DNA of 64,000 nucleotides from Treponema sp. (GTDB taxonomy: Bacteria; Spirochaetota; Spirochaetia; Treponematales; Breznakiellaceae), in NCBI GenBank assembly GCA_009777735.1, contig WRLF01000016.1, positions 1 to 64,000 on the forward strand, given 5' to 3'. The notes under the pieces were generated by a model. The model made no database searches. It had not been told where the DNA came from and saw nothing but the letters and a program-made list of their open reading frames with translations. Shown here piece after piece: positions 1 through 64,000 of this stretch (position 1 is the stretch's first letter; every line of letters starts with the position of its first letter). The position numbers and the translations under genes were made by a program.

Positions 1-13
1 GGAGCAAACGATC

Positions 14-188
14 GCCTAACAAACGATTAACGCTACGCCGCCTGTTCGGCGGATCGGGGTTCAGTCGGCTAGGTCGGTCGCCCTACGGGCTCGCTCCCAC
101 GCCTCCTTCACACACATAACCAGCCCCCGCAAACCTACGGTTTACTTTATATGGGGGCTGGTTACGTCGCCAACCTAGAACGTTAATT
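14..188 (+). repeat. Long imperfect hairpin, candidate attC-like recombination site
   Basis: The element begins with GCCTAACAAACG (14-25) and ends with CGTTAATTGC (181-190), like the outer boxes of integron attC sites (R'' RYYYAAC, R' GTTRRRY); the right box fits only loosely. ATTAACG (26-32) pairs with CGTTAAT (181-187), CTAGGT near 69-75 pairs with ACCTAG near 172-177, and AACCAGCCCCC (118-128) pairs perfectly with GGGGGCTGGTT (153-163). A promoter follows at once. No integrase gene is in the window, so attC identity is an inference from shape. Confidence 0.45.
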
Positions 189-217
189 GCAAGTTACAAA
201 ATATTCTTAATAGATAC

Positions 218-246
218 TTGACAGAGTAGTTTTTTTATTTTATTTT
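218..246 (+). promoter_or_regulatory. Sigma-70 promoter of the seven-repeat protein gene
   Basis: TTGACA (218-223), a 17-base spacer and TATTTT (241-246). The gene starts at 299 behind an AAAGGAGT Shine-Dalgarno. The promoter lies directly after the attC-like hairpin, so the gene would carry its own promoter if it moves as a cassette. Confidence 0.65.
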
Positions 247-298
247 AATTATAAGCAATGGATTTATTTCCATAAAACTTTAGAAAAGGAGTAAAACT

Positions 299-1438
299 AT
301 GTTAAGCTTTAAGAAATCATTTGATGTTCTCTGTAATTTAAGAGAAGTCATATTTTTCGCTGTTTTTGTGGTTTTTTCGACTTACTCTTTACATTCTTCT
401 TTTTTTTATTGGATAGGGTCTGAATCAAAAGCTTGTTATTGGACGGATAGTATACGTACTGATCTAGATATTCCCAATGGGACAATACATGCTAATGCCG
501 CTGCAATTACTGTAGATAATGGCATAGTGTACACCTCAGGCTATTATTATATGGAATTTCTGAAAGCAACGCCTTCCTATTGGATAAATACTAGACGTAC
601 CGAACTGCCTATTCCTGTAGGGGCTACTTCTGGTTATGCCAATAATATTACCGTAGTAAACGGTACAGTATATACTGCAGGAACTTATACAATAGGTGAT
701 GGATTGGATTCTGATAGTTCACAAAAAGCCTGCTATTGGACCGATACAGCACGTACTGATCTACCTGTTCCCAATAATGCGAGAGGTATTTCTGTGTCTG
801 GAATTACTGTGGAAAATGGCACGGTGTACACTGTAGGGTTTTATAATGTCGATAGTGGTGGTTCTAAGTATGTACCATGTTATTGGATAGGTACTGAACG
901 TGTCGATCTGCTTATTCCAGATGAGGCTACTTCTGGTTATGCCAATAATATTACCGTAGTAAACGGTACGGTATATACTGTAGGAACTTATATAATAGGT
1001 GATGGATGGAGTTCTAATAGTTCACAAAAAGCCTGCTATTGGATCGGTACGACATGTACTGATCTACCCATTCCTGCTGGAGCAAAGACAGCCAATGCAT
1101 CAGGGATTACTGTGGTAGACGGCACTGTGTACACTATAGGTAATTATGGTGATTTCCCAAACCATATTAGCAGATCCTGTTATTGGATAAACACTACACG
1201 TACCGACTTGCCTCTTCCCAATGGAATAATGGCAACTAACGCTACTGAAATTACTATTGTAAATGGTGCAGTGTACACCGCTGGCACTGATTTCTTTGGA
1301 AACCACTCTTGGACAGGCACTGTATTTGTTAATTTACCTATTCCCAGTGGTATGTATAGAGCTTTTACTTCTGGAACGACCTTAATAAATGGCACTGTAT
1401 ATACTTCAGGAGGTTATTTTACGCGAAGTGGCCAATAA
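299..1438 (+). CDS. Exported seven-repeat (propeller-like) protein
   Basis: A 379-residue protein of unknown function. Residues about 15-32 form a hydrophobic leader, and no lipobox is obvious. The rest is seven units of about 45-55 residues, each with a CYWxGTxRTDLPIP-like segment followed by ITVxNGTVYTxG. The WTGT segment of the last unit has lost its Cys. Seven blades of this size would suit a beta-propeller, but that is inference. Repeats two and four share long near-identical DNA stretches, suggesting recent internal duplication. The start is supported by AAAGGAGT about 6 bases upstream. The stop codon runs into TAACG, as attC left boxes often overlap a cassette stop. GC content looks lower than in the pfk/lgt region. 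Confidence 0.75.
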   Translation: MLSFKKSFDVLCNLREVIFFAVFVVFSTYSLHSSFFYWIGSESKACYWTDSIRTDLDIPNGTIHANAAAITVDNGIVYTSGYYYMEFLKATPSYWINTRRTELPIPVGATSGYANNITVVNGTVYTAGTYTIGDGLDSDSSQKACYWTDTARTDLPVPNNARGISVSGITVENGTVYTVGFYNVDSGGSKYVPCYWIGTERVDLLIPDEATSGYANNITVVNGTVYTVGTYIIGDGWSSNSSQKACYWIGTTCTDLPIPAGAKTANASGITVVDGTVYTIGNYGDFPNHISRSCYWINTTRTDLPLPNGIMATNATEITIVNGAVYTAGTDFFGNHSWTGTVFVNLPIPSGMYRAFTSGTTLINGTVYTSGGYFTRSGQ

Positions 1439-1556
1439 CGAAATTGTTTTCAACACAATTTGTCCTTCCATGTATAGATTGTATTTACCATTGGAATCAG
1501 AAATAGAATAGTCAATGTTCGGACTTGCGCCCTCTGCACGGTTTTGTTCTGCCGCA

Positions 1557-1620
1557 GTTTAGGCAGGAGTCAATGCTACGCATTGCCCCCTGCCTAAACC
1601 GTCAGTTACTTTGTTATGCG
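1557..1620. repeat. Hairpin with attC-like right end TTTGTTATGCG
   Basis: GTTTAGGCAGG (1557-1567) pairs perfectly with CCTGCCTAAAC (1589-1599), and inside it CAATGC (1571-1576) pairs with GCATTG (1580-1585). Ten bases further on is TTTGTTATGCG (1610-1620), whose GTTATGC matches many integron R' boxes. A possible left box overlaps the stop of the preceding gene (AATAACG, about 1434). The whole gap 1439-1657 holds nothing else recognisable. Confidence 0.45.
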
Positions 1621-1657
1621 ATGTGGTGGCGTACCCCATAAATTTATTTACATATTT

Positions 1658-2173
1658 TTATTTAACCATTTTCTTTAATGGTTTTATTGTTTTTAATCCC
1701 CAATCATAATGGCTGGATGTTGCAGAAATAAAATACGATCCCAATGATGTTGTTCCAGTCCATTGGTATTTCTTCTTTGTAAATAATTCATCATCATTAT
1801 GTTTTTCAATTAAAGCCATAACGTCTTTATAACTTTTCTTGAACATTGTTATTGACTTCTTTAATTCAGTCCCTTTATATTTTTCCCATATTCGTTGATT
1901 TAATTTAGGTAATGTCTGAAATGTATAGCCTTCAGCAGGTATTGCCGGTTTTTTACCAGACATTCCAACCTTGTACCAAGTTTCCATCATCAAATGCCAT
2001 TCATGTAAATGACAGATCACATCAGCGATTGTTTTATCCCGTTCATTTAATTCATTATTTTTGAAGGTTTTTGATTTAAATTCATCTGGTAATTCTCCAA
2101 TAAATTCCAATAATTTATTAGAGTTGCTTTCTGCCAGTTCAAGCAAGCTCTTTTTATTCGTTGGTCTAGCCAT
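1658..2173 (-). CDS. ClbS/DfsB-family (DUF1706) four-helix protein
   Basis: A 171-residue protein that I recognise as ClbS/DfsB family by its start (MARPTNKKSLLELAE), the RDKTIADVICHLHEWH helix and the C-terminal SHYDWG segment. The fold is a DinB-like four-helix bundle. The best-known member, ClbS, protects colibactin producers by hydrolysing the toxin warhead, but most members are uncharacterised and no colibactin genes are seen here. The start follows TTAGAGGAATA, a good Shine-Dalgarno. It is AT-rich, alone in its orientation and lies between two attC-like hairpins (ending 1620 and 2341), consistent with cassette cargo. A role in tolerating a genotoxic or antibiotic compound is inference. 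Confidence 0.75.
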   Translation of the reverse strand: MARPTNKKSLLELAESNSNKLLEFIGELPDEFKSKTFKNNELNERDKTIADVICHLHEWHLMMETWYKVGMSGKKPAIPAEGYTFQTLPKLNQRIWEKYKGTELKKSITMFKKSYKDVMALIEKHNDDELFTKKKYQWTGTTSLGSYFISATSSHYDWGLKTIKPLKKMVK

Positions 2174-2300
2174 ATTATTCCTCTAAATATGAAATCCTCA
2201 TTATAAAGTTATAGCATAAAATATATACTATGTAAAGTAAATAAGATGAACATTTTCGGACATTTTTTCAAATATTTTTAAACAATTTAGTCACCATTTC

Positions 2301-2341
2301 GCATAACTTATTATTAGTTGACTCTTTTTAGTAAGTTAGCG
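2301..2341. repeat. Short attC-like hairpin
   Basis: GCATAAC (2301-2307) and GTTAGCG (2335-2341) flank a stem in which TAACTTA (2304-2310) pairs exactly with TAAGTTA (2332-2338). Left box GCATAAC is the complement of the GTTATGC at 1612-1618, so the DNA between them (with the ClbS-like gene) could be one cassette. Confidence 0.35.
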
Positions 2342-2384
2342 CATATGGTGGAAATCTGTAATTCCGGCTTTTTGGAAATAGGCC

Positions 2385-2462
2385 GTCAGAGAGCAGAAGG
2401 CAGGCCGTCCCGCCCATTGCCCTCGTGCCAGCTAGCCGCTCTCTGACAGTTTGTTATCAGGC
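2385..2462. repeat. Hairpin element with TTTGTTATCAGGC tail
   Basis: GTCAGAGAGC (2385-2394) pairs exactly with GCTCTCTGAC (2438-2447), followed by TTTGTTATCAGGC (2450-2462). The right arm and tail recur before pfk (3685-3718), and the core CTGACGGTTTGTTACCAGGC also ends the element at 50128-50342. The element directly precedes a copy of the pfk 5' end. Confidence 0.6.
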
Positions 2463-2568
2463 AAATCGTATAGGTGACAATCACCAATTTTTACTGTACA
2501 CTGCCGTATGGTTACGAAACGAGGCAGTGTATCGAAAACTATCAGGATTTTAGCGGCAGGTGGAGATT
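2463..2568 (+). pseudogene. Duplicated 5' end and promoter of pfk (truncated)
   Basis: This stretch matches 3719-3824, an offset of 1256 bases. It includes the pfk -35 and -10 boxes, ATG (2507) and about 20 codons, then diverges after GGAGATT. Differences from the intact gene within the coding part include three amino-acid changes (S6G, G13R, T16A) and four silent ones, while the promoter part has a single difference. The copy and the intact gene bracket a lipoprotein gene and an XRE gene. The copied promoter would make only a short peptide. Confidence 0.8.
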
Positions 2569-2676
2569 TTAAGGTCTCTATAATTCCTGTCACTGCCTAT
2601 GATATCCTGTTCGCCAAATAGTTTTGCTGTTTCGGGTGACTAACACCCAGGCGTTACTTATTTATTATTCACACCA

Positions 2677-3132
2677 TTAAATACCTGTAACATCCAAAAA
2701 CAGATTGAACGTAATGGTAGTTTCAGAGCCAGTAATATTATATTTAGGCATCTTAGAATAGAAATCATCTTCAGTGACAATACCTAGTTGCTCTAATGTT
2801 TGACCATTTGTATATGCAAACATTTCATTTCCAATTTGTATGATAATATGGTATTGTCCACTTCCTGACCATGCACTACCACCAATTCCTTGTAAGGAAG
2901 CAGTAATAGAATTACCTGAAATTGATCCTTGCCAACCCGCAACTACTCCTTCAGCATTTTCACTAAAATAAGAATAAAGTAAAATTGCACCATTTCCGGA
3001 TTTTCCATTAAGCCCAGTAATGGTAATTTTATGCGGATCTGAGCTTCCATTACCATCATTGCACCCAACAACCATCATACTGAATACCAGAACCATTACC
3101 AGTATTCCCATCCAAATTTTTTTGTTAGCCAT
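2677..3132 (-). CDS. Small treponeme-type lipoprotein
   Basis: A 151-residue secreted lipoprotein of unknown function. The leader KKIWMGILVMVLVFSM ends in VVGC, a lipobox, followed by a Gly/Ser/Asp linker and a beta-rich domain (KITITGLNGKSG near residue 37). I chose the ATG at 3132: GTGAGGA lies about 8 bases upstream of it, but only 2 bases from the in-frame ATG at 3138. It is transcribed divergently from the XRE regulator at 3343, and the same lipoprotein/XRE arrangement recurs at 48433-50054. It lies inside the segment bracketed by the pfk duplication, so it was probably acquired with it. Confidence 0.8.
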   Translation of the reverse strand: MANKKIWMGILVMVLVFSMMVVGCNDGNGSSDPHKITITGLNGKSGNGAILLYSYFSENAEGVVAGWQGSISGNSITASLQGIGGSAWSGSGQYHIIIQIGNEMFAYTNGQTLEQLGIVTEDDFYSKMPKYNITGSETTITFNLFLDVTGI

Positions 3133-3255
3133 TTTCATTTCCTCACTTTGGTAACAACCTATCCTATCAATACAGATAGTAATTTAAACCTCTGGTTCAA
3201 CTCCAAACAGAGCCTTCCATTAGATTTACTTAATAGTGTATGAAATACCATACAT

Positions 3256-3295
3256 TCGGTAATACCGACAATTAATGCTATCAAATGTTTGATAG
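3256..3295. promoter_or_regulatory. Two palindromes between lipoprotein and XRE genes
   Basis: TCGGTAATACCGA (3256-3268) is an inverted repeat with 6-base arms, and CTATCAAATGTTTGATAG (3278-3295) has 8-base arms around TG. A further CGGTA half-site follows near 3322. Their position in the divergent intergenic region makes them likely operators for the XRE protein. Confidence 0.5.
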
Positions 3296-3342
3296 TTTGT
3301 CAACCTAATGGATTAATTATTCGGTAAAAGGGTGTATACTAC

Positions 3343-3657
3343 ATGGAAGAACAAGAACTTAGGGGAATTTTAGGCAATAATATCAAACGATGTCGGTTAA
3401 AAATAAATCTGTCCCAAATGTCTTTAGCCGAAAAAGTAGATATTTCGACCAATTTTTTAAGTGATATAGAAAGGTGTAAGGCATGGATTTCTCCAAAAAC
3501 ACTAGTCAAATTGGCCGCAGTATTGAATATTGAACCCTATGAACTATTTAAAGCCGATGCACTTTTGTCAGATACTGATAAGAGTATATTGCAGCATTAT
3601 GCAGATGAAAATATAAAAGCGGTTTTAAGTGTGATGAATCAAATCCGTGAAAATTAG
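3343..3657 (+). CDS. XRE-family transcriptional regulator
   Basis: A 104-residue protein with one helix-turn-helix domain at residues about 8-65 (NLSQMSLAEKVDISTNFLSDIER...ISPKTLVKLAAVLNIEPYELF) and a short helical tail. It is a relative of the XRE protein at 48433-48822; both share FLSDIE and the EVYELF/EPYELF ending. TATACT lies just before the ATG and AAAGGG further up, so either start context is unusual. It is likely autoregulatory through the palindromes at 3256-3295 and may control the divergent lipoprotein gene; that is inference from layout. Confidence 0.85.
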   Translation: MEEQELRGILGNNIKRCRLKINLSQMSLAEKVDISTNFLSDIERCKAWISPKTLVKLAAVLNIEPYELFKADALLSDTDKSILQHYADENIKAVLSVMNQIREN

Positions 3658-3684
3658 ATAAAATTCCTCGGCGTTTGCACTAGC

Positions 3685-3718
3685 CAGCCAGCCGCCCTCT
3701 GACGGTTTGTTACCAGGC
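3685..3718 (+). repeat. Right half of hairpin element before pfk
   Basis: The right arm (GCCAGCCGCC then CTCTGACGG) and TTTGTTACCAGGC tail match 2430-2462 apart from the expected few changes, but no matching left arm is present upstream because the XRE gene occupies that space. It marks the right end of the inserted segment. Confidence 0.55.
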
Positions 3719-3729
3719 AAATCGTATAG

Positions 3730-3758
3730 GTGACAATCACCAATTTTTACAGTACACT
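3730..3758 (+). promoter_or_regulatory. pfk promoter, probably giving a leaderless mRNA
   Basis: GTGACA (3730-3735), 17-base spacer, TACACT (3753-3758), then GCCGT and the ATG at 3764. Transcription would start at or beside the initiation codon, and there is no Shine-Dalgarno. Confidence 0.6.
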
Positions 3759-3763
3759 GCCGT

Positions 3764-4861
3764 ATGGTTACGAAACGAAGCAGTGTATCAAAAACAATTG
3801 GGATTTTAACGGCAGGCGGAGATTGCCCGGGTCTGAATGCGGCAATACGTGGGGTGTGCAGGGCGGCGCATGACCGGTATGGCATGAAAATATACGGTTT
3901 TTCTGATGGATTCCGGGGCATGATTGAAGAAAATGTGCGTGTCCTTAATCCGGCCGATTTTTCGGGGATTTTAACACGGGGCGGAACCATTCTGGGAGCA
4001 AGCCGGGAAAAGCCGTTCAAGTCCGCCATTGGAGATGCTGATGAAATAATCGGTGATAAAGTTGCCGCAATTAAAAAGACTTATAGCAAACTGGGGCTGG
4101 ACTGTCTGGTTCTGCTGGGCGGAAATGGCACCAACACCACCGGTTACCGTTTTGCAAGAGAGGGGCTAAACATTATCGGCCTGCCTAAAACCATTGATAA
4201 CGACATTGTGGGCACCGACAGAACATTTGGTTTCCATTCGGCGCTGTCAATCGGCACGGAGGCAATTGACCGCCTGCACTCAACTGCGCAAAGCCATAGC
4301 CGGGTCATGGTGATTGAGCTGATGGGGCACAAGGCTGGCTGGCTGGCGTTATATGCCGGGGTTGCCGGCGGCGGTGATGTCATTCTCATACCGGAAATTC
4401 CCTACGATATACAGGCTATAGGCCGCCACATTGAAGAGAGGGCTCTTTCGGGGAAAATTTTTTCCATCGTGGTTGTTGCCGAAGGTGCTCTCTCAATCAA
4501 GGAAGCAAAAATGGACAAGCGTGATCGCAAGAAATACCGTGCCGCAAACGGCCCTTCCGTTGCGTACCGTGTTGCCCGTGAAATCCAGGACGAGACTGGC
4601 AGGGAGACCCGCGCCTCTGTCCTTGGTTATATGCAGCGCGGCGGTATTCCCAGTGCTTCCGACCGTGTTCTTGCCACAAGCCTTGCCACTGCAGCAGTTG
4701 ACCTCCTTGCCAAAGGCGAATATGGCCGTATGGTGTGTTTAAGCGGCAATGAAATTAATTCCGTAGATCTGAGCGTACCGGAAGGAAAAGTAAAAACCGT
4801 ACCGGAAGATCACTACATGATTGATACAGCAGCTGCCGTGGGGACTTGCATGGGGGTATAG
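3764..4861 (+). CDS. 6-phosphofructokinase, atypical (ATP or PPi donor unclear)
   Basis: A 365-residue cytoplasmic PFKA-family enzyme that phosphorylates fructose 6-phosphate to the 1,6-bisphosphate in glycolysis. Visible motifs are GGDCPGLN (residues 18-25), the substrate loop PKTIDND with the catalytic Asp, and MGHKAGW. Donor residues are mixed: GGNGT in place of GGDGS keeps Gly at E. coli position 104 (ATP-like), whereas PKTIDND has the Lys at position 124 typical of PPi enzymes, and the Asp at 103 is Asn. This resembles atypical group members in which the donor cannot be read from sequence. The start follows a -10 box by five bases, with no ribosome site. A truncated copy of its 5' end lies at 2463-2568. 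Confidence 0.9.
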   Translation: MVTKRSSVSKTIGILTAGGDCPGLNAAIRGVCRAAHDRYGMKIYGFSDGFRGMIEENVRVLNPADFSGILTRGGTILGASREKPFKSAIGDADEIIGDKVAAIKKTYSKLGLDCLVLLGGNGTNTTGYRFAREGLNIIGLPKTIDNDIVGTDRTFGFHSALSIGTEAIDRLHSTAQSHSRVMVIELMGHKAGWLALYAGVAGGGDVILIPEIPYDIQAIGRHIEERALSGKIFSIVVVAEGALSIKEAKMDKRDRKKYRAANGPSVAYRVAREIQDETGRETRASVLGYMQRGGIPSASDRVLATSLATAAVDLLAKGEYGRMVCLSGNEINSVDLSVPEGKVKTVPEDHYMIDTAAAVGTCMGV

Positions 4862-4952
4862 AGAGTTAGGCGTTAGAAAATAATCCTTTTTAGCCGATAA
4901 TAACAACAAGAGACACACTGGAGACACCAATTTTTTCAGGAAAGGAGCTGCC

Positions 4953-5876
4953 ATGAGAAAATATTCTGCGTTTTTCCCCATAATTGCAGTTTTTGTATTA
5001 TTTTTTACCAGCGCAATAACCGGTAGCACCAATGAATTGCAGCAAAGAGGCAGACAAGGAGATTTTGCGTGGGAAAGGCATGGGAACAGGATTACCATTA
5101 CCCGGTATCACGGAACCGACAGGGCGGTAACGATACCTTCTGAGATAAACGGATTGCCTGTATCTATAATTGGGAATGACGCATTTACTGACAATAGACT
5201 GACCAGCGTTACCATACCTAACACCGTTACGTCCATTGGAAACAGGGCATTTTCCCGTAATGAGCTGACAAGTATTACCATCCCTAACAGTGTTATTTCT
5301 ATTGGGAACAGGGCGTTTTCTGCAAATGAGCTGACTAGTGTTACCATACCGAACAGCGTTACTTCCATCGGGAATGGGGCATTTTTATTGAACCAACTGA
5401 CCAGAGTTACTATTCCCAACAGTGTTACTTCAATTGGAGATTGGGCGTTTAGGGAAAACCGGCTGATAGGCATTACCATACCAAACAGTATCACTTCCAT
5501 TGGAGAAGGCGTATTTTTCAAAAATCAACTTACCGGTGTAATCATACCCAACAGCGTTACTTCCATTGGAGATTGGGCGTTTAGGGAAAACCGGCTGACC
5601 AGTGTTACAATACCGAACAGCGTTACTTCCATTGGTATTTCGGCATTTAGGGAAAACCGGCTGTCCAATGTTACAATACCAAGCAGTGTTACTTCAATTG
5701 GGAATGGAGCATTGTTCAGCAATCAGCTTGTCAGTGTCACCATTGGTGCAAATGTAATGCTTGGGTTATTTGGTGACAATTTTGAGACTGCTTATACCAA
5801 CAACAGCAGGAGGGCAGGCACATATACCCGGCCTGATACGAGCAGCAGAACCTGGACTTTACGGTTAAATACCTAA
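4953..5876 (+). CDS. Secreted BspA-type leucine-rich repeat protein
   Basis: A 307-residue exported protein. A signal peptide (residues about 1-24) is followed by a short cap and eight 22-residue repeats of the form LTSVTIPNSVTSIGxxAFxxNx, then a degenerate ninth and a Thr/Arg-rich end. This is the LRR_5 (Treponema pallidum/BspA) type, found in surface proteins that bind host matrix or other cells in some oral species; the ligand here is unknown. The DNA repeats are 66 bases long and very alike, so copy number is likely to vary between strains. GGAAAGGAG precedes the ATG. Its stop overlaps the convergent gene at 5873 by four bases. Confidence 0.88.
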   Translation: MRKYSAFFPIIAVFVLFFTSAITGSTNELQQRGRQGDFAWERHGNRITITRYHGTDRAVTIPSEINGLPVSIIGNDAFTDNRLTSVTIPNTVTSIGNRAFSRNELTSITIPNSVISIGNRAFSANELTSVTIPNSVTSIGNGAFLLNQLTRVTIPNSVTSIGDWAFRENRLIGITIPNSITSIGEGVFFKNQLTGVIIPNSVTSIGDWAFRENRLTSVTIPNSVTSIGISAFRENRLSNVTIPSSVTSIGNGALFSNQLVSVTIGANVMLGLFGDNFETAYTNNSRRAGTYTRPDTSSRTWTLRLNT

Positions 5877-6094
5877 TTACTGCCCCCCTTTTCCTTGAAA
5901 GAGGGACAGTTACTGCCGACAGCCTGGAATACCTCAACGGATGGCAAGAGACGGGATTTTATGGAAAAAATTTCACAGGAATAAGGCATCGCCGGATCCC
6001 AGCTTACCTTGAAATGAATGCACTTCAGGCAGTTGGGAGGGCGCGGTTTTTCATTTGGTTCGGTAGTACCCATTGCGGGCAGGGACGGAATCAA
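5873..6094 (-). CDS. Small four-cysteine conserved protein
   Basis: A 73-residue protein with PPNCLKCIHFKVSWDP, then SCEIFSIKSR and NCPSF, giving four Cys in a CxxC...C...C pattern that could hold zinc. I recognise the layout CxxCxxFxxTWDPxxPxxCxxFxxKSR from a short conserved bacterial protein sometimes mislabelled uracil-DNA glycosylase; no glycosylase motif is present. The start is TTG at 6094, eight bases after the stop of the upstream gene, with TAGGGA before it; ATG at residue 8 is an alternative. It is probably the second gene of an operon with 6101-6493. Confidence 0.65.
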   Translation of the reverse strand: MIPSLPAMGTTEPNEKPRPPNCLKCIHFKVSWDPAMPYSCEIFSIKSRLLPSVEVFQAVGSNCPSFKEKGGSN

Positions 6095-6100
6095 TGATCC

Positions 6101-6493
6101 CTATATGTTGATGTTGAATACTGCTCCAAGAAGCGGAGCTGTCGTTGCATAGGGGTTATTCGTATTTGCTGCCTGTAAATCCCGTATTTGAGTATGGTAC
6201 TGATTTATGAGGTTGTTTATATTGTAATCATTTTCCTGCCCCTGCAAGTCAAACAAAGGTTCGATATCCCTTTTCATTTTGGAAATCTGTTCAATAAGAG
6301 TATCAAGAATTTTCAGCCTGTTGATGCTCACCCCTTCCACGCCATCGGGGGCCGGCACGCCGGAAACATGCTTGAAATGCGAATAGATATAGGCTGATTG
6401 TGACACAGGCAGTGATGCCCTGCCTGTCTGGGATGCATTGATTGCATATCCTATACTGATACTGGGAACTGAATTAAACGATTCAATATTCAT
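6101..6493 (-). CDS. Conserved hypothetical protein (no signal peptide)
   Basis: A 130-residue soluble protein I cannot assign. It begins MNIESFNSVPSISIGYA, has a SQSAYIYSHFKHVSGVPAP segment in the middle and a helical stretch rich in Ile, Asn and Gln. AAGGGGTGA about 7 bases before the ATG supports the start. The Ser/Ala-rich ends with IxxLDTLIEQISKMK in between could fit a small structural or coiled-coil protein, but nothing more can be said. Six bases separate it from the four-cysteine gene, so the two are likely cotranscribed. Confidence 0.6.
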   Translation of the reverse strand: MNIESFNSVPSISIGYAINASQTGRASLPVSQSAYIYSHFKHVSGVPAPDGVEGVSINRLKILDTLIEQISKMKRDIEPLFDLQGQENDYNINNLINQYHTQIRDLQAANTNNPYATTAPLLGAVFNINI

Positions 6494-6652
6494 ATCTTCA
6501 CCCCTTGCTTACTATTACTTACTATAAATATCGGATATTAAGACTTTTTTTTTAGAGGAAATATTGGATGGTACCCGGCCTCAGGAACATTTGAGGGTAT
6601 TTCATTGCCAAGCATCACTATTCACGATTTGTCTGCTGCTGTATAATAAGCC

Positions 6653-7591
6653 ATGTTGTTGTCGGTTTACTTTCCTTCCTGGCTGAAACCGGAAATAATA
6701 CCCGGCCTGCCATTCCGCTGGTACGGGTTGATGTACATATTTGCCTTTGCTGCGGCCTTTCTTCTGTACCGCCACCAGGTCAAAGAGCGGCGTTTCCCCA
6801 TGACCGAGGATCAGTTGTATTCGCTGTTTACCTGGGGCATATTGGGATTGCTGCTGGGGGCAAGGATTTTTTCCACCCTAGTCTACGAGACGAGCGATAT
6901 TTACGTCCGCCAGCCCTGGCTGATCTTCTGGCCATTCCGGAATGGGCAGTTTACCGGCCTTACGGGCATGAGTTACCATGGCGGCGCTGTTGGCGGCTTG
7001 ATAGCCGTTATTCTGTGGGCAAAATTCAAAAAATTCAACTTTCGGGAAATCGGCGATATGTATGCGGCAAGTATTCCTCTGGGGTATACTTTCGGGCGTC
7101 TGGGTAATTTCATCAATGCCGAACTGTACGGCAGGGTAACCGACAGCCCGCTGGGAATGGTATTCCCCAATGCTGGCCTGGTGAACGGGGAAAACCTGCC
7201 CCGCCACCCTTCCCAGCTTTACGAAATGGTTTTTGAGGGAATTATCCTCTGGACGATCATCTGGTTTTTCCGTAACCGCAAACCTTTCAAAGGGTTCCTT
7301 CTCGGCCTGTATTTTCTGGGATACGGCCTGTTTCGTTTCTTTATCGAATATTTCCGCGAACCGGACGCAGGCCTGGGTTTCCCGCTCCTGAATTTTACCA
7401 CCGGGCAGATACTATGTTTTTTGATGATCGTTTTTGGTATTACATGGATTGTTATATGTTCACGGCTGCCAAACCGGGAACCGGTACGGATATACGATGA
7501 AAGCGGGATACAGAAGGTACCTGGTAAAACTGCGGCAGAAAAAGCAAGCGAACGCAATCAGCGGCGAAAAATACGAAAAAGGTTACGGTAA
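6653..7591 (+). CDS. lgt: Prolipoprotein diacylglyceryl transferase
   Basis: A 312-residue inner-membrane enzyme that moves diacylglycerol from phosphatidylglycerol to the lipobox Cys of prolipoproteins, which fits the many lipoproteins in this window. The family signature GRLGNFINAELYGR is present near residue 153, with RHPSQLYEM after it and several membrane segments. The C terminus is a long Lys/Arg-rich tail. TATAAT (6642-6647) ends five bases before the ATG and there is no Shine-Dalgarno, so the message may be leaderless. The gene ends four bases before pyk, suggesting one operon. Confidence 0.95.
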   Translation: MLLSVYFPSWLKPEIIPGLPFRWYGLMYIFAFAAAFLLYRHQVKERRFPMTEDQLYSLFTWGILGLLLGARIFSTLVYETSDIYVRQPWLIFWPFRNGQFTGLTGMSYHGGAVGGLIAVILWAKFKKFNFREIGDMYAASIPLGYTFGRLGNFINAELYGRVTDSPLGMVFPNAGLVNGENLPRHPSQLYEMVFEGIILWTIIWFFRNRKPFKGFLLGLYFLGYGLFRFFIEYFREPDAGLGFPLLNFTTGQILCFLMIVFGITWIVICSRLPNREPVRIYDESGIQKVPGKTAAEKASERNQRRKIRKRLR

Positions 7592-7595
7592 AAGT

Positions 7596-9407
7596 ATGCA
7601 AAAGAGAAAAACTAAAATTGTCTGTTCCCTTGGGCCGGCTTCATCAACAGATGAAGTTGTACGCAGCCTCATTCTCGCCGGCATGAATATCGCGCGTGTC
7701 AACTTCTCGCACGATGTTCATGAAGCACATCGTGTTACCATAGAACGTGTCAGGCGGGTATCTGCCGAGATGGGTGTTTCCGTCGCTATACTGCTTGATA
7801 CAAAAGGACCGGAAATACGTACCGGCATGGTTGAAAACGACGGGAAAATAACCATACAGAATGGTGACAGTGTAACTGTTACGACCGATGACTGCTTCTC
7901 GGTACCTGCACAAAATAACGCTCCGGCCAGCATATCAATTTCGTGGAAAGATGCAGTAAATAAATTACAAAGCGGTCATCGCATTCTCATAGCCGACGGG
8001 CTGCTGGAACTTGAAGTATTAGATATTAAGAATGGTCATATTAATTGCCTGGCTAAAAATTCTGCCGTTATTGGAAGTAAAAAAAATGTTAACCTAATCG
8101 GTGTTCATGCAAAACTGCCTATTATGGGAGAACAGGATTTAAAAGACATTGCTTTTGGCGTGAAAATGGATGTTGATTTTGTTGCAGCCAGCTTCCTGAG
8201 TTTCCCGTACGAAGTTACCGAAATCAGAACATATTTAAAGAGCCTTAATTCATCGATAAAAATAATTGCAAAAATCGAAAACGGTGAAGGGCTTGAAAAC
8301 ATCAGGGAAATCGCGAAGTTGGCGGACGGAGTGATGATTGCACGCGGAGATCTGGGTGTACAGCTTCCCACCGAGCAAATTCCGCTGGCGCAAAAACACA
8401 TAATTAATGTTTGCCGAAGGGTGGGGAAGCCGGTCATTACCGCGACGCAAATGCTGGAATCGATGGTGGTCAACCCCCGCCCGACACGGGCCGAGCTTAC
8501 CGATGTGGCAAATGCCATTATTGACGGAACCGACGCAGTAATGCTGTCGGGAGAAACAGCGATGGGGGCATATCCCATTGAATCGGTAAAAGTAATGGAT
8601 AAAATAGCCTGTACCATAGAAGAATCACCTGAATTCCGTACACGCATGAAAGACTTTCATGATGAATGTCATGCTGATACCGGTTCTCCTCATGAAAATC
8701 TGGGTATTATTATGTCACGGTCGGGAGTTACAATGGCATCGGCAGTAAACGCAAAAGCAATAGTAACACCGACACGATCGGGCAACACCGCACGGCTGCT
8801 CAGTACCTTCAGGCCTGACGAGCCGGTTCTTGCCGTAACACCGGATGAACATGCCGAACGGTCTATGCAGCTTTACTGGGGCGTATCTGCCTACCATGCG
8901 CCGCATGTCCATGGCTCTGATGCCATGATCCAAAACTCGATGAAAATCGCCGTGGATTCAGGCATTGCGGGCATATCCGATAAATTAATGCTTGTTGCCG
9001 GGTTGCCGCTGAAGAGCCCATACCAGGTTAATACGGTGCGTGTTCTTATCCTTGGCACAGTGCTGGCCCGATCCACCACCGGCGGTTTCTCAAACACAGA
9101 CATTACCCGTATACGCGGTAAAGTTATCCACGCACAAACTCCCCATGAAGCACGTGACAGAATAATGTCGTCCGGCGGCGAAATACTGGTGTGCAAAGTG
9201 CTTACCGATGACTACACGCCCATTATCCGAATCGTAAAAGGCGTTATTTGCGAAGAAGTTTCGGAAATCAGTGAGTATAAATTACGCATGACAAACCCAA
9301 ACCTTGTATGGCTTACCCAAATCAGGCATGCAAAGGAAAAACTCGAATCCGGATTAACGGTAACAATGGATGCCCAACAGCTTTTGGTCTATGAGGGTTC
9401 TATTTAA
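7596..9407 (+). CDS. pyk: Pyruvate kinase with C-terminal swivel-like domain
   Basis: A 603-residue glycolytic enzyme making pyruvate and ATP from PEP and ADP. It starts KRKTKIVCSLGPAS and carries the substrate motif IIAKIENGEG with the catalytic Lys, ARGDLGVQ, and RPTRAELTDVANAIIDGTDAVMLSGETAMG. Ordinary enzymes have about 470 residues; here about 100 more follow (from KVIHAQTPHEARDRI), like the PEP-utiliser mobile domain in some Gram-positive pyruvate kinases but without an obvious catalytic His or the ECTS loop. I placed the start at the ATG at 7596: the reading frame extends further upstream, but that part overlaps lgt and lacks homology. It is four bases after lgt. Confidence 0.95.
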   Translation: MQKRKTKIVCSLGPASSTDEVVRSLILAGMNIARVNFSHDVHEAHRVTIERVRRVSAEMGVSVAILLDTKGPEIRTGMVENDGKITIQNGDSVTVTTDDCFSVPAQNNAPASISISWKDAVNKLQSGHRILIADGLLELEVLDIKNGHINCLAKNSAVIGSKKNVNLIGVHAKLPIMGEQDLKDIAFGVKMDVDFVAASFLSFPYEVTEIRTYLKSLNSSIKIIAKIENGEGLENIREIAKLADGVMIARGDLGVQLPTEQIPLAQKHIINVCRRVGKPVITATQMLESMVVNPRPTRAELTDVANAIIDGTDAVMLSGETAMGAYPIESVKVMDKIACTIEESPEFRTRMKDFHDECHADTGSPHENLGIIMSRSGVTMASAVNAKAIVTPTRSGNTARLLSTFRPDEPVLAVTPDEHAERSMQLYWGVSAYHAPHVHGSDAMIQNSMKIAVDSGIAGISDKLMLVAGLPLKSPYQVNTVRVLILGTVLARSTTGGFSNTDITRIRGKVIHAQTPHEARDRIMSSGGEILVCKVLTDDYTPIIRIVKGVICEEVSEISEYKLRMTNPNLVWLTQIRHAKEKLESGLTVTMDAQQLLVYEGSI

Positions 9408-9427
9408 GAGATTAGGGGTGTAATTTA

Positions 9428-10846
9428 TTGTCAGGCAAAATAAGGGCATTTACCGCAAGGCTATTTCAATCACGGGATGAACTGTCTTTTGGTAATATCA
9501 GGGGCGCTTTTTGGCCTGTTCTGTTAATTTTTCCGCTTTCAGTCATTATGGGAAATGTACGCTATTTTACTCATAGTGTTGCGTTGGCAGGATTTGAAAC
9601 AGATTTTCTGTTGTTTTTTATCATGGGGCTTGGCTGGCTCATTACTGCATTACTGCCTAAAAAATTAATACTTCCGGTTCTGCGTTTCGCGGCTGTTTTT
9701 TCCGCTGTTATTATTCCATTCCTGTCTTTTTTGCCATTGGGTTTCGGACATTTTACGGTTTATATGGCTTTAAAATTCTTAAACGGATTATGTACCGCCT
9801 GCGCTTTCTATCTGTTTTGTTTTGTATTAAATAATATTGAGCGTCTGTTCGGTATGGCGGTTATCCAGATTTATTATGGCTTTTATTATACTACATGGAC
9901 AACATTTCCTGTTATTCACACGGCAGGTAATACATACGGCGGTATTGTAACCATAATTCTATATCTTGCAGTGGTATTTTTTATACGAACAAGACAAGGG
10001 TCAAATTTGACCATGGAAACCGCTACTGACAGTAACGGCAAGGGATCGGGAGCTCCTTTTGTCATCGGTTTAGGCATAATTCACTACATGATAATGTGTA
10101 TGAGCAACTACATTGAATGGACAGAAAACGCTGTTTCTGCTACTTTTTTTGGCGCAGGTATTTTTATTTCAATCGGTCTCATAATTATTATACAGCTTTT
10201 GAGCAGCCGTAATGCGATGTATATCTGGTTCCTGTTTTTGGCCCTGACCCTTCTGGGACTGGGTGCTCTTTTATATGACAGCCCGTTAACCTTTACGGTG
10301 GGTTCTTTTACCTATGGTCTGGGGGATAGTCTGGGTTATATTATAATCTGTTATATGTGCGCAGGGGCGATTAAACAAAGTAAATCACTACGAATGTTCA
10401 GGCTGTATTGTCTCGTATTATTTGCCGAGTATTTTTTAATCTCAGGGCTGTTTTCAATTTTATTTAATTATTTTGAAGAGCCGAACAAATTTCTTGCATT
10501 TGGCGTTGTATTGGTGCTCGTTAGCTTTTGCCTGTTATTTATGCCGCTTATACAAAAAAGGCTGTTTGAAGCGGACTGGACAGACGGACTGTATCTAAGA
10601 GACATGGAAGAGTACTCACAGCCCTTCGCGGAAACCGAAGAAATAAACGAAAGAGAAAAGTTACATCTTACCCCGCGGGAAGAAGAAATTTTTACCATGC
10701 TGCTCAGCGGCGCGGCGCCCAAGGAAATAGCCCATACCCTTAAAATAAGTTATCATACGGAGCATTATCATCAAAAGAACCTGTACCGTAAATTAGGTAT
10801 TCAAAGCAGGGCGGAGCTTTTTGCCAGGTATTCAAGGCAAGCCTGA
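9428..10846 (+). CDS. Membrane-anchored LuxR-family regulator
   Basis: A 472-residue protein with about twelve predicted membrane helices over residues 20-385 and a C-terminal LuxR helix-turn-helix (LTPREEEIFTMLLSGAAPKEIAHTL...IQSRAELFARY). The membrane part is transporter-like, so it probably senses a signal or solute in the membrane while the tail binds DNA. This layout is common in Bacteroidetes, Actinobacteria and some treponemes, but the targets are unknown. The start is TTG with AGGGGTG upstream; there is no nearby ATG. It follows pyk by 20 bases and converges on mazF six bases after its stop. Confidence 0.8.
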   Translation: MSGKIRAFTARLFQSRDELSFGNIRGAFWPVLLIFPLSVIMGNVRYFTHSVALAGFETDFLLFFIMGLGWLITALLPKKLILPVLRFAAVFSAVIIPFLSFLPLGFGHFTVYMALKFLNGLCTACAFYLFCFVLNNIERLFGMAVIQIYYGFYYTTWTTFPVIHTAGNTYGGIVTIILYLAVVFFIRTRQGSNLTMETATDSNGKGSGAPFVIGLGIIHYMIMCMSNYIEWTENAVSATFFGAGIFISIGLIIIIQLLSSRNAMYIWFLFLALTLLGLGALLYDSPLTFTVGSFTYGLGDSLGYIIICYMCAGAIKQSKSLRMFRLYCLVLFAEYFLISGLFSILFNYFEEPNKFLAFGVVLVLVSFCLLFMPLIQKRLFEADWTDGLYLRDMEEYSQPFAETEEINEREKLHLTPREEEIFTMLLSGAAPKEIAHTLKISYHTEHYHQKNLYRKLGIQSRAELFARYSRQA

Positions 10847-10852
10847 CAAACC

Positions 10853-11185
10853 CTACTCAACAATCGCACAAATAAGGTCAATCGCATCATCCAAAATATC
10901 ATCTGGTACAGCTTCGCTGAATGTAACGTTTCTTGCTGCAATATCCAGGCACTTAGCTTGCTCACACATAATTTCGCCAGTAATCTTTGTTCTGCTGTCA
11001 AGTTTGATATGCATTGGGAAATTGCTTATCGAATTTGTTATGGGACAAACCATCGCTAAATTTGTTCGTATGTGGAATTGCTCATTGCTTATTATTAATG
11101 CCGGTCGTCTCCCTTTTTGCTCATGCCCGGCTTGCGGATCAAAATCCAGATAAATAATGTCACCCTGTTTTGGAGAATATTGCAT
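10853..11185 (-). CDS. mazF: MazF/PemK-family mRNA interferase toxin
   Basis: A 110-residue toxin with the MazF core: QGDIIYLDFDPQAGHEQKGRRPALIIS at the N terminus (substrate-binding loop), VCPITNS, and the C-terminal helix DDAIDLICAIVE. MazF proteins cut single-stranded mRNA at short sequences and halt growth when released. The ATG at 11185 shares its A with the last base of the mazE stop (TAATG), so translation is coupled; a TTG two codons upstream is possible but less likely. It forms an operon with mazE and converges on the LuxR gene. Confidence 0.9.
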   Translation of the reverse strand: MQYSPKQGDIIYLDFDPQAGHEQKGRRPALIISNEQFHIRTNLAMVCPITNSISNFPMHIKLDSRTKITGEIMCEQAKCLDIAARNVTFSEAVPDDILDDAIDLICAIVE

Positions 11186-11436
11186 TACCAAACTTCCTTA
11201 CCTACAGGCATTCCGGTGTCCCACTCTTCACATTTATAGTTTCCTGTATAGTTTGTAAATAATTCTTCAAGGCTCTTTTTTGCACGACGTTTACGGGTAG
11301 CTTTCCTGATAACTATAGAGCTATTTTCTGAAACTATTTCAACTTGATCGTTTTCTTGCAGAAAAAGTTCGTCTAAAATAGGCTTTGGTAAACGAACTCC
11401 TTGGCTGTTTCCCCATCTTTGAATGGTTGTAAGCAT
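11185..11436 (-). CDS. mazE: MazE-family antitoxin (AbrB fold)
   Basis: An 83-residue antitoxin whose first 50 residues form a swapped-hairpin AbrB domain (TTIQRWGNSQGVRLPKPILDEL...NDQVEIVSEN) and whose acidic/aromatic tail should wrap the toxin. GAGGAG sits about 7 bases before the ATG. A perfect 13-base palindrome overlaps the promoter, indicating autorepression, the usual rule for MazE. Confidence 0.9.
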   Translation of the reverse strand: MLTTIQRWGNSQGVRLPKPILDELFLQENDQVEIVSENSSIVIRKATRKRRAKKSLEELFTNYTGNYKCEEWDTGMPVGKEVW

Positions 11437-11455
11437 TACATATCTCCTCTTTTGA

Positions 11456-11485
11456 AGTATATACCTGGTATAGCCATGTTGTCAA
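11456..11485 (-). promoter_or_regulatory. mazEF promoter with palindromic operator
   Basis: On the minus strand TTGACA (complement 11480-11485), an 18-base spacer and TATACT (11456-11461). TATACCTGGTATA (11460-11472) is a 13-base inverted repeat overlapping the -10 box and spacer, the expected place for a MazE operator. Confidence 0.7.
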
Positions 11486-11513
11486 GTCTTGTTCAAACCC
11501 TCATTTGTCGTGC

Positions 11514-11541
11514 TGTTTCCTGCCCCTCTGACGGCTTGATT
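11514..11541 (+). repeat. Degenerate hairpin-element right end
   Basis: GCCCCTCTGACGGCTTGATTTCCAGG resembles the right end of the elements at 3685-3718 and 50311-50342 (CTGACGGTTTGTTACCAGG) with several changes. It lies just outside the MazEF module, at the same kind of boundary as the other copies. Confidence 0.35.
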
Positions 11542-11641
11542 TCCAGGATTATAGATTGGGAATGCGAAAACAGGAAAGCCTACCTAAATTGGGAGGTGAT
11601 TTCCCCCGCTTTTGGATTAACGATTAACTTTTAAGGAGGGT

Positions 11642-11717
11642 AAACCCACCAGCTTTGGCAGGTGAAAAATACAAAAAACAGGCCGGCACAGCCGAAACCC
11701 ACCAGATTTGGTAGGTA
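11642..11717 (+). repeat. Two 23-base direct repeats in the BOF-gene leader
   Basis: AAACCCACCAG[C/A]TTTGG[C/T]AGGT[G/A] occurs at 11642-11664 and 11695-11717 with three mismatches, 53 bases apart. Each copy has ACC...GGT complementarity. They lie upstream of the BOF/efflux operon at 11856 and might bind a regulator. Apart from these and the hairpins at 11754-11836, the 420-base gap holds no gene. Confidence 0.4.
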
Positions 11718-11753
11718 GCCGCTTCATTTTCTGTATTGTAATCTTTGGTAAAA

Positions 11754-11836
11754 GCATGTTTTTAACATGCATATTTTATAAGGAGTTATTGTTTCCGCGT
11801 TGCGGAAACCTCAATTAAAATCGCCGCTCACGCGGC
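11754..11836 (+). promoter_or_regulatory. Three perfect hairpins in the leader of the efflux operon
   Basis: GCATGTT/AACATGC (11754-11770), GTTTCCGC/GCGGAAAC (11791-11809) and GCCGC/GCGGC (11823-11836) follow one another immediately before the Shine-Dalgarno of the gene at 11856. AAGGAGTTAT occurs both before the second hairpin and before the gene. No known riboswitch consensus is recognisable. Confidence 0.4.
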
Positions 11837-11855
11837 TAAAAAAGGAGTTATACTT

Positions 11856-12290
11856 ATGAAAAAGTATACAATTTTATTCATAGCGGCCTTAATGGTCATT
11901 TCAACGGTATCTGTCTTTGCACAGCAGGGAGGGTTTACCGGGCCTTCGGCGTTCACCGGGCAGCAGACAGGGTTCACCGGACAACAGGCAGCGTTTACCG
12001 GGCAGACAGGTTTCTTTGGACCGGCAATGAATGTTACCGTGCAGCAAGTTGTCCAAACATTTCCCAATAAAGCCGAAGCTATTTTAAGGGGAAATATTGT
12101 CCAGCATCTGGGAGGCGACCGGTATTTATTCCGTGATGCATCCGGGGATATTGTTATTAAAATAAAACATGACCGATGGTGGGGATTGTCTGTTGGCCCA
12201 AATGACCGTGTAGAAATCGGCGGTAAACTTAAGCGGGAAAAAAACGGATGGATTAAATATTTTGACGGAAAAAACATAAGAAGAGTCTAA
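11856..12290 (+). CDS. Exported BOF/OB-fold protein (YgiW/YdeI type)
   Basis: A 144-residue periplasmic or exported protein. A signal peptide ends at VFA-QQ, residues about 24-58 hold FTG-containing repeats (GFTGQQ and variants), and residues about 60-144 form the BOF domain (TVQQVVQTFPNKAEAILRGNIVQHLGGDRYLFRDASGDIVIKI...). Family members such as YgiW, YdeI and VisP aid stress tolerance and may bind small ligands or cationic peptides. AAAGGAG lies about 8 bases before the ATG. It heads a run of four genes, followed after 16 bases by the efflux adaptor, so a supporting role in efflux or envelope stress is inferred. Confidence 0.85.
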   Translation: MKKYTILFIAALMVISTVSVFAQQGGFTGPSAFTGQQTGFTGQQAAFTGQTGFFGPAMNVTVQQVVQTFPNKAEAILRGNIVQHLGGDRYLFRDASGDIVIKIKHDRWWGLSVGPNDRVEIGGKLKREKNGWIKYFDGKNIRRV

Positions 12291-12306
12291 TAGCTCTATA
12301 AATGGT

Positions 12307-13581
12307 GTGAAAAAGTTACTTTTTCGGGCGGCGGCTGTTTGTATGATACTGACCGCTGCCTGTTCCGGTAGTAATGCGGCGGTTTCTTATGAGTTTACCA
12401 CTGTACGCCGCGGTACCCTGGAACGCAGCGTCTCATCCAGCGGGACTATCAATCCCGTTTCTACTGCAAGAATACTGCCTCAAATGAGCGGTAAAGTTGA
12501 AAAAATATTTGTTGATTTTAACGATACGGTTAAAAGAGGTGATATTCTTGCAGAACTTAATACCGAAATGCTCCGTCTGAGGCGGGATCAGCAGTACGCC
12601 GCAGTGCGCAAAGCCAGGGCAAATTACCGCTTGCAGCTTCAAAATTACAATAGCCAGCTTGCCCTTGCGGATAGAGACTTCATTTCCGAATTTGAATTGC
12701 TCAACAGTGTAACAAGTCTGGAGAATCTTGCAGCAGACCTGGAAGTAGCCGAAACAAACCTCAGGGTCATAGAAACCGAGATCAACCAGCATGCATTTAT
12801 CACGTCCCCCATTGACGGCATAGTCCTTGACCGGAGGATCAATGAAGGCGACACAGTAACTGACAGTTCTTCAAGCGGCGCAGCGAGTATTTTTACTCTG
12901 GCGGAAAATTTAAGGGAAATGCAGATTGAAGCAAATATCGGCGAACTCGATGTTGCTGCTGTCTATATAGGGCAGGCTGTACGTTTTACCCTGGAAAGCC
13001 TACCGGGCCGCCGGTTTAACGGTGAAGTAGAAAATATCCGCATGGTTCCGGTCGTGGCGAATAACGTTGTTTCCTATACGGTGATTATCAGGGTGGATAA
13101 TCATGACGGCTCCCTGTTTCCCGGCATGACGTGCGCCGTGGAATTTATCGTTGCCCGTGCGGAAAATGCCCAGATGATTTCCAATGCCGCCCTGCGTTAT
13201 ACCCCTACAGGTTTAAGCCCCGAAGAAATTGAGGAAAAGGTTTTTTTCGCAAGTCTTGATCTTATGGACGAAGAACAGAGAGCGGCGGCCATAACAGAAA
13301 GAAACCAGGATGTGGTAAATGCCGCAAGAACGGCACAAAACCAAAGATCGGGCGTTGTCGCCTTGTTGACGGGGGGCGGACGCACCAGGCCCGTTGTCAT
13401 TCAGGGGCGGGCCCGTACTGCCGATGTACCAGAGGGGGTACGGAATCTGTGGTACTTAAGCGATACGAATACCCTGGAAGTGATACAAGTCAGGATCGGT
13501 ATAGTCACAAACTCCGGCACCGAAATATTTACATCGGAAGATATAAATGGCAGACAATTTATTTTAAGGGAGCGCAGGTAA
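12307..13581 (+). CDS. MacA/HlyD-type efflux adaptor lipoprotein
   Basis: A 424-residue periplasmic adaptor. A leader ending LTAAC is a lipobox, then GTINPVSTARILPQMSGKVEKIFVDFNDTVKRGDILAEL begins the biotinyl-lipoyl half-domain. Residues about 95-160 form the coiled-coil hairpin and HAFITSPIDGIVLDRRINEGDTV the second lipoyl half, followed by the beta-barrel. Such proteins bridge an inner-membrane pump and an outer-membrane channel. The start is GTG at 12307 with only a weak ribosome site. The region about residues 300-370 (ERNQDVVNAARTAQNQRSG) is an unusual insertion before the last beta-domain. The stop overlaps the permease start (TAATG). Confidence 0.9.
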   Translation: MKKLLFRAAAVCMILTAACSGSNAAVSYEFTTVRRGTLERSVSSSGTINPVSTARILPQMSGKVEKIFVDFNDTVKRGDILAELNTEMLRLRRDQQYAAVRKARANYRLQLQNYNSQLALADRDFISEFELLNSVTSLENLAADLEVAETNLRVIETEINQHAFITSPIDGIVLDRRINEGDTVTDSSSSGAASIFTLAENLREMQIEANIGELDVAAVYIGQAVRFTLESLPGRRFNGEVENIRMVPVVANNVVSYTVIIRVDNHDGSLFPGMTCAVEFIVARAENAQMISNAALRYTPTGLSPEEIEEKVFFASLDLMDEEQRAAAITERNQDVVNAARTAQNQRSGVVALLTGGGRTRPVVIQGRARTADVPEGVRNLWYLSDTNTLEVIQVRIGIVTNSGTEIFTSEDINGRQFILRERR

Positions 13582-14798
13582 TGAACTTTATCCAGTTATT
13601 ACAAACCTGTTTACGCTCTATTTCGCGTAACCGTATGAGGAGCTTTCTTACCTCCATGGGAATAATTATTGGTGTAGGCTCGGTGATCGTTATGGTTGCC
13701 ATGGGCGAAGGCTCTCAAAAGGTTATTGAAGAAAAAATCAGTTCTATGGGCGCCAATGTGCTGCAGATTCAATACCGGCGGCCTCCGGCCCGCAGCGTAC
13801 AGGCTGTATATCCCCGGAGAACCGGCTTTACGAAAGAAGATGTTGAGCATCTCAGGCAGGAATCCTCGTTTGCCCGTGCGGTTTCCGGCGTTTCTCACAA
13901 CAACCAGGATGTGTTCGGCAGAGAGGGAAGTGTGCGGATTCGTGTTCACGGGGTGGATCCTGATTTTAGCATTGCCAGAAATTACCATGTTGATGAGGGT
14001 GTTTTTTTTGAAAACGGGGATATGGTTACCCGGAACAGGGTAGCCGTTTTAGGCCGCACGACCGCTGCGAATTTATTTTCCGAAGCTGAGAGCGCGTTAT
14101 CACAACAGATACGAATCGGCTCAAATTACTTTACTGTCATCGGCCTTCTGGAACGAAAAGGGGCAGGTCTGGACGGAAACGATCAAGATGATATAGTCCT
14201 TGTTCCTCTGGACACAGCCATGACACGAATTCAAAATACCCGGGAGCTTAACCAGATCATAATCAGTGTAACAAGCAAAGAATTCATGGATGCCGCTATT
14301 CAGGAAACGGATCTGATTTTAAGGGAATCAAGAGGAATTCCCGACCGGATAGCTTCGGACTTTTCCATAATGAATCAGGTTGATATGATTGACATGGCGG
14401 CAGGGACATCCAGAACCCTGACAATGCTCCTGGCAGCAATAGCCGGAGTTTCTTTGTTTGTAGGCGGCATTGGTATAATGAACATCATGCTGGTATCCGT
14501 TACAGAGCGTACCCGCGAGATCGGTATCCGCATGGCCGTTGGAGGACGCAAACGGGATATCCTCTTTCAGTTTTTATCTGAAGCGGTTATATTAAGCCTC
14601 ATGGGAGGCATCATGGGAATTATTATGGCTTTTTGTGCCTGTCATGTTCTTTCGGCGGCAGGGGTTCCCACATCCGTCAATCCGCTGATTGTGATGGTTT
14701 CGGCCCTGTTTGCAGCTCTGGTAGGAGTTGCCTTTGGTTATTACCCGGCCCTTAAAGCGGCAAGGCTCTATCCGATAGATGCACTGCGGTATGAATAG
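13581..14798 (+). CDS. MacB-like ABC permease (FtsX fold), no ATPase domain
   Basis: A 405-residue inner-membrane protein with one membrane helix near residue 22 (FLTSMGIIIGVGSVIVMVAMGEG), a large periplasmic MacB_PCD domain and three C-terminal helices with NIMLVSVTERTREIGIRMAVGG, the FtsX-family signature. It pairs with the adaptor upstream (TAATG overlap). The ATP-binding protein normally found next to or fused with MacB is not in this cluster, so it must come from elsewhere or be absent. I placed the start at 13581; the frame is open further upstream only inside the adaptor gene. Confidence 0.9.
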   Translation: MNFIQLLQTCLRSISRNRMRSFLTSMGIIIGVGSVIVMVAMGEGSQKVIEEKISSMGANVLQIQYRRPPARSVQAVYPRRTGFTKEDVEHLRQESSFARAVSGVSHNNQDVFGREGSVRIRVHGVDPDFSIARNYHVDEGVFFENGDMVTRNRVAVLGRTTAANLFSEAESALSQQIRIGSNYFTVIGLLERKGAGLDGNDQDDIVLVPLDTAMTRIQNTRELNQIIISVTSKEFMDAAIQETDLILRESRGIPDRIASDFSIMNQVDMIDMAAGTSRTLTMLLAAIAGVSLFVGGIGIMNIMLVSVTERTREIGIRMAVGGRKRDILFQFLSEAVILSLMGGIMGIIMAFCACHVLSAAGVPTSVNPLIVMVSALFAALVGVAFGYYPALKAARLYPIDALRYE

Positions 14799-14807
14799 GA
14801 GATTTAT

Positions 14808-15485
14808 ATGAAAATACATGTGTTGTTTTACATCTGTGGTTTTTTATTTTTACCCGGAATTGTGTATGGGCAGGGTTTTACCGGTCCCGGTGTCGGCAGT
14901 AATACTATGTCAGGACCCGTAATGATTGATCGTCCCATTACCGTCAGTGAGATAAGGGGGCTTCCCCATGATTCCTGGGTAATATTAACAGGGAATATTA
15001 TTAACATGCTGCCGGGCGGAAAAAATTATACATTCCGCGATTCTTCGGGAGAAATTATTGTTGAGATAGGCGCGAAACACTGGCGGGGGTTATCCGTTGG
15101 GGCTTCTGACAACGTTGTGATTTACGGTGAGGTTAAAATAAACAGAGGTCTGGTTTCTGTTAAGGCCCATGCAGTATCCGGAACAAGCAGGACAAATACA
15201 TGGGCGGGTCAAGCAGTTTTTATTAACCGGCCCATAACGATAGCAGAGGCAGTACCTTTACCGCATGATTCATTTGTAATATTACATGGAAATATAATAA
15301 ACTCACAAGCAAAGCGTAATGATTATACATTCCGTGATTCTTCGGGTGAAATTACTGTTGATATTGGCACTAAACACTGGCGGGGACTGTCTGTTGGCGT
15401 TTCTGACAGAATTGAAATTTTTGGCGAGGTAAAAAACAACAGAGGGCTTATTACCATAAAAGTACATGCCATAAGATCAATATAA
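14808..15485 (+). CDS. Exported tandem BOF-domain protein
   Basis: A 225-residue exported protein with a signal peptide ending VYG-QG and two BOF/OB-fold domains (residues about 40-125 and 140-225). Each has NYTFRDSSGEI[IT]V[ED]IG[AT]KHWRGLSVG, so the second half is a recent copy of the first. It follows the permease by nine bases with AGGAGATTT before the ATG. The operon thus reads BOF, adaptor, permease, double BOF. A role as a periplasmic accessory to the pump is inferred from position only. Confidence 0.85.
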   Translation: MKIHVLFYICGFLFLPGIVYGQGFTGPGVGSNTMSGPVMIDRPITVSEIRGLPHDSWVILTGNIINMLPGGKNYTFRDSSGEIIVEIGAKHWRGLSVGASDNVVIYGEVKINRGLVSVKAHAVSGTSRTNTWAGQAVFINRPITIAEAVPLPHDSFVILHGNIINSQAKRNDYTFRDSSGEITVDIGTKHWRGLSVGVSDRIEIFGEVKNNRGLITIKVHAIRSI

Positions 15486-15492
15486 AAGGTAT

Positions 15493-17625
15493 TTAATCAG
15501 ACAACAGATACAGCCTTAATTTTTCCAGCACTTTTTCTAAATCCAGCGGTTTACCGACATGGCTGTTCATGCCTGCTTCCAGGCATTTTTCAACATCTTC
15601 ACGGAAAACATTTGCAGTCATGGCGACAATGGGGATGTTCTTTGGATGTTCCGATTCGGAACAACGTTCGGCTTCCATCGCCCGTATTTGGCGAGTGGCT
15701 TCGTATCCGTCCATTTCAGGCATATGCACATCCATAAATATCATGTCGTAAGGCTCTTGCGCATCCTTAACCATTTCGACAGCAATTTTTCCGTTTTCAG
15801 CACAGTCAATTGACAGTTTGGTCGGATCCAAAAGTTCAAGTACAATTTCACGGTTAATCTCCACATCTTCAACAAGGAGGATGCGGAACCCGGAAAAATC
15901 ATCGCCATTACTTTTGACTTTTTCTGTTTCAGCATGATCTACACCAAAACATCTATTCAGACTGTCAACGATATCTGAGTGAAACAGCGGCTTTTGCAAA
16001 TAGTGATCTACACCGGCATTTTTTGCATCTGTTTCAATATCACTCCACTCAGTCGCAGATATCATGATAATCATTGATGGTGTGCCGGGGTTTAACTCTT
16101 TGATTTTCCTGGCTAACTCAATGCCGTTCATGCCCGGCATTTTCCAGTCGATAAAGTAAATATCATACGGGCCGTTTTTTTCCATCAATTCAATGGCAGC
16201 ATCTCCGCTTGATGCGTAATCGCAATTAACATTCAGACGGGTAGCTTCGTTTTGGAAATATTCAAGAATATCGGGTGCATCGTCCACAGTAAGTATCCGG
16301 ACATTATTCCAGCTTATATTATTGGAGAGCAGTTTTCTGCTTCTGTCCTCGCCTCGTTTAGCGCAAAATGTAAAACTAAAAGTCGCGCCTTTACCCAGTT
16401 CTGAATCAACCCAAATAGTGCCGCCCATCATCTCAACGAGGCGTTTTGAAATAGCCAGCCCCAGACCTGTCCCGCCGAATTTGCGCGATGTGCCCGAGTC
16501 TGCCTGCTGGAATGAACGGAAAAGACGGGATTGATGTTCCGGACTGATACCTATACCGGAATCAGCTACAGCAATCTGTATGGTATACAGATCGTTTTCC
16601 TTTTCCTTCAAACAGGCATCAAGACGTACAACTCCTTCTTCGGGGGTAAATTTTACCGCATTGGATAGCAGGTTCGTAATAATTTGTGTCAGCCGTTGGT
16701 CGTCACCGATAAGGGTATTGGGAATCGCTTCGTCCAGATTTACAGAAAGGGTTTGGTTTTTTTCATCTACCCGGAAATTGATGACGTTTACCACTTTTTG
16801 TATCATCTTCTCAAAATTAAAACTTTCAAATGACAAATCCAGTTTGTTCGCTTCGATTTTAGACATATCAAGGATGTCGTTAATGACACCAAGAAGATGT
16901 GTTGAGGCATCCTCAATTTTTTTCAGGCAGTATTCCTTGCGCTCAACAGTTGTAGCCTCTCTGCCGATGGTGGTCATGCCGATAATGGCATTCATGGGGG
17001 TGCGCATCTCATGGCTCATGTTAGACAGAAATTCCGATTTAGCGGCACTGGCTCGCTCGGCATCTTCGCGGGCGCGCTCTATTTCAGTAACATCATGGAT
17101 AATAACTATAACACCTTCATTGCCGGCTTCACTTGAACTCATGGGAATGAAATTAAGGTGAAATTTGTGTTGTATACTGAAATCGCCGGCTGAGATTTCT
17201 ACCGGAACAGAGCGGAATTCATTGCTGGTAATCACAGTGGGCAGGTTATCGGCAATACATGTAATTATCGAATCATCCCAAAGACCTTTGAGAAATTCAT
17301 CTATTTTTCTGCCGCTTTCGGAGCCATCTGCAACATTAGCCAGTTTTAATAAAATGCTGGAGCAAAAAACAATACGTTCGGTATGATCAAAGCAAATGAT
17401 GATGTCCATGCTGTTATCCAGCAGCAGCCGCAGGTAGCGATCCCGTATCCGCTGGGCGACTGTTTGGGCAGCAAGCAAATTAGCCCTGGCAAGGGCGTAT
17501 AACTTTTCCTGCTCTATGGCTGCTGTAATGCGGTTGATTTCACGTTCTTTCTTCCGTACGGTCTTTTCCAGTTCAACGATACGCGCCTGGTATTCTTCTG
17601 CCGTTTGTATAGTTTTTTCTTCCAC
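15493..17625 (-). CDS. Hybrid sensor histidine kinase with two receiver domains
   Basis: A 710-residue cytoplasmic protein with no clear membrane segment. In order: coiled coil (1-60), PAS domain (about 65-185), HisKA with [14 protein letters not shown], HATPase ([31 protein letters not shown]), then two receiver domains with phospho-acceptor Asp in [15 protein letters not shown] and [17 protein letters not shown]. There is no HPt domain, so another protein must relay the phosphate. The start is GTG at 17625, 12 bases after the stop of the FIST gene. FIST/kinase pairs are known in nitric-oxide sensing (NosP), so its input may be the FIST protein. Confidence 0.93.
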
Positions 17626-17637
17626 AATAATTTCTTC

Positions 17638-18795
17638 TTAAAAAATACAGGCGGTAAATGTAAAGTTATGAAACCGGTTATGCAATATGCCTGCCTCATC
17701 CCGTACCGGGCAAATCTCTCCTCCGGCATAACCAACCATATAAGGCATGAGTTGACCGTTTTTCATTTCATTATTAATTAGTTCAAATTCATCGGTTTGG
17801 TTGGGTGCCAGCATCAAATAACGGCTGATACAGGGCAAAAATAATACTCCATCACGCTTGTTTGTTTTCAGCAACCTGTCTATGCCATCGGTAGTTGTTG
17901 TACGAATGCCTTCAGGGGTAATTTCGCCAATGGCAATAAATGCGCCCTCAGGCATTTCACCTCCGCACATGAAACTGCCGTCGGCATTTACCGCATACAT
18001 ACCCAGTGCTACCGGTTCAGTACTTCCCTCGTAATACACCATAAGGGGCGTTATAACGGGAGCGTCTTCTCTGACGGTTATCCCCAGGGTTTCCAGGTAT
18101 TTCTGTGCCGAAATGCCGTTTATTTCCTGGAGTAAACATCCCTCTGATTTTGTTATCTGACCGCGGTTTTTCCCAATATTTTCCGATGGTAAAGAAACTA
18201 CAGCGAAATCCGGATCAACCGGACCGTGCATCAATATCATGGTAAGGCCGGCGTTGTCAACTTTATCATTATAGAAAACAGTACATTTATCAAACCTGCC
18301 GTCTAAATTACTGGCAATGCTGCCCCAAAACGGGACCCTTTCACAAGCACTGTCAAGGCTTTTGTGCAGTATTGCTCCGCTCACCTCTTTGATAAAAGGA
18401 AAGAAGGTCAGAATCAGCGAAGGCTTCCCGGGAAGTTTCCCGGCAGCCTCAGAATAAGCAGCTTTGATTTCATCCTGATAATTGTCAATAGTAAGTGAAT
18501 TGGTCATGGTAGTTTCGAAAAGCACATCATCGCTTGTTAACACGGTAAGTGAAAATGCGTATGTACCATGACCGTATTTATTCGCGCTGGCCAATGTTGA
18601 CATGCCAATAATATTAAAAGGCAGTTTTTTACACAATTCTCCGATAAAGCCGGAGTGGATAAAATCTAGGTTGCAGGTAACCATGCCCACGCTGTTTTTT
18701 TTCAGCGCTCCCAGATCTATCTGTTCTAAAATTTCGGCAATACCGTCTTCTGCCTCATCAACTTCTTCTGTGTAAGCAGTCATCATTTTAATCAT
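17638..18795 (-). CDS. FIST-domain sensory protein
   Basis: A 385-residue soluble protein with an N-terminal FIST domain (about 25-225; SVGMVTCNLDFIHSGFIGELCKKLPFNIIGMST) and a C-terminal FIST_C domain (about 226-370). FIST proteins are sensors, and the subgroup NosP binds heme and nitric oxide to control a partner kinase. I cannot confirm a heme ligand here. The ATG at 18795 has AAGGAGG 6 bases upstream; the frame extends 12 codons further without support. A promoter (TTGTCT, 17 bases, TATATT) precedes it, and the hybrid kinase follows after 12 bases. Confidence 0.85.
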   Translation of the reverse strand: MIKMMTAYTEEVDEAEDGIAEILEQIDLGALKKNSVGMVTCNLDFIHSGFIGELCKKLPFNIIGMSTLASANKYGHGTYAFSLTVLTSDDVLFETTMTNSLTIDNYQDEIKAAYSEAAGKLPGKPSLILTFFPFIKEVSGAILHKSLDSACERVPFWGSIASNLDGRFDKCTVFYNDKVDNAGLTMILMHGPVDPDFAVVSLPSENIGKNRGQITKSEGCLLQEINGISAQKYLETLGITVREDAPVITPLMVYYEGSTEPVALGMYAVNADGSFMCGGEMPEGAFIAIGEITPEGIRTTTTDGIDRLLKTNKRDGVLFLPCISRYLMLAPNQTDEFELINNEMKNGQLMPYMVGYAGGEICPVRDEAGILHNRFHNFTFTACIF

Positions 18796-18821
18796 GATAT
18801 TCCTCCTTTTTTTCCAATTCC

Positions 18822-18850
18822 AATATACCACAATTTATTCCAAGAGACAA
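18822..18850 (-). promoter_or_regulatory. Promoter of the FIST/kinase operon
   Basis: On the minus strand TTGTCT (complement 18845-18850), 17-base spacer, TATATT (18822-18827). Its -35 box overlaps the Shine-Dalgarno of the divergent threonine synthase gene, so the two transcription units are packed very tightly. Confidence 0.5.
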
Positions 18851-18862
18851 GGAAGTGATATA

Positions 18863-20146
18863 ATGGTACAATGCGCCATGCGTTACTACAGCACGAGAAG
18901 CAAAAATAATCCGGTCAATTTTGCTGCGGCAGCCCTTACCGGTCTTGCCCCTGACGGCGGATTGTTTATCCCGGAAGAGATACCCCAATACCCAAAAGCG
19001 GCGCTTTCCTCTCTGGGCACAATGGATTACCGTGACATTTCATTTGAAACAATAAAACCTTACGTACAGAGCGAAATTCCTGCTTCTGTGCTTGAAGATA
19101 TGGTTCAGTCAGCTTATCCCTTTGAAGCACCGCTTGTGGGCGTTGGTGATCGTCTGATTTTGGAGCTTTTTCACGGGCCAACAGCGGCTTTTAAGGATTT
19201 TGGCGCACGGTTTATGGCACGGGCATTTGCGTACCTCCGCCGGAACGAGGAAAAACCCCTGCATATTCTGGTCGCCACTTCCGGCGATACCGGCGGGGCA
19301 GTCGCCGACGGCTTTTTTGAAGTGGAGGGCATTTCCGTCACAGTGCTATATCCTAAGGGCAGGATAACCCCCTTGCAAGAACGGCAGATTGCCGGTCTTG
19401 GCGGTAACATTTCCGCATTGGCAGTTGAAGGCAGCTTTGACGACTGCCAGCGTCTGGTAAAAGCCGCCCTTGCCGATGAAAACCTCAAAAAGAAAATGGT
19501 GCTTTCTTCGGCAAATTCGATCAACATCAGCAGGCTTATCCCCCAGGCAGCTTACTACACAGCCGCCGCCGGTATTCCCGGCATTACCTTGTGTGTACCG
19601 TCAGGCAACTTCGGCAACCTCACCGCCGGGTTGTATGCCATGAAAATGGGCGCTCCAATACGGCAATTTATCGCCGCTACGAACATCAACAAGACCGTTC
19701 CCGATTACCTTACATCGGGTGAATATCAGGCACGAACTTCACAGGCAACCATTTCCAATGCGATGGATGTGGGCGCACCCAGTAACTTTGAACGCATGGC
19801 GGCGCATTTTTCATGGGAAGAAATGCGGCGGATAATCCTGGGCGTTTCTGTTTCAGATGAAGAAACAAGGGAAACCATTACTCGTGTGCATAGCGAATAC
19901 GGTTATTTTCTTGACCCGCACAGCGCTGTTGGCTGGAAAGGCGTAGACAAACTGCAAGGAATGCCGGAGGTAACAGGGCCCGTGGGAATTCTCTCCACTG
20001 CGCATCCGGCCAAGTTTGCCGAAACTGTTGAGCCGCTCGTTGGCCATGCGCCTGTTCCCGATTCCCTTGCACGCGCAATGCAGCGAACCATTCATTCCCA
20101 AACCATTCCCGCGGATGTTTCCGCACTTTTGGAGAAATTTTTATGA
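18863..20146 (+). CDS. thrC: Threonine synthase
   Basis: A 427-residue PLP enzyme converting O-phosphohomoserine to threonine. [19 protein letters not shown] contains the PLP-binding Lys, [11 protein letters not shown] and [10 protein letters not shown] bind the cofactor phosphate, and [13 protein letters not shown] is the typical start. I chose ATG 18863, nine bases after AAGGA; ATG 18878 is also possible. It ends in an ATGA overlap with the SEC-C gene. No other amino-acid genes are next to it. Confidence 0.95.
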
Positions 20147-20637
20147 GTAAAAAATGTCCCTGCGGCACCGGCCGTTCCTATTCTGAATGCTGCGAACCGT
20201 ACATTACCGGCATGGCAAAACCGCCAACCGCCGAATCCCTCATGCGCAGCCGTTATTCCGCTTATACCGAACATGCAATTGACTACATCGTCAATACCTG
20301 TTACCTCCCCGATAAAAAAGACATTGACCGAAAATCAACGAGCGAATGGAGCGAGCAGTCAACATGGCTGGGCTTAAAAATTATCGCTGTCGAAAAAGGC
20401 GGCATAACCGACACGGAAGGAACTGTTGAATTTGAGGCGGCCTATGAGCGCAACGGCCTGAAGGATGTACATCACGAAAAAGCACATTTTATAAAAGATG
20501 ATGATGAATGGTTTTACGAAGACGGCAATGTTATTACCCGTACTGTTGTTCGCACATCACCAAAAGTGGGGCGCAACGATGTTTGTCCATGCGGCAGCGG
20601 GAAGAAATTCAAACATTGTTGTATTAACAAATTTTAA
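20143..20637 (+). CDS. YchJ-like protein with SEC-C motifs at both ends
   Basis: A 164-residue protein with zinc-binding SEC-C motifs at the N terminus ([13 protein letters not shown]) and the C terminus ([13 protein letters not shown]) around a YchJ middle domain of NTF2-like fold ([24 protein letters not shown]). SEC-C motifs bind zinc and, in SecA, SecB or ribosomes. The function of YchJ proteins is unknown. Its start overlaps the thrC stop by four bases. Confidence 0.85.
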
Positions 20638-20701
20638 TTTATCGCTGTGTTGTAAATTTTACTCAGAACAGAAATGTGCAGACTGCGGATAGGAGTGCCA
20701 G

Positions 20702-21238
20702 TCATCTTTTTATCTTTTTTGCCTCTGTTATCCCATCTTCACCAATATTCCAAAAGTTAATTTTTAGTTCAGGTAAACATTCAATTACAGCAAAAGTCGC
20801 TCCCGTATTGCTGCGGGGCCTACTTATGCTGCCGGGATTGAGAAGCAGGATGTCGTTTTGTTTTTTGCAATACGGAACATGTGTGTGGCCAAAAAGCGCT
20901 GCATCGGCACCGTTGTTGTGCGCTATTGCAATAAGCGTATTGAAACCGTTATACAGGGAATAACGGTGTCCATGACACAGAAAAAAACGATGATCATAAA
21001 AATCAAAAATCGCAGCTTCCGGAATGGATGCCACAAAGTCGCCATTACCGCGAACAGCATGCACATCACAGAAAAAACCTGCTTCCGCCTGTGCTCTGGG
21101 TAAATCAAGGATACCATCACCAAGAAAAATAATTGTATCAATCATATATGATTTTGCCCAATTAAAAATCGATATAAGTGTGCGAATATCTCCGTGGCTG
21201 TCGGAAAGTGCCAGAAGTTTTTTGTTGTCCGTCTGCAT
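20702..21238 (-). CDS. YfcE/MJ0936-family metallophosphoesterase
   Basis: A 178-residue calcineurin-like phosphodiesterase. Metal-binding motifs are SDSHGD, GDG, GNGD, CHGH and GHTH in the proper order. Relatives hydrolyse phosphodiesters in vitro but natural substrates are rarely known. I chose the ATG at 21238 (MQTDNKKLLALSDSHGD); the frame extends ten codons further but overlaps the gene upstream. It is the last gene of a minus-strand run with the LRAT-domain protein. Confidence 0.85.
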   Translation of the reverse strand: MQTDNKKLLALSDSHGDIRTLISIFNWAKSYMIDTIIFLGDGILDLPRAQAEAGFFCDVHAVRGNGDFVASIPEAAIFDFYDHRFFLCHGHRYSLYNGFNTLIAIAHNNGADAALFGHTHVPYCKKQNDILLLNPGSISRPRSNTGATFAVIECLPELKINFWNIGEDGITEAKKIKR

Positions 21239-21251
21239 GATTACATTAGTC

Positions 21252-23495
21252 CTATAGAAATCTGTCAATGAATCTTGATATTACATTAGTGTTATCATTT
21301 AAGTAAAAAATCGCTTCACTTAACCGTTGCGGTAAATTTTCAACCTGGTAAGAAACACTGTTACCCGTTACGCTCCATCTGGCAAAATGCTCGCAGTTAT
21401 TTTTTAACAAATCATATTCTTTTTCGCCCAGTCTTGATCGCGCCCTTAGAACAATATCTTCATCGGAAAACATTTTCTCGGCATTTTTGTCGATTTTAAG
21501 AGCTCTGTCGCCAAGAAATTTTTCCAGTGTTGTTTCGTGTATTATACCATTCTCAAAACTTATTTCATTTCCCTCAAGGGGAGCATAATGAATCACTGTT
21601 CCATTGCCTGTATAAACGCCATAATGCCGGTATGTACGAATGCTTGCGAAATAATTATCAACAAACAAGAGGCTTCCTATACCGATTTTGTTAAAATAAA
21701 AATTAAACGGATCATTAATTATCGAGAGTTTATCCCTTTGATTTTCTGTCATTCTGTCTATTATCCGCTGTTTTAACCCGGTATTTTGACGTGAAAATAG
21801 TCTGATTATTTCGGTATCATCGGTAGTATAGTCCTGATAAAAGAAATAGTTTGCCTCTTCCAGCAAATCGTAAATAATATCGAAATATGCTACAATATTA
21901 TTGATAAACGGGCCGATGAAATCATTAATGGAAATGATATTAGTGCCGGTATGATCTGTATTTAAGGCAAAATAATCAAGTAATTTCAGGTAGTCAGTAT
22001 ATAAATCCGCAATAATACGATTGTTAATAACCATTTTATTATTTATGATATTTCCTATTTGTGCATTATTATTTATTATCCTGTAAAAATTATCCGTATA
22101 ATACCTTTCCTCTGCAAATCCTTCACCGGTAAGTATTCCTGCAATACCGGCAATTGTCCTGTCGATGCCGGTTATAACAGAAGAATACCAATTGACATAT
22201 TCGTTGATATTATTCTCAAATATGTCAGTTTGATGATTAATTCCGTCAATCAATATTCCTTGCGCATTTTCCAGAGCAGCTGATGAGGTAATATTCATTG
22301 ATTTTATCAATAAATCTACCGCGATGGCATCAAAATAATGCTCATCAATTTTTGTTATTGTAACAGGCAATAATGATGAATAATGAATATCCATGCCGGT
22401 ATTATTCGTAACGACATTGTAAGACCGGTTTGTAAATTCGCATTGTTTGACGTAGAAGTCGAAAAAATATCCGTTTATCATGTCATTATAAAAGCGATAA
22501 CCGGCAGTATTGATAATTGTCAAAAACCCGGTTTCGATATATTCAAGGATATTGTCTAATTGTAATGTTATCTCTATTGTTTTTAATAATATCAGCTCAC
22601 TGATAATTTCAAGACTGAAACGCTCCCAGTCATTAATAACAGACATAATAAATTCATTCATTTTATTTAATGAAACAGAATGATAAAAAATACCGTTAAT
22701 TTCATACACATCAGGACGGATTGGCAAAAAACCGTCTACAGGATGATGCAGACTATTCGCATACAAATTACTTATATCCGACCGAACACACTCCGATAAC
22801 AGATAATTAAAAAATTCAACACTCAAATCAGCTGATTTTCCTGTTTTATCAATATGATCTGCAAGGTAATCCGAATAATAAATGTATTCTTCCGTTGTTG
22901 AAGCGTTTACGTTAATAAATTCATAATGCAGAATAACATCGTTAATAATAGCATCAATTTGTGAATTTGACTCTTCAAAAAAACCTTGTTTCAGTGATTC
23001 AATATTGTTACTTAACACATCAAGTGAATATTTGTCATAGTATACATTTTCATATTCTATAATGGTAATTTTTTTGGGAAAAACATCTGTAAATTCAAGA
23101 TTTTTTATATGTTGCAGCGGAAAAGAAAATCTTATTCTGCAGCTTTCAATTTTATTAAAGCTGAGTGTATCGGTTTTGCCTGCTTCAAAATAATACTCAT
23201 CAATGATTCCACCGATTAATCCTTTACTGAAAAAATCATACATCTCTTCTTCGGAGACAGATTGATTGAATAGTAAATCCGCCTGAATACCGAATACTGT
23301 ATTAATTCTGTCATTGACAGCAGTCAATAATTCCCCATAAAATACATTCCGTTGCCTGCTTATTTTGTTAAGTTTATGCTTGTTATAAGTTACTTCGTCT
23401 ATCACGGCAACCGGAAATGCAATAATACATACAAGCCAAAATAGCAGAAAAGCCCCGGCGGGGATTCCAATGTATATTAATAATTTTTTTCTCAT
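21252..23495 (-). CDS. Large membrane-anchored protein with C-terminal LRAT-like domain
   Basis: A 747-residue protein with one N-terminal membrane helix (about 5-28, IYIGIPAGAFLLFWLVCIIAFP) and a long, Asn/Ile/Tyr-rich outside region with no family I recognise. The last 130 residues carry HYGVYTGNGTVIHYAP and NNCEHFARW, the His box and NCEHF Cys box of LRAT/NlpC-P60-type cysteine enzymes, followed by SVTGNSVSYQV. These act as acyltransferases or peptidases; the substrate is not predictable. ATG 23495 is favoured because AAGGGG lies 10 bases upstream; the in-frame ATG at 23504 is only two bases away. The central coding sequence is AT-rich. Confidence 0.75.
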   Translation of the reverse strand: MRKKLLIYIGIPAGAFLLFWLVCIIAFPVAVIDEVTYNKHKLNKISRQRNVFYGELLTAVNDRINTVFGIQADLLFNQSVSEEEMYDFFSKGLIGGIIDEYYFEAGKTDTLSFNKIESCRIRFSFPLQHIKNLEFTDVFPKKITIIEYENVYYDKYSLDVLSNNIESLKQGFFEESNSQIDAIINDVILHYEFINVNASTTEEYIYYSDYLADHIDKTGKSADLSVEFFNYLLSECVRSDISNLYANSLHHPVDGFLPIRPDVYEINGIFYHSVSLNKMNEFIMSVINDWERFSLEIISELILLKTIEITLQLDNILEYIETGFLTIINTAGYRFYNDMINGYFFDFYVKQCEFTNRSYNVVTNNTGMDIHYSSLLPVTITKIDEHYFDAIAVDLLIKSMNITSSAALENAQGILIDGINHQTDIFENNINEYVNWYSSVITGIDRTIAGIAGILTGEGFAEERYYTDNFYRIINNNAQIGNIINNKMVINNRIIADLYTDYLKLLDYFALNTDHTGTNIISINDFIGPFINNIVAYFDIIYDLLEEANYFFYQDYTTDDTEIIRLFSRQNTGLKQRIIDRMTENQRDKLSIINDPFNFYFNKIGIGSLLFVDNYFASIRTYRHYGVYTGNGTVIHYAPLEGNEISFENGIIHETTLEKFLGDRALKIDKNAEKMFSDEDIVLRARSRLGEKEYDLLKNNCEHFARWSVTGNSVSYQVENLPQRLSEAIFYLNDNTNVISRFIDRFL

Positions 23496-23517
23496 GCAGA
23501 ACATTCCCCTTGGTATA

Positions 23518-24090
23518 TTATAACAGCAAATCCAGAGCCAAATCCGACCACAGTTCTTTTTTTAAAAGCCTTAAATCACCTGGAGTTTTCCATTCCATTC
23601 CTGCCAGTTCTTCCGCCGGCTGAGGCGTATAGCCAGGCAGGCAGGAGGCTGTGTATACCAGCCCGAAATGAACCTGCCCGACAGAAGTTTCTGATTCATA
23701 GATAATACCATTGTAAACAAATTCAACCATATCTTCCCTAAAATCGGCAAGTTCTTCTCCCAGTTCCCGCATCATTCCGGCAATAACAGTTTGTTGAAAT
23801 GTATTCTGTGCATCATTAATATCAATATGGCCGCCAATACCGCAGGAATACAAACCATGCAGACGGCTTTCCGTGCCGTGCCGTGGGTAACACAAGATGT
23901 TTCCGGTACTTTGACGTACCACGACGTATGGAATTATCTGTTTATATGAACTGTCAGTCTCTGCTGCGGAGCGTTCAATCCAGCAGATATCTTTTTCGGA
24001 GAGACAGGAAAAAAAATCTCCGGCGAGTGCGGTAGTCTTGCAAATCCATGACTCGGGCAAACGGGCAGTTTCTACACAGCAAATTTTCAT
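23518..24090 (-). CDS. Nudix-family hydrolase or regulator
   Basis: A 190-residue protein with a Nudix domain at about 45-190. The Nudix box region is GGHIDIND...MRELGEELADF, which keeps REXXEE. Similar Nudix proteins in Gram-positive and spirochaete genomes have undefined nucleotide-diphosphate substrates. TATAAT (complement 24096-24101) ends five bases before the ATG with no Shine-Dalgarno, so the message may be leaderless. It ends 22 bases before the LRAT-domain gene. Confidence 0.75.
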   Translation of the reverse strand: MKICCVETARLPESWICKTTALAGDFFSCLSEKDICWIERSAAETDSSYKQIIPYVVVRQSTGNILCYPRHGTESRLHGLYSCGIGGHIDINDAQNTFQQTVIAGMMRELGEELADFREDMVEFVYNGIIYESETSVGQVHFGLVYTASCLPGYTPQPAEELAGMEWKTPGDLRLLKKELWSDLALDLLL

Positions 24091-24116
24091 GGGTTATTAT
24101 AACATGGAAAGCGACG

Positions 24117-24596
24117 CTAACTACCTATCATAATTTTATAGGTATTACCCTCTTTGTCTGAAGAATCAATTTCGGTGTATATAAGCTCTAGTTTGCTAAC
24201 CCCGACTGGAATCTCAAAAATCATATGATATTGAACGGATTGACCGGGTCTTAAATCAAAATTTTCCGGCATCATGGTATCGTCCAAGGGATCAAGAGGC
24301 CAAACATATTCATAAAATATGGGATCATCCATGTAAAAATCGAATGTTCCCATCGGAATAATCGTATCAAAAGTATTATTTAGTGTAACAAGTACACTAT
24401 AAAGCTGATAGTCTTCAGTCGATTCATATCCTGCATAAGAATTAACTTTATCTACAGAATGAACAGTATATTCAAACCATCTTGTTGATATAGTTTCACC
24501 AATCCCGGCGGAAATCTCCTTTGCTTTATCGCATCCGGAGATGGCAGCCATTGAGAACACCAATGTGAAAAGCAAAGCACAATTTTTTAGGTGCAT
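24117..24596 (-). CDS. DUF4352-type lipoprotein
   Basis: A 159-residue lipoprotein with a leader ending ISGC and an immunoglobulin-like DUF4352 domain (ETISTRWFEYTVHSVDKVNSY...LYSVLVTLNNTFD...YHMIFEIPVG). DUF4352 proteins are common surface lipoproteins of unknown function in Firmicutes and spirochaetes. AAAGGAG lies about 7 bases upstream of the ATG. It is transcribed divergently from the methyltransferase gene at 24690. Confidence 0.75.
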   Translation of the reverse strand: MHLKNCALLFTLVFSMAAISGCDKAKEISAGIGETISTRWFEYTVHSVDKVNSYAGYESTEDYQLYSVLVTLNNTFDTIIPMGTFDFYMDDPIFYEYVWPLDPLDDTMMPENFDLRPGQSVQYHMIFEIPVGVSKLELIYTEIDSSDKEGNTYKIMIGS

Positions 24597-24689
24597 ATAA
24601 ACTCCTTTTATGGTCCTCTTTTATATTGATCTTATTTTATTATATTATTATATGATACAACATTGTCAATAGTAGCATGAGGTTTACCG

Positions 24690-25553
24690 ATGATACCACT
24701 GTATAAACTTGCGGATCTTCCCCGATCCCAGCGTCTGCGAAAAGCGGCAAAACTTTTTGGAGAGGCTGAACAAAGGTTTGCCGTATCGGGCCGGTTTACA
24801 CAGAAAGAAGCGGACTACTTTTGCAGTCTTGCGAATTTTCTTTCCGGCGATGTCGGCGATGACAGCATCGCCGGTTTTCCGGATGCGAAATTGGACGCGT
24901 TAAATAATTTTCAGGCGGTCATGAAAAATAACACAACAGAGCAAAATCGTGAAATTCGCCATGCCATTAATACTGTGTATCATCTGCTCCTTGCACAGAC
25001 AGGACGTTACCAGTCTGACTGGGATTTTTTTACCCCGGAAGGCAACCTTGACCCGTCAATGCGGCGGCCTTTCCCGGGAATGCAGGTATATCTTGAAGAT
25101 ATACGCTCCCCGTTCAATGTAGGTTCCATGTTCAGGGCAGCGGAATCGTTTGGCGTTGAAAAAGTGTGGCTGTCGCCTCTCTGCGCCAACCCCCGGCACA
25201 AGAGAGCGGAACGTACCGCCATGGGCTGTGTGGATATTGTTCCCTGGGAACAACTGCAACACGATCCGTTTGCTGTGCAAAGCAGCCCCGGGTTACATAA
25301 TGCAGGCTTTACCGGTCCGTTTTTCGCATTGGAAACCGGCGGCATTCCGCTGGAGGATTTTTCTTTCCCGCAGGCAGGCACCATAATTGCCGGATCGGAA
25401 GAACTGGGGGTAAGCCCGAAAGCGCTTACCGCAGCGGAAGCATCTTTGGGCAGAGTCAGTATTCCTGTTTGGGGTGTTAAAGGGTCATTAAATGTATCAG
25501 TTGCTTTTGGAATTGTCCTGCAGGCATGGGCAGATAAATTGAAGGCTTGCTGA
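24690..25553 (+). CDS. TrmH/SpoU-family RNA 2'-O-methyltransferase
   Basis: A 287-residue protein with the SPOUT knot in its C-terminal half: RSPFNVGSMFRAAESFG (motif 1), IIAGSEELGVSP (motif 2) and GSLNVSVAFGIVLQAW (motif 3), which bind S-adenosylmethionine. The N-terminal 120 residues are an extra helical domain of unknown role. The target RNA (tRNA or 23S rRNA) is not readable. GAGG lies about 8 bases before the ATG. It converges on the PfkB gene, three bases away. Confidence 0.88.
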   Translation: MIPLYKLADLPRSQRLRKAAKLFGEAEQRFAVSGRFTQKEADYFCSLANFLSGDVGDDSIAGFPDAKLDALNNFQAVMKNNTTEQNREIRHAINTVYHLLLAQTGRYQSDWDFFTPEGNLDPSMRRPFPGMQVYLEDIRSPFNVGSMFRAAESFGVEKVWLSPLCANPRHKRAERTAMGCVDIVPWEQLQHDPFAVQSSPGLHNAGFTGPFFALETGGIPLEDFSFPQAGTIIAGSEELGVSPKALTAAEASLGRVSIPVWGVKGSLNVSVAFGIVLQAWADKLKAC

Positions 25554-25555
25554 TG

Positions 25556-26608
25556 TTACCGGAAATATTTGGCAAATGATTTTAACTTACCGTCCTTGAT
25601 GCGGGTTCCGGGTACTTCGAGAAATTGCCGCGCTACCCTGTTTCCCAGATCAGCACATTCCTGTATTGACCTGCCCCTGATCCATGCGGACAGAAAGGCT
25701 GCACAAAATGCATCTCCCGCGCCGACGGTGTTGCGCGGAATGATGGTAAATGTTTCTTCCCGGTAAACAGTACCGCCGGCAAGAACAACCGCTCCCCTGC
25801 CACCCAGCTTGATTACGATAATGGGAAAAATTTCTCCCTCGGTCATATACTTCAGCACAGGGCAAACCTCTTTTAGTATCAACATTTCTTTTTCCCGTTC
25901 GCTTGCCGTTTCTATCCTCGCGCTGCTTTTCTTAATGGTAGAATAAAACGTGATGGCTTCATCCGCATTCATAAAAATTATCAAGGGATAATTACGGCTG
26001 TAATGGAGTACAGCTTCTGTCTTTTCCCGAATTTGAAATACCGATGCAGCATCCAGGGCAACAGGGATTCCCCGGCTGCTTGCCAGTTGCATTATATGTT
26101 GTATCAGCGGACCGCGATCAAGCAGGTACCCATCTACAACCACAGCTTCCGCGCCGGAGAATAGTTCTTCACAAATATCGGTTTCGGTGAATTCCAGCGA
26201 AGCGCCGGGTGAAGCGGCAATTCTCGTTTCGTGGGGGGAACTGAAGGCAAAACATAAGCCGGTTTCACCGGTGCTTTTGGCAAGGAGCGGATCAACGCCC
26301 ACCGTGCTGAGTTCCTGCTCAAGTACACCGGCAAGTTCGTCGTTGCCCACACAACCTGAAAAAGCCGCTTTTGTGTTCAGCATGGCGGCAATTTTAGCCA
26401 CATTTGCCGCAGCGCCGCCGGATGTTAGTACCATGCCGGAAGATGAATCACTGCGTAATGTTTCCAGTATTTGCCGGGCTTGGTCATACGGAATGTGCTG
26501 AACCGCCTCTGTTATTCCCAGTGAATCAAGCCAGGTAAAATCAACTGCCGCAAACACATCCACAATGGCGTTGCCGAAACAGAGTAGTTCAGTTGAGTGG
26601 CCGCGCAA
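25556..26608 (-). CDS. PfkB-family carbohydrate or nucleoside kinase
   Basis: A 350-residue ribokinase-fold enzyme with [15 protein letters not shown] near the N terminus and the C-terminal signature [16 protein letters not shown] that holds the catalytic Asp. The region around [16 protein letters not shown] and the length resemble adenosine-kinase-like members. The substrate is unknown. It starts with TTG, overlapping the end of ackA by 20 bases, so translation is coupled and the pair forms an operon. Confidence 0.85.
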
Positions 26609-27929
26609 TGATTTTCGCCAGCTCCGGGTTTTTTACCAATTCATGTTCCAGACCTTCGGCACGGCCTTTGTTCACATAGTCTTTGCTCTGGAATGAATAG
26701 GTAAAATTAGTGTGAATGTCGTAGGTTCCTTGCATCAGTGCAAATGCATCTTCGGTCATAACCAGTTCTTCATCGGTGGGAATTATATAAATCGGTATTT
26801 TCGACTCAGGTTTGCTGATGATTGTCTCGGTATTGCGGGTACAGGACACTTTGTTTTTTACGGGATCAAAAACCATGCCAATACCTTCAAGCCCGTCAAG
26901 AATTTTTTCCCGTATGAACCATGCAAATTCGCCTACTCCGGCGGTAAGAACCAGTGCGTCAACCCTGCCCAGCGCTGCCTGATATGCGCCAATATATTTT
27001 TTTACACGGTACGCCTCAATATGCTGGGCCAGCAGAGCTTGTGCGTCCCCGCTAACCGCGGCGGCCTGAATGTCGCGGCGGTCGGTAAATTTGCCGGTTA
27101 ACCCCAAAAGGCCGGATTTTTTATTTAATGCGCTTTCAATCTCCGTAGCGTTCATGCCGGTTTTCCGCATAATGTAAAACGGCAGCGCTGGGTCAATATC
27201 GCCGGAGCGGGTTCCCATGACCAGGCCCTCAAGCGGGGTGAGTCCCATGCTGGTATCAAATGAACAGCCGTTTTTGACGGCATTCACCGAAGAGCCGTTT
27301 CCCAGGTGACAGATAATAACATTTGTTTTAGCGGGATCCTGCCCCAACAATACCGCAGCACGTTTTGCAGTGTACAGAAAACTGGTGCCATGGAAGCCGT
27401 AACGGCGCGCCTGGTATTTTTCAAACCATTCGCCGGGAATGGCGTACAGATAAGATTCCGGCGGCATGGTCTGGTGCCAGGCAGTATCCATGACGGCGCA
27501 GTGCGGCACATCGGGAAGCACCTTTTTTGCTGCCTCTATCCCCATGATGTTGGCAGGATTATGCAGCGGCCCCAGTTCTTTCACTTCGTCAAGAGTAGCC
27601 ATGACCGCATCATCCACAATTACGCTTTTGGTAAACTTCATTCCGCCGTGAACAACCCGGTGACCAACCGCCTTGATCATCGACATATCGCTGATAACGC
27701 CTTGATCCTTGCTTGTCAGAATCTTGATAATCAGCCCCACAGCGTCGGTATGGGTTGGGCAATCCTGCTGTAAGGTAAGTTCTTCCCTTCCTTTTACCCT
27801 ATGGTTGATAAATGAACCGGGCATGGTCACTTTTTCCACAATGCCGACCGCCAGAATATCTTTCGCATTCCAGTCGTACACCTGGTATTTTGCCGATGAA
27901 GAACCGCAATTCAAGGTTAAAATTATCAT
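26589..27929 (-). CDS. ackA: Acetate kinase
   Basis: A 446-residue enzyme making ATP from acetyl phosphate in fermentation. It begins [20 protein letters not shown] (phosphate-binding start), with VGHRVVHGG, the active-site [19 protein letters not shown] and [11 protein letters not shown]-type motifs. It is about 45 residues longer than E. coli acetate kinase, with a Tyr/Lys-rich tail ([20 protein letters not shown]) before ARPLN. AAAGGCGG precedes the ATG. No phosphate acetyltransferase gene lies next to it. Confidence 0.95.
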
Positions 27930-28056
27930 ACTGTTACCGCCTTTTGGTTTTGTGTTTATAGTATACTACTTAAAAATCAACAGGGTAAATAGTAATGCGA
28001 TGATGTTTAGCTGTTCCGCAAGCGCTTGTTTTTCTCTTTTCTGATACAATAACAGG

Positions 28057-28986
28057 ATGAAACAAGACATTGACAGCAAGGCGCGTATTATCAAAACAGC
28101 CTCGCTTATTGCGTTATTCGGCAATACTCTAATGGCAGCGGTAAAAATCGGAACAGGTATTTACGGGGGGAGTCTTGCGGTAATTGGTGACGGTATCGAT
28201 TCTACTGTGGATGTGCTTATTGCAATCATGAGCCTTATTGTGGCAAAAATAATTTCCCGGCCAGCTGACGAAGATCATCCCTGGGGACACGGCAGGGCGG
28301 AAACCGTAGCGACAACATTACTTGCATGCCTGCTTTTTTTTGCCGGGGCCCAGCTTATAATCAGTTCCGGCAGGGATATATTGTCAGAAGCAGAAAAAGA
28401 AGTTCCTTCGCTGCCGGCTTTGATTGGTACGATTATTTCAATAGCGGGAAAACTGCTGTTGGCATGGTCGCAGCATTTGTTTGGCAGGAAAGCCGACTCT
28501 CCCATGCTCAAAGCAAATGCAAAAAACATGACCGCCGATGTCCTGCTTTCGGCCGGGGTGCTGATCGGGCTGGGTGCTTCATGGATTTTTTCTGTCGGCA
28601 TTATTGATTCATGGGCCGCAGTATTGGTTGGTCTGTGGGTCATCAAATCAGCGCTGGGTATTTTTGCTGAAGCCAATACCGAACTGATGGACGGGGGGTC
28701 TAACAAAGTATATTACCAGGCAGTGTTTGACGCGGTAAAATCGGTCGAGGAAGCCGGACACCCCCACCGGGTACGGATGCGGCGAATCGCAGGATTATGG
28801 GATATTGACATCGACATTGAAGTTCCGCCAAATAAAACGGTCGTAGAAGCACACTGGATTGCCTTCAAGGTTGAAAAGGCAATCAAGGAACGGGTTGAAA
28901 ATGTTTACGACATTATGATCCATGTTGAACCGGCGGGAAACCTCGAAGATGAAGGCTACGGCCTTTCTGAAGAAACCCTGAGTTGA
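28057..28986 (+). CDS. Cation diffusion facilitator transporter
   Basis: A 309-residue inner-membrane metal/proton antiporter with six helices and a C-terminal cytoplasmic domain (HPHRVRMRRIAGLWDIDIDIEV...). The metal site in helix 2 is DSTVD. In helix 5 the usual HxxxD is NMTAD, so His is replaced by Asn, which suggests a metal other than zinc (Mn2+ or Fe2+ are possible). TACAAT (28045-28050) ends six bases before the ATG, suggesting a leaderless or nearly leaderless mRNA. Confidence 0.9.
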   Translation: MKQDIDSKARIIKTASLIALFGNTLMAAVKIGTGIYGGSLAVIGDGIDSTVDVLIAIMSLIVAKIISRPADEDHPWGHGRAETVATTLLACLLFFAGAQLIISSGRDILSEAEKEVPSLPALIGTIISIAGKLLLAWSQHLFGRKADSPMLKANAKNMTADVLLSAGVLIGLGASWIFSVGIIDSWAAVLVGLWVIKSALGIFAEANTELMDGGSNKVYYQAVFDAVKSVEEAGHPHRVRMRRIAGLWDIDIDIEVPPNKTVVEAHWIAFKVEKAIKERVENVYDIMIHVEPAGNLEDEGYGLSEETLS

Positions 28987-29011
28987 CAAACCCTGAATAG
29001 ACATATATATT
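28983..29011 (+). promoter_or_regulatory. Sigma-70 promoter of the gene at 29085
   Basis: TTGACA (28983-28988) overlaps the stop codon of the transporter gene; a 17-base spacer and TATATT (29006-29011) follow. The next gene starts 74 bases downstream, leaving a 5' leader of about 65 bases. Confidence 0.65.
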
Positions 29012-29084
29012 TAAACTAGATTTGACTAGTTGTATTAATATAGAATGTCTATCGGTTTATTTTTGTCAGTTTAAGGAGAGTAAT

Positions 29085-29612
29085 ATGGAAAAGAAACAAT
29101 TAAATTTTAGGCTTGTTATTATGACACTGGTTTTCTCATTTTTCAGTCCTATTTTATTATCAGCTCAAAATGTAGAGCCAATTGTCATTATGGCCTTAAT
29201 TCAAAGTAGTCAAAATGTAGATACATTACATGTTTTTGATGTTGATAATGATCAAGATGCTCCTGAATACCTGGTTTTTTATGGGCAAAGTAGTGGTAAT
29301 GCATATTTTGTAAGGAGAGAAGACATTACTTCATCTAATAACTTGGTGCATCAATTTGGTAGAAGTTTTGATTCTACATCTGCAGGGATAACAACCTTTC
29401 TTTTGGATTTCAATAGAATCTCTGGACTTGAAATGATGGCAGAAGAGAATCTTGAACCAATTGGTATAATGGTTTGGGCGAGGCTTCAACCTACTAATAG
29501 AACCGACAATACTTTTAGCCATAATGTATATGGTTTTATTAGACCAAGAGATGCAAGAGCAAAGCAAATATTTGAATTACTTGTAATTGGAGGAGCCACA
29601 AGAATACGATAA
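29085..29612 (+). CDS. Exported hypothetical protein
   Basis: A 175-residue protein with a signal peptide ending LLSA-QN and a compact beta-rich domain that I do not recognise. AAGGAG lies six bases before the ATG at 29085; the frame is open 21 codons further but that part is the promoter leader. It has its own promoter at 28983-29011 and is AT-rich relative to its neighbours, so it may be a recent arrival. It converges on the YciO gene. Confidence 0.65.
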   Translation: MEKKQLNFRLVIMTLVFSFFSPILLSAQNVEPIVIMALIQSSQNVDTLHVFDVDNDQDAPEYLVFYGQSSGNAYFVRREDITSSNNLVHQFGRSFDSTSAGITTFLLDFNRISGLEMMAEENLEPIGIMVWARLQPTNRTDNTFSHNVYGFIRPRDARAKQIFELLVIGGATRIR

Positions 29613-29624
29613 CTGTGGATCACA

Positions 29625-30290
29625 TCACACTGGCCACTGGCCTGCGCCCTGGCGGATGAGTTTGATTTCTTCGCCTGAAATATTTAATATCGTCGAAAAG
29701 ATACGTTCCCGTTCCTCGCTGTCATCCAGAACCATGTCCACACTGGTAATATCTTCCAGTTCCCAACCGCTTTCAAAAAGGTCTTCTTCGGGGATGGGAG
29801 ACAATTCATTATCGTTATCTGCAGCGGCGCCCGTAAATTCCATTTCTTCAACCATGGATTTTTTGGCAGTTATTGAGTAAAGCGGGTGCTGTAGGGTGTT
29901 TATCAAAGCAAGCGGGATGGGATGACCGGGGATTCTGACGCCTACTTCATGGCGGCGAATATCAAGAGCTTTTTGGGTACCGAGCAGTGTTTTTAAGATA
30001 AACACATACGGCCCGGGCGAAAGGCGTTTTATCAGCCGGAAGCGGCTGTTGTCCAGGCTGCATAACTCTCCAAACTGGGAAATATCAGAACAAAGCAGGG
30101 TAAAATGCCGCTCGTCACGTTCTCCGGAAAGTTTTCTCAGTTTCTTTACACCGGCCGGGGATTTGATTGAGCAAACGAGCGACCAACTGGAATCGGTGGG
30201 CAGGGCTACAAGCCCTCCGTTTTCCAATGCCCGCACAGCCTTTGCCATAACACGGTTGTCTATGTTTGATGGAACTATATATTCAATCAT
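29625..30290 (-). CDS. YciO/Sua5/YrdC-family protein
   Basis: A 221-residue protein with the YrdC dsRNA-binding-like fold: ENGGLVALPTDSSWSLVCSI, ERHFTLLCSDISQFGEL, LSPGPYVFILK and VGVRIPGHPIPLALI. It aligns best with YciO rather than with the tRNA-threonylcarbamoyladenosine enzyme TsaC. The start matches E. coli YciO better at the ATG at 30290 than at the ATG at 30302; neither has a clear Shine-Dalgarno. Its gene is divergent from the sigma factor. Confidence 0.8.
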   Translation of the reverse strand: MIEYIVPSNIDNRVMAKAVRALENGGLVALPTDSSWSLVCSIKSPAGVKKLRKLSGERDERHFTLLCSDISQFGELCSLDNSRFRLIKRLSPGPYVFILKTLLGTQKALDIRRHEVGVRIPGHPIPLALINTLQHPLYSITAKKSMVEEMEFTGAAADNDNELSPIPEEDLFESGWELEDITSVDMVLDDSEERERIFSTILNISGEEIKLIRQGAGQWPV

Positions 30291-30343
30291 AATGCATACC
30301 ATTGGAAATATAGCACTAACACATTATTATTTCTATACAAGAC

Positions 30344-30365
30344 AATGTATACAAAAAGATACATT
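30344..30365. promoter_or_regulatory. Inverted repeat, candidate enhancer-binding site
   Basis: AATGTAT (30344-30350) and ATACATT (30359-30365) form a perfect 7-base inverted repeat with an 8-base spacer, centred about 100 bases upstream of the sigma-54 promoter. That is the usual distance for binding of a sigma-54 activator. Confidence 0.45.
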
Positions 30366-30454
30366 TTATGAAATCATGGGAAAATACTTATTGCTGCAAT
30401 TACTAATTCATTGCCTTGTAAGGAATTATATATTAATCAGAAAATAACCATTAC

Positions 30455-30471
30455 TTGGCACGGAATTTGCT
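30455..30471 (+). promoter_or_regulatory. Sigma-54 (-24/-12) promoter of the sigma factor gene
   Basis: TTGGCACGGAATTTGCT contains TGGCAC and TTGC with exact -24/-12 spacing and matches the sigma-54 consensus almost perfectly. The sigma-70-type gene starts at 30508, 37 bases after. RpoN and an activator are not encoded in this window. Confidence 0.85.
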
Positions 30472-30507
30472 GTATATAAGTATGGAAATCCGGGTATTGG
30501 AGTAAAA

Positions 30508-31374
30508 ATGAAGTTTACCGAAAAAACCAGTTATAAAAAGATTGAGAACGAAGAAGTCCTTCAAATTTACTTTAGTCAGATAAAATCATATCCGCTTTTA
30601 AGTTTTGACGAGGAAATTGAGCTTTCCAGACTTGTCCAGCAAGGGGACAAAAATGCCCTGCACAAGTTGATTCGGTCTAACCTCCGTCTTGTAGTTAAAA
30701 TTGCGCGTTCGTATATCACTAAAGATGTTCCTTTTATGGACCTTATTCAGGAAGGGAACATGGGGCTGATGCATGCTGCGGAAAAATACAACCATGCAAA
30801 AAACGTCCGCTTTTGCACGTATGCCGGGTGGTGGATTCGCCAGTTTATTATCCGTTATTTAACCAACAAACGCCGGATTGTCAGGCTTCCTCACCGGAAA
30901 GAAGAGATTCTTCGTAAGATTCAACATACATACCATTCACTCAGCCAAACCCTCATGCACCAACCCAGTAATGCAGATATAGCCAGCGAATTGGGGATTC
31001 CTATACAGGACATTAATTATATCATCAACATGAGTTCAGGTCCCTTGTCCCTGGAGTTGGATAGCAGCAAGGAAGACAGCATCACGGCAGTAAAAGCCCA
31101 CGAAGACTATACGTATAACCCCGAACGGGCTTTGTTCCGGAATTACTACCGTGAGGGAACCCGGCGTTTTCTTGAGAAACTTAAAGAAAGGGAAAAGCAG
31201 GTACTCACTTATCGGTTCCAGCTTGAAGACGGCAAGCCATACACCCTCAAGGAGATTGGTGACAAGATGGATCTATCTCCGGAAACAGTCCGCCAGATTG
31301 AAATGAAAGCCATGGCAAAAATGCGCAGCCATGCCGGCGAAATGAAAAAATACGGAATGCTGGAAGCCATATAA
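30508..31374 (+). CDS. Alternative sigma-70-family sigma factor
   Basis: A 288-residue sigma factor with regions 1.2 (EVLQIYFSQIKSYPLL), 2 (NLRLVVKIARSYI...FMDLIQEGNMGLMHAAEKY...FCTYAGWWIRQFIIRYLTNKRRIVRLP), 3 and 4 (REKQVLTYRF...YTLKEIGDKMDLSPETVRQIEMKAMAKMR). It lacks the long region 1.1 and non-conserved insert of the housekeeping factor, so it is RpoS/RpoH-like. The ATG follows TTGGAGT. It is read from a sigma-54 promoter, as rpoS is in Borrelia burgdorferi, so it probably switches on a regulon in response to a signal sensed by a sigma-54 activator. Confidence 0.9.
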   Translation: MKFTEKTSYKKIENEEVLQIYFSQIKSYPLLSFDEEIELSRLVQQGDKNALHKLIRSNLRLVVKIARSYITKDVPFMDLIQEGNMGLMHAAEKYNHAKNVRFCTYAGWWIRQFIIRYLTNKRRIVRLPHRKEEILRKIQHTYHSLSQTLMHQPSNADIASELGIPIQDINYIINMSSGPLSLELDSSKEDSITAVKAHEDYTYNPERALFRNYYREGTRRFLEKLKEREKQVLTYRFQLEDGKPYTLKEIGDKMDLSPETVRQIEMKAMAKMRSHAGEMKKYGMLEAI

Positions 31375-31420
31375 ATTTATTATTGGTATTTTTTTTGTCA
31401 GGCCGATAATATAAAATAAC

Positions 31421-32470
31421 GTGCCGCAAACCAAAAAGAGCGTAAAATGCAAAGCTTCTCCATTAAAAAACGTAAAACAAAAACGTAAAAACATACAGAA
31501 AAAGAGAAAAAAGAAAAATGTTTTGCTTGATTTACTGCCGGCTGTAGTGCTTACCGGGGTTTTTATAACGGTTTCTCTGGTTATTTCACTTTCAATTATG
31601 GCAAATGAAGTCGCGGAAGAACTTTCAATTGAGCAAACATCAGAAAGCGATAATTATCCGGCAAATAGTACCTCCCCGGAACCTTTACCTGAGCAGACGA
31701 CAGAGAGCGATGCTTCTCAGGAGAGCGATCCTCCTCAGGAAAGTGATCCTCCCCCTGAACCGCTTCCCGATATAGAACAACAGCCGGAGCAGCCGGAACA
31801 CAAGGGAACGATAGTGTTTGTTATTGATGATGCGGGTTATAGTCTACTTGAACTGGAAGCTTACCTCAGTTTTCCCGGCCCGTTAACCATTGCCGTTCTG
31901 CCGGGACTTCGTCATTCAGCAGAGGCCGCTCGGCGTATCCGCGCAGCAGGAAAAGAGCTGTTTCTCCATCAGCCAATGGAAGCAATAGGCGGGCAGAATC
32001 CGGGACCGGGAGCAATTTATTCCGGAATGAACACCGAAGAAATTTTGGCTGTTCTGCAAAGAAACATCAGGGAAGTCGGGCCTGTTTCCGGTATGAATAA
32101 TCATCAAGGCTCAAAAATTACCGCAGACAGAGCAATAATGGAAACCGTGCTTGTTTTTTGCCGGGAACAGAATATTTCTTTTCTTGATTCCAAAACAACA
32201 CACGTTTCATCTGTTCCGGCTGTTGCACGGAATCTTGGTATTGCAATAGGTGAACGCAGTATTTTTATTGATAACAACCAAAATCACCGTTCGATGCTGA
32301 ACGCAATCAATGAAGGCCTTGCGATTGCTGCCGCAAAAGGCAGTGTTATTATGATTGGTCATGTCTCGTCGCCGGCGTTGGCTCCGCTGCTTACCGATCT
32401 TTATCAAAGCCTCATCGACCGGGGTTATAATTTTACCACAGCCTCCGAGTTGATCAACAGCGCACCCTAA
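31421..32470 (+). CDS. Divergent polysaccharide deacetylase (YibQ-type)
   Basis: A 349-residue inner-membrane-anchored protein. A Lys-rich start, one membrane helix (about 36-58), a Pro/Glu/Ser-rich spacer (65-125) and a YibQ/DUF610 domain (IVFVIDDAGYSLLELEAYLSFPGPLTIAVLPGL ... LFLHQPMEA ... GMNNHQGSKIT). The catalytic-type Asp pair and HQG are present, but the family's substrate is unproven (envelope polysaccharide is likely). The start is GTG at 31421 with no clear ribosome site; TATAAA ends five bases before it, so a leaderless message is possible. Confidence 0.8.
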   Translation: MPQTKKSVKCKASPLKNVKQKRKNIQKKRKKKNVLLDLLPAVVLTGVFITVSLVISLSIMANEVAEELSIEQTSESDNYPANSTSPEPLPEQTTESDASQESDPPQESDPPPEPLPDIEQQPEQPEHKGTIVFVIDDAGYSLLELEAYLSFPGPLTIAVLPGLRHSAEAARRIRAAGKELFLHQPMEAIGGQNPGPGAIYSGMNTEEILAVLQRNIREVGPVSGMNNHQGSKITADRAIMETVLVFCREQNISFLDSKTTHVSSVPAVARNLGIAIGERSIFIDNNQNHRSMLNAINEGLAIAAAKGSVIMIGHVSSPALAPLLTDLYQSLIDRGYNFTTASELINSAP

Positions 32471-32510
32471 TCCCTCCTCCTCATGCATATCCTCCTGCTG
32501 CAGACACACA

Positions 32511-32539
32511 TTGAACAATATACATTATTTTGGCATTAT
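32511..32539 (+). promoter_or_regulatory. Promoter abutting the UPF0316 gene start
   Basis: TTGAAC (32511-32516), 17-base spacer, CATTAT (32534-32539), six bases before the ATG at 32546. No Shine-Dalgarno is present. Confidence 0.45.
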
Positions 32540-32545
32540 CATGAT

Positions 32546-33115
32546 ATGATTGATTTTATTTTCAAAGCTCTGACAGCGGCGCCTCCATTGGAATTGTTTA
32601 TCATTTTTTTTGCAAAAATGGTTGAAGTGACTATTGCCACCTTGCGGAATATCCTGATTAACAAGGGATTCCGGCGTGAAGGAACCATTCTTTCTTTTTT
32701 CGAAATATTACTGTGGACATTTGTAGCCACAAGAGTTATCCTGGGTATAGCGGAAGCGCCGATAAAAGGAATAATGTACAGCATAGGTTTTTCATGCGGT
32801 ATTTATTTAGGTTCACGGATTGAAAGCTATATTGCGATGGGCCGGGTACTCATCCAGGCAATAATATCGGATGAAAGTTCTGCCTTTCTGATAACGAACA
32901 GCTTGAGAGAAAAAGGTTATGCCGTTACCGCTATGGATGCCTACGGACGGGATTCAAAAAAAGCCATGCTGATGATTTTTGCCAACCGCAAGGGTAAAGA
33001 AGAAATTATCGGTGAAATTCATAAACTTGATAAATGTGCGATGATCATCACGAATGATGTTACAACCTTGCATGGGGGCACCTTTGCAAATAATAAAAGA
33101 TTATTAAAAAAGTGA
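32546..33115 (+). CDS. UPF0316-type membrane protein (DUF5698/DUF2179)
   Basis: A 189-residue protein with three N-terminal membrane helices (LELFIIFFAKMVEVTIATLRNILINKGFRREG...) and a C-terminal DUF2179 domain (AFLITNSLREKGYAVTAMDAYGRD). The function is unknown in the family. I placed the start at 32546, six bases after a -10 box; an in-frame ATG at 32483 gives 21 unsupported residues. The stop codon is followed directly by the Shine-Dalgarno of the next gene, so the two are probably cotranscribed. Confidence 0.8.
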   Translation: MIDFIFKALTAAPPLELFIIFFAKMVEVTIATLRNILINKGFRREGTILSFFEILLWTFVATRVILGIAEAPIKGIMYSIGFSCGIYLGSRIESYIAMGRVLIQAIISDESSAFLITNSLREKGYAVTAMDAYGRDSKKAMLMIFANRKGKEEIIGEIHKLDKCAMIITNDVTTLHGGTFANNKRLLKK

Positions 33116-33125
33116 GGTGCATATT

Positions 33126-34241
33126 ATGAAGCACTGTCTGTTATTCTTATTCTTTTTTCCCGTTGTCCTTTTTGCCGTTCCCCTTCATTCTCCTACCTGG
33201 GGCTTCAGGCTGGATTTACCCGAAGGTTACGAATATGCAGACGGGAACAATTTTGACCGTTTTTCATTTCTTGGGCCATACGGAGCACATTTTGACATTG
33301 TGGTGTATAACGGAGTATACCGGAACATCGAACACATGATGCAGGATGTTAACCGCCGTTTAAGCAACAGCGGAGATAACGATCTATTTGAATATGAGAA
33401 CAGGGCTGCCGCAATAATAGAACTCACCATGCCAAACCATGCAGGCTGGGGGCTCGCTCTTGAACTTGCCGGCAGCGCTGCAGGAAATACGCCGCTCCTG
33501 CTTGCCCTGGCTTATGCTCCGTTATCAATAGAACATGTCGATTTGTTTCATCTTTCAGCCCTGGATTCCATTGCTCCTACAATGGCAGAAATGCGCCGCC
33601 CCGGGCCGATAATGGAATTTACTCACCCCCGCGGTGAACACCGGCAAACTGCCATTGCCGGTACCGGGCTGAATGCGCTTGTCAGGGAAAACGATGCTGA
33701 AGCCGCTCAGGAACTGGTAGACAGGGAATTCACCCTTCTCACATATTACCAGGGTGACAGCAGATGGCAGGAGGCATGGATTAGATTTTACCGGATGATC
33801 TACCGGGACTCCTGGGACAGAGTTTCTGATGCAGTATTCCGGCTTGAACGAAGCATGAATGTCGGTGCGGAAGACAGAAGTGATAGTGCTTTTGCTGAAA
33901 GAGCCCTTACGTTTGTCCAGGGCTTTAGCTATGAACGCGATTTTGATGGCAGTGACTTTGTCAACCTTGTCACCGCCGTCACCGAAGGCAGGGGTGACTG
34001 TGACAGCCGGGCAATGCTCTGGGCCATGATTCTTACACAGGCGAACATTCCGGCGGGAATTATGGTGTCCCGCAATCACAGCCACGCCATGGGCCTTGCC
34101 GACATTCCCGGCACAGGCGCCCGCTTTGAAGCTGATGGAATCAGGTGGCTTGTCGCGGAAACAACCGAGTCGGTAGACATTGGGCTTATCAGTGCGGATA
34201 TGAGCGACGTGGAATCATGGCTGGCAGTGTTGTTTGAGTAA
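33126..34241 (+). CDS. Exported transglutaminase-like protein
   Basis: A 371-residue exported protein with a short hydrophobic signal peptide (KHCLLFLFFFPVVLFA). The C-terminal half has a transglutaminase-like core: EGRGDCDSRAMLWAMIL carries the Cys and RNHSHAMGLADI the His, followed by IRWLVAETTESV. Such proteins act as peptidases or crosslinkers in the envelope. GTGAGGTG lies before the ATG at 33126; a GTG at 33117 is less likely. It follows the UPF0316 gene and converges on the FemAB gene six bases away. Confidence 0.75.
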   Translation: MKHCLLFLFFFPVVLFAVPLHSPTWGFRLDLPEGYEYADGNNFDRFSFLGPYGAHFDIVVYNGVYRNIEHMMQDVNRRLSNSGDNDLFEYENRAAAIIELTMPNHAGWGLALELAGSAAGNTPLLLALAYAPLSIEHVDLFHLSALDSIAPTMAEMRRPGPIMEFTHPRGEHRQTAIAGTGLNALVRENDAEAAQELVDREFTLLTYYQGDSRWQEAWIRFYRMIYRDSWDRVSDAVFRLERSMNVGAEDRSDSAFAERALTFVQGFSYERDFDGSDFVNLVTAVTEGRGDCDSRAMLWAMILTQANIPAGIMVSRNHSHAMGLADIPGTGARFEADGIRWLVAETTESVDIGLISADMSDVESWLAVLFE

Positions 34242-34247
34242 AAATTT

Positions 34248-35306
34248 TTATTTACTCTTTTTACCTCTTCCTTTCTTCTTATCCCGGATTTTTTTCCGTA
34301 GTTTTTCTGCGGTGCTGAACATGGCGTATAACACCGGCTTGCAGGGATAGTCCCAACTGCCCGGGCGGTGAATGATAGTGCCGCCGAACCCGGTTTTGAA
34401 ACGGTACAGTCCTGCCATGGGATGATCGGGGTTATCGTTGGGCGGAATGCCAAACAGGTCATATTCAGTGCAGCCAAGTGCCTTTGCATCCAACATGGCA
34501 CGCCATTGCAGAGCGTAGGGTGCCATGAGGTTACGCTTGATGTTGGCGGAAGCACCATAGAGATAAGTTGCCTGCCTGTTCCTGAATAGAACGACATTAG
34601 CCGCAATTGCATCTCCTTCATGCCAGGCAGTATATAAACGGATTTCAATCCCCTGTTCCGTAAATAATGTTTTGTAGTAACCCAGGTGGTGAATGGCAAT
34701 CCCATCGCGCCCGGCAGTATCGGATAGAAGCCGGTAAAATACTTCGATAGGTTTATCCTGCCCGCTGCCGCCGACAGTCGTTTCAACGCTAACACCGCGT
34801 TTTGCCGCCAGGCCGATATTGTAACGCCACTTAGGTTTCATGGCAGCAAGAATTTCATCCGGCAGCGGAGTCAGATCGATAAGTACGGTGTCCGGAGGCT
34901 GAATATCGGCAGCGGCCCGTTTCAATGGTGCGGGTATTTCAAGCAATGCATTATCGTCTCCTTCTGTAATGAACCAGGGGGGGTCAAATCGAATAAAAAC
35001 GGTTTTCCGGGGCAGCAAGGGACGTAAAGTATGGGCAAGATCTGCCGCCGCTTCAGCACGAGCAGCGGGGGCTGCCGGAAATCCGGCGGGCAGTTCCGGT
35101 CCCCAGGGAATGTACGCCATGACGATGCCTGGAGCGATGCGGCGGGATAGCACCAGCAGAGGCTTGGAGCCGCTTTCTGTCCATTCAACAATATATGCAT
35201 TTGCCTTCCATCCAAAGCGTGATTTGAACCGGCCCCATATAGCGGACTGCAAAAAAGAATCCGCATTTTCACAGGCGGCAAGGTCAGCGGTTTTAATATT
35301 ACACAT
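34248..35306 (-). CDS. FemAB-family aminoacyltransferase
   Basis: A 352-residue protein with two GNAT-like subdomains: FLQSAIWGRFKSRFGW at the start, MKPKWRYNIGLAAKRGVSVE in the middle and LMAPYALQWRAMLDAKALGCTEYDLFGIPPN near the end, a layout found in FemX/FemA enzymes that add amino acids to lipid II, or related sugar/peptide-modifying enzymes. The C terminus is Lys-rich. No membrane helix is seen. It is the only gene in its short unit. Confidence 0.85.
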   Translation of the reverse strand: MCNIKTADLAACENADSFLQSAIWGRFKSRFGWKANAYIVEWTESGSKPLLVLSRRIAPGIVMAYIPWGPELPAGFPAAPAARAEAAADLAHTLRPLLPRKTVFIRFDPPWFITEGDDNALLEIPAPLKRAAADIQPPDTVLIDLTPLPDEILAAMKPKWRYNIGLAAKRGVSVETTVGGSGQDKPIEVFYRLLSDTAGRDGIAIHHLGYYKTLFTEQGIEIRLYTAWHEGDAIAANVVLFRNRQATYLYGASANIKRNLMAPYALQWRAMLDAKALGCTEYDLFGIPPNDNPDHPMAGLYRFKTGFGGTIIHRPGSWDYPCKPVLYAMFSTAEKLRKKIRDKKKGRGKKSK

Positions 35307-35343
35307 GTGTACTCTCTACCCTCTTTTTGCTGTAATATTTTAT

Positions 35344-37221
35344 TTATATTTTTTCTAAATGCTTGCTGCGTATAAATTCGTTTAAAACCGAGTTTACCTC
35401 TTTAATGTTGATTGGTTTTGCCAAAAAGCCGTCAAAGCCGTTTTCTATAAACATTTCCTTGTTTCCTACCATAGCATTGGCAGTCAGTGCTACGATTGTG
35501 CCATTGTAACCCATAGAACGCAGCTTTTGTGTAGTTTCTATTCCGTCCATCCGCGGCATCATGTGATCTATAAAAATTATATCATAAGTTTTTCCGTTTT
35601 CTATTAAGCTCAGCGCTTCAAAGCCGCTGTTTGCGGTTTCTATATTCAGGCCGAAAGCAGATAAAATCCCTTCTGCGACATCTAAATTTATTTCAATATC
35701 GTCAACAACCAAAACGCTTCCATAAGGCATGGGTTCAATCGATATTTCCGATTTATAACTTTTCTTTTCGATTGAAAATGTAAAGTCTCGCAGGTTTTTG
35801 GAAATTTCTTCGCCGATCGCAATACATTCTACCGCCTTTTGCTTGATCATTACAGTAAACGTACTGCCTTTTCCGTATTCACTTTGCAGCTCAATTGTGC
35901 CTCCCATCATCTCTACAAGTTTTTTGGCAATTGATAAACCCAACCCGGTTCCTTCAGTTGCATGATTTGTGTTAACATTGAAACGTTGGTACTCAGAAAA
36001 GAGCTTTTCCTGATCTTCCGGCTTTATACCCTGACCTGTGTCTTCAATGGTAAAATAAAGCTGTACGCAGGCTTCTTTCGGCAAATCTTCATCATCTTGT
36101 GTATGACTGTCATACTTCGTATGACTTACAGATAGTTTTACATATCCACTATCGGTATATTTTATCGCGTTTGACAATATGTTAATGAGTATTTGCTTAA
36201 TACGCAGTTCATCACCGTAAAGTTTTGACGGCAGATTCTTGTCAACATCCATTATAAATTTGATTTGTTTTAAACCTATCCTTACAACATTTATTTGCGC
36301 AGTATCATTGATGAGACTTGGTACATCATATTCTGCGGGAATAAGTTCCAGCTTGCCTGTTTCGATTTTAGACAAATCAAGAATATCGTTAATAATCCCG
36401 AGGAGGCTGTTCCCGGAAGTATAAATTTTTTCCAATGCTGCGGCACATTCCTTGTTCAGGTTTGCTTTTCGAAGCTCTATTTGTGTTAAACCGATTATTG
36501 CGTTCATGGGCGTGCGTATTTCGTGACTCATTCTAGCAAGGAAATCACTTTTGGCATGGTTTGCAGTTTCCGCTTTTATCGATAATTTTAGGTTTTCTTC
36601 GTTTTCTGCCATTGCTTGCTTTAAATTTTGTTGATTTTTCCAGGACTTGGTTCTCAAATTGTTCATTATTAATGAAAGCATCAACCCGAGCGCCGCCGCC
36701 GCGAATAAATCATTCAGGGCATACCTGACAAAAAGACTTGAAAAATTCAATCCTGTTAAAGTTCCCGTTATAAAGAATATGAAAAGAGCTAATATGGGCT
36801 GTAAAAATTTTATTTTGATTGTAGATGGTACAAATGTGGGCATAAGTAAAACAAGAACAAGCCCGCCGATATATGCCGGTGCTGCCTCGCCCGCGCTGGC
36901 TGTAACAAGGGCTGTCATAATATACAGAGCCGTGACAAGATAAATGAGCAATAAACCCGGACTGTTTTTAAATCGTCTGGTAAATTTTAATAACATCAAA
37001 ACGATGCTGATTAAGCTGAAGGAAAGCCGGAGTGTTACGGCAAAAACCGGAAATTGATGCAATTGTAAATCAAGCGGGATATAGGGCAGCCATACGACAA
37101 TGGCCATAAAAAACAAGTACGACAGCTTACTTGATTCGTAATTTAGTTCCCCTTTGAATGTGTTCCGGCTTGATTCATCACCATACGATTCAAAGGCAAC
37201 TTTAAGTTTTTTTATCAGCAT
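35344..37221 (-). CDS. Membrane hybrid sensor histidine kinase
   Basis: A 625-residue kinase with six N-terminal membrane helices (about 35-195), a linker coiled coil, HisKA with [19 protein letters not shown], HATPase (NILSNAIKY, DTGQGIKPEDQEKLF, GTGLGLSIAKK) and one receiver domain with the Asp in YDIIFIDHMMPRMDG. The membrane part has no family I can name. No response regulator or HPt gene is adjacent, so its output is unknown. The start codon follows CGGGGTTCCCTT, a poor ribosome site. Confidence 0.9.
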   Translation of the reverse strand: MLIKKLKVAFESYGDESSRNTFKGELNYESSKLSYLFFMAIVVWLPYIPLDLQLHQFPVFAVTLRLSFSLISIVLMLLKFTRRFKNSPGLLLIYLVTALYIMTALVTASAGEAAPAYIGGLVLVLLMPTFVPSTIKIKFLQPILALFIFFITGTLTGLNFSSLFVRYALNDLFAAAALGLMLSLIMNNLRTKSWKNQQNLKQAMAENEENLKLSIKAETANHAKSDFLARMSHEIRTPMNAIIGLTQIELRKANLNKECAAALEKIYTSGNSLLGIINDILDLSKIETGKLELIPAEYDVPSLINDTAQINVVRIGLKQIKFIMDVDKNLPSKLYGDELRIKQILINILSNAIKYTDSGYVKLSVSHTKYDSHTQDDEDLPKEACVQLYFTIEDTGQGIKPEDQEKLFSEYQRFNVNTNHATEGTGLGLSIAKKLVEMMGGTIELQSEYGKGSTFTVMIKQKAVECIAIGEEISKNLRDFTFSIEKKSYKSEISIEPMPYGSVLVVDDIEINLDVAEGILSAFGLNIETANSGFEALSLIENGKTYDIIFIDHMMPRMDGIETTQKLRSMGYNGTIVALTANAMVGNKEMFIENGFDGFLAKPINIKEVNSVLNEFIRSKHLEKI

Positions 37222-37315
37222 AAGGGAACCCCGCCATATTCTATATTATACATTATTTATCGCAGCACAACAGTATCCGTCATTATATTTCTATAGTGCC
37301 GGTACACGTTCACTG

Positions 37316-40300
37316 TCACTCTACTCTGAAAACCATACTGCTTAAAACTCCGGTAAACCCGGCGATGTCAGTCCTGGACAATGATGGCAGGGGGATAATG
37401 CGGCGTAAGGGAGGCCTCTCGCCTTCTGTGTCGGTAAGCTCGCAGGAAACAGTGTAATTACCGGAAAGATCCGCGGTTATTGTCAAATGAAGCGTGAAAC
37501 GTGTGCCGGCGGTTTGTGTAAAACCGGATCGTTCAAGAGAGCGGCGCAGCACCCGTTCTCCCCGGCGGAAATTCCCGCCGGCATTGTAATGTATGCGGAT
37601 ATCCGCAGGCAGGCTGATTCCTGCCTGCAGCAGCGCGCCTCGGTTCAGTGCAAAAAGTTCAGCTGCCGCTGCCTGCCTTGTTTCCCTTGATCCCCGGAGG
37701 GCAAATTCACGGTAACATTGAGCGGTTAAATCTTTTTCCCACACCGGGTCAAGCCGGTTCAGGGCTCTTGCGATTAAATAATTGTCTTTCAGCAGAATAC
37801 CTTCTTCAAGGTTATACGAAGCTTCAGCTTCGGGAATTATTACAACTTCAAAAGTCCGTGCCCTGTTCAGCCAGGCATGTGCGCGGCGGGGGTAAGATTC
37901 AAAAGCGTTGAAATACTGGATGTTCCGGTCAAGCGGCGGCGCTCCGCTTGATGTAATACCGTATGCATCACCGGCGGCAAGGCTGTATTTTTGAAACAGT
38001 TTTCGGTGAACTGCGGCATAAAATCTATAGGATATCGATCTTGTTACCGATGATATTTTTTCTAAAACTGTTTGCCGGAGAATAAATCGTTCCGCCGAAA
38101 GCAGTCCAGAGTATACCTCTGAAAGAATTTCATGGATATCACGCTTGTAGCGGACAGGATCTATTCCATAATATGCCATCCAGGAATTGTTATTATCCTG
38201 CAGGCAATCCAGGGCATAGACAAGAGCTTCCCGGAGTTTTCCTGAAATTAAGAAAGATTTAGAGAGGTTTAGTTTTGCCAGCGGAGAAGAATCAATTTCT
38301 CGTGCGGCATTGAAATCAGCCTGGGCGCTTTCCAGATCAAGACGGCGCAGCAGCAGTTCCCCGCGTGAAATAAGGCCCGATGCGCGGTACTGGGAATCGA
38401 GCGAGGCATTTGCCGCTTCTATTGAAAGATCGTATTTATGAAACCGGTATTCCAGAATGGAAAGGTTGTAATACGCTATTGAAACAAACCCCCTTGCCGG
38501 TCCTGCCTGGACTATAGCTTTTTCATACCATTGTTTTCCTTCTTCGTAGCGGTACATATCAGAATAAATGGTTGCCAGTGTCATGGAAAGACCGGCATCA
38601 TCGCCAAAATAATCAAGCGCATTGGTTAATAACCGTTCGCCGTCTTCAAGCCGGTGGACTTTATAATACATCCACCCAAGATCGCTTATAGCATCCCTGT
38701 TGTCCGGTTCGATAGCGAGCAGTCTTTCAAGGTAATCAACGGAAACCCTGTCCAGGTTAAGGTAACTTGCCGTATTGGCAAGTTGATGCAGGATGTACGG
38801 ATCATAGGGCCTCAATTGTTCCGCCGTAAGGTACTCATCCCATGCAAGGCTGTACAATGACCGGTTATAAAAGAGATTACCTAAAGCAACAGGAAAACGG
38901 GGATCTCGCGGATACCTTGTACGGCCTTCCCGGTAAAGGTTGATAGCCCGTTCCCAATACTCGGCAAACTCCGCATCAAGAGCGCTGTTATACAACTCAT
39001 CCGCACTTTCAGTGCGAGCACTTTCAGTGTGAGCGTCTGCCGTAGCGCCATTTTCCGTTTGTCCGGGAATGATGTCATCAATACCGTTTTGCGCCTGTCC
39101 GTCTGTACTGAATAGTAATACAAGTAATAATAATATTATTAACTTTGCAGCACGCGGTTTTTGAAATGCGAGCGCTAACGGCGGTACTGTCCATGCAAGC
39201 AGTCGCCGCCAGGGAGAGACTGTTTTCCGGTATGATTTTGAAAAAAGATGATAGGTACTTTGCATTGAAGAAAAATCATTGTATTGCGGCGCGAACCGGG
39301 CGGCTGCAGACTCCAGGTACATTGCATATGTTCCTGCGACAAGCGCATCTGCACGCAAAGCCCATTCGGATTCAGATAATACCGCTGAATTGCCTTTGCC
39401 AAAATGCTCGCCGCCCGGAGGCGGCGAGCCCAACCCTGCCAGCTTAAGCCTGCGTCTGGCATGTTTCCAGAGACAAACAGCTTTTTTCCGCTTGTTATGA
39501 TGTATAACACTCAGAAGAAAATGACCGCAGCGAATGTATACAAATACTGTTATGATCAGCGCCAGTAACAGCGCGGGCAGGATATTTTTTAATACTGCCG
39601 CTGTCTGCCGGGCCAGCGAACGGATATCACCAAAAGGGTTTTCCGCATCTTGCCCCATTTTTGGCCGCAGCCGTGATCGGTTTTCCAAAATCTCCCGCAT
39701 CAGCCGTTCGAGTAAATTGGGGTCAACACCGGAAGAAAAACGGAATTCCTCGTCTTCGGCAAGGTATTCGGTAGTTGGATCAAATTCTATCCAGCCGTAA
39801 CCGGGAAATGGAACCTCGATCCAGGCATGAGCCATGTCGGCACGAACCGGAAAATAGTCAAAAGCTGCGGTTTCAGGATCGATGAAAAAACCGGCGGTTA
39901 CCCGCGCCGGAATTCCCAGGGAGCGCAGGAGCAGGGCCATGGCAAAAGCATAATAGGAACAATAACCTTTTTTTGATTCAAAAAGAAACCATGCCAGTTG
40001 ATCTCCGTCAGGAGCTATTCCCGGCCTGAGACTGTAGCGGTAATCGCCGTATTTCAGCCAGTTGTAGATCATCTCTACCTTTTGAGTATAACTGTCAGCT
40101 CCTTCGGTAATTTCCATTGCAAAATTACGAAGGCGTTCGTCGTCACCGTAGGCGGTATATTGGGAGAATTCCCTTTCAGTTAAACCAAAATCCTGTGACT
40201 CCGGCCAAAAGAATTCTCCGTCTTTAACAACAGATTGTAATAAATTCGGATATATGGCATCGCTTACCAGGCTTTCTACCGCATATGCCGACCTGAATGA

Positions 40301-41368
40301 AGACGCATCCCAATTTTCATAGGGGATGATTTCTTCCGGTTGTTTCATGCCGATAAAGGCTGAGGCATCAAAATTAACTAAAAAGTATTCCTGGTTTACC
40401 CGCCGCGCTTCCTTAAACCCCGCCGGAAAAAGTTCTGTCGTGCGGGAAGGCAGGCGCTGCGGATGAGTTTTTTCGTCAATTTCATCGATACGGAAAAAAC
40501 CCTGCCTTTTGTTGTAACCGGACAATACCGAACGACGCAGTAGAATATTATGGTCATACGGATCTTTTCTGACAATAAGAATAAGATCATCGGTCATGCT
40601 GATTTCCGACTCCAGCCTGAGAAACTGTGAAAAATCAAAACTAAAAAACCTTGGTTCCAAAAGACCGCCGCCTCTTTGAGCAGCGCGTTCCTGTGCCGGT
40701 TTGAGAAACATCAAACCGCCGAAAAAGACCAGCGCTAAAAGTACAATAACAGCTGTGGTTTTTTCCTTCTTCCCAAGCATTGTTTCCGGAGGCAGTGAAA
40801 ACAAAAGAGCCAGGGCTTGCGAAAAAACTATGCCGGTCAGGAGAATAAGCGTTACTATGGGCCAGCGATACATGGCAATACCGGAAATGCGGGCTATACC
40901 AAAAATCGCCACCAGTAGTACCGCATCGGCAATAACAGCCCCGCGTAAAAATATACGTGAACGGATGGAAAAATATGTCGTTGCAGCTGCCCAGTAAAAC
41001 GGCAGCAAGGTGACAAAGTTATTACGATCAAAGTTCAACAGAAGGGAATCGAAGATTAGTTCTGCAGCTTCGGTTGATGCCGTACTGCCGGATGGAATTA
41101 AAAACCGGGGCAGGGCAATAAAAACCCTTACCGCCCAGGGAACGAGTACTATTATGGGAATCGCCGTCAGCGGCCCGATTTTTTTTCTGCCTGCGGCATC
41201 TTTCGAAGGCAAAGTGAACCAGGCAAGAAAGATCGCTGTTCCAAAAGCGGCATACAGTGATGCGGCAAAAACCGTAGTGTCTGCAAGGTCATCGGCTATA
41301 AGCCGCAGCTGGTACAGGATTGCGAACAATGCAACCGAACGGAGAAAAACACTTAATCCACTCTTCAT
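37316..41368 (-). CDS. TgpA-like transglutaminase fused to a TPR region
   Basis: A 1350-residue inner-membrane protein. Residues about 1-235 hold six or seven membrane helices; 240-560 hold a transglutaminase domain with Cys in KKGYCSYYAFAMALLLRSLGIPARV (about 468), His in DMAHAWIEVPFPGYGWIEFDPT (about 513) and the Asp after it. A helix at about 600-620 and another near 745 precede a TPR region (about 790-1150; ADELYNSALDAEFAEYWERAINLYREG and eight or more repeats) and a beta-rich C-terminal domain. TgpA-type proteins usually end after the second helix, so the TPR fusion is unusual. It is last in the MoxR/DUF58 operon (ATGA overlap with 41365). Confidence 0.85.
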   Translation of the reverse strand: MKSGLSVFLRSVALFAILYQLRLIADDLADTTVFAASLYAAFGTAIFLAWFTLPSKDAAGRKKIGPLTAIPIIVLVPWAVRVFIALPRFLIPSGSTASTEAAELIFDSLLLNFDRNNFVTLLPFYWAAATTYFSIRSRIFLRGAVIADAVLLVAIFGIARISGIAMYRWPIVTLILLTGIVFSQALALLFSLPPETMLGKKEKTTAVIVLLALVFFGGLMFLKPAQERAAQRGGGLLEPRFFSFDFSQFLRLESEISMTDDLILIVRKDPYDHNILLRRSVLSGYNKRQGFFRIDEIDEKTHPQRLPSRTTELFPAGFKEARRVNQEYFLVNFDASAFIGMKQPEEIIPYENWDASSFRSAYAVESLVSDAIYPNLLQSVVKDGEFFWPESQDFGLTEREFSQYTAYGDDERLRNFAMEITEGADSYTQKVEMIYNWLKYGDYRYSLRPGIAPDGDQLAWFLFESKKGYCSYYAFAMALLLRSLGIPARVTAGFFIDPETAAFDYFPVRADMAHAWIEVPFPGYGWIEFDPTTEYLAEDEEFRFSSGVDPNLLERLMREILENRSRLRPKMGQDAENPFGDIRSLARQTAAVLKNILPALLLALIITVFVYIRCGHFLLSVIHHNKRKKAVCLWKHARRRLKLAGLGSPPPGGEHFGKGNSAVLSESEWALRADALVAGTYAMYLESAAARFAPQYNDFSSMQSTYHLFSKSYRKTVSPWRRLLAWTVPPLALAFQKPRAAKLIILLLLVLLFSTDGQAQNGIDDIIPGQTENGATADAHTESARTESADELYNSALDAEFAEYWERAINLYREGRTRYPRDPRFPVALGNLFYNRSLYSLAWDEYLTAEQLRPYDPYILHQLANTASYLNLDRVSVDYLERLLAIEPDNRDAISDLGWMYYKVHRLEDGERLLTNALDYFGDDAGLSMTLATIYSDMYRYEEGKQWYEKAIVQAGPARGFVSIAYYNLSILEYRFHKYDLSIEAANASLDSQYRASGLISRGELLLRRLDLESAQADFNAAREIDSSPLAKLNLSKSFLISGKLREALVYALDCLQDNNNSWMAYYGIDPVRYKRDIHEILSEVYSGLLSAERFILRQTVLEKISSVTRSISYRFYAAVHRKLFQKYSLAAGDAYGITSSGAPPLDRNIQYFNAFESYPRRAHAWLNRARTFEVVIIPEAEASYNLEEGILLKDNYLIARALNRLDPVWEKDLTAQCYREFALRGSRETRQAAAAELFALNRGALLQAGISLPADIRIHYNAGGNFRRGERVLRRSLERSGFTQTAGTRFTLHLTITADLSGNYTVSCELTDTEGERPPLRRIIPLPSLSRTDIAGFTGVLSSMVFRVE

Positions 41369-42669
41369 CTCCGTGCCTCCGTGTCTCTGTGTGATGAATT
41401 GGGAAAAAATGCTCGTGCCTTTACTCCGGCGCGGCGGTTGTACATTGCGGCGCAGGTTTCGGCGGCAGTTAACTGTGTGCTGTCATTGTCGCATATTAAT
41501 AATACATCGATAGTTTGGTTAATTGTTTTTCCCTTCAGAAAACGATCCAAAGCCGATGTTTCGGCGCTGACGCGGGGCAGGGCAAGAACGAGGATTCCCA
41601 GGCCGGCAGGAACAGGAGGAAAAATATTGTCAAAAGACAATGAGCGGGCGGCAGGCCGGGCCAATGCCGATGCAAGCTCCTTTGCCGGACTGACCCCGGT
41701 AAAATTTCCAACAACCTGTTCACAGCCAATATAGCCAATAAGTACATTCATCCCCGATTCGGCACAGGCAATGGCGACAGCAAGGGCGTTTTCGCATAAC
41801 GCATCGATTCCGCGCCGGGCTGCCGCAATACTGAACAGCATGGGATCATATTCGTTATCAATTAGGATAACAACATTTGAATGCGGCGGCGGCTCGCGTT
41901 CTGCTTCACGGACAAAAAGGCCGCTGCCGTGGCTGTAGAGTTTCCAGTTTATCCGCCGCGGGTCATCGCCCGGTACATAAGGCCGGTTGTCAACAAAGTT
42001 GTCGGTACGCTGAAAAGAAGTCTCCGGCGTGAATTGGGTATCTCCGGCGCGGGCGTTGACATCCGGGGTTTCTTCTGCCGGATGGGGGCTTACCAGCAGC
42101 CTGACCACTTCATCTGGCGACATCTTTGCCGTTTTTGAAGTGGTCAGGTTTGAAGCGGTCAGCCGGTACGCAAACCGGAAAAACCCCAATATGTCAAAAA
42201 CGGCGAATTCATCACGAACCGAAAAATATGCGCCGCGCTTTTTTGCTTCAATTAAATGCGGATGCGGATCGGCAGGGTTAAAATCATAGCGGATATACCT
42301 TCCGTCTGCAGTGGCAAGAATCAGACGGCAGCGGACAAGGATTCCCGGCAGTTGTATAATTTTCCCCGCAGGCGCGGCTGTCTCTCCTTCGGTGTAGAAT
42401 GCCTCGGTAAATTCACCTGCGGTAATTTCGCGGGGACTGATGCGGATAGTAACACGGCGGACACGCCGGCTGTGCAGCAATGCAAGGAACAATGTCATTA
42501 CAAGGCAATATGTCCACGGCAAAAGAAATGCCGCGCCGGCCAGCGCCAATGCAAGTTCCTGCCGCACTAAACCAACCGTAAATGCAAGGACGATGATAAA
42601 TAAAACAAAAATCCCCATCGTCTGCGGAATAAATTCCGTTTTTCGTGCCGTTACGCGCAATTTCCTCAA
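41365..42669 (-). CDS. DUF58-domain protein
   Basis: A 434-residue protein with two N-terminal membrane helices (about 17-62) and the DUF58 domain containing DNRPYVPGDDPRRINWKLYSHGSGLFVREAE. DUF58 proteins sit between a MoxR ATPase and a membrane transglutaminase or VWA protein and are probably substrate or scaffold proteins. Its start overlaps the MoxR stop and its stop the transglutaminase start, each by four bases. Confidence 0.9.
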   Translation of the reverse strand: MRKLRVTARKTEFIPQTMGIFVLFIIVLAFTVGLVRQELALALAGAAFLLPWTYCLVMTLFLALLHSRRVRRVTIRISPREITAGEFTEAFYTEGETAAPAGKIIQLPGILVRCRLILATADGRYIRYDFNPADPHPHLIEAKKRGAYFSVRDEFAVFDILGFFRFAYRLTASNLTTSKTAKMSPDEVVRLLVSPHPAEETPDVNARAGDTQFTPETSFQRTDNFVDNRPYVPGDDPRRINWKLYSHGSGLFVREAEREPPPHSNVVILIDNEYDPMLFSIAAARRGIDALCENALAVAIACAESGMNVLIGYIGCEQVVGNFTGVSPAKELASALARPAARSLSFDNIFPPVPAGLGILVLALPRVSAETSALDRFLKGKTINQTIDVLLICDNDSTQLTAAETCAAMYNRRAGVKARAFFPNSSHRDTEARR

Positions 42670-43619
42670 GGGCTGACCTCATCGGTCTTAATATTGTTAA
42701 TCCGTGCCAGGCATATATCCTGTATAAATTTATCTGCATTGACTTTAGGATCACGCAGCCTTACGCGGTGGACAAGCGCCGGAACGGCAAGGATTGCCAA
42801 ATCTTCGTCTATAACATAATTGCGCCCCTTCACCAAAGCAAGCGCTTTTGCTGCTTCCAGATAATGCAGACCGGCGCGGGGGCTTGCTCCCAGGGTAAAG
42901 GCCCGGTGGATGCGGGTGTCCCGGACAATGTCGGCAATAGCTTCCCTGAGCGCCTGATGGCAGAATATAGCAGCGGCGGCCTTTTTTGCTTCCATAAAGT
43001 CTGTAAGATTGATAACCGGTTTTAGTTTTATAAGGCCTTCTTCGGCGGGGTTTTCGTTAAGGATTGACAGCTCTGATTCACGATCGGGGTAACCCATCGA
43101 AAGTTTCATCATGAAGCGGTCAAGCTGAGCCGCCGGCAGGGGGAATGTCCCTTCGCTTTCAATGGGGTTTTCCGTAGCAATGACCATAAACGGTTCGGGG
43201 GGACGGTGAGTCGTCTGCCCGATGGTTACCTGCCGCTCCGCCATAACTTCAAGGAGCGCAGACTGTACTTTTGGTGTGGCGCGGTTTATTTCATCGGCAA
43301 GTACAATATTGGCCAGAACCGGGCCGGGGACAAAGCGAAATTTGAGTGTTTTGGGATCAAAGACATCAACCCCGGTAATATCGTAAGGCAGCAAGTCCGG
43401 TGTAAACTGAATTCGCTTAAAGACTACATTCTTTTTTCCTTCGATGAGCTTTGCCAGTGTTTTTGCAACCGTTGTTTTTCCCAGCCCCGGATTGTCTTCG
43501 ATAAGTACATGGCCGCCGGCCAATACTGCTGCCATAAGCAGTTCCAGAAATTCCCGTTTACCTTTAATAATCCGCTGCATGCCTTCGAGCAGGACTGATG
43601 CGGTGTTTTGAGATTTCAT
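42666..43619 (-). CDS. MoxR-family AAA+ ATPase
   Basis: A 317-residue ATPase with Walker A GHVLIEDNPGLGKTTVA, Walker B NIVLADEINRATPK, sensor ATENPIESEGTFPLPAAQLDRFM and the C-terminal lid domain. MoxR proteins act as chaperones that activate partner complexes, here most likely the DUF58 and transglutaminase proteins downstream. I chose the ATG at 43619 (MKSQNTASV); six residues further upstream begin with TTG and are unsupported. It is about 40 bases after the glycosyltransferase gene. Confidence 0.92.
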   Translation of the reverse strand: MKSQNTASVLLEGMQRIIKGKREFLELLMAAVLAGGHVLIEDNPGLGKTTVAKTLAKLIEGKKNVVFKRIQFTPDLLPYDITGVDVFDPKTLKFRFVPGPVLANIVLADEINRATPKVQSALLEVMAERQVTIGQTTHRPPEPFMVIATENPIESEGTFPLPAAQLDRFMMKLSMGYPDRESELSILNENPAEEGLIKLKPVINLTDFMEAKKAAAAIFCHQALREAIADIVRDTRIHRAFTLGASPRAGLHYLEAAKALALVKGRNYVIDEDLAILAVPALVHRVRLRDPKVNADKFIQDICLARINNIKTDEVSP

Positions 43620-43659
43620 GGTTAAAGCATAGCACAAAGATAAATATTTTTTTAGAGGC

Positions 43660-44493
43660 TCAAGGCCTTTTTTTCTGTACGCCTATTCTGAAAATTTTAT
43701 GCATCAAAAGTAATAATTTATAGTATATAAACGGAAAAAGCCGCAGGAACCTGAAAGGGTTTTGAAAGCAATAACCAACCCATTCAAGGCCAAGGGCAAA
43801 AACGCCCTTTGACGGGTGCTTTTTTCGTTCAGCGAAAACTTCAAACAGGTCGCTGCACCAAAGCCGCAGGCCTTTTCCCAGCCGGGGTGAATTTCTGGCA
43901 ATCCAGTGCTCCCCGCCCCGTATGCCTTTGCCAACAAGAAGCAGCGATGGAGAAGCTTTGCGGATTGCCTCCAGAATAACGGTTTCTTCCTGCCGCCTGA
44001 ACGAACCGGAAAAACGCCCTACAACGCGAAGCCCGGAAAATGTTTCACGAATGTTTTTTTCTGCTTTGGATAAAATGGGTTTTTTGCCGCCCAATAGATA
44101 ACAGGACAATTCCTGGTTTTCCAATATAGATAAAATGCGGATCACAAATTCAAATGGCATATAACGAACAACCTGTTTTCCCTGTAAAAACCGTATCCCT
44201 TTAACAATACTTTTTGAAATGGGAATAACCAGGGCAGCCTGCTGCACATAAGTGCGGTACTCGGCGTTTTGTCTGGCGCGTAGGAGATCCCATATCGAAA
44301 GCAGGACAATATTATTCTCTTTCTCTTCGGCAAGTAACTGTTGCGCCAGATAAATTAAATTTTCCGGTTCAACAATGTCAATAGGTACTTTTAGGAAGTT
44401 TATCCGTTCTCTGCATTGGTCTTTGCTAACGGTAAATAACAGGTTTTTTCCGGAATCCCGGGTTACTTTACTTCCCACGAATTTCTCTCCCAT
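43660..44493 (-). CDS. WecG/TagA/CpsF-family glycosyltransferase
   Basis: A 277-residue protein with the WecG/TagA fold: FLKVPIDIVEPENLIYLAQQLLAE, a middle domain with SCYLLGGKKPILSKAEKNIRETFSGLRVVGRFSGSF and SPSLLLVGKGIRGGEHWIARNSPRL, and WVGYCFQNPFRFLRLFPF at the end. The family adds N-acetylmannosaminuronic acid or related sugars to lipid carriers. The start overlaps the end of rsmE by about 30 bases. The Arg- and Phe-rich C terminus could touch the membrane. Confidence 0.85.
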   Translation of the reverse strand: MGEKFVGSKVTRDSGKNLLFTVSKDQCRERINFLKVPIDIVEPENLIYLAQQLLAEEKENNIVLLSIWDLLRARQNAEYRTYVQQAALVIPISKSIVKGIRFLQGKQVVRYMPFEFVIRILSILENQELSCYLLGGKKPILSKAEKNIRETFSGLRVVGRFSGSFRRQEETVILEAIRKASPSLLLVGKGIRGGEHWIARNSPRLGKGLRLWCSDLFEVFAERKKHPSKGVFALGLEWVGYCFQNPFRFLRLFPFIYYKLLLLMHKIFRIGVQKKRP

Positions 44494-45269
44494 AAAAGTA
44501 TTCTTACAACAGCCTGGGCATACAGAGCGGCTGTTTCGGTACGCAGGATAGTATCACCGAGAATAAATGGTCTGAATCCGGCGGTCAAAAAACGTTCTGT
44601 TTCATCCGGAGAAAATCCCCCTTCAGGCCCAATCGCTATTACAATTGTATCATCAGATTGAAAATTATCAGATCTCTGGGCAATTATTTTTCCAAGGTAC
44701 CCATGGAGGCTTTCATTTTCAAGAGGTAAGTGATGAAACAGAAGGCCTATTGTACCTGGCTGCTGTATTGTAAGTTGATTCCAATGTTCAAAAAGTCCGT
44801 CAATTGACACCGGCTTCTGAATTGTTGTTGTTACCGGAGAACCGCTCTGCTGCCGTGCTTCCCTGATTATCCGCTCCCACCGGAGAAGTTTGTGTCCGCT
44901 GTTGGTAATTTTTACCATGGAATATTCCGCAGCAAAGGGTACGATCCCGGTGAGGGCGCTTTCGGCAGCCTGTCTGACAATAAGGTCCATTTTTTCATTT
45001 TTTGGCAATGCCTGGTACAGGATGATCGATGGCAGTGTGCGCGCAGGTAATGTTTTTGCCCTGTCTGCCCCGTCCCGGAAAATCCTGCCAACAAGCGTAT
45101 GGCGGTCAATTGATTGTACTTTTACATTAACCATTGTTCCGTCGGGAAGCACAGCAGGAAAAAATTCACCGGCAGCAAGACGGCGTACATGTACAAGATA
45201 CTTATAATCGCTGCCTTCAATACGAACCTGATCGTCCGCAGGATCGCCGGTAATAATGAATTGCTTCAT
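44463..45269 (-). CDS. rsmE: 16S rRNA (uracil1498-N3)-methyltransferase
   Basis: A 268-residue SPOUT methyltransferase. An N-terminal PUA-like domain (HVRRLAAGEFFPAVLPDGT) is followed by the knot with QALPKNEKMDLIVRQAAESALTGIVPF, ARQQSGSPV, IAIGPEGGFSPDE and LGDTILRTETAALYAQAV, all typical of RsmE. A second, shorter RsmE-like protein lies at 58755-59486. It is 20 bases after the protease gene, in the same operon. Confidence 0.93.
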   Translation of the reverse strand: MKQFIITGDPADDQVRIEGSDYKYLVHVRRLAAGEFFPAVLPDGTMVNVKVQSIDRHTLVGRIFRDGADRAKTLPARTLPSIILYQALPKNEKMDLIVRQAAESALTGIVPFAAEYSMVKITNSGHKLLRWERIIREARQQSGSPVTTTIQKPVSIDGLFEHWNQLTIQQPGTIGLLFHHLPLENESLHGYLGKIIAQRSDNFQSDDTIVIAIGPEGGFSPDETERFLTAGFRPFILGDTILRTETAALYAQAVVRILLWERNSWEVK

Positions 45270-45288
45270 GAACGGTAAAACAGCAGGT

Positions 45289-46824
45289 TTATGAAAACTG
45301 CACAGACTCTTCTTCGGTTTCTTCTTCCTGTAAAGCCTTGAGAGTCCTGGTATTTTGCATTAACTCGGCAAAATTGCCGCCGTTGATAATATTAACTGCT
45401 TCCTGCAGTTGCACATCGTATTCAAGATCGTACACAGGCGCAATTGTCGTCCGGTTCCGTTCATTGCGGATGAGCCGCCTCAGAAGGGTAAGATCAAGGC
45501 CGTATTCACTCTCCAACGACCTGGCAAATGTCTCAATCTGGGCGGGGCTTGCCTCCTGGTTGTCTCTGACAAAAGAAGGTATTCGATTATCATTAATAAG
45601 ACTGTTAAGCTTTTCCGCATCGGCATCGGTGAATTCGGGAAACCTCACCAGCCTATCAGGGGGTATGCCGATTCTGTCAATGTTTGCATCGCTGGGAGTA
45701 AAATAACGGGCAGTAGTGATCTTGAAACCAGCCGCATCCAGCGGGTATACCTGTTGAACAGAGCCTTTGCCGAATGTTCTTTCGCCGACAAGGTATGCCC
45801 TGCCCCGGTCTTTGAGGGCCCCGGCAACAATTTCTGACGCAGAAGCAGAACCCCTGTTTATCAGCACCACAATCGGAATATCGGCAGGGACAATGGACGG
45901 ACGGCGGGTGTTTGTGTTGAACACATGATTTTCCGCCGGTATCCGCGACCTGGTACTGACCACAACTCCGCTTTCCAGGAACAGGCTGGCAATGTCAATT
46001 GCGGAATGCAGAAGTCCGCCGTAATTGTTCCGTACATCAAGAACAACACCCTGGTAATTATTCTCCCTGAAATAATTAATTGCTTCGACTGTACGGTCTA
46101 CCGTCCTGGGCGTAAATGTAAGGAGGTTAAGGAACCCGATATTATCAATCATCGCATGCCTGACTGTGGGAACCTCAATTATCGCTCTGGTCAATGTAAT
46201 GGGGAATTCAATTCTTTCCCCGCGGCGGATTACCAAATTTACATCCGTGCCGGGAGTGCCGCGTAACCGCGCTACCGCTTCTTCCTGCGTCATTATATCC
46301 GTCGGTTCATCATTGATCCTGATGATTTGATCCCCGGGATTAATGCCGGCCCTCCAGCCCGGTGTATTTTCAATGGGTGCGGCCACTTCAAGGAAGGCAG
46401 GCCGCCCGTCGGCACGGGCTGCGCTTGGTTTGTTAACATACAGCCCCACACCGCCGAAAGCCCCCTGGGTTGTATCGGCAAGTTCATTCATTTCCGATTC
46501 GGGCATAAAAACAGAGTAGGGATCATCGAGGGCATTAAATAACCCGTGCATGGCCCCTTCAAACATGACTTTCGAGTCAACTTCATCAATATAGTACCTC
46601 TGGATATAATTAAAAACCAGTTGGATGGTATCAGCGTACCTGCGGATCCTTCGTGCATTATCTGGCTGCTCTATTTGGACAGAGTCTCGTACTTGTGCAA
46701 GCACTCCCGGAACGGAAGCGAAGGCAAACACTATACAGAGCAATACTGTAGATGCAATCCATATCCATGAAAACGGGATTTTTCTCTTTTGGGGCTTTTC
46801 AGCCGGGAATTCCATATCGTTCAT
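45289..46824 (-). CDS. ctpA: C-terminal processing protease (S41)
   Basis: A 511-residue periplasmic serine protease with an N-terminal membrane anchor (about 18-42), a helical tether, a PDZ domain (about 105-205; GGVGLYVNK...AGINPGDQIIRINDEP) and the S41 core with the Ser in NRGSASASEIVAGALKD and the Lys in GERTFGKGSVQQVYPL. The last 110 residues are an extra helical tail. CAGGAG lies six bases before the ATG. It heads a likely operon with rsmE and the glycosyltransferase; it trims C-terminal ends of exported proteins. Confidence 0.93.
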   Translation of the reverse strand: MNDMEFPAEKPQKRKIPFSWIWIASTVLLCIVFAFASVPGVLAQVRDSVQIEQPDNARRIRRYADTIQLVFNYIQRYYIDEVDSKVMFEGAMHGLFNALDDPYSVFMPESEMNELADTTQGAFGGVGLYVNKPSAARADGRPAFLEVAAPIENTPGWRAGINPGDQIIRINDEPTDIMTQEEAVARLRGTPGTDVNLVIRRGERIEFPITLTRAIIEVPTVRHAMIDNIGFLNLLTFTPRTVDRTVEAINYFRENNYQGVVLDVRNNYGGLLHSAIDIASLFLESGVVVSTRSRIPAENHVFNTNTRRPSIVPADIPIVVLINRGSASASEIVAGALKDRGRAYLVGERTFGKGSVQQVYPLDAAGFKITTARYFTPSDANIDRIGIPPDRLVRFPEFTDADAEKLNSLINDNRIPSFVRDNQEASPAQIETFARSLESEYGLDLTLLRRLIRNERNRTTIAPVYDLEYDVQLQEAVNIINGGNFAELMQNTRTLKALQEEETEEESVQFS

Positions 46825-46950
46825 ATATACTCCTGTAGTAATTATCGGCTAAAAAGGAATATTGTACTAGGGTTGGGTTCCACAAACCCTGAATTTTCGC
46901 TGAGCAAAATTGGTAAACCAGCAATGTATACCCTCAAAGTATACTTATGC

Positions 46951-47060
46951 AGGGCCCGTCGGCGACCAAACGCACCGCTTCGCGGTACGCTTGTCACCGA
47001 CACCCGCCCTTGTCATATTTAAATGGTTTACATTGCTGCCGTTTCGGTAATGTACTATAC
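46951..47060 (+). repeat. Palindromic repeat, left of fic
   Basis: GGGCCCGTCGG, an inner ACCGC-TTC-GCGGT hairpin, then CACCGACACCCGCC and an ACATT...AATGT hairpin. GTCGG/CCGAC and GGGC/GCCC pair across the element. The same layout, in the same orientation, lies at 48290-48424 on the other side of the fic gene. The gap 46825-47130 has nothing else recognisable. Confidence 0.65.
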
Positions 47061-47130
47061 AATCAGGGATTGCTTTACTGATAGGGAAGAGGCTGACTGC
47101 TGTGTGGCTGGAAAAAGGTGTCACCACCAA

Positions 47131-48198
47131 TCAGGTTTTTAACAGATTCATCAGGCTGTTATTGATGAATAATTTTTCTTTTCCGGCTTGTATATGGGAT
47201 AAAAAACTATTATCTTCCAGTTCCGTTAAATATTTTGATGCTGTTTTCCGGTTTATGCCAAGTTTTGTAACCAGAAAATCTATTTTTGAATAAGGATTTT
47301 CAAAAATTATCTCTACCAGTTCTTTTGAGTATAGTTTAGGACACTTGTTTTTTACTTCAACAAATGTCAATTCCAGCAGATCTTTTATGTTTCGTATTTT
47401 TTCCAGTGTTTTTTTTGCTGTTTCTTCTATTCCGTCCAGGATATATAGTACCCAGCGTTCAAAATAGTCAATATCTCTGGATTCCTGTAAAAGATGATAG
47501 TAATCGTCTTTATGGTTTATTATATATGAACTTAAGTAGAGAATCGGAGTATCCAGATATTTTTTAAGCAGCAGATATAAGACATTCAATATTCTGCCGG
47601 TACGTCCATTACCATCATAAAAAGGGTGAATACTTTCAAACTGATAATGTAACACCGCCAATTTCCAAAGATCATTCTCATCATCGTTTAAATATTTGCA
47701 CAAATTATCCAGCAATTGTATTATTTCGTTGTAATCCTGCGGCGGCGTATATATAATTTCATTGGTCGCATCATTGACAAGAGAAGTCCCGGGAAGGCGG
47801 CGAATTCCGGCATTGTTTCCTGTTACTATTTCCTGGATATTCACAATGTCACTGACTCGTATTAATTGATTTTTCCTGACAATATCATATCCTTTATAAA
47901 CAGCTTCGCGGTAATTGATAACCTCTTTCGCAGCCAGATCGGTAATCCCGGTATTTATTGTAAGGCTTTTATATAAGTCATCATGCGTTGTTACGATATT
48001 CTCGATGGCTGAACTTTCTTTAGCTTCCTGCAGGGCGATGGCGCTGATTAATATATTTTGGTTTGGGATAACAGATGCATATCCTTTCAATTCCGCCAGA
48101 GCTTGCCGGGCCTGAGCCTCTTTCCGCAGAACTGCCTTTGTTTCAATTTTTTCCGGATTAAATGGCAATAGCGGTAATTTTGCCCCCTCAATCTTCAT
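47131..48198 (-). CDS. fic: Fic-domain AMPylase-like protein with C-terminal winged helix
   Basis: A 355-residue protein with an N-terminal inhibitory-type motif (KESSAIENI, the SxxxEN form), the Fic active site HPFYDGNGRTGRI after FES (catalytic His 1, Asn/Gly/Arg all present) and a C-terminal winged helix (YSKIDFLVTKLGINRKTASKYLTELEDNSFL). Fic enzymes transfer AMP or other nucleotides to Ser/Thr/Tyr of target proteins; in bacteria many are regulatory or toxin-like. The ATG at 48198 has AGGAC only, and the -10 box ends six bases before it. It is flanked by direct repeats and next to an XRE gene; the winged helix may bind its own promoter. Confidence 0.9.
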   Translation of the reverse strand: MKIEGAKLPLLPFNPEKIETKAVLRKEAQARQALAELKGYASVIPNQNILISAIALQEAKESSAIENIVTTHDDLYKSLTINTGITDLAAKEVINYREAVYKGYDIVRKNQLIRVSDIVNIQEIVTGNNAGIRRLPGTSLVNDATNEIIYTPPQDYNEIIQLLDNLCKYLNDDENDLWKLAVLHYQFESIHPFYDGNGRTGRILNVLYLLLKKYLDTPILYLSSYIINHKDDYYHLLQESRDIDYFERWVLYILDGIEETAKKTLEKIRNIKDLLELTFVEVKNKCPKLYSKELVEIIFENPYSKIDFLVTKLGINRKTASKYLTELEDNSFLSHIQAGKEKLFINNSLMNLLKT

Positions 48199-48203
48199 GT
48201 CCT

Positions 48204-48266
48204 AAATTTAATGAAATTTACCCGTGTTGTCAACTCATATCCAAAATTTAGTGTTTTTTACCCATG
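48204..48266 (-). promoter_or_regulatory. fic promoter and two 23-base direct repeats
   Basis: On the minus strand TTGACA (complement 48228-48233), 17-base spacer, TAAATT (48205-48210), then six bases to the ATG. Two direct repeats of the form AAATTTA-nTGnnnTTTACCC-nTG (48204-48226 and 48244-48266) lie 40 bases apart, about four helical turns; one covers the -10 region and spacer, the other lies just upstream of the -35 box. They look like operators for the winged helix of Fic. Confidence 0.55.
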
Positions 48267-48289
48267 AAATAGTTCTTCAATACTTGTAC

Positions 48290-48424
48290 GGGGCCCGTCG
48301 GCTGGTCTCGCCTGCAGACGGCAGGCGCACGCACCGCTTGCGCGGCACGTTTACCACCGACACCCGCCTAATCAAATTTTATATAATACATTGCTGCTTT
48401 TTCTGCAATGTACTGTACTATCAA
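48290..48424 (+). repeat. Palindromic repeat, right of fic
   Basis: This is the second copy of the element at 46951-47060, in direct orientation: GGGGCCCGTCGG, an extra CGCCTGC...GCAGGCG hairpin, CGCACCGCTTGCGCGG, CACCGACACCCGCC and TACATTGC...GCAATGTA. The last hairpin could also stop transcription of fic or the XRE gene. The DNA between the two copies, about 1.2 kb, holds only the fic gene. Confidence 0.65.
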
Positions 48425-48432
48425 GGTTTACG

Positions 48433-48822
48433 TTATTTTTTTTGGTTTATTTTGGAGGTGTCGGTGTAATATCGGCGCATTTTGGTAATGGACTTTTTCA
48501 CGGCGGGGCGGACTGCTTCTTCTATGGACTTGATAAAAGCATCATCTACGTCATCAAGGTATCTGGCGACTGCGGCGGATACATCGTCCCTGATGGTTTT
48601 TTCCGGTTTAAATAGCTCGTAGACTTCGATTTTTAAGGCTTTAGCAAGCTGTGAAAGGGTTTGAGCGGAAACCCATTTTTTGCCGGTTTCGATGTCGCTC
48701 AGGAATGTAGTGGAAATGCCCAGTTCTAGGGCCAGATGAAGCTGGGATAAGCCAATCCGGTTTCTGTAATGTTTTATATTCCGGCTCAATACTGCGCGGC
48801 AGTTTTTTTCATCTTTGTTCAT
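48433..48822 (-). CDS. XRE-family transcriptional regulator
   Basis: A 129-residue protein with one helix-turn-helix domain (about 10-66; IGLSQLHLALELGISTTFLSDIETGKKWVSAQTLSQLAKALKIEVYELF) and a Lys/Arg-rich helical tail. It is related to the XRE protein at 3343-3657. Like that one, it is transcribed divergently from a lipoprotein gene (49005), and a CGGTA half-site lies in the intergenic region (near 48850). Confidence 0.85.
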   Translation of the reverse strand: MNKDEKNCRAVLSRNIKHYRNRIGLSQLHLALELGISTTFLSDIETGKKWVSAQTLSQLAKALKIEVYELFKPEKTIRDDVSAAVARYLDDVDDAFIKSIEEAVRPAVKKSITKMRRYYTDTSKINQKK

Positions 48823-48888
48823 GGCTTTTTTCTTTCTCTTTTGAAGTAACGGTATAAAGCATTAGTTTCACTTGAGCATGAATAAAAC

Positions 48889-48917
48889 TTGACATTATCT
48901 CAAAAAGCCAATAGAGT
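48889..48917 (+). promoter_or_regulatory. Promoter of the lipoprotein gene at 49005
   Basis: TTGACA (48889-48894), 17-base spacer, TAGAGT (48912-48917). The gene's AAGGAG Shine-Dalgarno and ATG lie about 90 bases downstream. A CGGTATAAAG half-site near 48850, just upstream, could bind the divergent XRE regulator. Confidence 0.5.
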
Positions 48918-49004
48918 TACTAATATACTACAACTAATGGCTGATTTAAAAACATTTTCATAAATCCTCGTATGAGGGTTTTAATTATGGTTAAGGAGTT
49001 TTTC

Positions 49005-50054
49005 ATGAAGAACATAACAAAATTTTTCGGGCTTATCGCATTGGCAGCGGTAATCGGGCTTTCAATGACCGCCTGTCCCATGGATGAAGGCGGCGGCAAT
49101 GGCTCTGGTAGCGGCAGCAACTCTCTCGAGGCGAAGTGGTATATGACGCAGGAGGCGGCTGATATTGGAGGAAATGACTGGATTTTTGAAATTACCAATG
49201 AAGGTAAATTCGTACTTAAAGACGATCATGACACAGACGTTTTTTCCTATACCGCAGCAGGCGGTGTAATCACCATCTCTCTGTCTGAGCAGGGGCAATC
49301 CATGACTATGGGAACGGTGGATTATTTATTATCAGGGACAGAGCTCACCTTAAGCAACGGAACGCAGGAACTTCAGATTATGGTGTCTATAATGTTTTAC
49401 AAAAAGAAACCCCCATCACCATCCGATCATGCGCCCCTCTCTTTTATGCACGGATCATGGTATAATATCGATGACGGTATCTCGTTTTCGCTTAGTTTGC
49501 CCGGATCTGTAGCCATTCCTCAAGGCGCTTCGGAAACATTGACCATGCGGCTGGAATTAATAACCAGTACGGAAATTCGTATCGATCGAATGGGGACTGC
49601 GGGAGTAGGGCTGCCCTATCAGTCGTATGAGCAATGGGTTGTAGCGAACCGTTCGGATATTAGTGGTGCGGGTGTCTCATTGTTGAACCTGGCTAATGAC
49701 GGCAGTAATAATTATAGTACTGGTCCAATCTGGATTTACCACAGGCTTGATGAAATGCGGGACAATAGAGGAGGTCGTCTTGATGAAGGAGTTGTCCAGA
49801 ATGACTGGGATGTTTTAAGCTTTATTAACGCCTCATCACCCATAAATGCGAACATCGACACCTCCATCCTGCTGCTCGACGGTACGCTTAATTTCTACGA
49901 AGAAGGCGCCAATACGCTTATCTGTACCATGCGGTTCTTTTTTATCCGGGACTGGGATCGGGCTAAAGATGCAATCGTTATCTATGATTTTAAATTACAT
50001 GTACCCACAAGTTACGACATACCTCAAGAAGGTGTGTATGAGAGAAGTATGTAA
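49005..50054 (+). CDS. Two-domain lipoprotein
   Basis: A 349-residue lipoprotein. The leader KNITKFFGLIALAAVIGLS ends MTAC, the classic treponeme lipobox, followed by a Gly/Ser-rich linker, a first lipocalin-like beta domain (WYMTQEAADIGG...LYLLSGTELTLSNGTQELQI, residues about 38-130) and a second beta domain to the end. The role is unknown; surface or periplasmic. I chose the ATG at 49005 (AAGGAG seven bases upstream) over an in-frame ATG at 48972. It is divergent from an XRE gene. Confidence 0.8.
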   Translation: MKNITKFFGLIALAAVIGLSMTACPMDEGGGNGSGSGSNSLEAKWYMTQEAADIGGNDWIFEITNEGKFVLKDDHDTDVFSYTAAGGVITISLSEQGQSMTMGTVDYLLSGTELTLSNGTQELQIMVSIMFYKKKPPSPSDHAPLSFMHGSWYNIDDGISFSLSLPGSVAIPQGASETLTMRLELITSTEIRIDRMGTAGVGLPYQSYEQWVVANRSDISGAGVSLLNLANDGSNNYSTGPIWIYHRLDEMRDNRGGRLDEGVVQNDWDVLSFINASSPINANIDTSILLLDGTLNFYEEGANTLICTMRFFFIRDWDRAKDAIVIYDFKLHVPTSYDIPQEGVYERSM

Positions 50055-50127
50055 ATAAACGATAGACAAAGCACGGGTGATAAACACTCGAATCAGCTGA
50101 TATACCTCGTACTTTCTGCAACCAAGG

Positions 50128-50342
50128 CCGTCAGGCGGCGGCGGGCGAAGCGGGGCGCGAATGACTTCTGCGACGAGCGAGTAAAGGGGGTAACCAACTC
50201 CGACCTTCGCGTCGGCTTGCCTGACTACTGAGTTATATTGCTGCAATGGTCAGGCAAACGCGAAGGCGTGTAACCACGACATGGAGCAGCAGGAATGAGT
50301 GCTCCGCTGAGCCCGCCGCCGCCTGACGGTTTGTTACCAGGC
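50128..50342. repeat. Large (about 215-base) imperfect hairpin element
   Basis: CCGTCAGGCGGCGGCGGGC (50128-50146) pairs exactly with GCCCGCCGCCGCCTGACGG (50311-50329). Inside it, AGCGGGGCGCG/AGCGG-GC-C and CCTTCGCGT...TTGCCTGAC/GTCAGGCAAACGCGAAGG form further arms around a loop near 50228-50250. TTTGTTACCAGGC (50330-50342) follows, as after the elements at 2385 and 3685. The stretch 50055-50629 has no other gene; the rest is a duplicated oxidoreductase fragment. It is GC-rich and unlike its surroundings. Confidence 0.7.
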
Positions 50343-50354
50343 TGACAAATCAGG

Positions 50355-50576
50355 GTTTACGCTATTTTCACCGCTTGCATTTGCGCCCTCACGCATAACT
50401 CGGCGGCCTTGAACGCATGTTCCTGGGTCATGGCATTTTCTGTGCGGTTAAGACAGTCGAGGATGAGCTGTCCGAAGAAGGGATACCCCACTTGTCCTTC
50501 GACATTGTAGTACGTTTCTTCCTGGTTGTTTGCCAGATACACGTGGCCGCCCCGGCTGCCTTTTTCACCAAGCTGC
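50355..50576 (-). pseudogene. Duplicated 3' end of the Gfo/Idh oxidoreductase gene
   Basis: 222 bases matching 51074-51295 with an offset of 719 and only about eight differences. It encodes the last 73 or so residues and stop codon of the gene at 51076, and seven of the eight differences are silent (one changes Gln to Arg). The in-frame conservation implies that it diverged while under selection, so it came from a working gene in a related strain. It lies between the hairpin element and HicBA. Confidence 0.85.
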
Positions 50577-50629
50577 GTTGGCTGTTATCCCATTTAATGA
50601 TACAATAAGGCAAAATGATAGGAGTATTT

Positions 50630-50854
50630 ATGAATTTTGATGTGGAATTTGAACAAGAAGAAGACGGGCGTTGGATTGCTGAAATAACGGAAATTCCCGG
50701 CGTACTTGCATACGGAATAACTCCATTACAGGCAGGAGCACGGGCACGAGCCTTGGCTTTACGTGTTATAGCGGATCGTATGGAAAACGAATCGTCAATT
50801 CCCGGTATTAACTCAATTGCATTTGTAGATCGTTATGCGATGGCCGTCAATTAA
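50630..50854 (+). CDS. hicB: HicB-family antitoxin
   Basis: A 74-residue short HicB antitoxin: an RNase-H-like fold FEQEEDGRWIAEITEIPGVLAYGITPLQAGARARALALRVIADRME. The C-terminal DNA-binding segment is missing or very small. The ATG at 50630 has AGGAG five bases upstream; the in-frame ATG at 50615 includes the Shine-Dalgarno in its first codons, so is unlikely. It overlaps hicA by 20 bases. The order (antitoxin first) is the reverse of the most common HicAB arrangement. Confidence 0.85.
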   Translation: MNFDVEFEQEEDGRWIAEITEIPGVLAYGITPLQAGARARALALRVIADRMENESSIPGINSIAFVDRYAMAVN

Positions 50855-51044
50855 TGCTAAACGTCTTTTGGCAGCATTGCTGAGAATTGGGTGGTCAATA
50901 AAAAGGCAATCCAGTTCGCATAAAACATTAGAGAGGTCTGGTTATCCTGATTATGTCTTTGCCTTTCACGACAGTGAGGAAATAGGATCAAAAATGGTGG
51001 CAAGAGTGGCAAAACACACCGGATTAAAGCATGATGATTTGTGA
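50835..51044 (+). CDS. hicA: HicA-family mRNA interferase toxin
   Basis: A 69-residue toxin with a double-stranded-RNA-binding-like fold: LLAALLRIGWSIKRQSSSHKTLERSGYP places the catalytic His after the Ser run, and SKMVARVAKHTGL forms the last helix. HicA cuts mRNA and tmRNA. It overlaps the hicB stop by 20 bases, so the toxin is made by coupled translation. The short protein ends 32 bases before the stop of the convergent oxidoreductase gene. Confidence 0.85.
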   Translation: MRWPSINAKRLLAALLRIGWSIKRQSSSHKTLERSGYPDYVFAFHDSEEIGSKMVARVAKHTGLKHDDL

Positions 51045-51075
51045 AATGTTTTTAGCAAAATGTCAATTCGAGTGT

Positions 51076-52152
51076 TTACGCTATTTTCACCGCTTGCATT
51101 TGCGCCCTCACGCATAACTCGGCCGCTTTGAACGCGTGTTCCTGGGTCATGGCGTTTTCCGTGCGGTTAAGACAGTCGAGGATGAGCTGGCCGAAGAAGG
51201 GATACCCCACTTGTCCTTCGACATTGTAGTACGTTTCTTCCTGGTTGTTTGCCAGATACACGTGGCCGCCCTGGCTGCCTTTTTCGCCAAGCTGCATGTA
51301 CTTGCGCTGTTCGATAAAGCCATCGGTACCGAGAATGATCGAGCGCCCGTCGCCCCACATTTGCAGGCCGTCAGGGGTGAACCAGTCAACCCGGAAATAG
51401 TTTGTTGCGCCGTTATCGCCAACAAGCATGGCATCGCCGAAATCGTCAAGTTCGGGGTATTGGGGGTGATGGTAATTGGCAATCTGGCTGCGGGCAACGG
51501 TTGCGTCTTGTGCGCCGGAGTAATATAAAAATTGCTCTATTTGATGACTGCCGATGTCGCACAATATTCCGCCGTATTTTTCCTTAATGAAGAACCAGTC
51601 CGGCCGCCATGATGCGCCAAGCCGGTGGGGGCCAAGGCCAAGCACTTGAATCACCCGGCCAATCGCGCCTTGTTCAATGAGCTGACCGGCAAAAACGGCG
51701 CTTTCAACATGGAGGCGCTCACTGTAGTACACCATATACTTTTTCCCGGTTTCCTGCACCTTTGCTTTTGCTGCCTGAAGCTGTTCCAGAGTGGTCAGCG
51801 GCGCCTTGTCGGTAAAATAATCCTTACCCGCAGACAATACCCGCAGGCCCAAAGCGCAGCGTTCCGATGTTATCGCAGCGCCGGCCACAAGCAGCACTTG
51901 CGGATCACCGAGAATTTCATCTTCGCTTGCGGCGCGCTTAACATCGGGATATTTTTCACAAAATGCATCAAGCTTTTTGGGATCCGGGTCGTAGACGCTT
52001 TTCAGTATTCCGCCGGCCTCAATCAGGCCGTTGCATTGCCCGTAAATATGCCCGTGATCCAGGGCAATTGCCGCAAAGGTAAAATCGCCTTTTTTCACCA
52101 CAGGGTTTGGTTTCCCCTGGGGAGCATAATTCATTCCGTCAGATGCTGCCAT
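51076..52152 (-). CDS. Gfo/Idh/MocA-family oxidoreductase
   Basis: A 358-residue NAD(P)-dependent oxidoreductase. The Rossmann part starts FAAIALDHGHIYGQCNGL, the family EKP-like motif is TDKAPLTTLEQL, and GGILCDIGSHQIEQFLYYSG has the catalytic Asp/His pair. Substrates are usually sugars or inositols; here the specific sugar is unknown. The dehydrogenase gene at 52167 lies 14 bases upstream in the same operon. AAAGGAG precedes the ATG. A copy of its last 222 bases lies downstream at 50355-50576. Confidence 0.9.
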   Translation of the reverse strand: MAASDGMNYAPQGKPNPVVKKGDFTFAAIALDHGHIYGQCNGLIEAGGILKSVYDPDPKKLDAFCEKYPDVKRAASEDEILGDPQVLLVAGAAITSERCALGLRVLSAGKDYFTDKAPLTTLEQLQAAKAKVQETGKKYMVYYSERLHVESAVFAGQLIEQGAIGRVIQVLGLGPHRLGASWRPDWFFIKEKYGGILCDIGSHQIEQFLYYSGAQDATVARSQIANYHHPQYPELDDFGDAMLVGDNGATNYFRVDWFTPDGLQMWGDGRSIILGTDGFIEQRKYMQLGEKGSQGGHVYLANNQEETYYNVEGQVGYPFFGQLILDCLNRTENAMTQEHAFKAAELCVRAQMQAVKIA

Positions 52153-52166
52153 GTATTTCTCCTTTG

Positions 52167-53228
52167 CTAGTACAGTTCTTCATCAAAACAAACAGCAACT
52201 TTACCGCAATTACCCGTATCCATAAGATCATAGGCCTCGCTTGCTTTTGTAAGAGGGAAGCGGTGGGTTACCAGTTTATCGGGATGCATATTCCAGCGTA
52301 CAAGCTCTTCAACAAGGTTTTCCATAAGCCAGATGCTGGTTACCCATGATCCGTAAATGGTTTTTTGATCGTGGATTATATCCGGGCTGGGATTGCAGTT
52401 CACTGTTCCGCCCTCGCCAATAAACACGATCTTTCCCCATTGGCGGGCCGCACGGATACATGTTTGCCTTCCGGAATCCGCAGACGAGGAATCAAAGGCC
52501 CGCTCCACGCCCCTGCCTTCGGTAAGTGATTTTATCTCTTCTGCATTGGAATTTGACGCAGGCAATACCTTGTCAAACAGGTTTAATGTATTAGCCAGAT
52601 CAATACGGAAAGTGCCGGATTCAATGCCGTATATTTTTTGAGCTCCCATCGTTTTGCAGAGCATGGCTGCGGCAAGACCCACCGGCCCCAGACCAACTAT
52701 CAAAACACTGTCGTTTCCCGAAACCCCCACCCGCATGATAGCTTCATACACCGTACCAAACCCGCAGGCTACCTGTGCGCCATCGGTATATGACAGGGAA
52801 TCCGGCAGTTCCACAAGATCTTTTTCGTCACAGAGTATATATTCCGCCATGCCCCCGTCCCGCTGCCAGCCGTAAGCTGCCCGCAAGGGAGACGAACAGG
52901 AAATCATATAACCCATACGGCAATCGTGGCAAATGCCGCAGCCGGAAATATGATACACTATAACCCGCGAACCATTTTTAAAACGCCGTATACCCGGCCC
53001 TTCTTCAACTACCAAGCCGCTTGGTTCATGTCCGGCAATAACATTCTGGTACCCTTCGGGTCCCTTTCCGGTATGTTCGCGGTAAATAGCCCTGATATCG
53101 CTGCCGCAAATCGTACAAGACTTCGTTTTTACCAAAACTTGCCCATAACCAGGCTTGGGAATGGGTACATCCTTAAGTATCACCGTACTGTTTCCGGGGA
53201 GATATGCCCCCTGCATCATTCCTTCCAT
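52167..53228 (-). CDS. Zinc-dependent medium-chain alcohol/polyol dehydrogenase
   Basis: A 353-residue MDR enzyme. Catalytic zinc ligands are in CTICGSD and GHEPSG, structural zinc in CGICHDCRMGYMISC, and NAD-binding in LIVGLGPVGLAAAMLC. It is likely to act on a sugar alcohol or threonine-type substrate; the neighbouring Gfo/Idh gene suggests a shared sugar pathway. I chose the ATG at 53228; a TTG lies one codon before and ATGs at 53219 and 53216 are possible because GGAAGGA lies in front of them. Confidence 0.85.
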   Translation of the reverse strand: MEGMMQGAYLPGNSTVILKDVPIPKPGYGQVLVKTKSCTICGSDIRAIYREHTGKGPEGYQNVIAGHEPSGLVVEEGPGIRRFKNGSRVIVYHISGCGICHDCRMGYMISCSSPLRAAYGWQRDGGMAEYILCDEKDLVELPDSLSYTDGAQVACGFGTVYEAIMRVGVSGNDSVLIVGLGPVGLAAAMLCKTMGAQKIYGIESGTFRIDLANTLNLFDKVLPASNSNAEEIKSLTEGRGVERAFDSSSADSGRQTCIRAARQWGKIVFIGEGGTVNCNPSPDIIHDQKTIYGSWVTSIWLMENLVEELVRWNMHPDKLVTHRFPLTKASEAYDLMDTGNCGKVAVCFDEELY

Positions 53229-53300
53229 CAAACTTCAGCATAACATAACATTATCTGTATGTGAACGGTGAAATCATGTATAATGAAACAGAGGGTATCA

Positions 53301-53687
53301 ATGAAAGTAGAACTTTTTACGTTTTGCGATTTTGCTCAGGAAAACGGCGGCAAGCTGACCATTGTGGGAACATTTGATTCGATTATTTCCCGTAACTTCC
53401 CCTGTATCCATCCGCAGTTATCAGTGGTTATTCGCATTCGTTTTGATATGTGGGAATTTGCCAATCACCCTTTCCGCATCGAAACACGAGGGCTCAACGG
53501 CGAAATGAATATGGATGCCATTTCCGGCAATCTTGATGTCAAAGGAGTTGGCAACAACACCGCTGTCTCGCATCTGGTTTTTACTATAGGTAACCTAAAA
53601 TTTAATAGCCCTGGTGTAGTAAATTTCACCTTGTTCCTTGATGACAAAGAAGCCGGCTCTATTCCCTTGTATATCCGGCAGGGCTAG
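53301..53687 (+). CDS. Conserved hypothetical protein, DUF6941-like
   Basis: A 128-residue soluble protein with VELFTFCDFAQENGGKLTIVGTFDSI at the start and a beta-sandwich-like pattern (LVFTIGNLKFNSPGVVNFTLFLDD). I recall this start from a DUF6941-type family, whose function is unknown. GAGGGT lies about six bases before the ATG at 53301; eleven codons further upstream are unsupported. It overlaps the convergent aroC gene by four bases. Confidence 0.65.
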   Translation: MKVELFTFCDFAQENGGKLTIVGTFDSIISRNFPCIHPQLSVVIRIRFDMWEFANHPFRIETRGLNGEMNMDAISGNLDVKGVGNNTAVSHLVFTIGNLKFNSPGVVNFTLFLDDKEAGSIPLYIRQG

Positions 53688-54742
53688 AGTTCTGACAGAA
53701 CACTAATCCTGTTTGAACGCTGCAGCAGCACAAGGTCGGCAAGTACCAGCGCTGTCATGGCTTCTACCACAGGAACGGCACGGGGGGCAATACAGATATC
53801 GTGCCGCCCGTTAATGGTCAAGTCAACAATGCCGCCATTGGCATTTAACGCTTTCTGAGGTTGTGCGATTGACGGCACCGGTTTAAACGCTGTCTTAAAT
53901 TCGATGTCCTGCCCGGTAGAAATACCGCCTAGAACACCCCCGGCGTTGTTCGTCATTCCGGCATCGTTGTTTTCCGAACCTTTCATACAGGCAGCCGCGA
54001 AACCTGCCCCAAATTCAATGCCTTTGACCGCCCCCACAGAAAGCATTGCTCCGGCTAGCCTGGCGTCAAGCTTGTCAAAAACCGGTTCGCCCAGTCCTTT
54101 CGGAACACCGCGTACCAAACAGGACACCATGCCTCCGGCGCTGTCCCCTTCGGCACGAATGGTTTTGAGCATTGCATCAACATCAGCATTATCTGGTTGA
54201 GCCTTATCTGCCGATAGGCAGACGTCCTGCCCGGCAATGGCGGAAACCCAAGAGCTTATGTGAATGCCGTAACCGGCAAGGAATTTTTTTGCCACCGCTC
54301 CTGCCGCAACACGGCACAGCGTTTCCCTGCCGGAACTCCTGCCGCCGCCCCGGTGATCCCGTATGCCAAATTTGGCCTGCCAGCCGGCATCCGCATGACC
54401 GGGGCGAAACACATCCCGCAGGTTTTCATATTCCGACTCTTTGCAGTCAGAATTGCGAACAAGTATGGCGATGGGTGTCCCCAGGGTTTTTCCTTCAAAT
54501 AACCCGGACAGTATCTCCGGCTCGTCAGCTTCGTTTCGGGCGGAACTTGCCGCAGCACAATTTGCTCCGGCACAATTTTCCGAACTCTGCCCGGGCCGCC
54601 GTCGCACTAACTCTTGCCTGATGTCATCAACCGAAAGCTCAAGCCCCGCCGGGCATCCGTCAATGACACACCCCATCGCCGGCCCGTGTGATTCCCCGAA
54701 AGTCACCACCCTGAACAAGTCTCCAAAAATATTTCCTGCCAT
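53684..54742 (-). CDS. aroC: Chorismate synthase
   Basis: A 352-residue FMN-dependent enzyme making chorismate, the last step of the shikimate pathway. FGESHGPAMGCVIDGCPAG starts the first signature, FRPGHADAGWQAKFGIRDHRGGGRSSGRET the second and GGISTGQDIEFKTAFKPVPSI the third. TAGGAG lies before the ATG. No other aromatic genes are adjacent. Confidence 0.95.
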   Translation of the reverse strand: MAGNIFGDLFRVVTFGESHGPAMGCVIDGCPAGLELSVDDIRQELVRRRPGQSSENCAGANCAAASSARNEADEPEILSGLFEGKTLGTPIAILVRNSDCKESEYENLRDVFRPGHADAGWQAKFGIRDHRGGGRSSGRETLCRVAAGAVAKKFLAGYGIHISSWVSAIAGQDVCLSADKAQPDNADVDAMLKTIRAEGDSAGGMVSCLVRGVPKGLGEPVFDKLDARLAGAMLSVGAVKGIEFGAGFAAACMKGSENNDAGMTNNAGGVLGGISTGQDIEFKTAFKPVPSIAQPQKALNANGGIVDLTINGRHDICIAPRAVPVVEAMTALVLADLVLLQRSNRISVLSEL

Positions 54743-54951
54743 ATTTGTACTCCTATAACTTCATTCCCGAATATCTCACACGGAGGCACGGAGGCACGGA
54801 GCACCGATTAGAAAGCTTTCCGTATTCTCTGTTTTTCTATTTTCTATCTCTTTGAGGTAAGAAGAATGCCCGGCGATATCATAATTCGCCCCAATCTTTG
54901 TGCTTTTGTGCCTTTGTGTGAATAAAATCGGGAAATGCATGGGACATTACA

Positions 54952-55716
54952 CTAAAAACTGTCTGTAAAACCGACTCTTTGCAGGGCTGCTTGAGATGCA
55001 AGGGTGAGTCTGGGGCTGCCGGAAAAGACACCCACTCCAAACGTAATCGCTTCTATTGAATCAGGAATGGTTACAGTGGTCAGAGAACTGCATCCTGCAA
55101 ATGCCATTGTTCCGACAGCAGTAAGACCCTCAGGCAGGGTTACCGTTGCGAGGGAAGTACACCGGTAAAAAGCGCTTCTTCCGATGGTAATAACTCCTTC
55201 CGGAATATCCTCGTCGTCAATGTCAGATTCATTCAATGCCGCCTCATTTATGGCAGTAAGGCCCTCCGGAAAAGTTACGGTGGTTAGAGAAGTGCATCCG
55301 GCAAAGGCCCAATCCCCGATAATGATAAGGCTTTCAGGCAGAGTTATGGATGTCAGGGAACGGCAGTCAGCAAATGCGCCGATTCCGATAGCAATAAGGG
55401 TCTCCGGTAAGGTTACAGATGTAAGGGAACGGCTGTTGGCAAATGCCCGCTCTCCGATAATGACAACCCCTTCCGGGATAACAACACTGGTAATGTTCGA
55501 TTCATTAAATGCCCTTCTCCTTATCTCCCGTACCGGCATGTCCTGGATGGTGTCGGGAATAATCACGGCTCTGGTGGTTCCGGTATACCGGGTGATTACC
55601 GCCCCTTCGCCGTCTTCCGTCAGGGTTACCCGAAAGTCTTCTTCGGTCTGCGCCCCCAGCGGAAGCAGCAGGGCGGTTATTAAGGCGCACAGAAAAAAAA
55701 TGTTTTTTTTGGACAT
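54952..55716 (-). CDS. Secreted BspA-type leucine-rich repeat protein
   Basis: A 254-residue exported protein with a signal peptide ending PLGA-QT, a short beta cap (FRVTLTEDGEGAVITRYTGTTRAVIIPDTIQDMPVREI) and about seven 23-residue LRR_5 repeats such as SLTSVTLPETLIAIGIGAFADCR. It shares the cap motif ITRYxGTxRAVxIP with the LRR protein at 4953, so both belong to one family. AAAAGGAG lies before the ATG. The role is unknown; surface attachment is typical of the family. Confidence 0.88.
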   Translation of the reverse strand: MSKKNIFFLCALITALLLPLGAQTEEDFRVTLTEDGEGAVITRYTGTTRAVIIPDTIQDMPVREIRRRAFNESNITSVVIPEGVVIIGERAFANSRSLTSVTLPETLIAIGIGAFADCRSLTSITLPESLIIIGDWAFAGCTSLTTVTFPEGLTAINEAALNESDIDDEDIPEGVITIGRSAFYRCTSLATVTLPEGLTAVGTMAFAGCSSLTTVTIPDSIEAITFGVGVFSGSPRLTLASQAALQRVGFTDSF

Positions 55717-55742
55717 ATAGATTTCTCCTTTTTAATAATTCC

Positions 55743-56123
55743 TCATTTCGATCTAAACTTGTTAATTTGAATATTGGGTAAATAATTGTAATGCTTATCG
55801 TTCGCTGTCAATAAAACTTCCTGATATTCAATTGTAGTTGCCGCAATTATCGCATCTGCGGATTCCATTGCATGACTTAAAAAATAATCCTCCATAAAAA
55901 ACATTGCACGGCTTGATATGTTCTCGGTAATGTGAATAATCTCAGTTGACCATTCACGAAGATATTTTTGTAAAATCCGTAATTCTTTTTTATCCTGCAT
56001 CCCCTGTATCAATTCCAAATATGTAATAACCGAAATTTTGAACGGGATATGTGATTCTATGGTTTTTAAGGCATTTTTATTACCGCGCAAGTACCAAATA
56101 ATGACATCTGTATCAATTATCAA
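55743..56123 (-). CDS. vapC: VapC-family PIN-domain toxin
   Basis: A 126-residue ribonuclease of the PIN fold: IIDTDVIIWYLRG has the first acidic residue, TYLELIQGM the second, SADAIIAATT the third and LLTANDKHY the fourth position. Targets of VapC are tRNA or rRNA. The start is TTG at 56123, overlapping the antitoxin stop (TTGA); the frame is open upstream only inside the antitoxin gene. It forms a two-gene module with the antitoxin. Confidence 0.9.
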   Translation of the reverse strand: MIIDTDVIIWYLRGNKNALKTIESHIPFKISVITYLELIQGMQDKKELRILQKYLREWSTEIIHITENISSRAMFFMEDYFLSHAMESADAIIAATTIEYQEVLLTANDKHYNYLPNIQINKFRSK

Positions 56124-56371
56124 AATTTCCTGCCTCTCCTGATATTCCTGACATATTCTCCGACATTCACTGTTTCCTGCCTGTTTTTCCATAAACCAAA
56201 TAATTCATTTTTAGTATCACCTTCTTCTGTATTTACAGATTTTTTCTTCGTGACAGGTATTAATTTTGCACTTGATTTTCCCCTGTAGGTAATGGTTATA
56301 TCTAACCCGTCGTTTACCATTGAAATAATCCTGCCAGGCTCCATTCGCAGTTGCTTGGTTGATATTTTCAT
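56120..56371 (-). CDS. vapB: Phd/YefM-like (VapB-type) antitoxin
   Basis: An 83-residue antitoxin with the Phd/YefM start MKISTKQLRMEPGRIISMVNDGLDITITYRGKSSAKLIPV and a helical tail with acidic and aromatic residues. CGGAGGA lies about six bases before the ATG. It overlaps the toxin start by four bases. Confidence 0.88.
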   Translation of the reverse strand: MKISTKQLRMEPGRIISMVNDGLDITITYRGKSSAKLIPVTKKKSVNTEEGDTKNELFGLWKNRQETVNVGEYVRNIRRGRKF

Positions 56372-56387
56372 TACATCCTCCGTATAT

Positions 56388-56416
56388 AGTATACACTAAA
56401 AGTATACACTTGTAAA
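56388..56416 (-). promoter_or_regulatory. vapBC promoter with repeated operator
   Basis: On the minus strand TTTACA (complement 56411-56416), 17-base spacer and TATACT (56388-56393). On the plus strand GTATACACT occurs twice (56389-56397 and 56402-56410) with four bases between, covering the promoter: likely antitoxin binding sites. Confidence 0.6.
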
Positions 56417-56473
56417 AAAGCTTATTCAAGAGGTTGAACGGGAGGTGCAAGACGTGATAAACGTACCATCCAC

Positions 56474-58654
56474 TCATTTTTCAGTAAAATTATAGACCCA
56501 GTCCCAATCGCTGTCAGGCGGAAATTCCAGGTATTGCCTGCAACGGTCCAGATACAGCAGGGCAGGACCATCATCGGGGCACAGTTGAAGAACCTGGCTA
56601 AAGGCAGTTTCGGCATTTTTCCAGGCGCTGGCTTGAAAAAGAGCAAGGGCTTTGTGAAAAAGCTGTACCATTTCATGCATGGCTGCCGGAGCATCCGACA
56701 TTGTTTCCAGTATTTCATAGACCTGCATCGGCTCGTTAATTCCGACAACCCTGATCCTGTCAAGCTGGCGGACAAGAAGCCGTCCATGTGTTTCTTTTAA
56801 CGTCACTTCTGATGTCAAAATCCTGGTGCCGTATTGTTTATTCACGCCTTCCAGCCGTGCCGCCAGATTTACCGCATTACTTACGATGGTGTAATTCATT
56901 TTCTTGTGGGTTCCCATGTTCCCAACTACCATATCTCCCGAATTGATTGCGAAACGGGTATAAAGGGGCAGCGGGCTCAGGTTTTTTTCCTTAACGTGCC
57001 GGTTAATTCCGTCTTCCAGACGTTTCATGTAAATAGCGGTTAAACAGGCCCGTAGCGCATGGTCACTTAGTTCCAGGGGTGCGCCGAAGAATGCCATAAT
57101 AGCGTCACCTTCATATTTATCAATGGTGCCTTCATTATCAAGAATGACATCGCTCATGGTGGAAAGATAATAATTTAACAGCTCTACAAGCTGTTCCGGG
57201 CTGAGTGCTTCAGCTATGCGGGTAAAACTCTGGACATCGGTGAAAAGGACGGTCATATAACGTTTTTCACCGCCAAGCTGCAGACGGGTAGGATCTGAAA
57301 CAATTTCCTCTACCACATCCTCCGATAAATAAGTGGAAAAAGCCCGGCGCAGATTATTGTTAAAATATTGCAGTTTTACATGGGCAATTTCAACCTGCCT
57401 TGTTTTCCTGCGGTAGAGCAGCACATTCAGAAGAGCGAGAATAACCGATACCGGAACGGCAATAAGCTGCAGAAGTTTCATGTCTTTCGCGCTTTCACGC
57501 TGGGTAAAAATAAAAGAATCATTGATATCAACTCCGGCAACGGCATATACATTACCATTACTGTCAAACACAGGGGCATAAGCGGTAAGAAGGCTGTCCC
57601 ATTCAAGAGTATAAGCGCCCAAGTCTGTAATATGGACATTTCCGGACAGGGCAATGAAGGCTGCTTCTTCCCCAATTTCTTCAAAGTCTCCGGGCCCTAC
57701 TTTAGTTAAAGGATCAATATCATTATCAATTATATATTGCATTGTTCTATTTTCGTGATGCCGCCAAAAATATGCAAAGAAAATCGAATTATCATCGGCG
57801 AACTGAATAAGCCGTTCTCTTATTTCCCCATACTCAGGACGGTCCATATCCTCGACCGTATGAAAAAGGTCAAGCTCGTCTGCGCTGACCAGTTTTGAAA
57901 GTGACAGTACCGCAGACCTCAAATGATTTCTGGTCATTTCAACAACCGTTCTTTCGTAATTTTCCATTTGAAAATTGACCAGTTCTGCTATTGATAATAT
58001 CATTAGAGCGGAAACAAAAAATAATCCCAACACAAGCCTGAACCAGACAGCATGTGCAATGCTTTTTTTATTTTCAATAGCTTCGGCTGCCTGCTGGTTT
58101 TTTGCCCTGATTTTTGAGTAGGCAATCAGCAGAGGAGTTCCAAACAGCAGGACTATCGAGGTGTTTACACCGGTTGCGACAAATCCCTGAATGGTTACCC
58201 TGCCAAAGTATTCGGTAAAAATGGACAAGTCCAGTATTCTGGCAATGAACCCGTAGGCCAAAAGATTAGCACTCGCCTGAATAAACGTAAAAGTAACAGC
58301 TTCTTTTACGCCAAACCCGCCTTCCTCTACCCTGTAGTATTTCCAGAAAGAGCCAATAATAAGACCGTAAAGGCCGGATGCGCTTATCCAACTCCACCAT
58401 AATCCCCAGCCTGCCGTAAAATCCACCAAAGTATGGCCTATTATGCCGATGAGCAGTCCCGCAATTGGGCCAAAAGCCGCAGCAAAGACGGCAAGAATTG
58501 CATTGCCCAGATAAATGTAGGTGTACTCAATGCCAATATCAATGGCGAAAAACCGGTTCAGTATAAACATTAAACCGGATCCAATTACAACAGCCGCTGA
58601 TGTTTTGATAATAGTCATAGCCACTGTTTTAGTAAAGATAGACTTTAAAAACAT
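56474..58654 (-). CDS. Adenylate cyclase with ECF-S-like membrane domain
   Basis: A 726-residue inner-membrane protein. Residues about 1-185 resemble an ECF-transporter substrate-binding (S) component: five or six helices with [33 protein letters not shown] Cache-like periplasmic part (about 215-385) sits between two more helices. A class III cyclase domain follows (about 450-630) with [47 protein letters not shown] and [16 protein letters not shown], which retains both metal Asp and Lys/Thr typical of adenylate cyclases. A short helical tail follows. GAGGAAA six bases before supports the ATG at 58654; ATG 58666 has no site. Confidence 0.85.
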
Positions 58655-58754
58655 TATTTTCCTCATTTCCAGTAATAATCATTTTCTATTAATTTTATAA
58701 ACAAGACAAGCAGGATTGAGAGCCATTCAAGGGGATTTGTGGTAAACTTGCGCT

Positions 58755-59486
58755 ATGAACATAATCCTGTTTGAGCAGCACGAAACCGGTAAACCGCTGC
58801 CAAAGCGTGATGAACGTACCATCCACTTGCTTAAGGTGCTGCATAAAAAACCAGGCGATACATTTGACGCCGGCGTATTTGACGGCGGCCTGTGTACCGG
58901 TACTATCGAAAAGATAGATACTGACGGATCGCTTGCTTTTTCCCTTGGTCCGCAAACCGCATCTTCCCCGCGCCTGCCAATCCGTGTCGGAGTCGGCTTT
59001 CCGCGTCCCATACAAATCCGCCGCCTTTTACGCGACCTTTCCAGCCTTGGCGTGGAAGCTGTCGATCTGTTTGGTACGGAACTTGGCGAAAAAAGCTACC
59101 GGGACACTAAACTTTTTGAAGCCGGCGGTGCACGGGCGGCTCTCATCGAGGGAGCGGCACAGTCACGGGACACCACCATCCCCAGGCTTTCTGTTTTCAA
59201 CCGGCTTGCTGACTGGCTGCAATCCGACCTCAATCCGTCCGGACAGGCACTGCTTGTTGCCGCCGACAATGTTCGGCCTCAGGGAACCATGCCGCAGATA
59301 CCCTGTTTGAAACAGCCGGTAGTACTTGCCATTGGCCCGGAACGCGGCTGGTCAGACCGTGAGCGTGATGTACTCGAAGCAGCCGGATTTGTACGTCTGT
59401 CCCTCGGCCGCCGCGCCCTACGAACCGAAACTGCCTGCGTTGCGGCAACAATTTTGGCAATAGAAAAAATCGGAGAGATGGGATAA
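58755..59486 (+). CDS. RsmE-family methyltransferase paralogue
   Basis: A 243-residue SPOUT protein: HLLKVLHKKPGDTFDAGVFDG, SSPRLPIRVGVGFPRPIQIRRLLRDLSSLGVEAVDLFG, LAIGPERGWSDRERDVLEAAGF and LGRRALRTETACVAATILA. It has the same order of motifs as RsmE but differs in several, for instance GPERGWS for GPEGGFS. A full RsmE lies at 44463, so this one may methylate another RNA site. TAAACT (58743-58748) ends six bases before the ATG with no Shine-Dalgarno. Confidence 0.85.
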   Translation: MNIILFEQHETGKPLPKRDERTIHLLKVLHKKPGDTFDAGVFDGGLCTGTIEKIDTDGSLAFSLGPQTASSPRLPIRVGVGFPRPIQIRRLLRDLSSLGVEAVDLFGTELGEKSYRDTKLFEAGGARAALIEGAAQSRDTTIPRLSVFNRLADWLQSDLNPSGQALLVAADNVRPQGTMPQIPCLKQPVVLAIGPERGWSDRERDVLEAAGFVRLSLGRRALRTETACVAATILAIEKIGEMG

Positions 59487-59495
59487 TATTCTTCC

Positions 59496-60293
59496 ATGAA
59501 CCAGGATCAAATTAAAGAAAAGTTATTATTAATTGAAGATGCCCCGTTGGAGTTTTCCGTGATTTTTTCCGGAAAAAAAAGCCGCAAAGTGAACGGCCTG
59601 TACAAAACCGACAGCCGGGAAATCATCCTCCATAACCGTAATTTTACTGCAGATGCCGCCGGAAGCAACCTGCTGTTGTACACGGCGATACACGAATATG
59701 CTCATCACCTCCATGCCTGTGCCCAGGGCGGAAAACTTTCGGCACGGGCGCACAATTCCGAATTTTGGGCTATTTTTCATGCCTTGCTGGAAAAAGCCGA
59801 ATCAAAAAAAATCTACCGTGATGTTTTTGCCGATTCGCCGGAACTTACCGCTCTCACTGATACTATCCGGAAAAAATACCTGAAAGAAAACGGCAGTCTG
59901 GTAAAAGAAATGGGCAAACATCTGTTGAAAGCCCATGACCTCTGTACTGCCATTGGCGTGCGTTTTGAAGATTATGTTGACCGCATGCTCCGCATACCCC
60001 GCACTGCAGCCACCATGGCGATAAAAATGTTCAGTTATGACCTCAAACCCGAAACCGGCGCCGACAACATGCGCTTCCTCGCCGGAATCCGCGATGATGA
60101 CGATCGCCAGGCAGCCGAAACAGCACTTATCAAAGGCAAAAGCCCCGATACGGTAAAAACGGCAATACGGAAAAAAACCAGAGAAGAAGACCCGCTGCTC
60201 AGGCTTGAACAGGAAAAAAACCGCCTCGAACGCACCATCGAAACATTATCGAAACGGCTGGAAGAAGTGAAGAAGCAGCTGGAGGAGAGGTAA
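59496..60293 (+). CDS. Putative zinc metallopeptidase with ParB-like middle and coiled-coil tail
   Basis: A 265-residue protein. The first 120 residues have a SprT-like metallopeptidase core with HEYAHHLH (an HExxH zinc motif) and TAIHEYAH. The middle (about 140-215; LCTAIGVRFEDYVDRMLRIPRTAATMAIKMFSYDL) is reminiscent of helical DNA-binding domains; the last 50 residues are a charged coiled coil (EEDPLLRLEQEKNRLERTIETLSKRLEEVKKQLEER). The substrate is unknown. TAATAT (59484-59489) ends six bases before the ATG, with no Shine-Dalgarno. Confidence 0.65.
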   Translation: MNQDQIKEKLLLIEDAPLEFSVIFSGKKSRKVNGLYKTDSREIILHNRNFTADAAGSNLLLYTAIHEYAHHLHACAQGGKLSARAHNSEFWAIFHALLEKAESKKIYRDVFADSPELTALTDTIRKKYLKENGSLVKEMGKHLLKAHDLCTAIGVRFEDYVDRMLRIPRTAATMAIKMFSYDLKPETGADNMRFLAGIRDDDDRQAAETALIKGKSPDTVKTAIRKKTREEDPLLRLEQEKNRLERTIETLSKRLEEVKKQLEER

Positions 60294-60457
60294 GAGTTCT
60301 GCGAGCCAGGCAAGGCAACCGTATTCCTTTGTCGATAAAAGTAAATATAACAAAAAATTATATTTAATGGCAGCTTTGGGACAGGCTTTATATTTATAGC
60401 GGAAATAATCCATTTTATGATAAAGTAGAAGTATTCTGATTATAACCGGAGCTTTAC

Positions 60458-60901
60458 ATGGACAATAAATACATTTGTTATTGTGGACTTTACTGTGAAA
60501 ACTGTGCGGTTAAGGTTAAAATAGAACCGGCGGCAAAAATCCTGTATGAAGAAATGAGAAAAGCCGGTTTCGAGGAAATTATACAATTCATTCCCAATGG
60601 TGATACATTTTGGCCATTTTTGAAAGGCATGATTGAGCCCGGAGTGTGCGTTTCCTGCAAGGAAGGAAGCGGCAACCCAGGCTGTGCCGTTAGGATGTGT
60701 GCCAAAGAAAAAAATGTCGAAATATGTGCTTTGTGCGAATCTTACCCTTGCGAGAAATATGAACCATTTTTTGAGAATTATCCTGTGTTAAAGCAGGATA
60801 ATTTACTGCTTCGTGAAAAAGGCATAGAAGCATGGGAGAAGCTTCAGGATGAACGCCGGGAAAGAGGGTTTGTTTATGGGGATGCGAATGATTATGAATA
60901 A
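60458..60901 (+). CDS. DUF3795-type cysteine-rich protein
   Basis: A 147-residue cytoplasmic protein with CGLYCENC near the start and further Cys pairs (VCVSCKEG, GCAVRMCAKEKNVEICALCESYPC) that could bind zinc or an Fe-S cluster. I recognise the DUF3795 layout, whose function is unknown. CGGAG precedes the ATG. It lies just upstream of the decayed DUF3990 module. Confidence 0.75.
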   Translation: MDNKYICYCGLYCENCAVKVKIEPAAKILYEEMRKAGFEEIIQFIPNGDTFWPFLKGMIEPGVCVSCKEGSGNPGCAVRMCAKEKNVEICALCESYPCEKYEPFFENYPVLKQDNLLLREKGIEAWEKLQDERRERGFVYGDANDYE

Positions 60902-60954
60902 AAAAGATAATTGCATTATTATCGGGAATATTCCCTGTTCTGATTGTACGATCA

Positions 60955-61195
60955 TACACTTTGACTGCGAAGGCGAAGTACATGGCAGGGTAAAAAATAC
61001 GATGTAATTTTTGGTCCTGTGGCGAATGACACAATATACCGTACTTTAATTGCTTTTGAAACAGGTGAATTATCAAAAGAAGAAACCATTTCCAGGTTAA
61101 AAGTCCGTCAATTATTTGATCAAATGACATTTACATCGGAATATTCTCTTTCTTTCCTAAAATATACAGGTTTCACGGAGGTCCCCAATGTCTGA
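60955..61195 (+). pseudogene. DUF3990 remnant (frameshifted, N-terminus lost)
   Basis: Translation continues as HFDCEGEVHGRVK, then a frameshift in an A-run (about 60993-61000) is needed to continue with KYDVIFGPVANDTIYRTLIAFETGELSKEETISRLKVRQLFDQMTFTSEYSLSFLKY. That part is the typical C-terminal half of DUF3990 proteins, which are placed by some in the ADP-ribosyl superfamily. No N-terminal half is visible. The last codons overlap the start of the next gene. It is followed by two small genes of the kind that usually accompany DUF3990. Confidence 0.75.
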
Positions 61196-61427
61196 CACCC
61201 AATTCAGAGCAACCCTGGAAATGCTTGTTCCTCTTGTAATCAAAGAAATATCCAAAAGCCGGAATGTAAGCGAGCAGGAAGCGTTTGAGTTATTGTATTC
61301 TTCGCTTTTGTACAGTATACTGGAAGTAGAATCAACAAAATTATGGCATTTAAGCCAGTTAACATTGGCGAATTTGTTGAACGAAGAACTGGAAACAGGA
61401 AGCATTAATCTACCAAGAGAGGCATAA
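61188..61427 (+). CDS. Small helical protein, likely partner of DUF3990
   Basis: A 79-residue helical protein (MLVPLVIKEISKSRNVSEQEAFELLYSSLLYSILEVESTKLWHLSQLTLANLLNEEL). Proteins with this form occur next to DUF3990 and DUF3791 genes in Bacteroidetes and spirochaetes. Its role is unknown, possibly antitoxin-like. The ATG has CACGGAGG upstream and overlaps the end of the remnant. Confidence 0.7.
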   Translation: MSDTQFRATLEMLVPLVIKEISKSRNVSEQEAFELLYSSLLYSILEVESTKLWHLSQLTLANLLNEELETGSINLPREA

Positions 61428-61429
61428 CA

Positions 61430-61633
61430 ATGAGCGGTAACACAGAATTTATCGCATACTGTTTGGAAGAATATAAAGCCGCGTATAATATGACAGGAAA
61501 AGAAGTCATCATGCTTTTTAAAAAATATAAAATTATTGATTACATTGTAAAATGCTATGGCGCATTGCACACTATGGGCGGCCTTGCCATTGCAGAAGAT
61601 ATAAAATCGCTCATCGAGAGTATGGAACAGTAA
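61430..61633 (+). CDS. DUF3791-type small protein
   Basis: A 67-residue protein (FIAYCLEEYKAAYNMTGKEVIMLFKKYKIIDYIVKCYGALHTMGGLAIAEDI) that fits the DUF3791 family, usually found with DUF3990. The gap to the previous gene is two bases. Because the DUF3990 partner is broken, these two genes appear to be survivors of a module. Confidence 0.75.
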   Translation: MSGNTEFIAYCLEEYKAAYNMTGKEVIMLFKKYKIIDYIVKCYGALHTMGGLAIAEDIKSLIESMEQ

Positions 61634-61713
61634 AAAATTTAGGTAAAACCTATTGCCGGAGTAGGTATTGAACATCTCTTCTCCCTCCTCCCCAAATCTG
61701 CTACACTACCCCC

Positions 61714-63519
61714 ATGACAGCCGATGAACTTCGAAAAAAATACATTGAATTCTTTGTAGCAAAAAACCACGCACAGATTCAGGGTAAATCCCTGCTTCCC
61801 GATAACGATCCCACGGTGCTGTTTACCACTGCCGGTATGCATCCTCTCGTTCCCTACCTTCTCGGCGAGGAACACCCTGCGGGGAACCGTTTGGTTAATT
61901 ACCAGAAGTGTATACGCACCGGTGACATAGACAGTGTGGGTAACACGAGCCACCTGACATTTTTTGAAATGCTCGGCAACTGGTCTCTGGGGGATTATTT
62001 CAAGGAAGGGGCCATTGAGATGAGTTTTGAATTTCTCACTTCACCCCAATGGCTGAACATACCAGTCGAAAAACTGGGGATAACGGTTTTTGAAGGTGAT
62101 GGGGATGTGGAGCGCGATGATGAATCCGTAGCAGCATGGCGGAAAATGGGCATTCCCGAAAACCGCATTGCCTACCTTCCCCGCGAGGACAACTGGTGGG
62201 GACCGGCGGGAAGTACCGGTCCCTGCGGGCCGGATTCGGAAATGTTTTACTACATAGGCGATGCTCCCTGCAAACCGGATTGCAAGCCGGGCTGTTCCTG
62301 CGGCAAATGGCTTGAGATATGGAATGATGTGTTCATGCAGTACAACAAAAATGCCGAGGGCGAATATATACCGCTTGCCCGTAAATGCGTTGATACCGGC
62401 ATGGGCATTGAGCGGACGGTCACCATCCTCAACGGCTTGAAGTCGGTCTATGACACGGAAATTTTTGCTCCGGTGCGCGGCGCTGTGGAACAGGCAGCGG
62501 GGTATGTATATGGCACTGATGAAGAAAAAGACAAGTCGGTTCGGATCATCTGTGATCATCTGCGGGCATCGACTTTTATTTTGGGTGACCCCAAAGCAGT
62601 CAGTCCCTCCAATGTGGGCGCGGGTTATGTGCTTCGCCGCCTTATCCGCCGGGCTGTACGTCATGGCCGAAAACTGGGCATTAGTACTTCAACACCGTTC
62701 CTGTCGCCCATTGCGGCTATTCTCATTGAACAGATGCAGGGGCCCTATCCAGAACTGTCTGAAAATAAAGCCAACATTATCGAAGAACTGGATCGGGAAG
62801 AAAAAAAATTCCTTGAAACTCTGCAAAAGGGCGAACATGAATTCGAGAAACTCCTCCCCAATTTGCTCAAAGACCCCCGAAAAATTATGCCGGGGCGTTT
62901 AGCTTTTAAACTCTATGACACCTACGGTTTCCCTATCGAACTGACCGAGGAGCTTGCCCTTGAAAACAGCATTAAAGTAAACCGTGATGAATTTGACGAA
63001 GCATTTAAAAAGCATCAGGAACTTTCCCGCGCCGGCAGCGAACAGGTGTTCAAAGGTGGTCTGCAGGATCACGGTGAAACCACCACTAAATACCATACTG
63101 CAACCCACCTCCTCCACCAGGCCCTGCGGACTGTTCTGGGAGATCATGTCGCCCAGAAGGGCAGCAATATCACCGCCGAGCGCCTTCGTTTTGACTTTGC
63201 CCACCCTGCGCCAATGACGGCAGAGGAAATCAAAAAAGTGGAATCCATTGTCAACGGGCAAATTGAGAAAGACCTTTCGGTAACTGCGCAGCTGATGAGT
63301 CTTGATGAGGCGACGGCTTCCGGGGCAATCGCCCTTTTTGGTGAAAAGTATGAATCTCAGGTAAAGGTATACACCATCGGCCCGGCTGAGGGCTTTTTTA
63401 CCAAAGAAGTTTGCGGCGGCCCCCATGTGGAGCGCACCGGTGTTCTGGGTAAATTCACCATCCAAAAAGAGCAATCATCTTCTGCAGGGGTTAGACGCAT
63501 TAGGGCAGTGTTGGGATAA
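61714..63519 (+). CDS. alaS: Alanyl-tRNA synthetase (short, spirochaete type)
   Basis: A 601-residue enzyme charging tRNA-Ala. It contains the aminoacylation core (FTTAGMHPLVPYL, GNTSHLTFFEMLGNWSLGDYF, GYVLRRLIRRAVRHG) and the editing domain with HTATHLLHQAL and CGGPHV. It ends after the editing domain (GVRRIRAVLG), lacking the C-Ala and DHHA1 parts of the usual 870 residues, as in Borrelia and other treponemes. TACACT (61702-61707) ends six bases before the ATG with no Shine-Dalgarno, suggesting a leaderless mRNA. Confidence 0.95.
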   Translation: MTADELRKKYIEFFVAKNHAQIQGKSLLPDNDPTVLFTTAGMHPLVPYLLGEEHPAGNRLVNYQKCIRTGDIDSVGNTSHLTFFEMLGNWSLGDYFKEGAIEMSFEFLTSPQWLNIPVEKLGITVFEGDGDVERDDESVAAWRKMGIPENRIAYLPREDNWWGPAGSTGPCGPDSEMFYYIGDAPCKPDCKPGCSCGKWLEIWNDVFMQYNKNAEGEYIPLARKCVDTGMGIERTVTILNGLKSVYDTEIFAPVRGAVEQAAGYVYGTDEEKDKSVRIICDHLRASTFILGDPKAVSPSNVGAGYVLRRLIRRAVRHGRKLGISTSTPFLSPIAAILIEQMQGPYPELSENKANIIEELDREEKKFLETLQKGEHEFEKLLPNLLKDPRKIMPGRLAFKLYDTYGFPIELTEELALENSIKVNRDEFDEAFKKHQELSRAGSEQVFKGGLQDHGETTTKYHTATHLLHQALRTVLGDHVAQKGSNITAERLRFDFAHPAPMTAEEIKKVESIVNGQIEKDLSVTAQLMSLDEATASGAIALFGEKYESQVKVYTIGPAEGFFTKEVCGGPHVERTGVLGKFTIQKEQSSSAGVRRIRAVLG

Positions 63520-63577
63520 TCAAAACCATAATTAATGGTACCGCAACCTTTCCTTTCAATCCTGCTCTAAACAGGCA

Positions 63578-64000
63578 ATGAAGCAGTATGCTGATAAAAC
63601 TCTGGCAGATGTATGCCTTGCCGCAGCGGAGAAGTACGGGGATCGTGCCGCATTTGCCATGTTTATGGATGACAAGATTTGCCGTCAGATCAGCTACAGG
63701 ATGATGGGATTACGTGCCCGGCAGTTTGGTCTTTTGCTGATACAGCTTGGCATAACTCCGGGTGACAGGATACTGCTTCTTGCAGAAAATTGCCCCGAAT
63801 GGCCGGTTGCCTATTTTGGCATTGCCATGGCCGGAGCGGTTTCCGTTCCTCTGCTTACCGGCTTTTCGTCAGACCAAACGCTGGTTATTGCCGGACACGC
63901 TGAAGTATCTGCAGTGATAGCAAGCCGGGAAATGTCGGTAAAAATTAAACAGTTAACTCCGCATATACCGATGGTATACCTCGACAGCCTTGCCATCCCA
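63578..64000 (+). CDS. Long-chain acyl-CoA synthetase (AMP-binding), partial
   Basis: The first 141 residues of an ANL-superfamily enzyme run off the window end. The stretch DRAAFAMFMDDKICRQISYRMMGLRARQFGLLLIQLGITPGDRILLLAENCPEWPVAYFGIAMAGAVSVPL is the classic start of the N-terminal domain. It should activate a fatty acid for lipid synthesis or breakdown. The ATG at 63578 has only CAGG nearby. Confidence 0.85.
   Translation, partial: MKQYADKTLADVCLAAAEKYGDRAAFAMFMDDKICRQISYRMMGLRARQFGLLLIQLGITPGDRILLLAENCPEWPVAYFGIAMAGAVSVPLLTGFSSDQTLVIAGHAEVSAVIASREMSVKIKQLTPHIPMVYLDSLAIP

Follow-up and report, generated by a model that had tools for sequence, protein, structure and literature searches.

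Predicted attC site and remnants in a Treponema contig belong to an array type that adjoins a putative I2-less integrase in related genomes

Results

Three unrelated families of hairpin elements in the window

Integrons are bacterial gene-capture platforms, whose integrases are distinguished from other tyrosine recombinases by the I2 region. The window analysed here is a stretch of 64,000 nucleotides from a Treponema sp. genome (assembly GCA_009777735.1, contig WRLF01000016.1, hereafter C16), in which the original prediction had read hairpins beside accessory genes as attC-like elements. Hairpins are indeed present at most of the places named, but they fall into three unrelated families (types A, B and C), not one. 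The features are as follows.

14-188, plus strand: predicted attC site of the I2-less integron type (type C), R'' GCCTAAC at 14-20 and R' GTTAATT at 182-188
299-1438, plus strand: seven-repeat protein gene (379-aa ORF between the attC at 14-188 and the 1557-1620 site), putative cargo of the first cassette
1547-1620 (originally 1557-1620), plus strand: putative attC 3' half, R' GTTATGCG at 1613, resembling the type C consensus by eye
1658-2173, minus strand: ClbS-like DUF1706 gene (PF08020, E 1.5e-52), putative cargo of the second cassette
2300-2341, plus strand: shortened attC-like site at the end of the array, R'' CGCATAAC at 2300 (2301 in the strict pattern), box GTTAGCG at 2335
2385-2462, plus strand: type A hairpin in shortened form, lacking the conserved core, its tail common to type A (direct-repeat family D13); no R''/R' boxes
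2427-2568, plus strand: copy 1 of a 142-bp duplication, with the type A tail and the 5' end of a gene that we take to be phosphofructokinase-like; flanks lipoprotein/XRE cargo
3683-3824, plus strand: copy 2 of the 142-bp duplication, including the type A tail at 3685-3718
46941-47077, plus strand: nested-palindrome repeat of type B next to the Fic gene (E 1.9e-14 to the other type B copy); not an attC site
48280-48440, plus strand: nested-palindrome repeat of type B, across the Fic gene from the previous one; not an attC site
50126-50342, plus strand: type A structured repeat, a 217-bp long hairpin with 66 predicted pairs; not attC
50343-50576, plus strand: duplicated 3' end of a presumed oxidoreductase gene, left of HicBA, 94.9% identical to 51061-51295
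50615-51044, plus strand: HicBA cargo between the two copies of the gene end (HicA PF07927, E 1.5e-9)

Type A is a structured repeat of narrow distribution: nine aligned copies carry 25 pairs with compensatory changes, and a model of the element found 12 matches in its own genome (two cut at contig ends) and two in one genome of the same genus, while elsewhere among the 195 genomes searched with strict filters there was none but one 29-bit match that looks like chance. When named genomes and viral contigs, a set that may omit the own genome, were scanned by pattern, there were 0 exact matches and no sign of a widespread element; nor did type A correspond to a known RNA (no Rfam match at E ≤ 10 for 50060-50400), the single match of the whole window at E ≤ 5 being sub-threshold and located elsewhere. 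The shared tail TTTGTTA[CT]CAGGC pointed out at the outset is borne out, the 13-mer TTTGTTAYCAGGC occurring eight times in 2.69 Mb and its reversed control not once. The element at 3685-3718 consists of the type A tail only (family D13) and lies within a duplication whose copies are 91.5% identical. The degenerate hairpin claimed at 11514-11541 is unsupported, being absent from all 29 matches that the type A element gave in the genome at E ≤ 1. Type B gave 42 genome alignments at E < 1e-5. The HicB-like ORF at 50615-50854 had no Pfam match, and comparison with empty sites for the HicBA insertion gave no result, because at 17 loci in the genus the oxidoreductase lay among different neighbours (one locus had no visible flank).

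In the window each of types A, B and C adjoins accessory genes, and a right-flank motif seen by eye is common to A and B, as might be expected if all hairpins were attC sites, or variants of them, of one cassette mover. We consider this scarcely credible: strict R''/R' box patterns are absent from A, B, the short A hairpin and the elements at 3685 and 11514, at 45500-52500 the attC model finds nothing above noise (best 7.1 bits), and type A has the narrow distribution just described. Types A and B are very probably repeats separate from the attC array. The suggestion that more than one mover is involved is fair, although the analysis turned up none for A or B. A RAYT, the kind of enzyme that moves REP elements, is encoded once in the genome (C1:25529; NF047646, 90.5 bits, cut-off 80), and neither an A nor a B copy was seen beside it.

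One attC site and two probable remnants at the left end

A family attC covariance model (R2) matches 14-188 with 152 bits (E 2e-39), this site and two from contig C19 being among its 18 training sites and the C32 site not. A search with this model and filters off found noise or nothing at the other two elements. Around 1557-1620 the matches were at noise level, one to the opposite strand at 1592-1619 with 9.2 bits (E 0.05), another at 1547-1602 with 4.6 bits, so the reading of this element as an attC half derives from its R' GTTATGCG and its likeness to the consensus; 2301-2341 had no match on the correct strand. The box CGCATAAC at 2300 complements the R' at 1613 exactly, as in cassette arrays, and one of the two neighbouring box pairs in the window is complementary in this way. 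Strict box patterns recovered one box only per type C element, namely R'' at 14, R' at 1613 and R'' at 2301. When the window was scanned generically for boxes plus a stem, there were four candidates on the plus strand and three on the minus strand. Since one of the seven (50116-50238) overlaps type A, a scan of this kind is not specific by itself. In the minimum-energy fold of the window site, R'' and R' are not paired with each other. The seven-repeat protein had no Pfam match at E ≤ 0.001. The three type C elements are predicted to be one integron attC site and two remnants.

Elsewhere in the own genome the type C model found matches in C19 and C32. C19 (1-3792) has two full attC sites, a third truncated at the contig end and one weak fragment, with both neighbouring box pairs complementary (2/2); its segment 1003-1187 is a 98% identical copy of window 14-188, with divergence at the R' box GTTA. 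C32 (about 21.8 kb) has one attC site by the model. Neither a canonical nor an I2-less integron integrase was found in the assembly, which is 83% complete, so that the integrase may be missing from it; the array in the window may also be dead. In all likelihood either the array has lost its integrase or the assembly lacks it. The proposal of a CALIN (at least two attC sites with no integrase nearby) is right for window 1-2341, C19 and C32, stretches that fit the description, but not for the A and B elements, which have no attC boxes.

The same attC type adjoins a recombinase in relatives

In relatives this attC type is predicted to form whole integrons. There a recombinase gene on the strand of the array is followed by an attI core and then by cassettes in one orientation with a chain of complementary R'/R'' boxes. 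The array of Breznakiella homolactica has 41 attC sites (42 attC model matches, all on the same strand), and 35 of 39 neighbouring boxes in it are exact complements, compared with a mean of 7.3 and a maximum of 17 over 10,000 shuffles. The chain also held in G179 (2/2), G042 (3/3) and contig C26 of G001 (2/2), and failed in contig C5 of G001 (1/4) and in G177 (0/1); G179 and G177 both have recombinase and attC matches. The attC sites are about 150-200 bp long and branched.

The recombinase occurs in 68 of 195 family genomes (E ≤ 1e-75). Among 43 of 73 recombinase rows examined, 11 loci were cut by contig ends and 32 had at least 700 bp of sequence; an attC match lay downstream on the same strand at 19 of these 32 (three being partial matches at contig ends, E 0.0005-0.005) and was absent from 13, five of which had 6-18 kb examined. 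Upstream-side matches were seen at G009 and G118 at least. An attI core (G^TTRRRY) matching the first attC after the recombinase was found 0.1-1.2 kb downstream of the gene at 16 of the 19 loci, compared with 1.9 expected from the boxes of other loci. Per genome the association is weak (one-sided p 0.011): 37 genomes have attC DNA and recombinase, 46 attC only, 31 recombinase only and 81 neither, and gaps in metagenome-assembled genomes (MAGs) together with low sensitivity may lie behind this. Canonical integron integrases exceeded the cut-off in five of the 195 genomes, and these five had no match to type C attC DNA or to the I2-less recombinase.

The recombinase appears to lack the I2 region

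Comparison with integrase models indicates that the recombinase beside the arrays is without the integrase-specific I2 region. Its match to TIGR02249 is split (about positions 4-178 and 233-314), as is that to VchIntIA (PDB 2a3v), of which residues 181-239 are unmatched. The spacing of motifs was 91-93 in those spirochaete and Paenibacillaceae proteins for which it was measured; of two further spirochaete rows, NEW_L228 yielded no value and NEW_L229 a meaningless one. In canonical IntI the spacing was 133, a value from two of five proteins, the other three giving none. A predicted model (pLDDT 80.1, pTM 0.47) has no helix between residues 320 and 338. The invariant catalytic residues and the tyrosine recombinase fold are present. 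Seven proteins scored 186-210 bits with TIGR02249 (cut-off 265), and the XerA-type model NF040815 gave 205-218.5 bits, just below its cut-off of 220.

The recombinase carries an extra N-terminal domain without a meaningful Pfam match, which may resemble HARP domains. By hhalign the spirochaete domain resembles the others weakly (probability 0.75, E 0.075; and 9.9, E 0.003). The Paenibacillaceae proteins have an N-terminal domain in common with canonical spirochaete IntI, those of G048 and G178 (probability 97, E 6.5e-11). A Xer-rooted tree, with long branches and a small sample, splits off the Paenibacillaceae group first and joins the spirochaete group to IntI (91/80, below the tool's threshold); the two Xer proteins of the own genome fall outside the group.

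Related arrays in Paenibacillaceae

Related recombinases with arrays occur in Paenibacillus and Saccharibacillus. A site detector with an 85-bp minimum (earlier regex patterns missed most 96-bp sites, one giving a chain of 6/12) found 46 sites after 13 of 14 Paenibacillaceae recombinases, one more in a Spirochaetales MAG, and 0 upstream in 88.5 kb. Some of these 47 pattern sites are probably chance (two arose in one shuffled set), and the opposite-strand counts (46 vs 47) are uninformative because the pattern is palindromic. The box chain was 20/33 (shuffled mean 2.2, maximum 9) and, at L333, 0/1. The spirochaete attC model gave eight weak matches here, of 21-30 bits.

The sites mostly lack the canonical extrahelical base

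Sites of this type are mostly without a canonical L-box extrahelical base. A 1-nt bulge that lengthens the L stem by at least two pairs was found in 1/38 (38 of the 41 Breznakiella sites being used), 1/28 and 0/20 sites, and in 5/5 canonical sites of G049, these being taken at the best of nine ends tried; no L stem whatever was seen in 1/38, 3/28 and 6/20. The Breznakiella sites keep, by eye, a 2-nt CT bulge beside L'', which could act as an extrahelical feature. Two strands checked fold better than their shuffles (z -3.2 and -6.6).

Discussion

The left 2.3 kb of the window is, with high probability, a portion of an integron array from a spirochaete lineage whose tyrosine-recombinase integrase lacks I2, the additional domain. 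Each cassette would consist of a gene and, after it, an attC site some 150-200 bp long. The recombinase would act on one folded attC strand, an R/L stem carrying several hairpins, cut at G^TTRRRY and insert circular cassettes at attI. Where I2 is missing and the L box has no extrahelical base, something else must select the strand and prevent second-strand exchange; the N-terminal domain, the branched core of attC or its asymmetric unpaired spacers might do so.

Would such sites instead recombine as double strands, in the manner of Xer and dif? This seems unlikely. The bases after GTT differ between cassettes, yet their complement sits in the R'' of the same cassette, which fits folded R''/R' pairing better than a homology-dependent overlap; the folding of the two strands checked also speaks for folded single strands. 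It is still less probable, and indeed hard to maintain, that a canonical IntI moves the arrays in trans and that the neighbouring I2-less recombinase is an unrelated gene. Such integrases do occur in the family, but in the Breznakiella chromosome, a single contig, nothing exceeds the IntI cut-off, the five genomes with IntI have neither the attC DNA nor the recombinase, the attI core follows the I2-less gene at most attC-positive loci, and the same arrangement is repeated in Paenibacillaceae.

Relative to canonical IntI (VchIntIA, TIGR02249), the I2-less integrase shares the fold, catalytic residues, an SPLD-like C-terminal end and the position beside attI and attC, but lacks about 41 residues including the I2 region and scores below the cut-off. 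XerA, XerC and XerD are nearest in fold and likewise lack I2, but have neither the extra N-terminal domain nor an adjoining attI and cassette array. In the chromosomal integrons of T. denticola and T. succinifaciens described by Wu et al. (2013, PMC3607928), the integrase was found via annotation and similarity to T. denticola IntI; the attC sites reported there measure 63-68 bp, with lengths of up to 132, and integrons are stated to be absent from termite-gut Treponema. Those systems resemble the present one in having a cassette array, attC with R and L boxes and an integrase gene towards the array, but differ in that the recombinase here is without I2 and the sites are longer and branched. 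The comparison with T. denticola in the original prediction was misleading, as the family genomes with canonical IntI have neither this attC DNA nor this recombinase. Passages of the IntegronFinder 2.0 paper (PMC9024848) name one complete Firmicutes integron (Limnochorda pilosa) and a few CALIN. Unlike a CALIN, the relatives have the same attC type next to a recombinase, one that scores below the usual IntI cut-off; 68 of 195 genomes against five with canonical IntI, plus the Paenibacillaceae, suggests that searches with IntI-specific models pass over integrons. Among open-licence titles and abstract beginnings there was no report of integron integrases without I2, or of integrons in T. primitia, Breznakiella or Paenibacillus.

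How the I2-less integrases arose admits two readings, both of which we hold tentatively. They may have lost I2 secondarily from ordinary IntI, for which the N-terminal domain common to the canonical IntI of G048 and G178 and the Paenibacillaceae proteins argues; the order of the tree, with the Paenibacillaceae first and the spirochaete group with IntI, would however require more than one loss, subject to its long branches, small sample and weak node. Just as conceivably, though again somewhat short of an even chance, they represent a living pre-I2 stage. On this view a Xer-like enzyme already worked with folded attC cassettes, perfect L stems, attI and gene capture, and evolution joined I2 and the extrahelical base to this system at a later step, both at once. 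I2 is reported as essential for IntI1, so that natural integrons without it open the origin of integrons to testing. PMC4792948 treats the emergence of I2 together with attC as a chicken-and-egg paradox, and an I2-less integrase with attC sites from which the matching extrahelical base is mostly absent would offer a direct test of it; if true, the pre-I2 reading would answer the question of which came first.

Hairpins of the window

The hairpins that the original prediction had grouped as attC-like fall into three families: type C is attC, types A and B are without attC boxes, and 11514–11541 is unsupported as a hairpin element of the set. The type C elements are as follows.

14–188: attC site bounded by integron-type R'' and R' boxes
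1557–1620: 3' half of an attC, with a model score at noise level
2301–2341: shortened attC remnant, with a model score at noise level

Strict box patterns detected one box in each of these three elements and no R'' or R' box in type A or B. A search of the window with an attC model trained on 18 sites (the set took in 14–188 itself and two sites on contig C19 of the same genome) bore out the predicted attC at 14–188 with 152 bits and gave noise at the other two elements and around types A and B (best 7.1 bits). The model also found matches in C19 and in many relatives, and a 107-bit match in another contig, C32, at a site outside the training set. A more permissive scan of the full window for boxes plus stem returned seven candidates over both strands and, because one of them overlaps type A, is not specific on its own. 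Site 14–188 has a 98% identical copy at C19:1003–1187 that diverges at the R' box, and similar DNA (E≤0.001, including short matches) is found in 83 of 195 Breznakiellaceae genomes (31 of 56 genera). It folds better than shuffled sequences (z −3.2), although R'' is not paired with R' in the minimum-energy fold.

In an integron attC site, the R' bases beyond G^TT are contributed by the following cassette and are paired with its R''. Exact complementarity of this kind (hereafter the chain test) holds between R' at 1613 and R'' at 2300 in the window and at both testable junctions in C19; the first attC of the window lacks its complementary partner box, the site after it having no 5' half.

A complete integron, by anatomy, in Breznakiella homolactica

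Breznakiella homolactica RmG30 (genome G047; Spirochaetota, Breznakiellaceae) carries 41 type C sites across 38.5 kb (42 attC-model matches, one strand only), with a 417-aa tyrosine recombinase upstream on the same strand and an attI core, GTTAGAC, between the two. With the attI core included, the chain test gave an exact complement in 35 of 39 comparable neighbours (R' was unreadable in two sites), compared to a mean of 7.3 and a maximum of 17 in 10,000 random re-pairings of the boxes. One of the sites, folded as a single strand, forms an R/L stem carrying three hairpins (z −6.6).

Recombinase and attC across the family

The new recombinase, from which I2, the integrase-specific additional domain that defines the IntI integron, is absent, was sought with a profile of eight such proteins (E≤1e-75) and found in 68 of the 195 genomes of the family, which represent 35 of 56 genera; the profile did not find it at this threshold in the genome of the window (2.69 Mb, 39 contigs, 83% complete; the window is C16:1–64000). 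Canonical integrase exceeded its cut-off in five of the 195, with type C DNA in 0/5 and the new recombinase in 0/5. Per genome, type C DNA and the recombinase are modestly associated: 37 genomes have both, 46 the attC DNA alone, 31 the recombinase alone and 81 neither (one-sided p 0.011). The link is tighter at the level of the locus. We examined 43 out of 73 recombinase rows, 11 of which were cut within 700 bp. Among the 32 left, 19 have a downstream same-strand attC match (three of these being partial matches at contig ends, E between 0.0005 and 0.005) and 13 have none, five of them with 6–18 kb of sequence; a match on the upstream side occurs in at least two genomes, G009 and G118. Between recombinase and first attC, 16 of the 19 loci hold an exact complement of the first R'', the attI core, versus 1.9 expected from the boxes of other loci. 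Genomes G179 (4,059,867 bp) and G177 (3,855,671 bp), which by their lengths appear to be T. primitia ZAS-2 and T. azotonutricium ZAS-9, have the recombinase and downstream attC matches; the G177 pair failed the chain test. Wu et al. (2013; PMC3607928) describe these two strains as without integrons.

Relatives outside the spirochaetes

A scan of named genomes for recombinase relatives gave 179, of which the best 80 were kept. Most of these 80 are Treponema or spirochaete records, many presumably of termite or cockroach gut origin, to judge from isolate codes, and 17 are Paenibacillus and Saccharibacillus loci. attC-like sites follow the recombinase in 13 of 14 examined Paenibacillus/Saccharibacillus loci with downstream sequence, the remaining one having just 778 bp downstream. 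Together with one Spirochaetales MAG (15 loci), there are 47 such sites downstream (69 kb), none upstream (88.5 kb) and 2 in shuffled sequence, with exact complements in 20 of 33 neighbours (re-pairing mean 2.2, maximum 9). The spirochaete attC model yielded 8 weak matches (21–30 bits) on the Paenibacillus/Saccharibacillus loci. In their recombinases the motif spacing is 92–93, and the N-terminal domain shows a clear relationship to the one found in two canonical integrases from spirochaetes (probability 97, E 6.5e-11). In Spirochaetales MAG CSMAG_2727 (locus L339), a more divergent related recombinase is followed by one attC-like site at 7629–7790.

The L stem of attC

Canonical attC sites have extrahelical bases that are docked by I2 (PMC7790495). 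The feature scored was an L stem extended by at least two pairs through one extra base. It was present in 5/5 sites of the canonical-integrase genome G049 at the best of nine ends tried (the five include near-copies), in 1/38 Breznakiella sites (38 of 41 used), in 1/28 Paenibacillaceae sites found by motif and in 0/20 other spirochaete sites, hand-chosen among attC-model matches; no L stem whatever was seen in 1/38, 3/28 and 6/20, respectively. The attC of I2-less integrons appears to show a change matching the absence of I2.

Types A and B and accessory cargo

Type A (50126–50342) has 12 model matches in the genome of the window, two cut at contig ends, and its nine full copies share a single long hairpin fold in which 25 of the 66 pairs show compensatory changes; the element suggests a structured RNA or folded DNA. 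Conserved tandem G-A motifs are visible by eye inside this covarying hairpin (window copy and alignment A1). Under strict filters, type A occurs elsewhere in the 195 genomes only in G001, of the same genus, in two copies, and a 29-bit match in G164 looks like chance. In G001 the core lies inside a different outer palindrome (L120, L123). The type B repeat (46941–47077, 48280–48440) gave 42 alignments at E<1e-5 and is composed of nested palindromes; such repeats lie near several contig ends (C3, C9, C15, C17, C29) and may break the assembly. The genome has a single REP-associated tyrosine transposase (L099, C1:25529–25870), and no type A or B hairpin was seen beside it.

Two cargoes are each bracketed by direct repeats of the end of the neighbouring gene.

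2427–2568 and 3683–3824: direct duplication, 142 bp, 91.5%, flanking lipoprotein/XRE
50343–50576 and 51061–51295: direct duplication, 235 bp, 94.9%, flanking HicBA

These duplications would fit integration by single-crossover recombination with a circle carrying the gene end; the proposed comparison of occupied and empty sites found no empty site in relatives. Divergent lipoprotein-like/XRE gene pairs recur (window 2677–3657 and 48433–50054; L092 1285–2568), of which two adjoin elements of type A or B, and the third is an integron cassette in C19. At 4953–5876 and 54952–55716, the window encodes two proteins built from repeats of 66 nt and 69 nt, which look leucine-rich-repeat-like.

A variant of the integron

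With two Xer proteins as the root, the tree has Paenibacillaceae as the earliest-branching group and places the spirochaete group with IntI, at a node (91/80) that is below the tool's threshold, with long branches; this is compatible with I2 as a later gain, short of demonstrating it. With a recombinase, an attI, one-way cassettes and box complementarity, the arrangement appears integron-like by anatomy, and because this anatomy is present but the I2 domain is missing, it is best called a variant of the integron.
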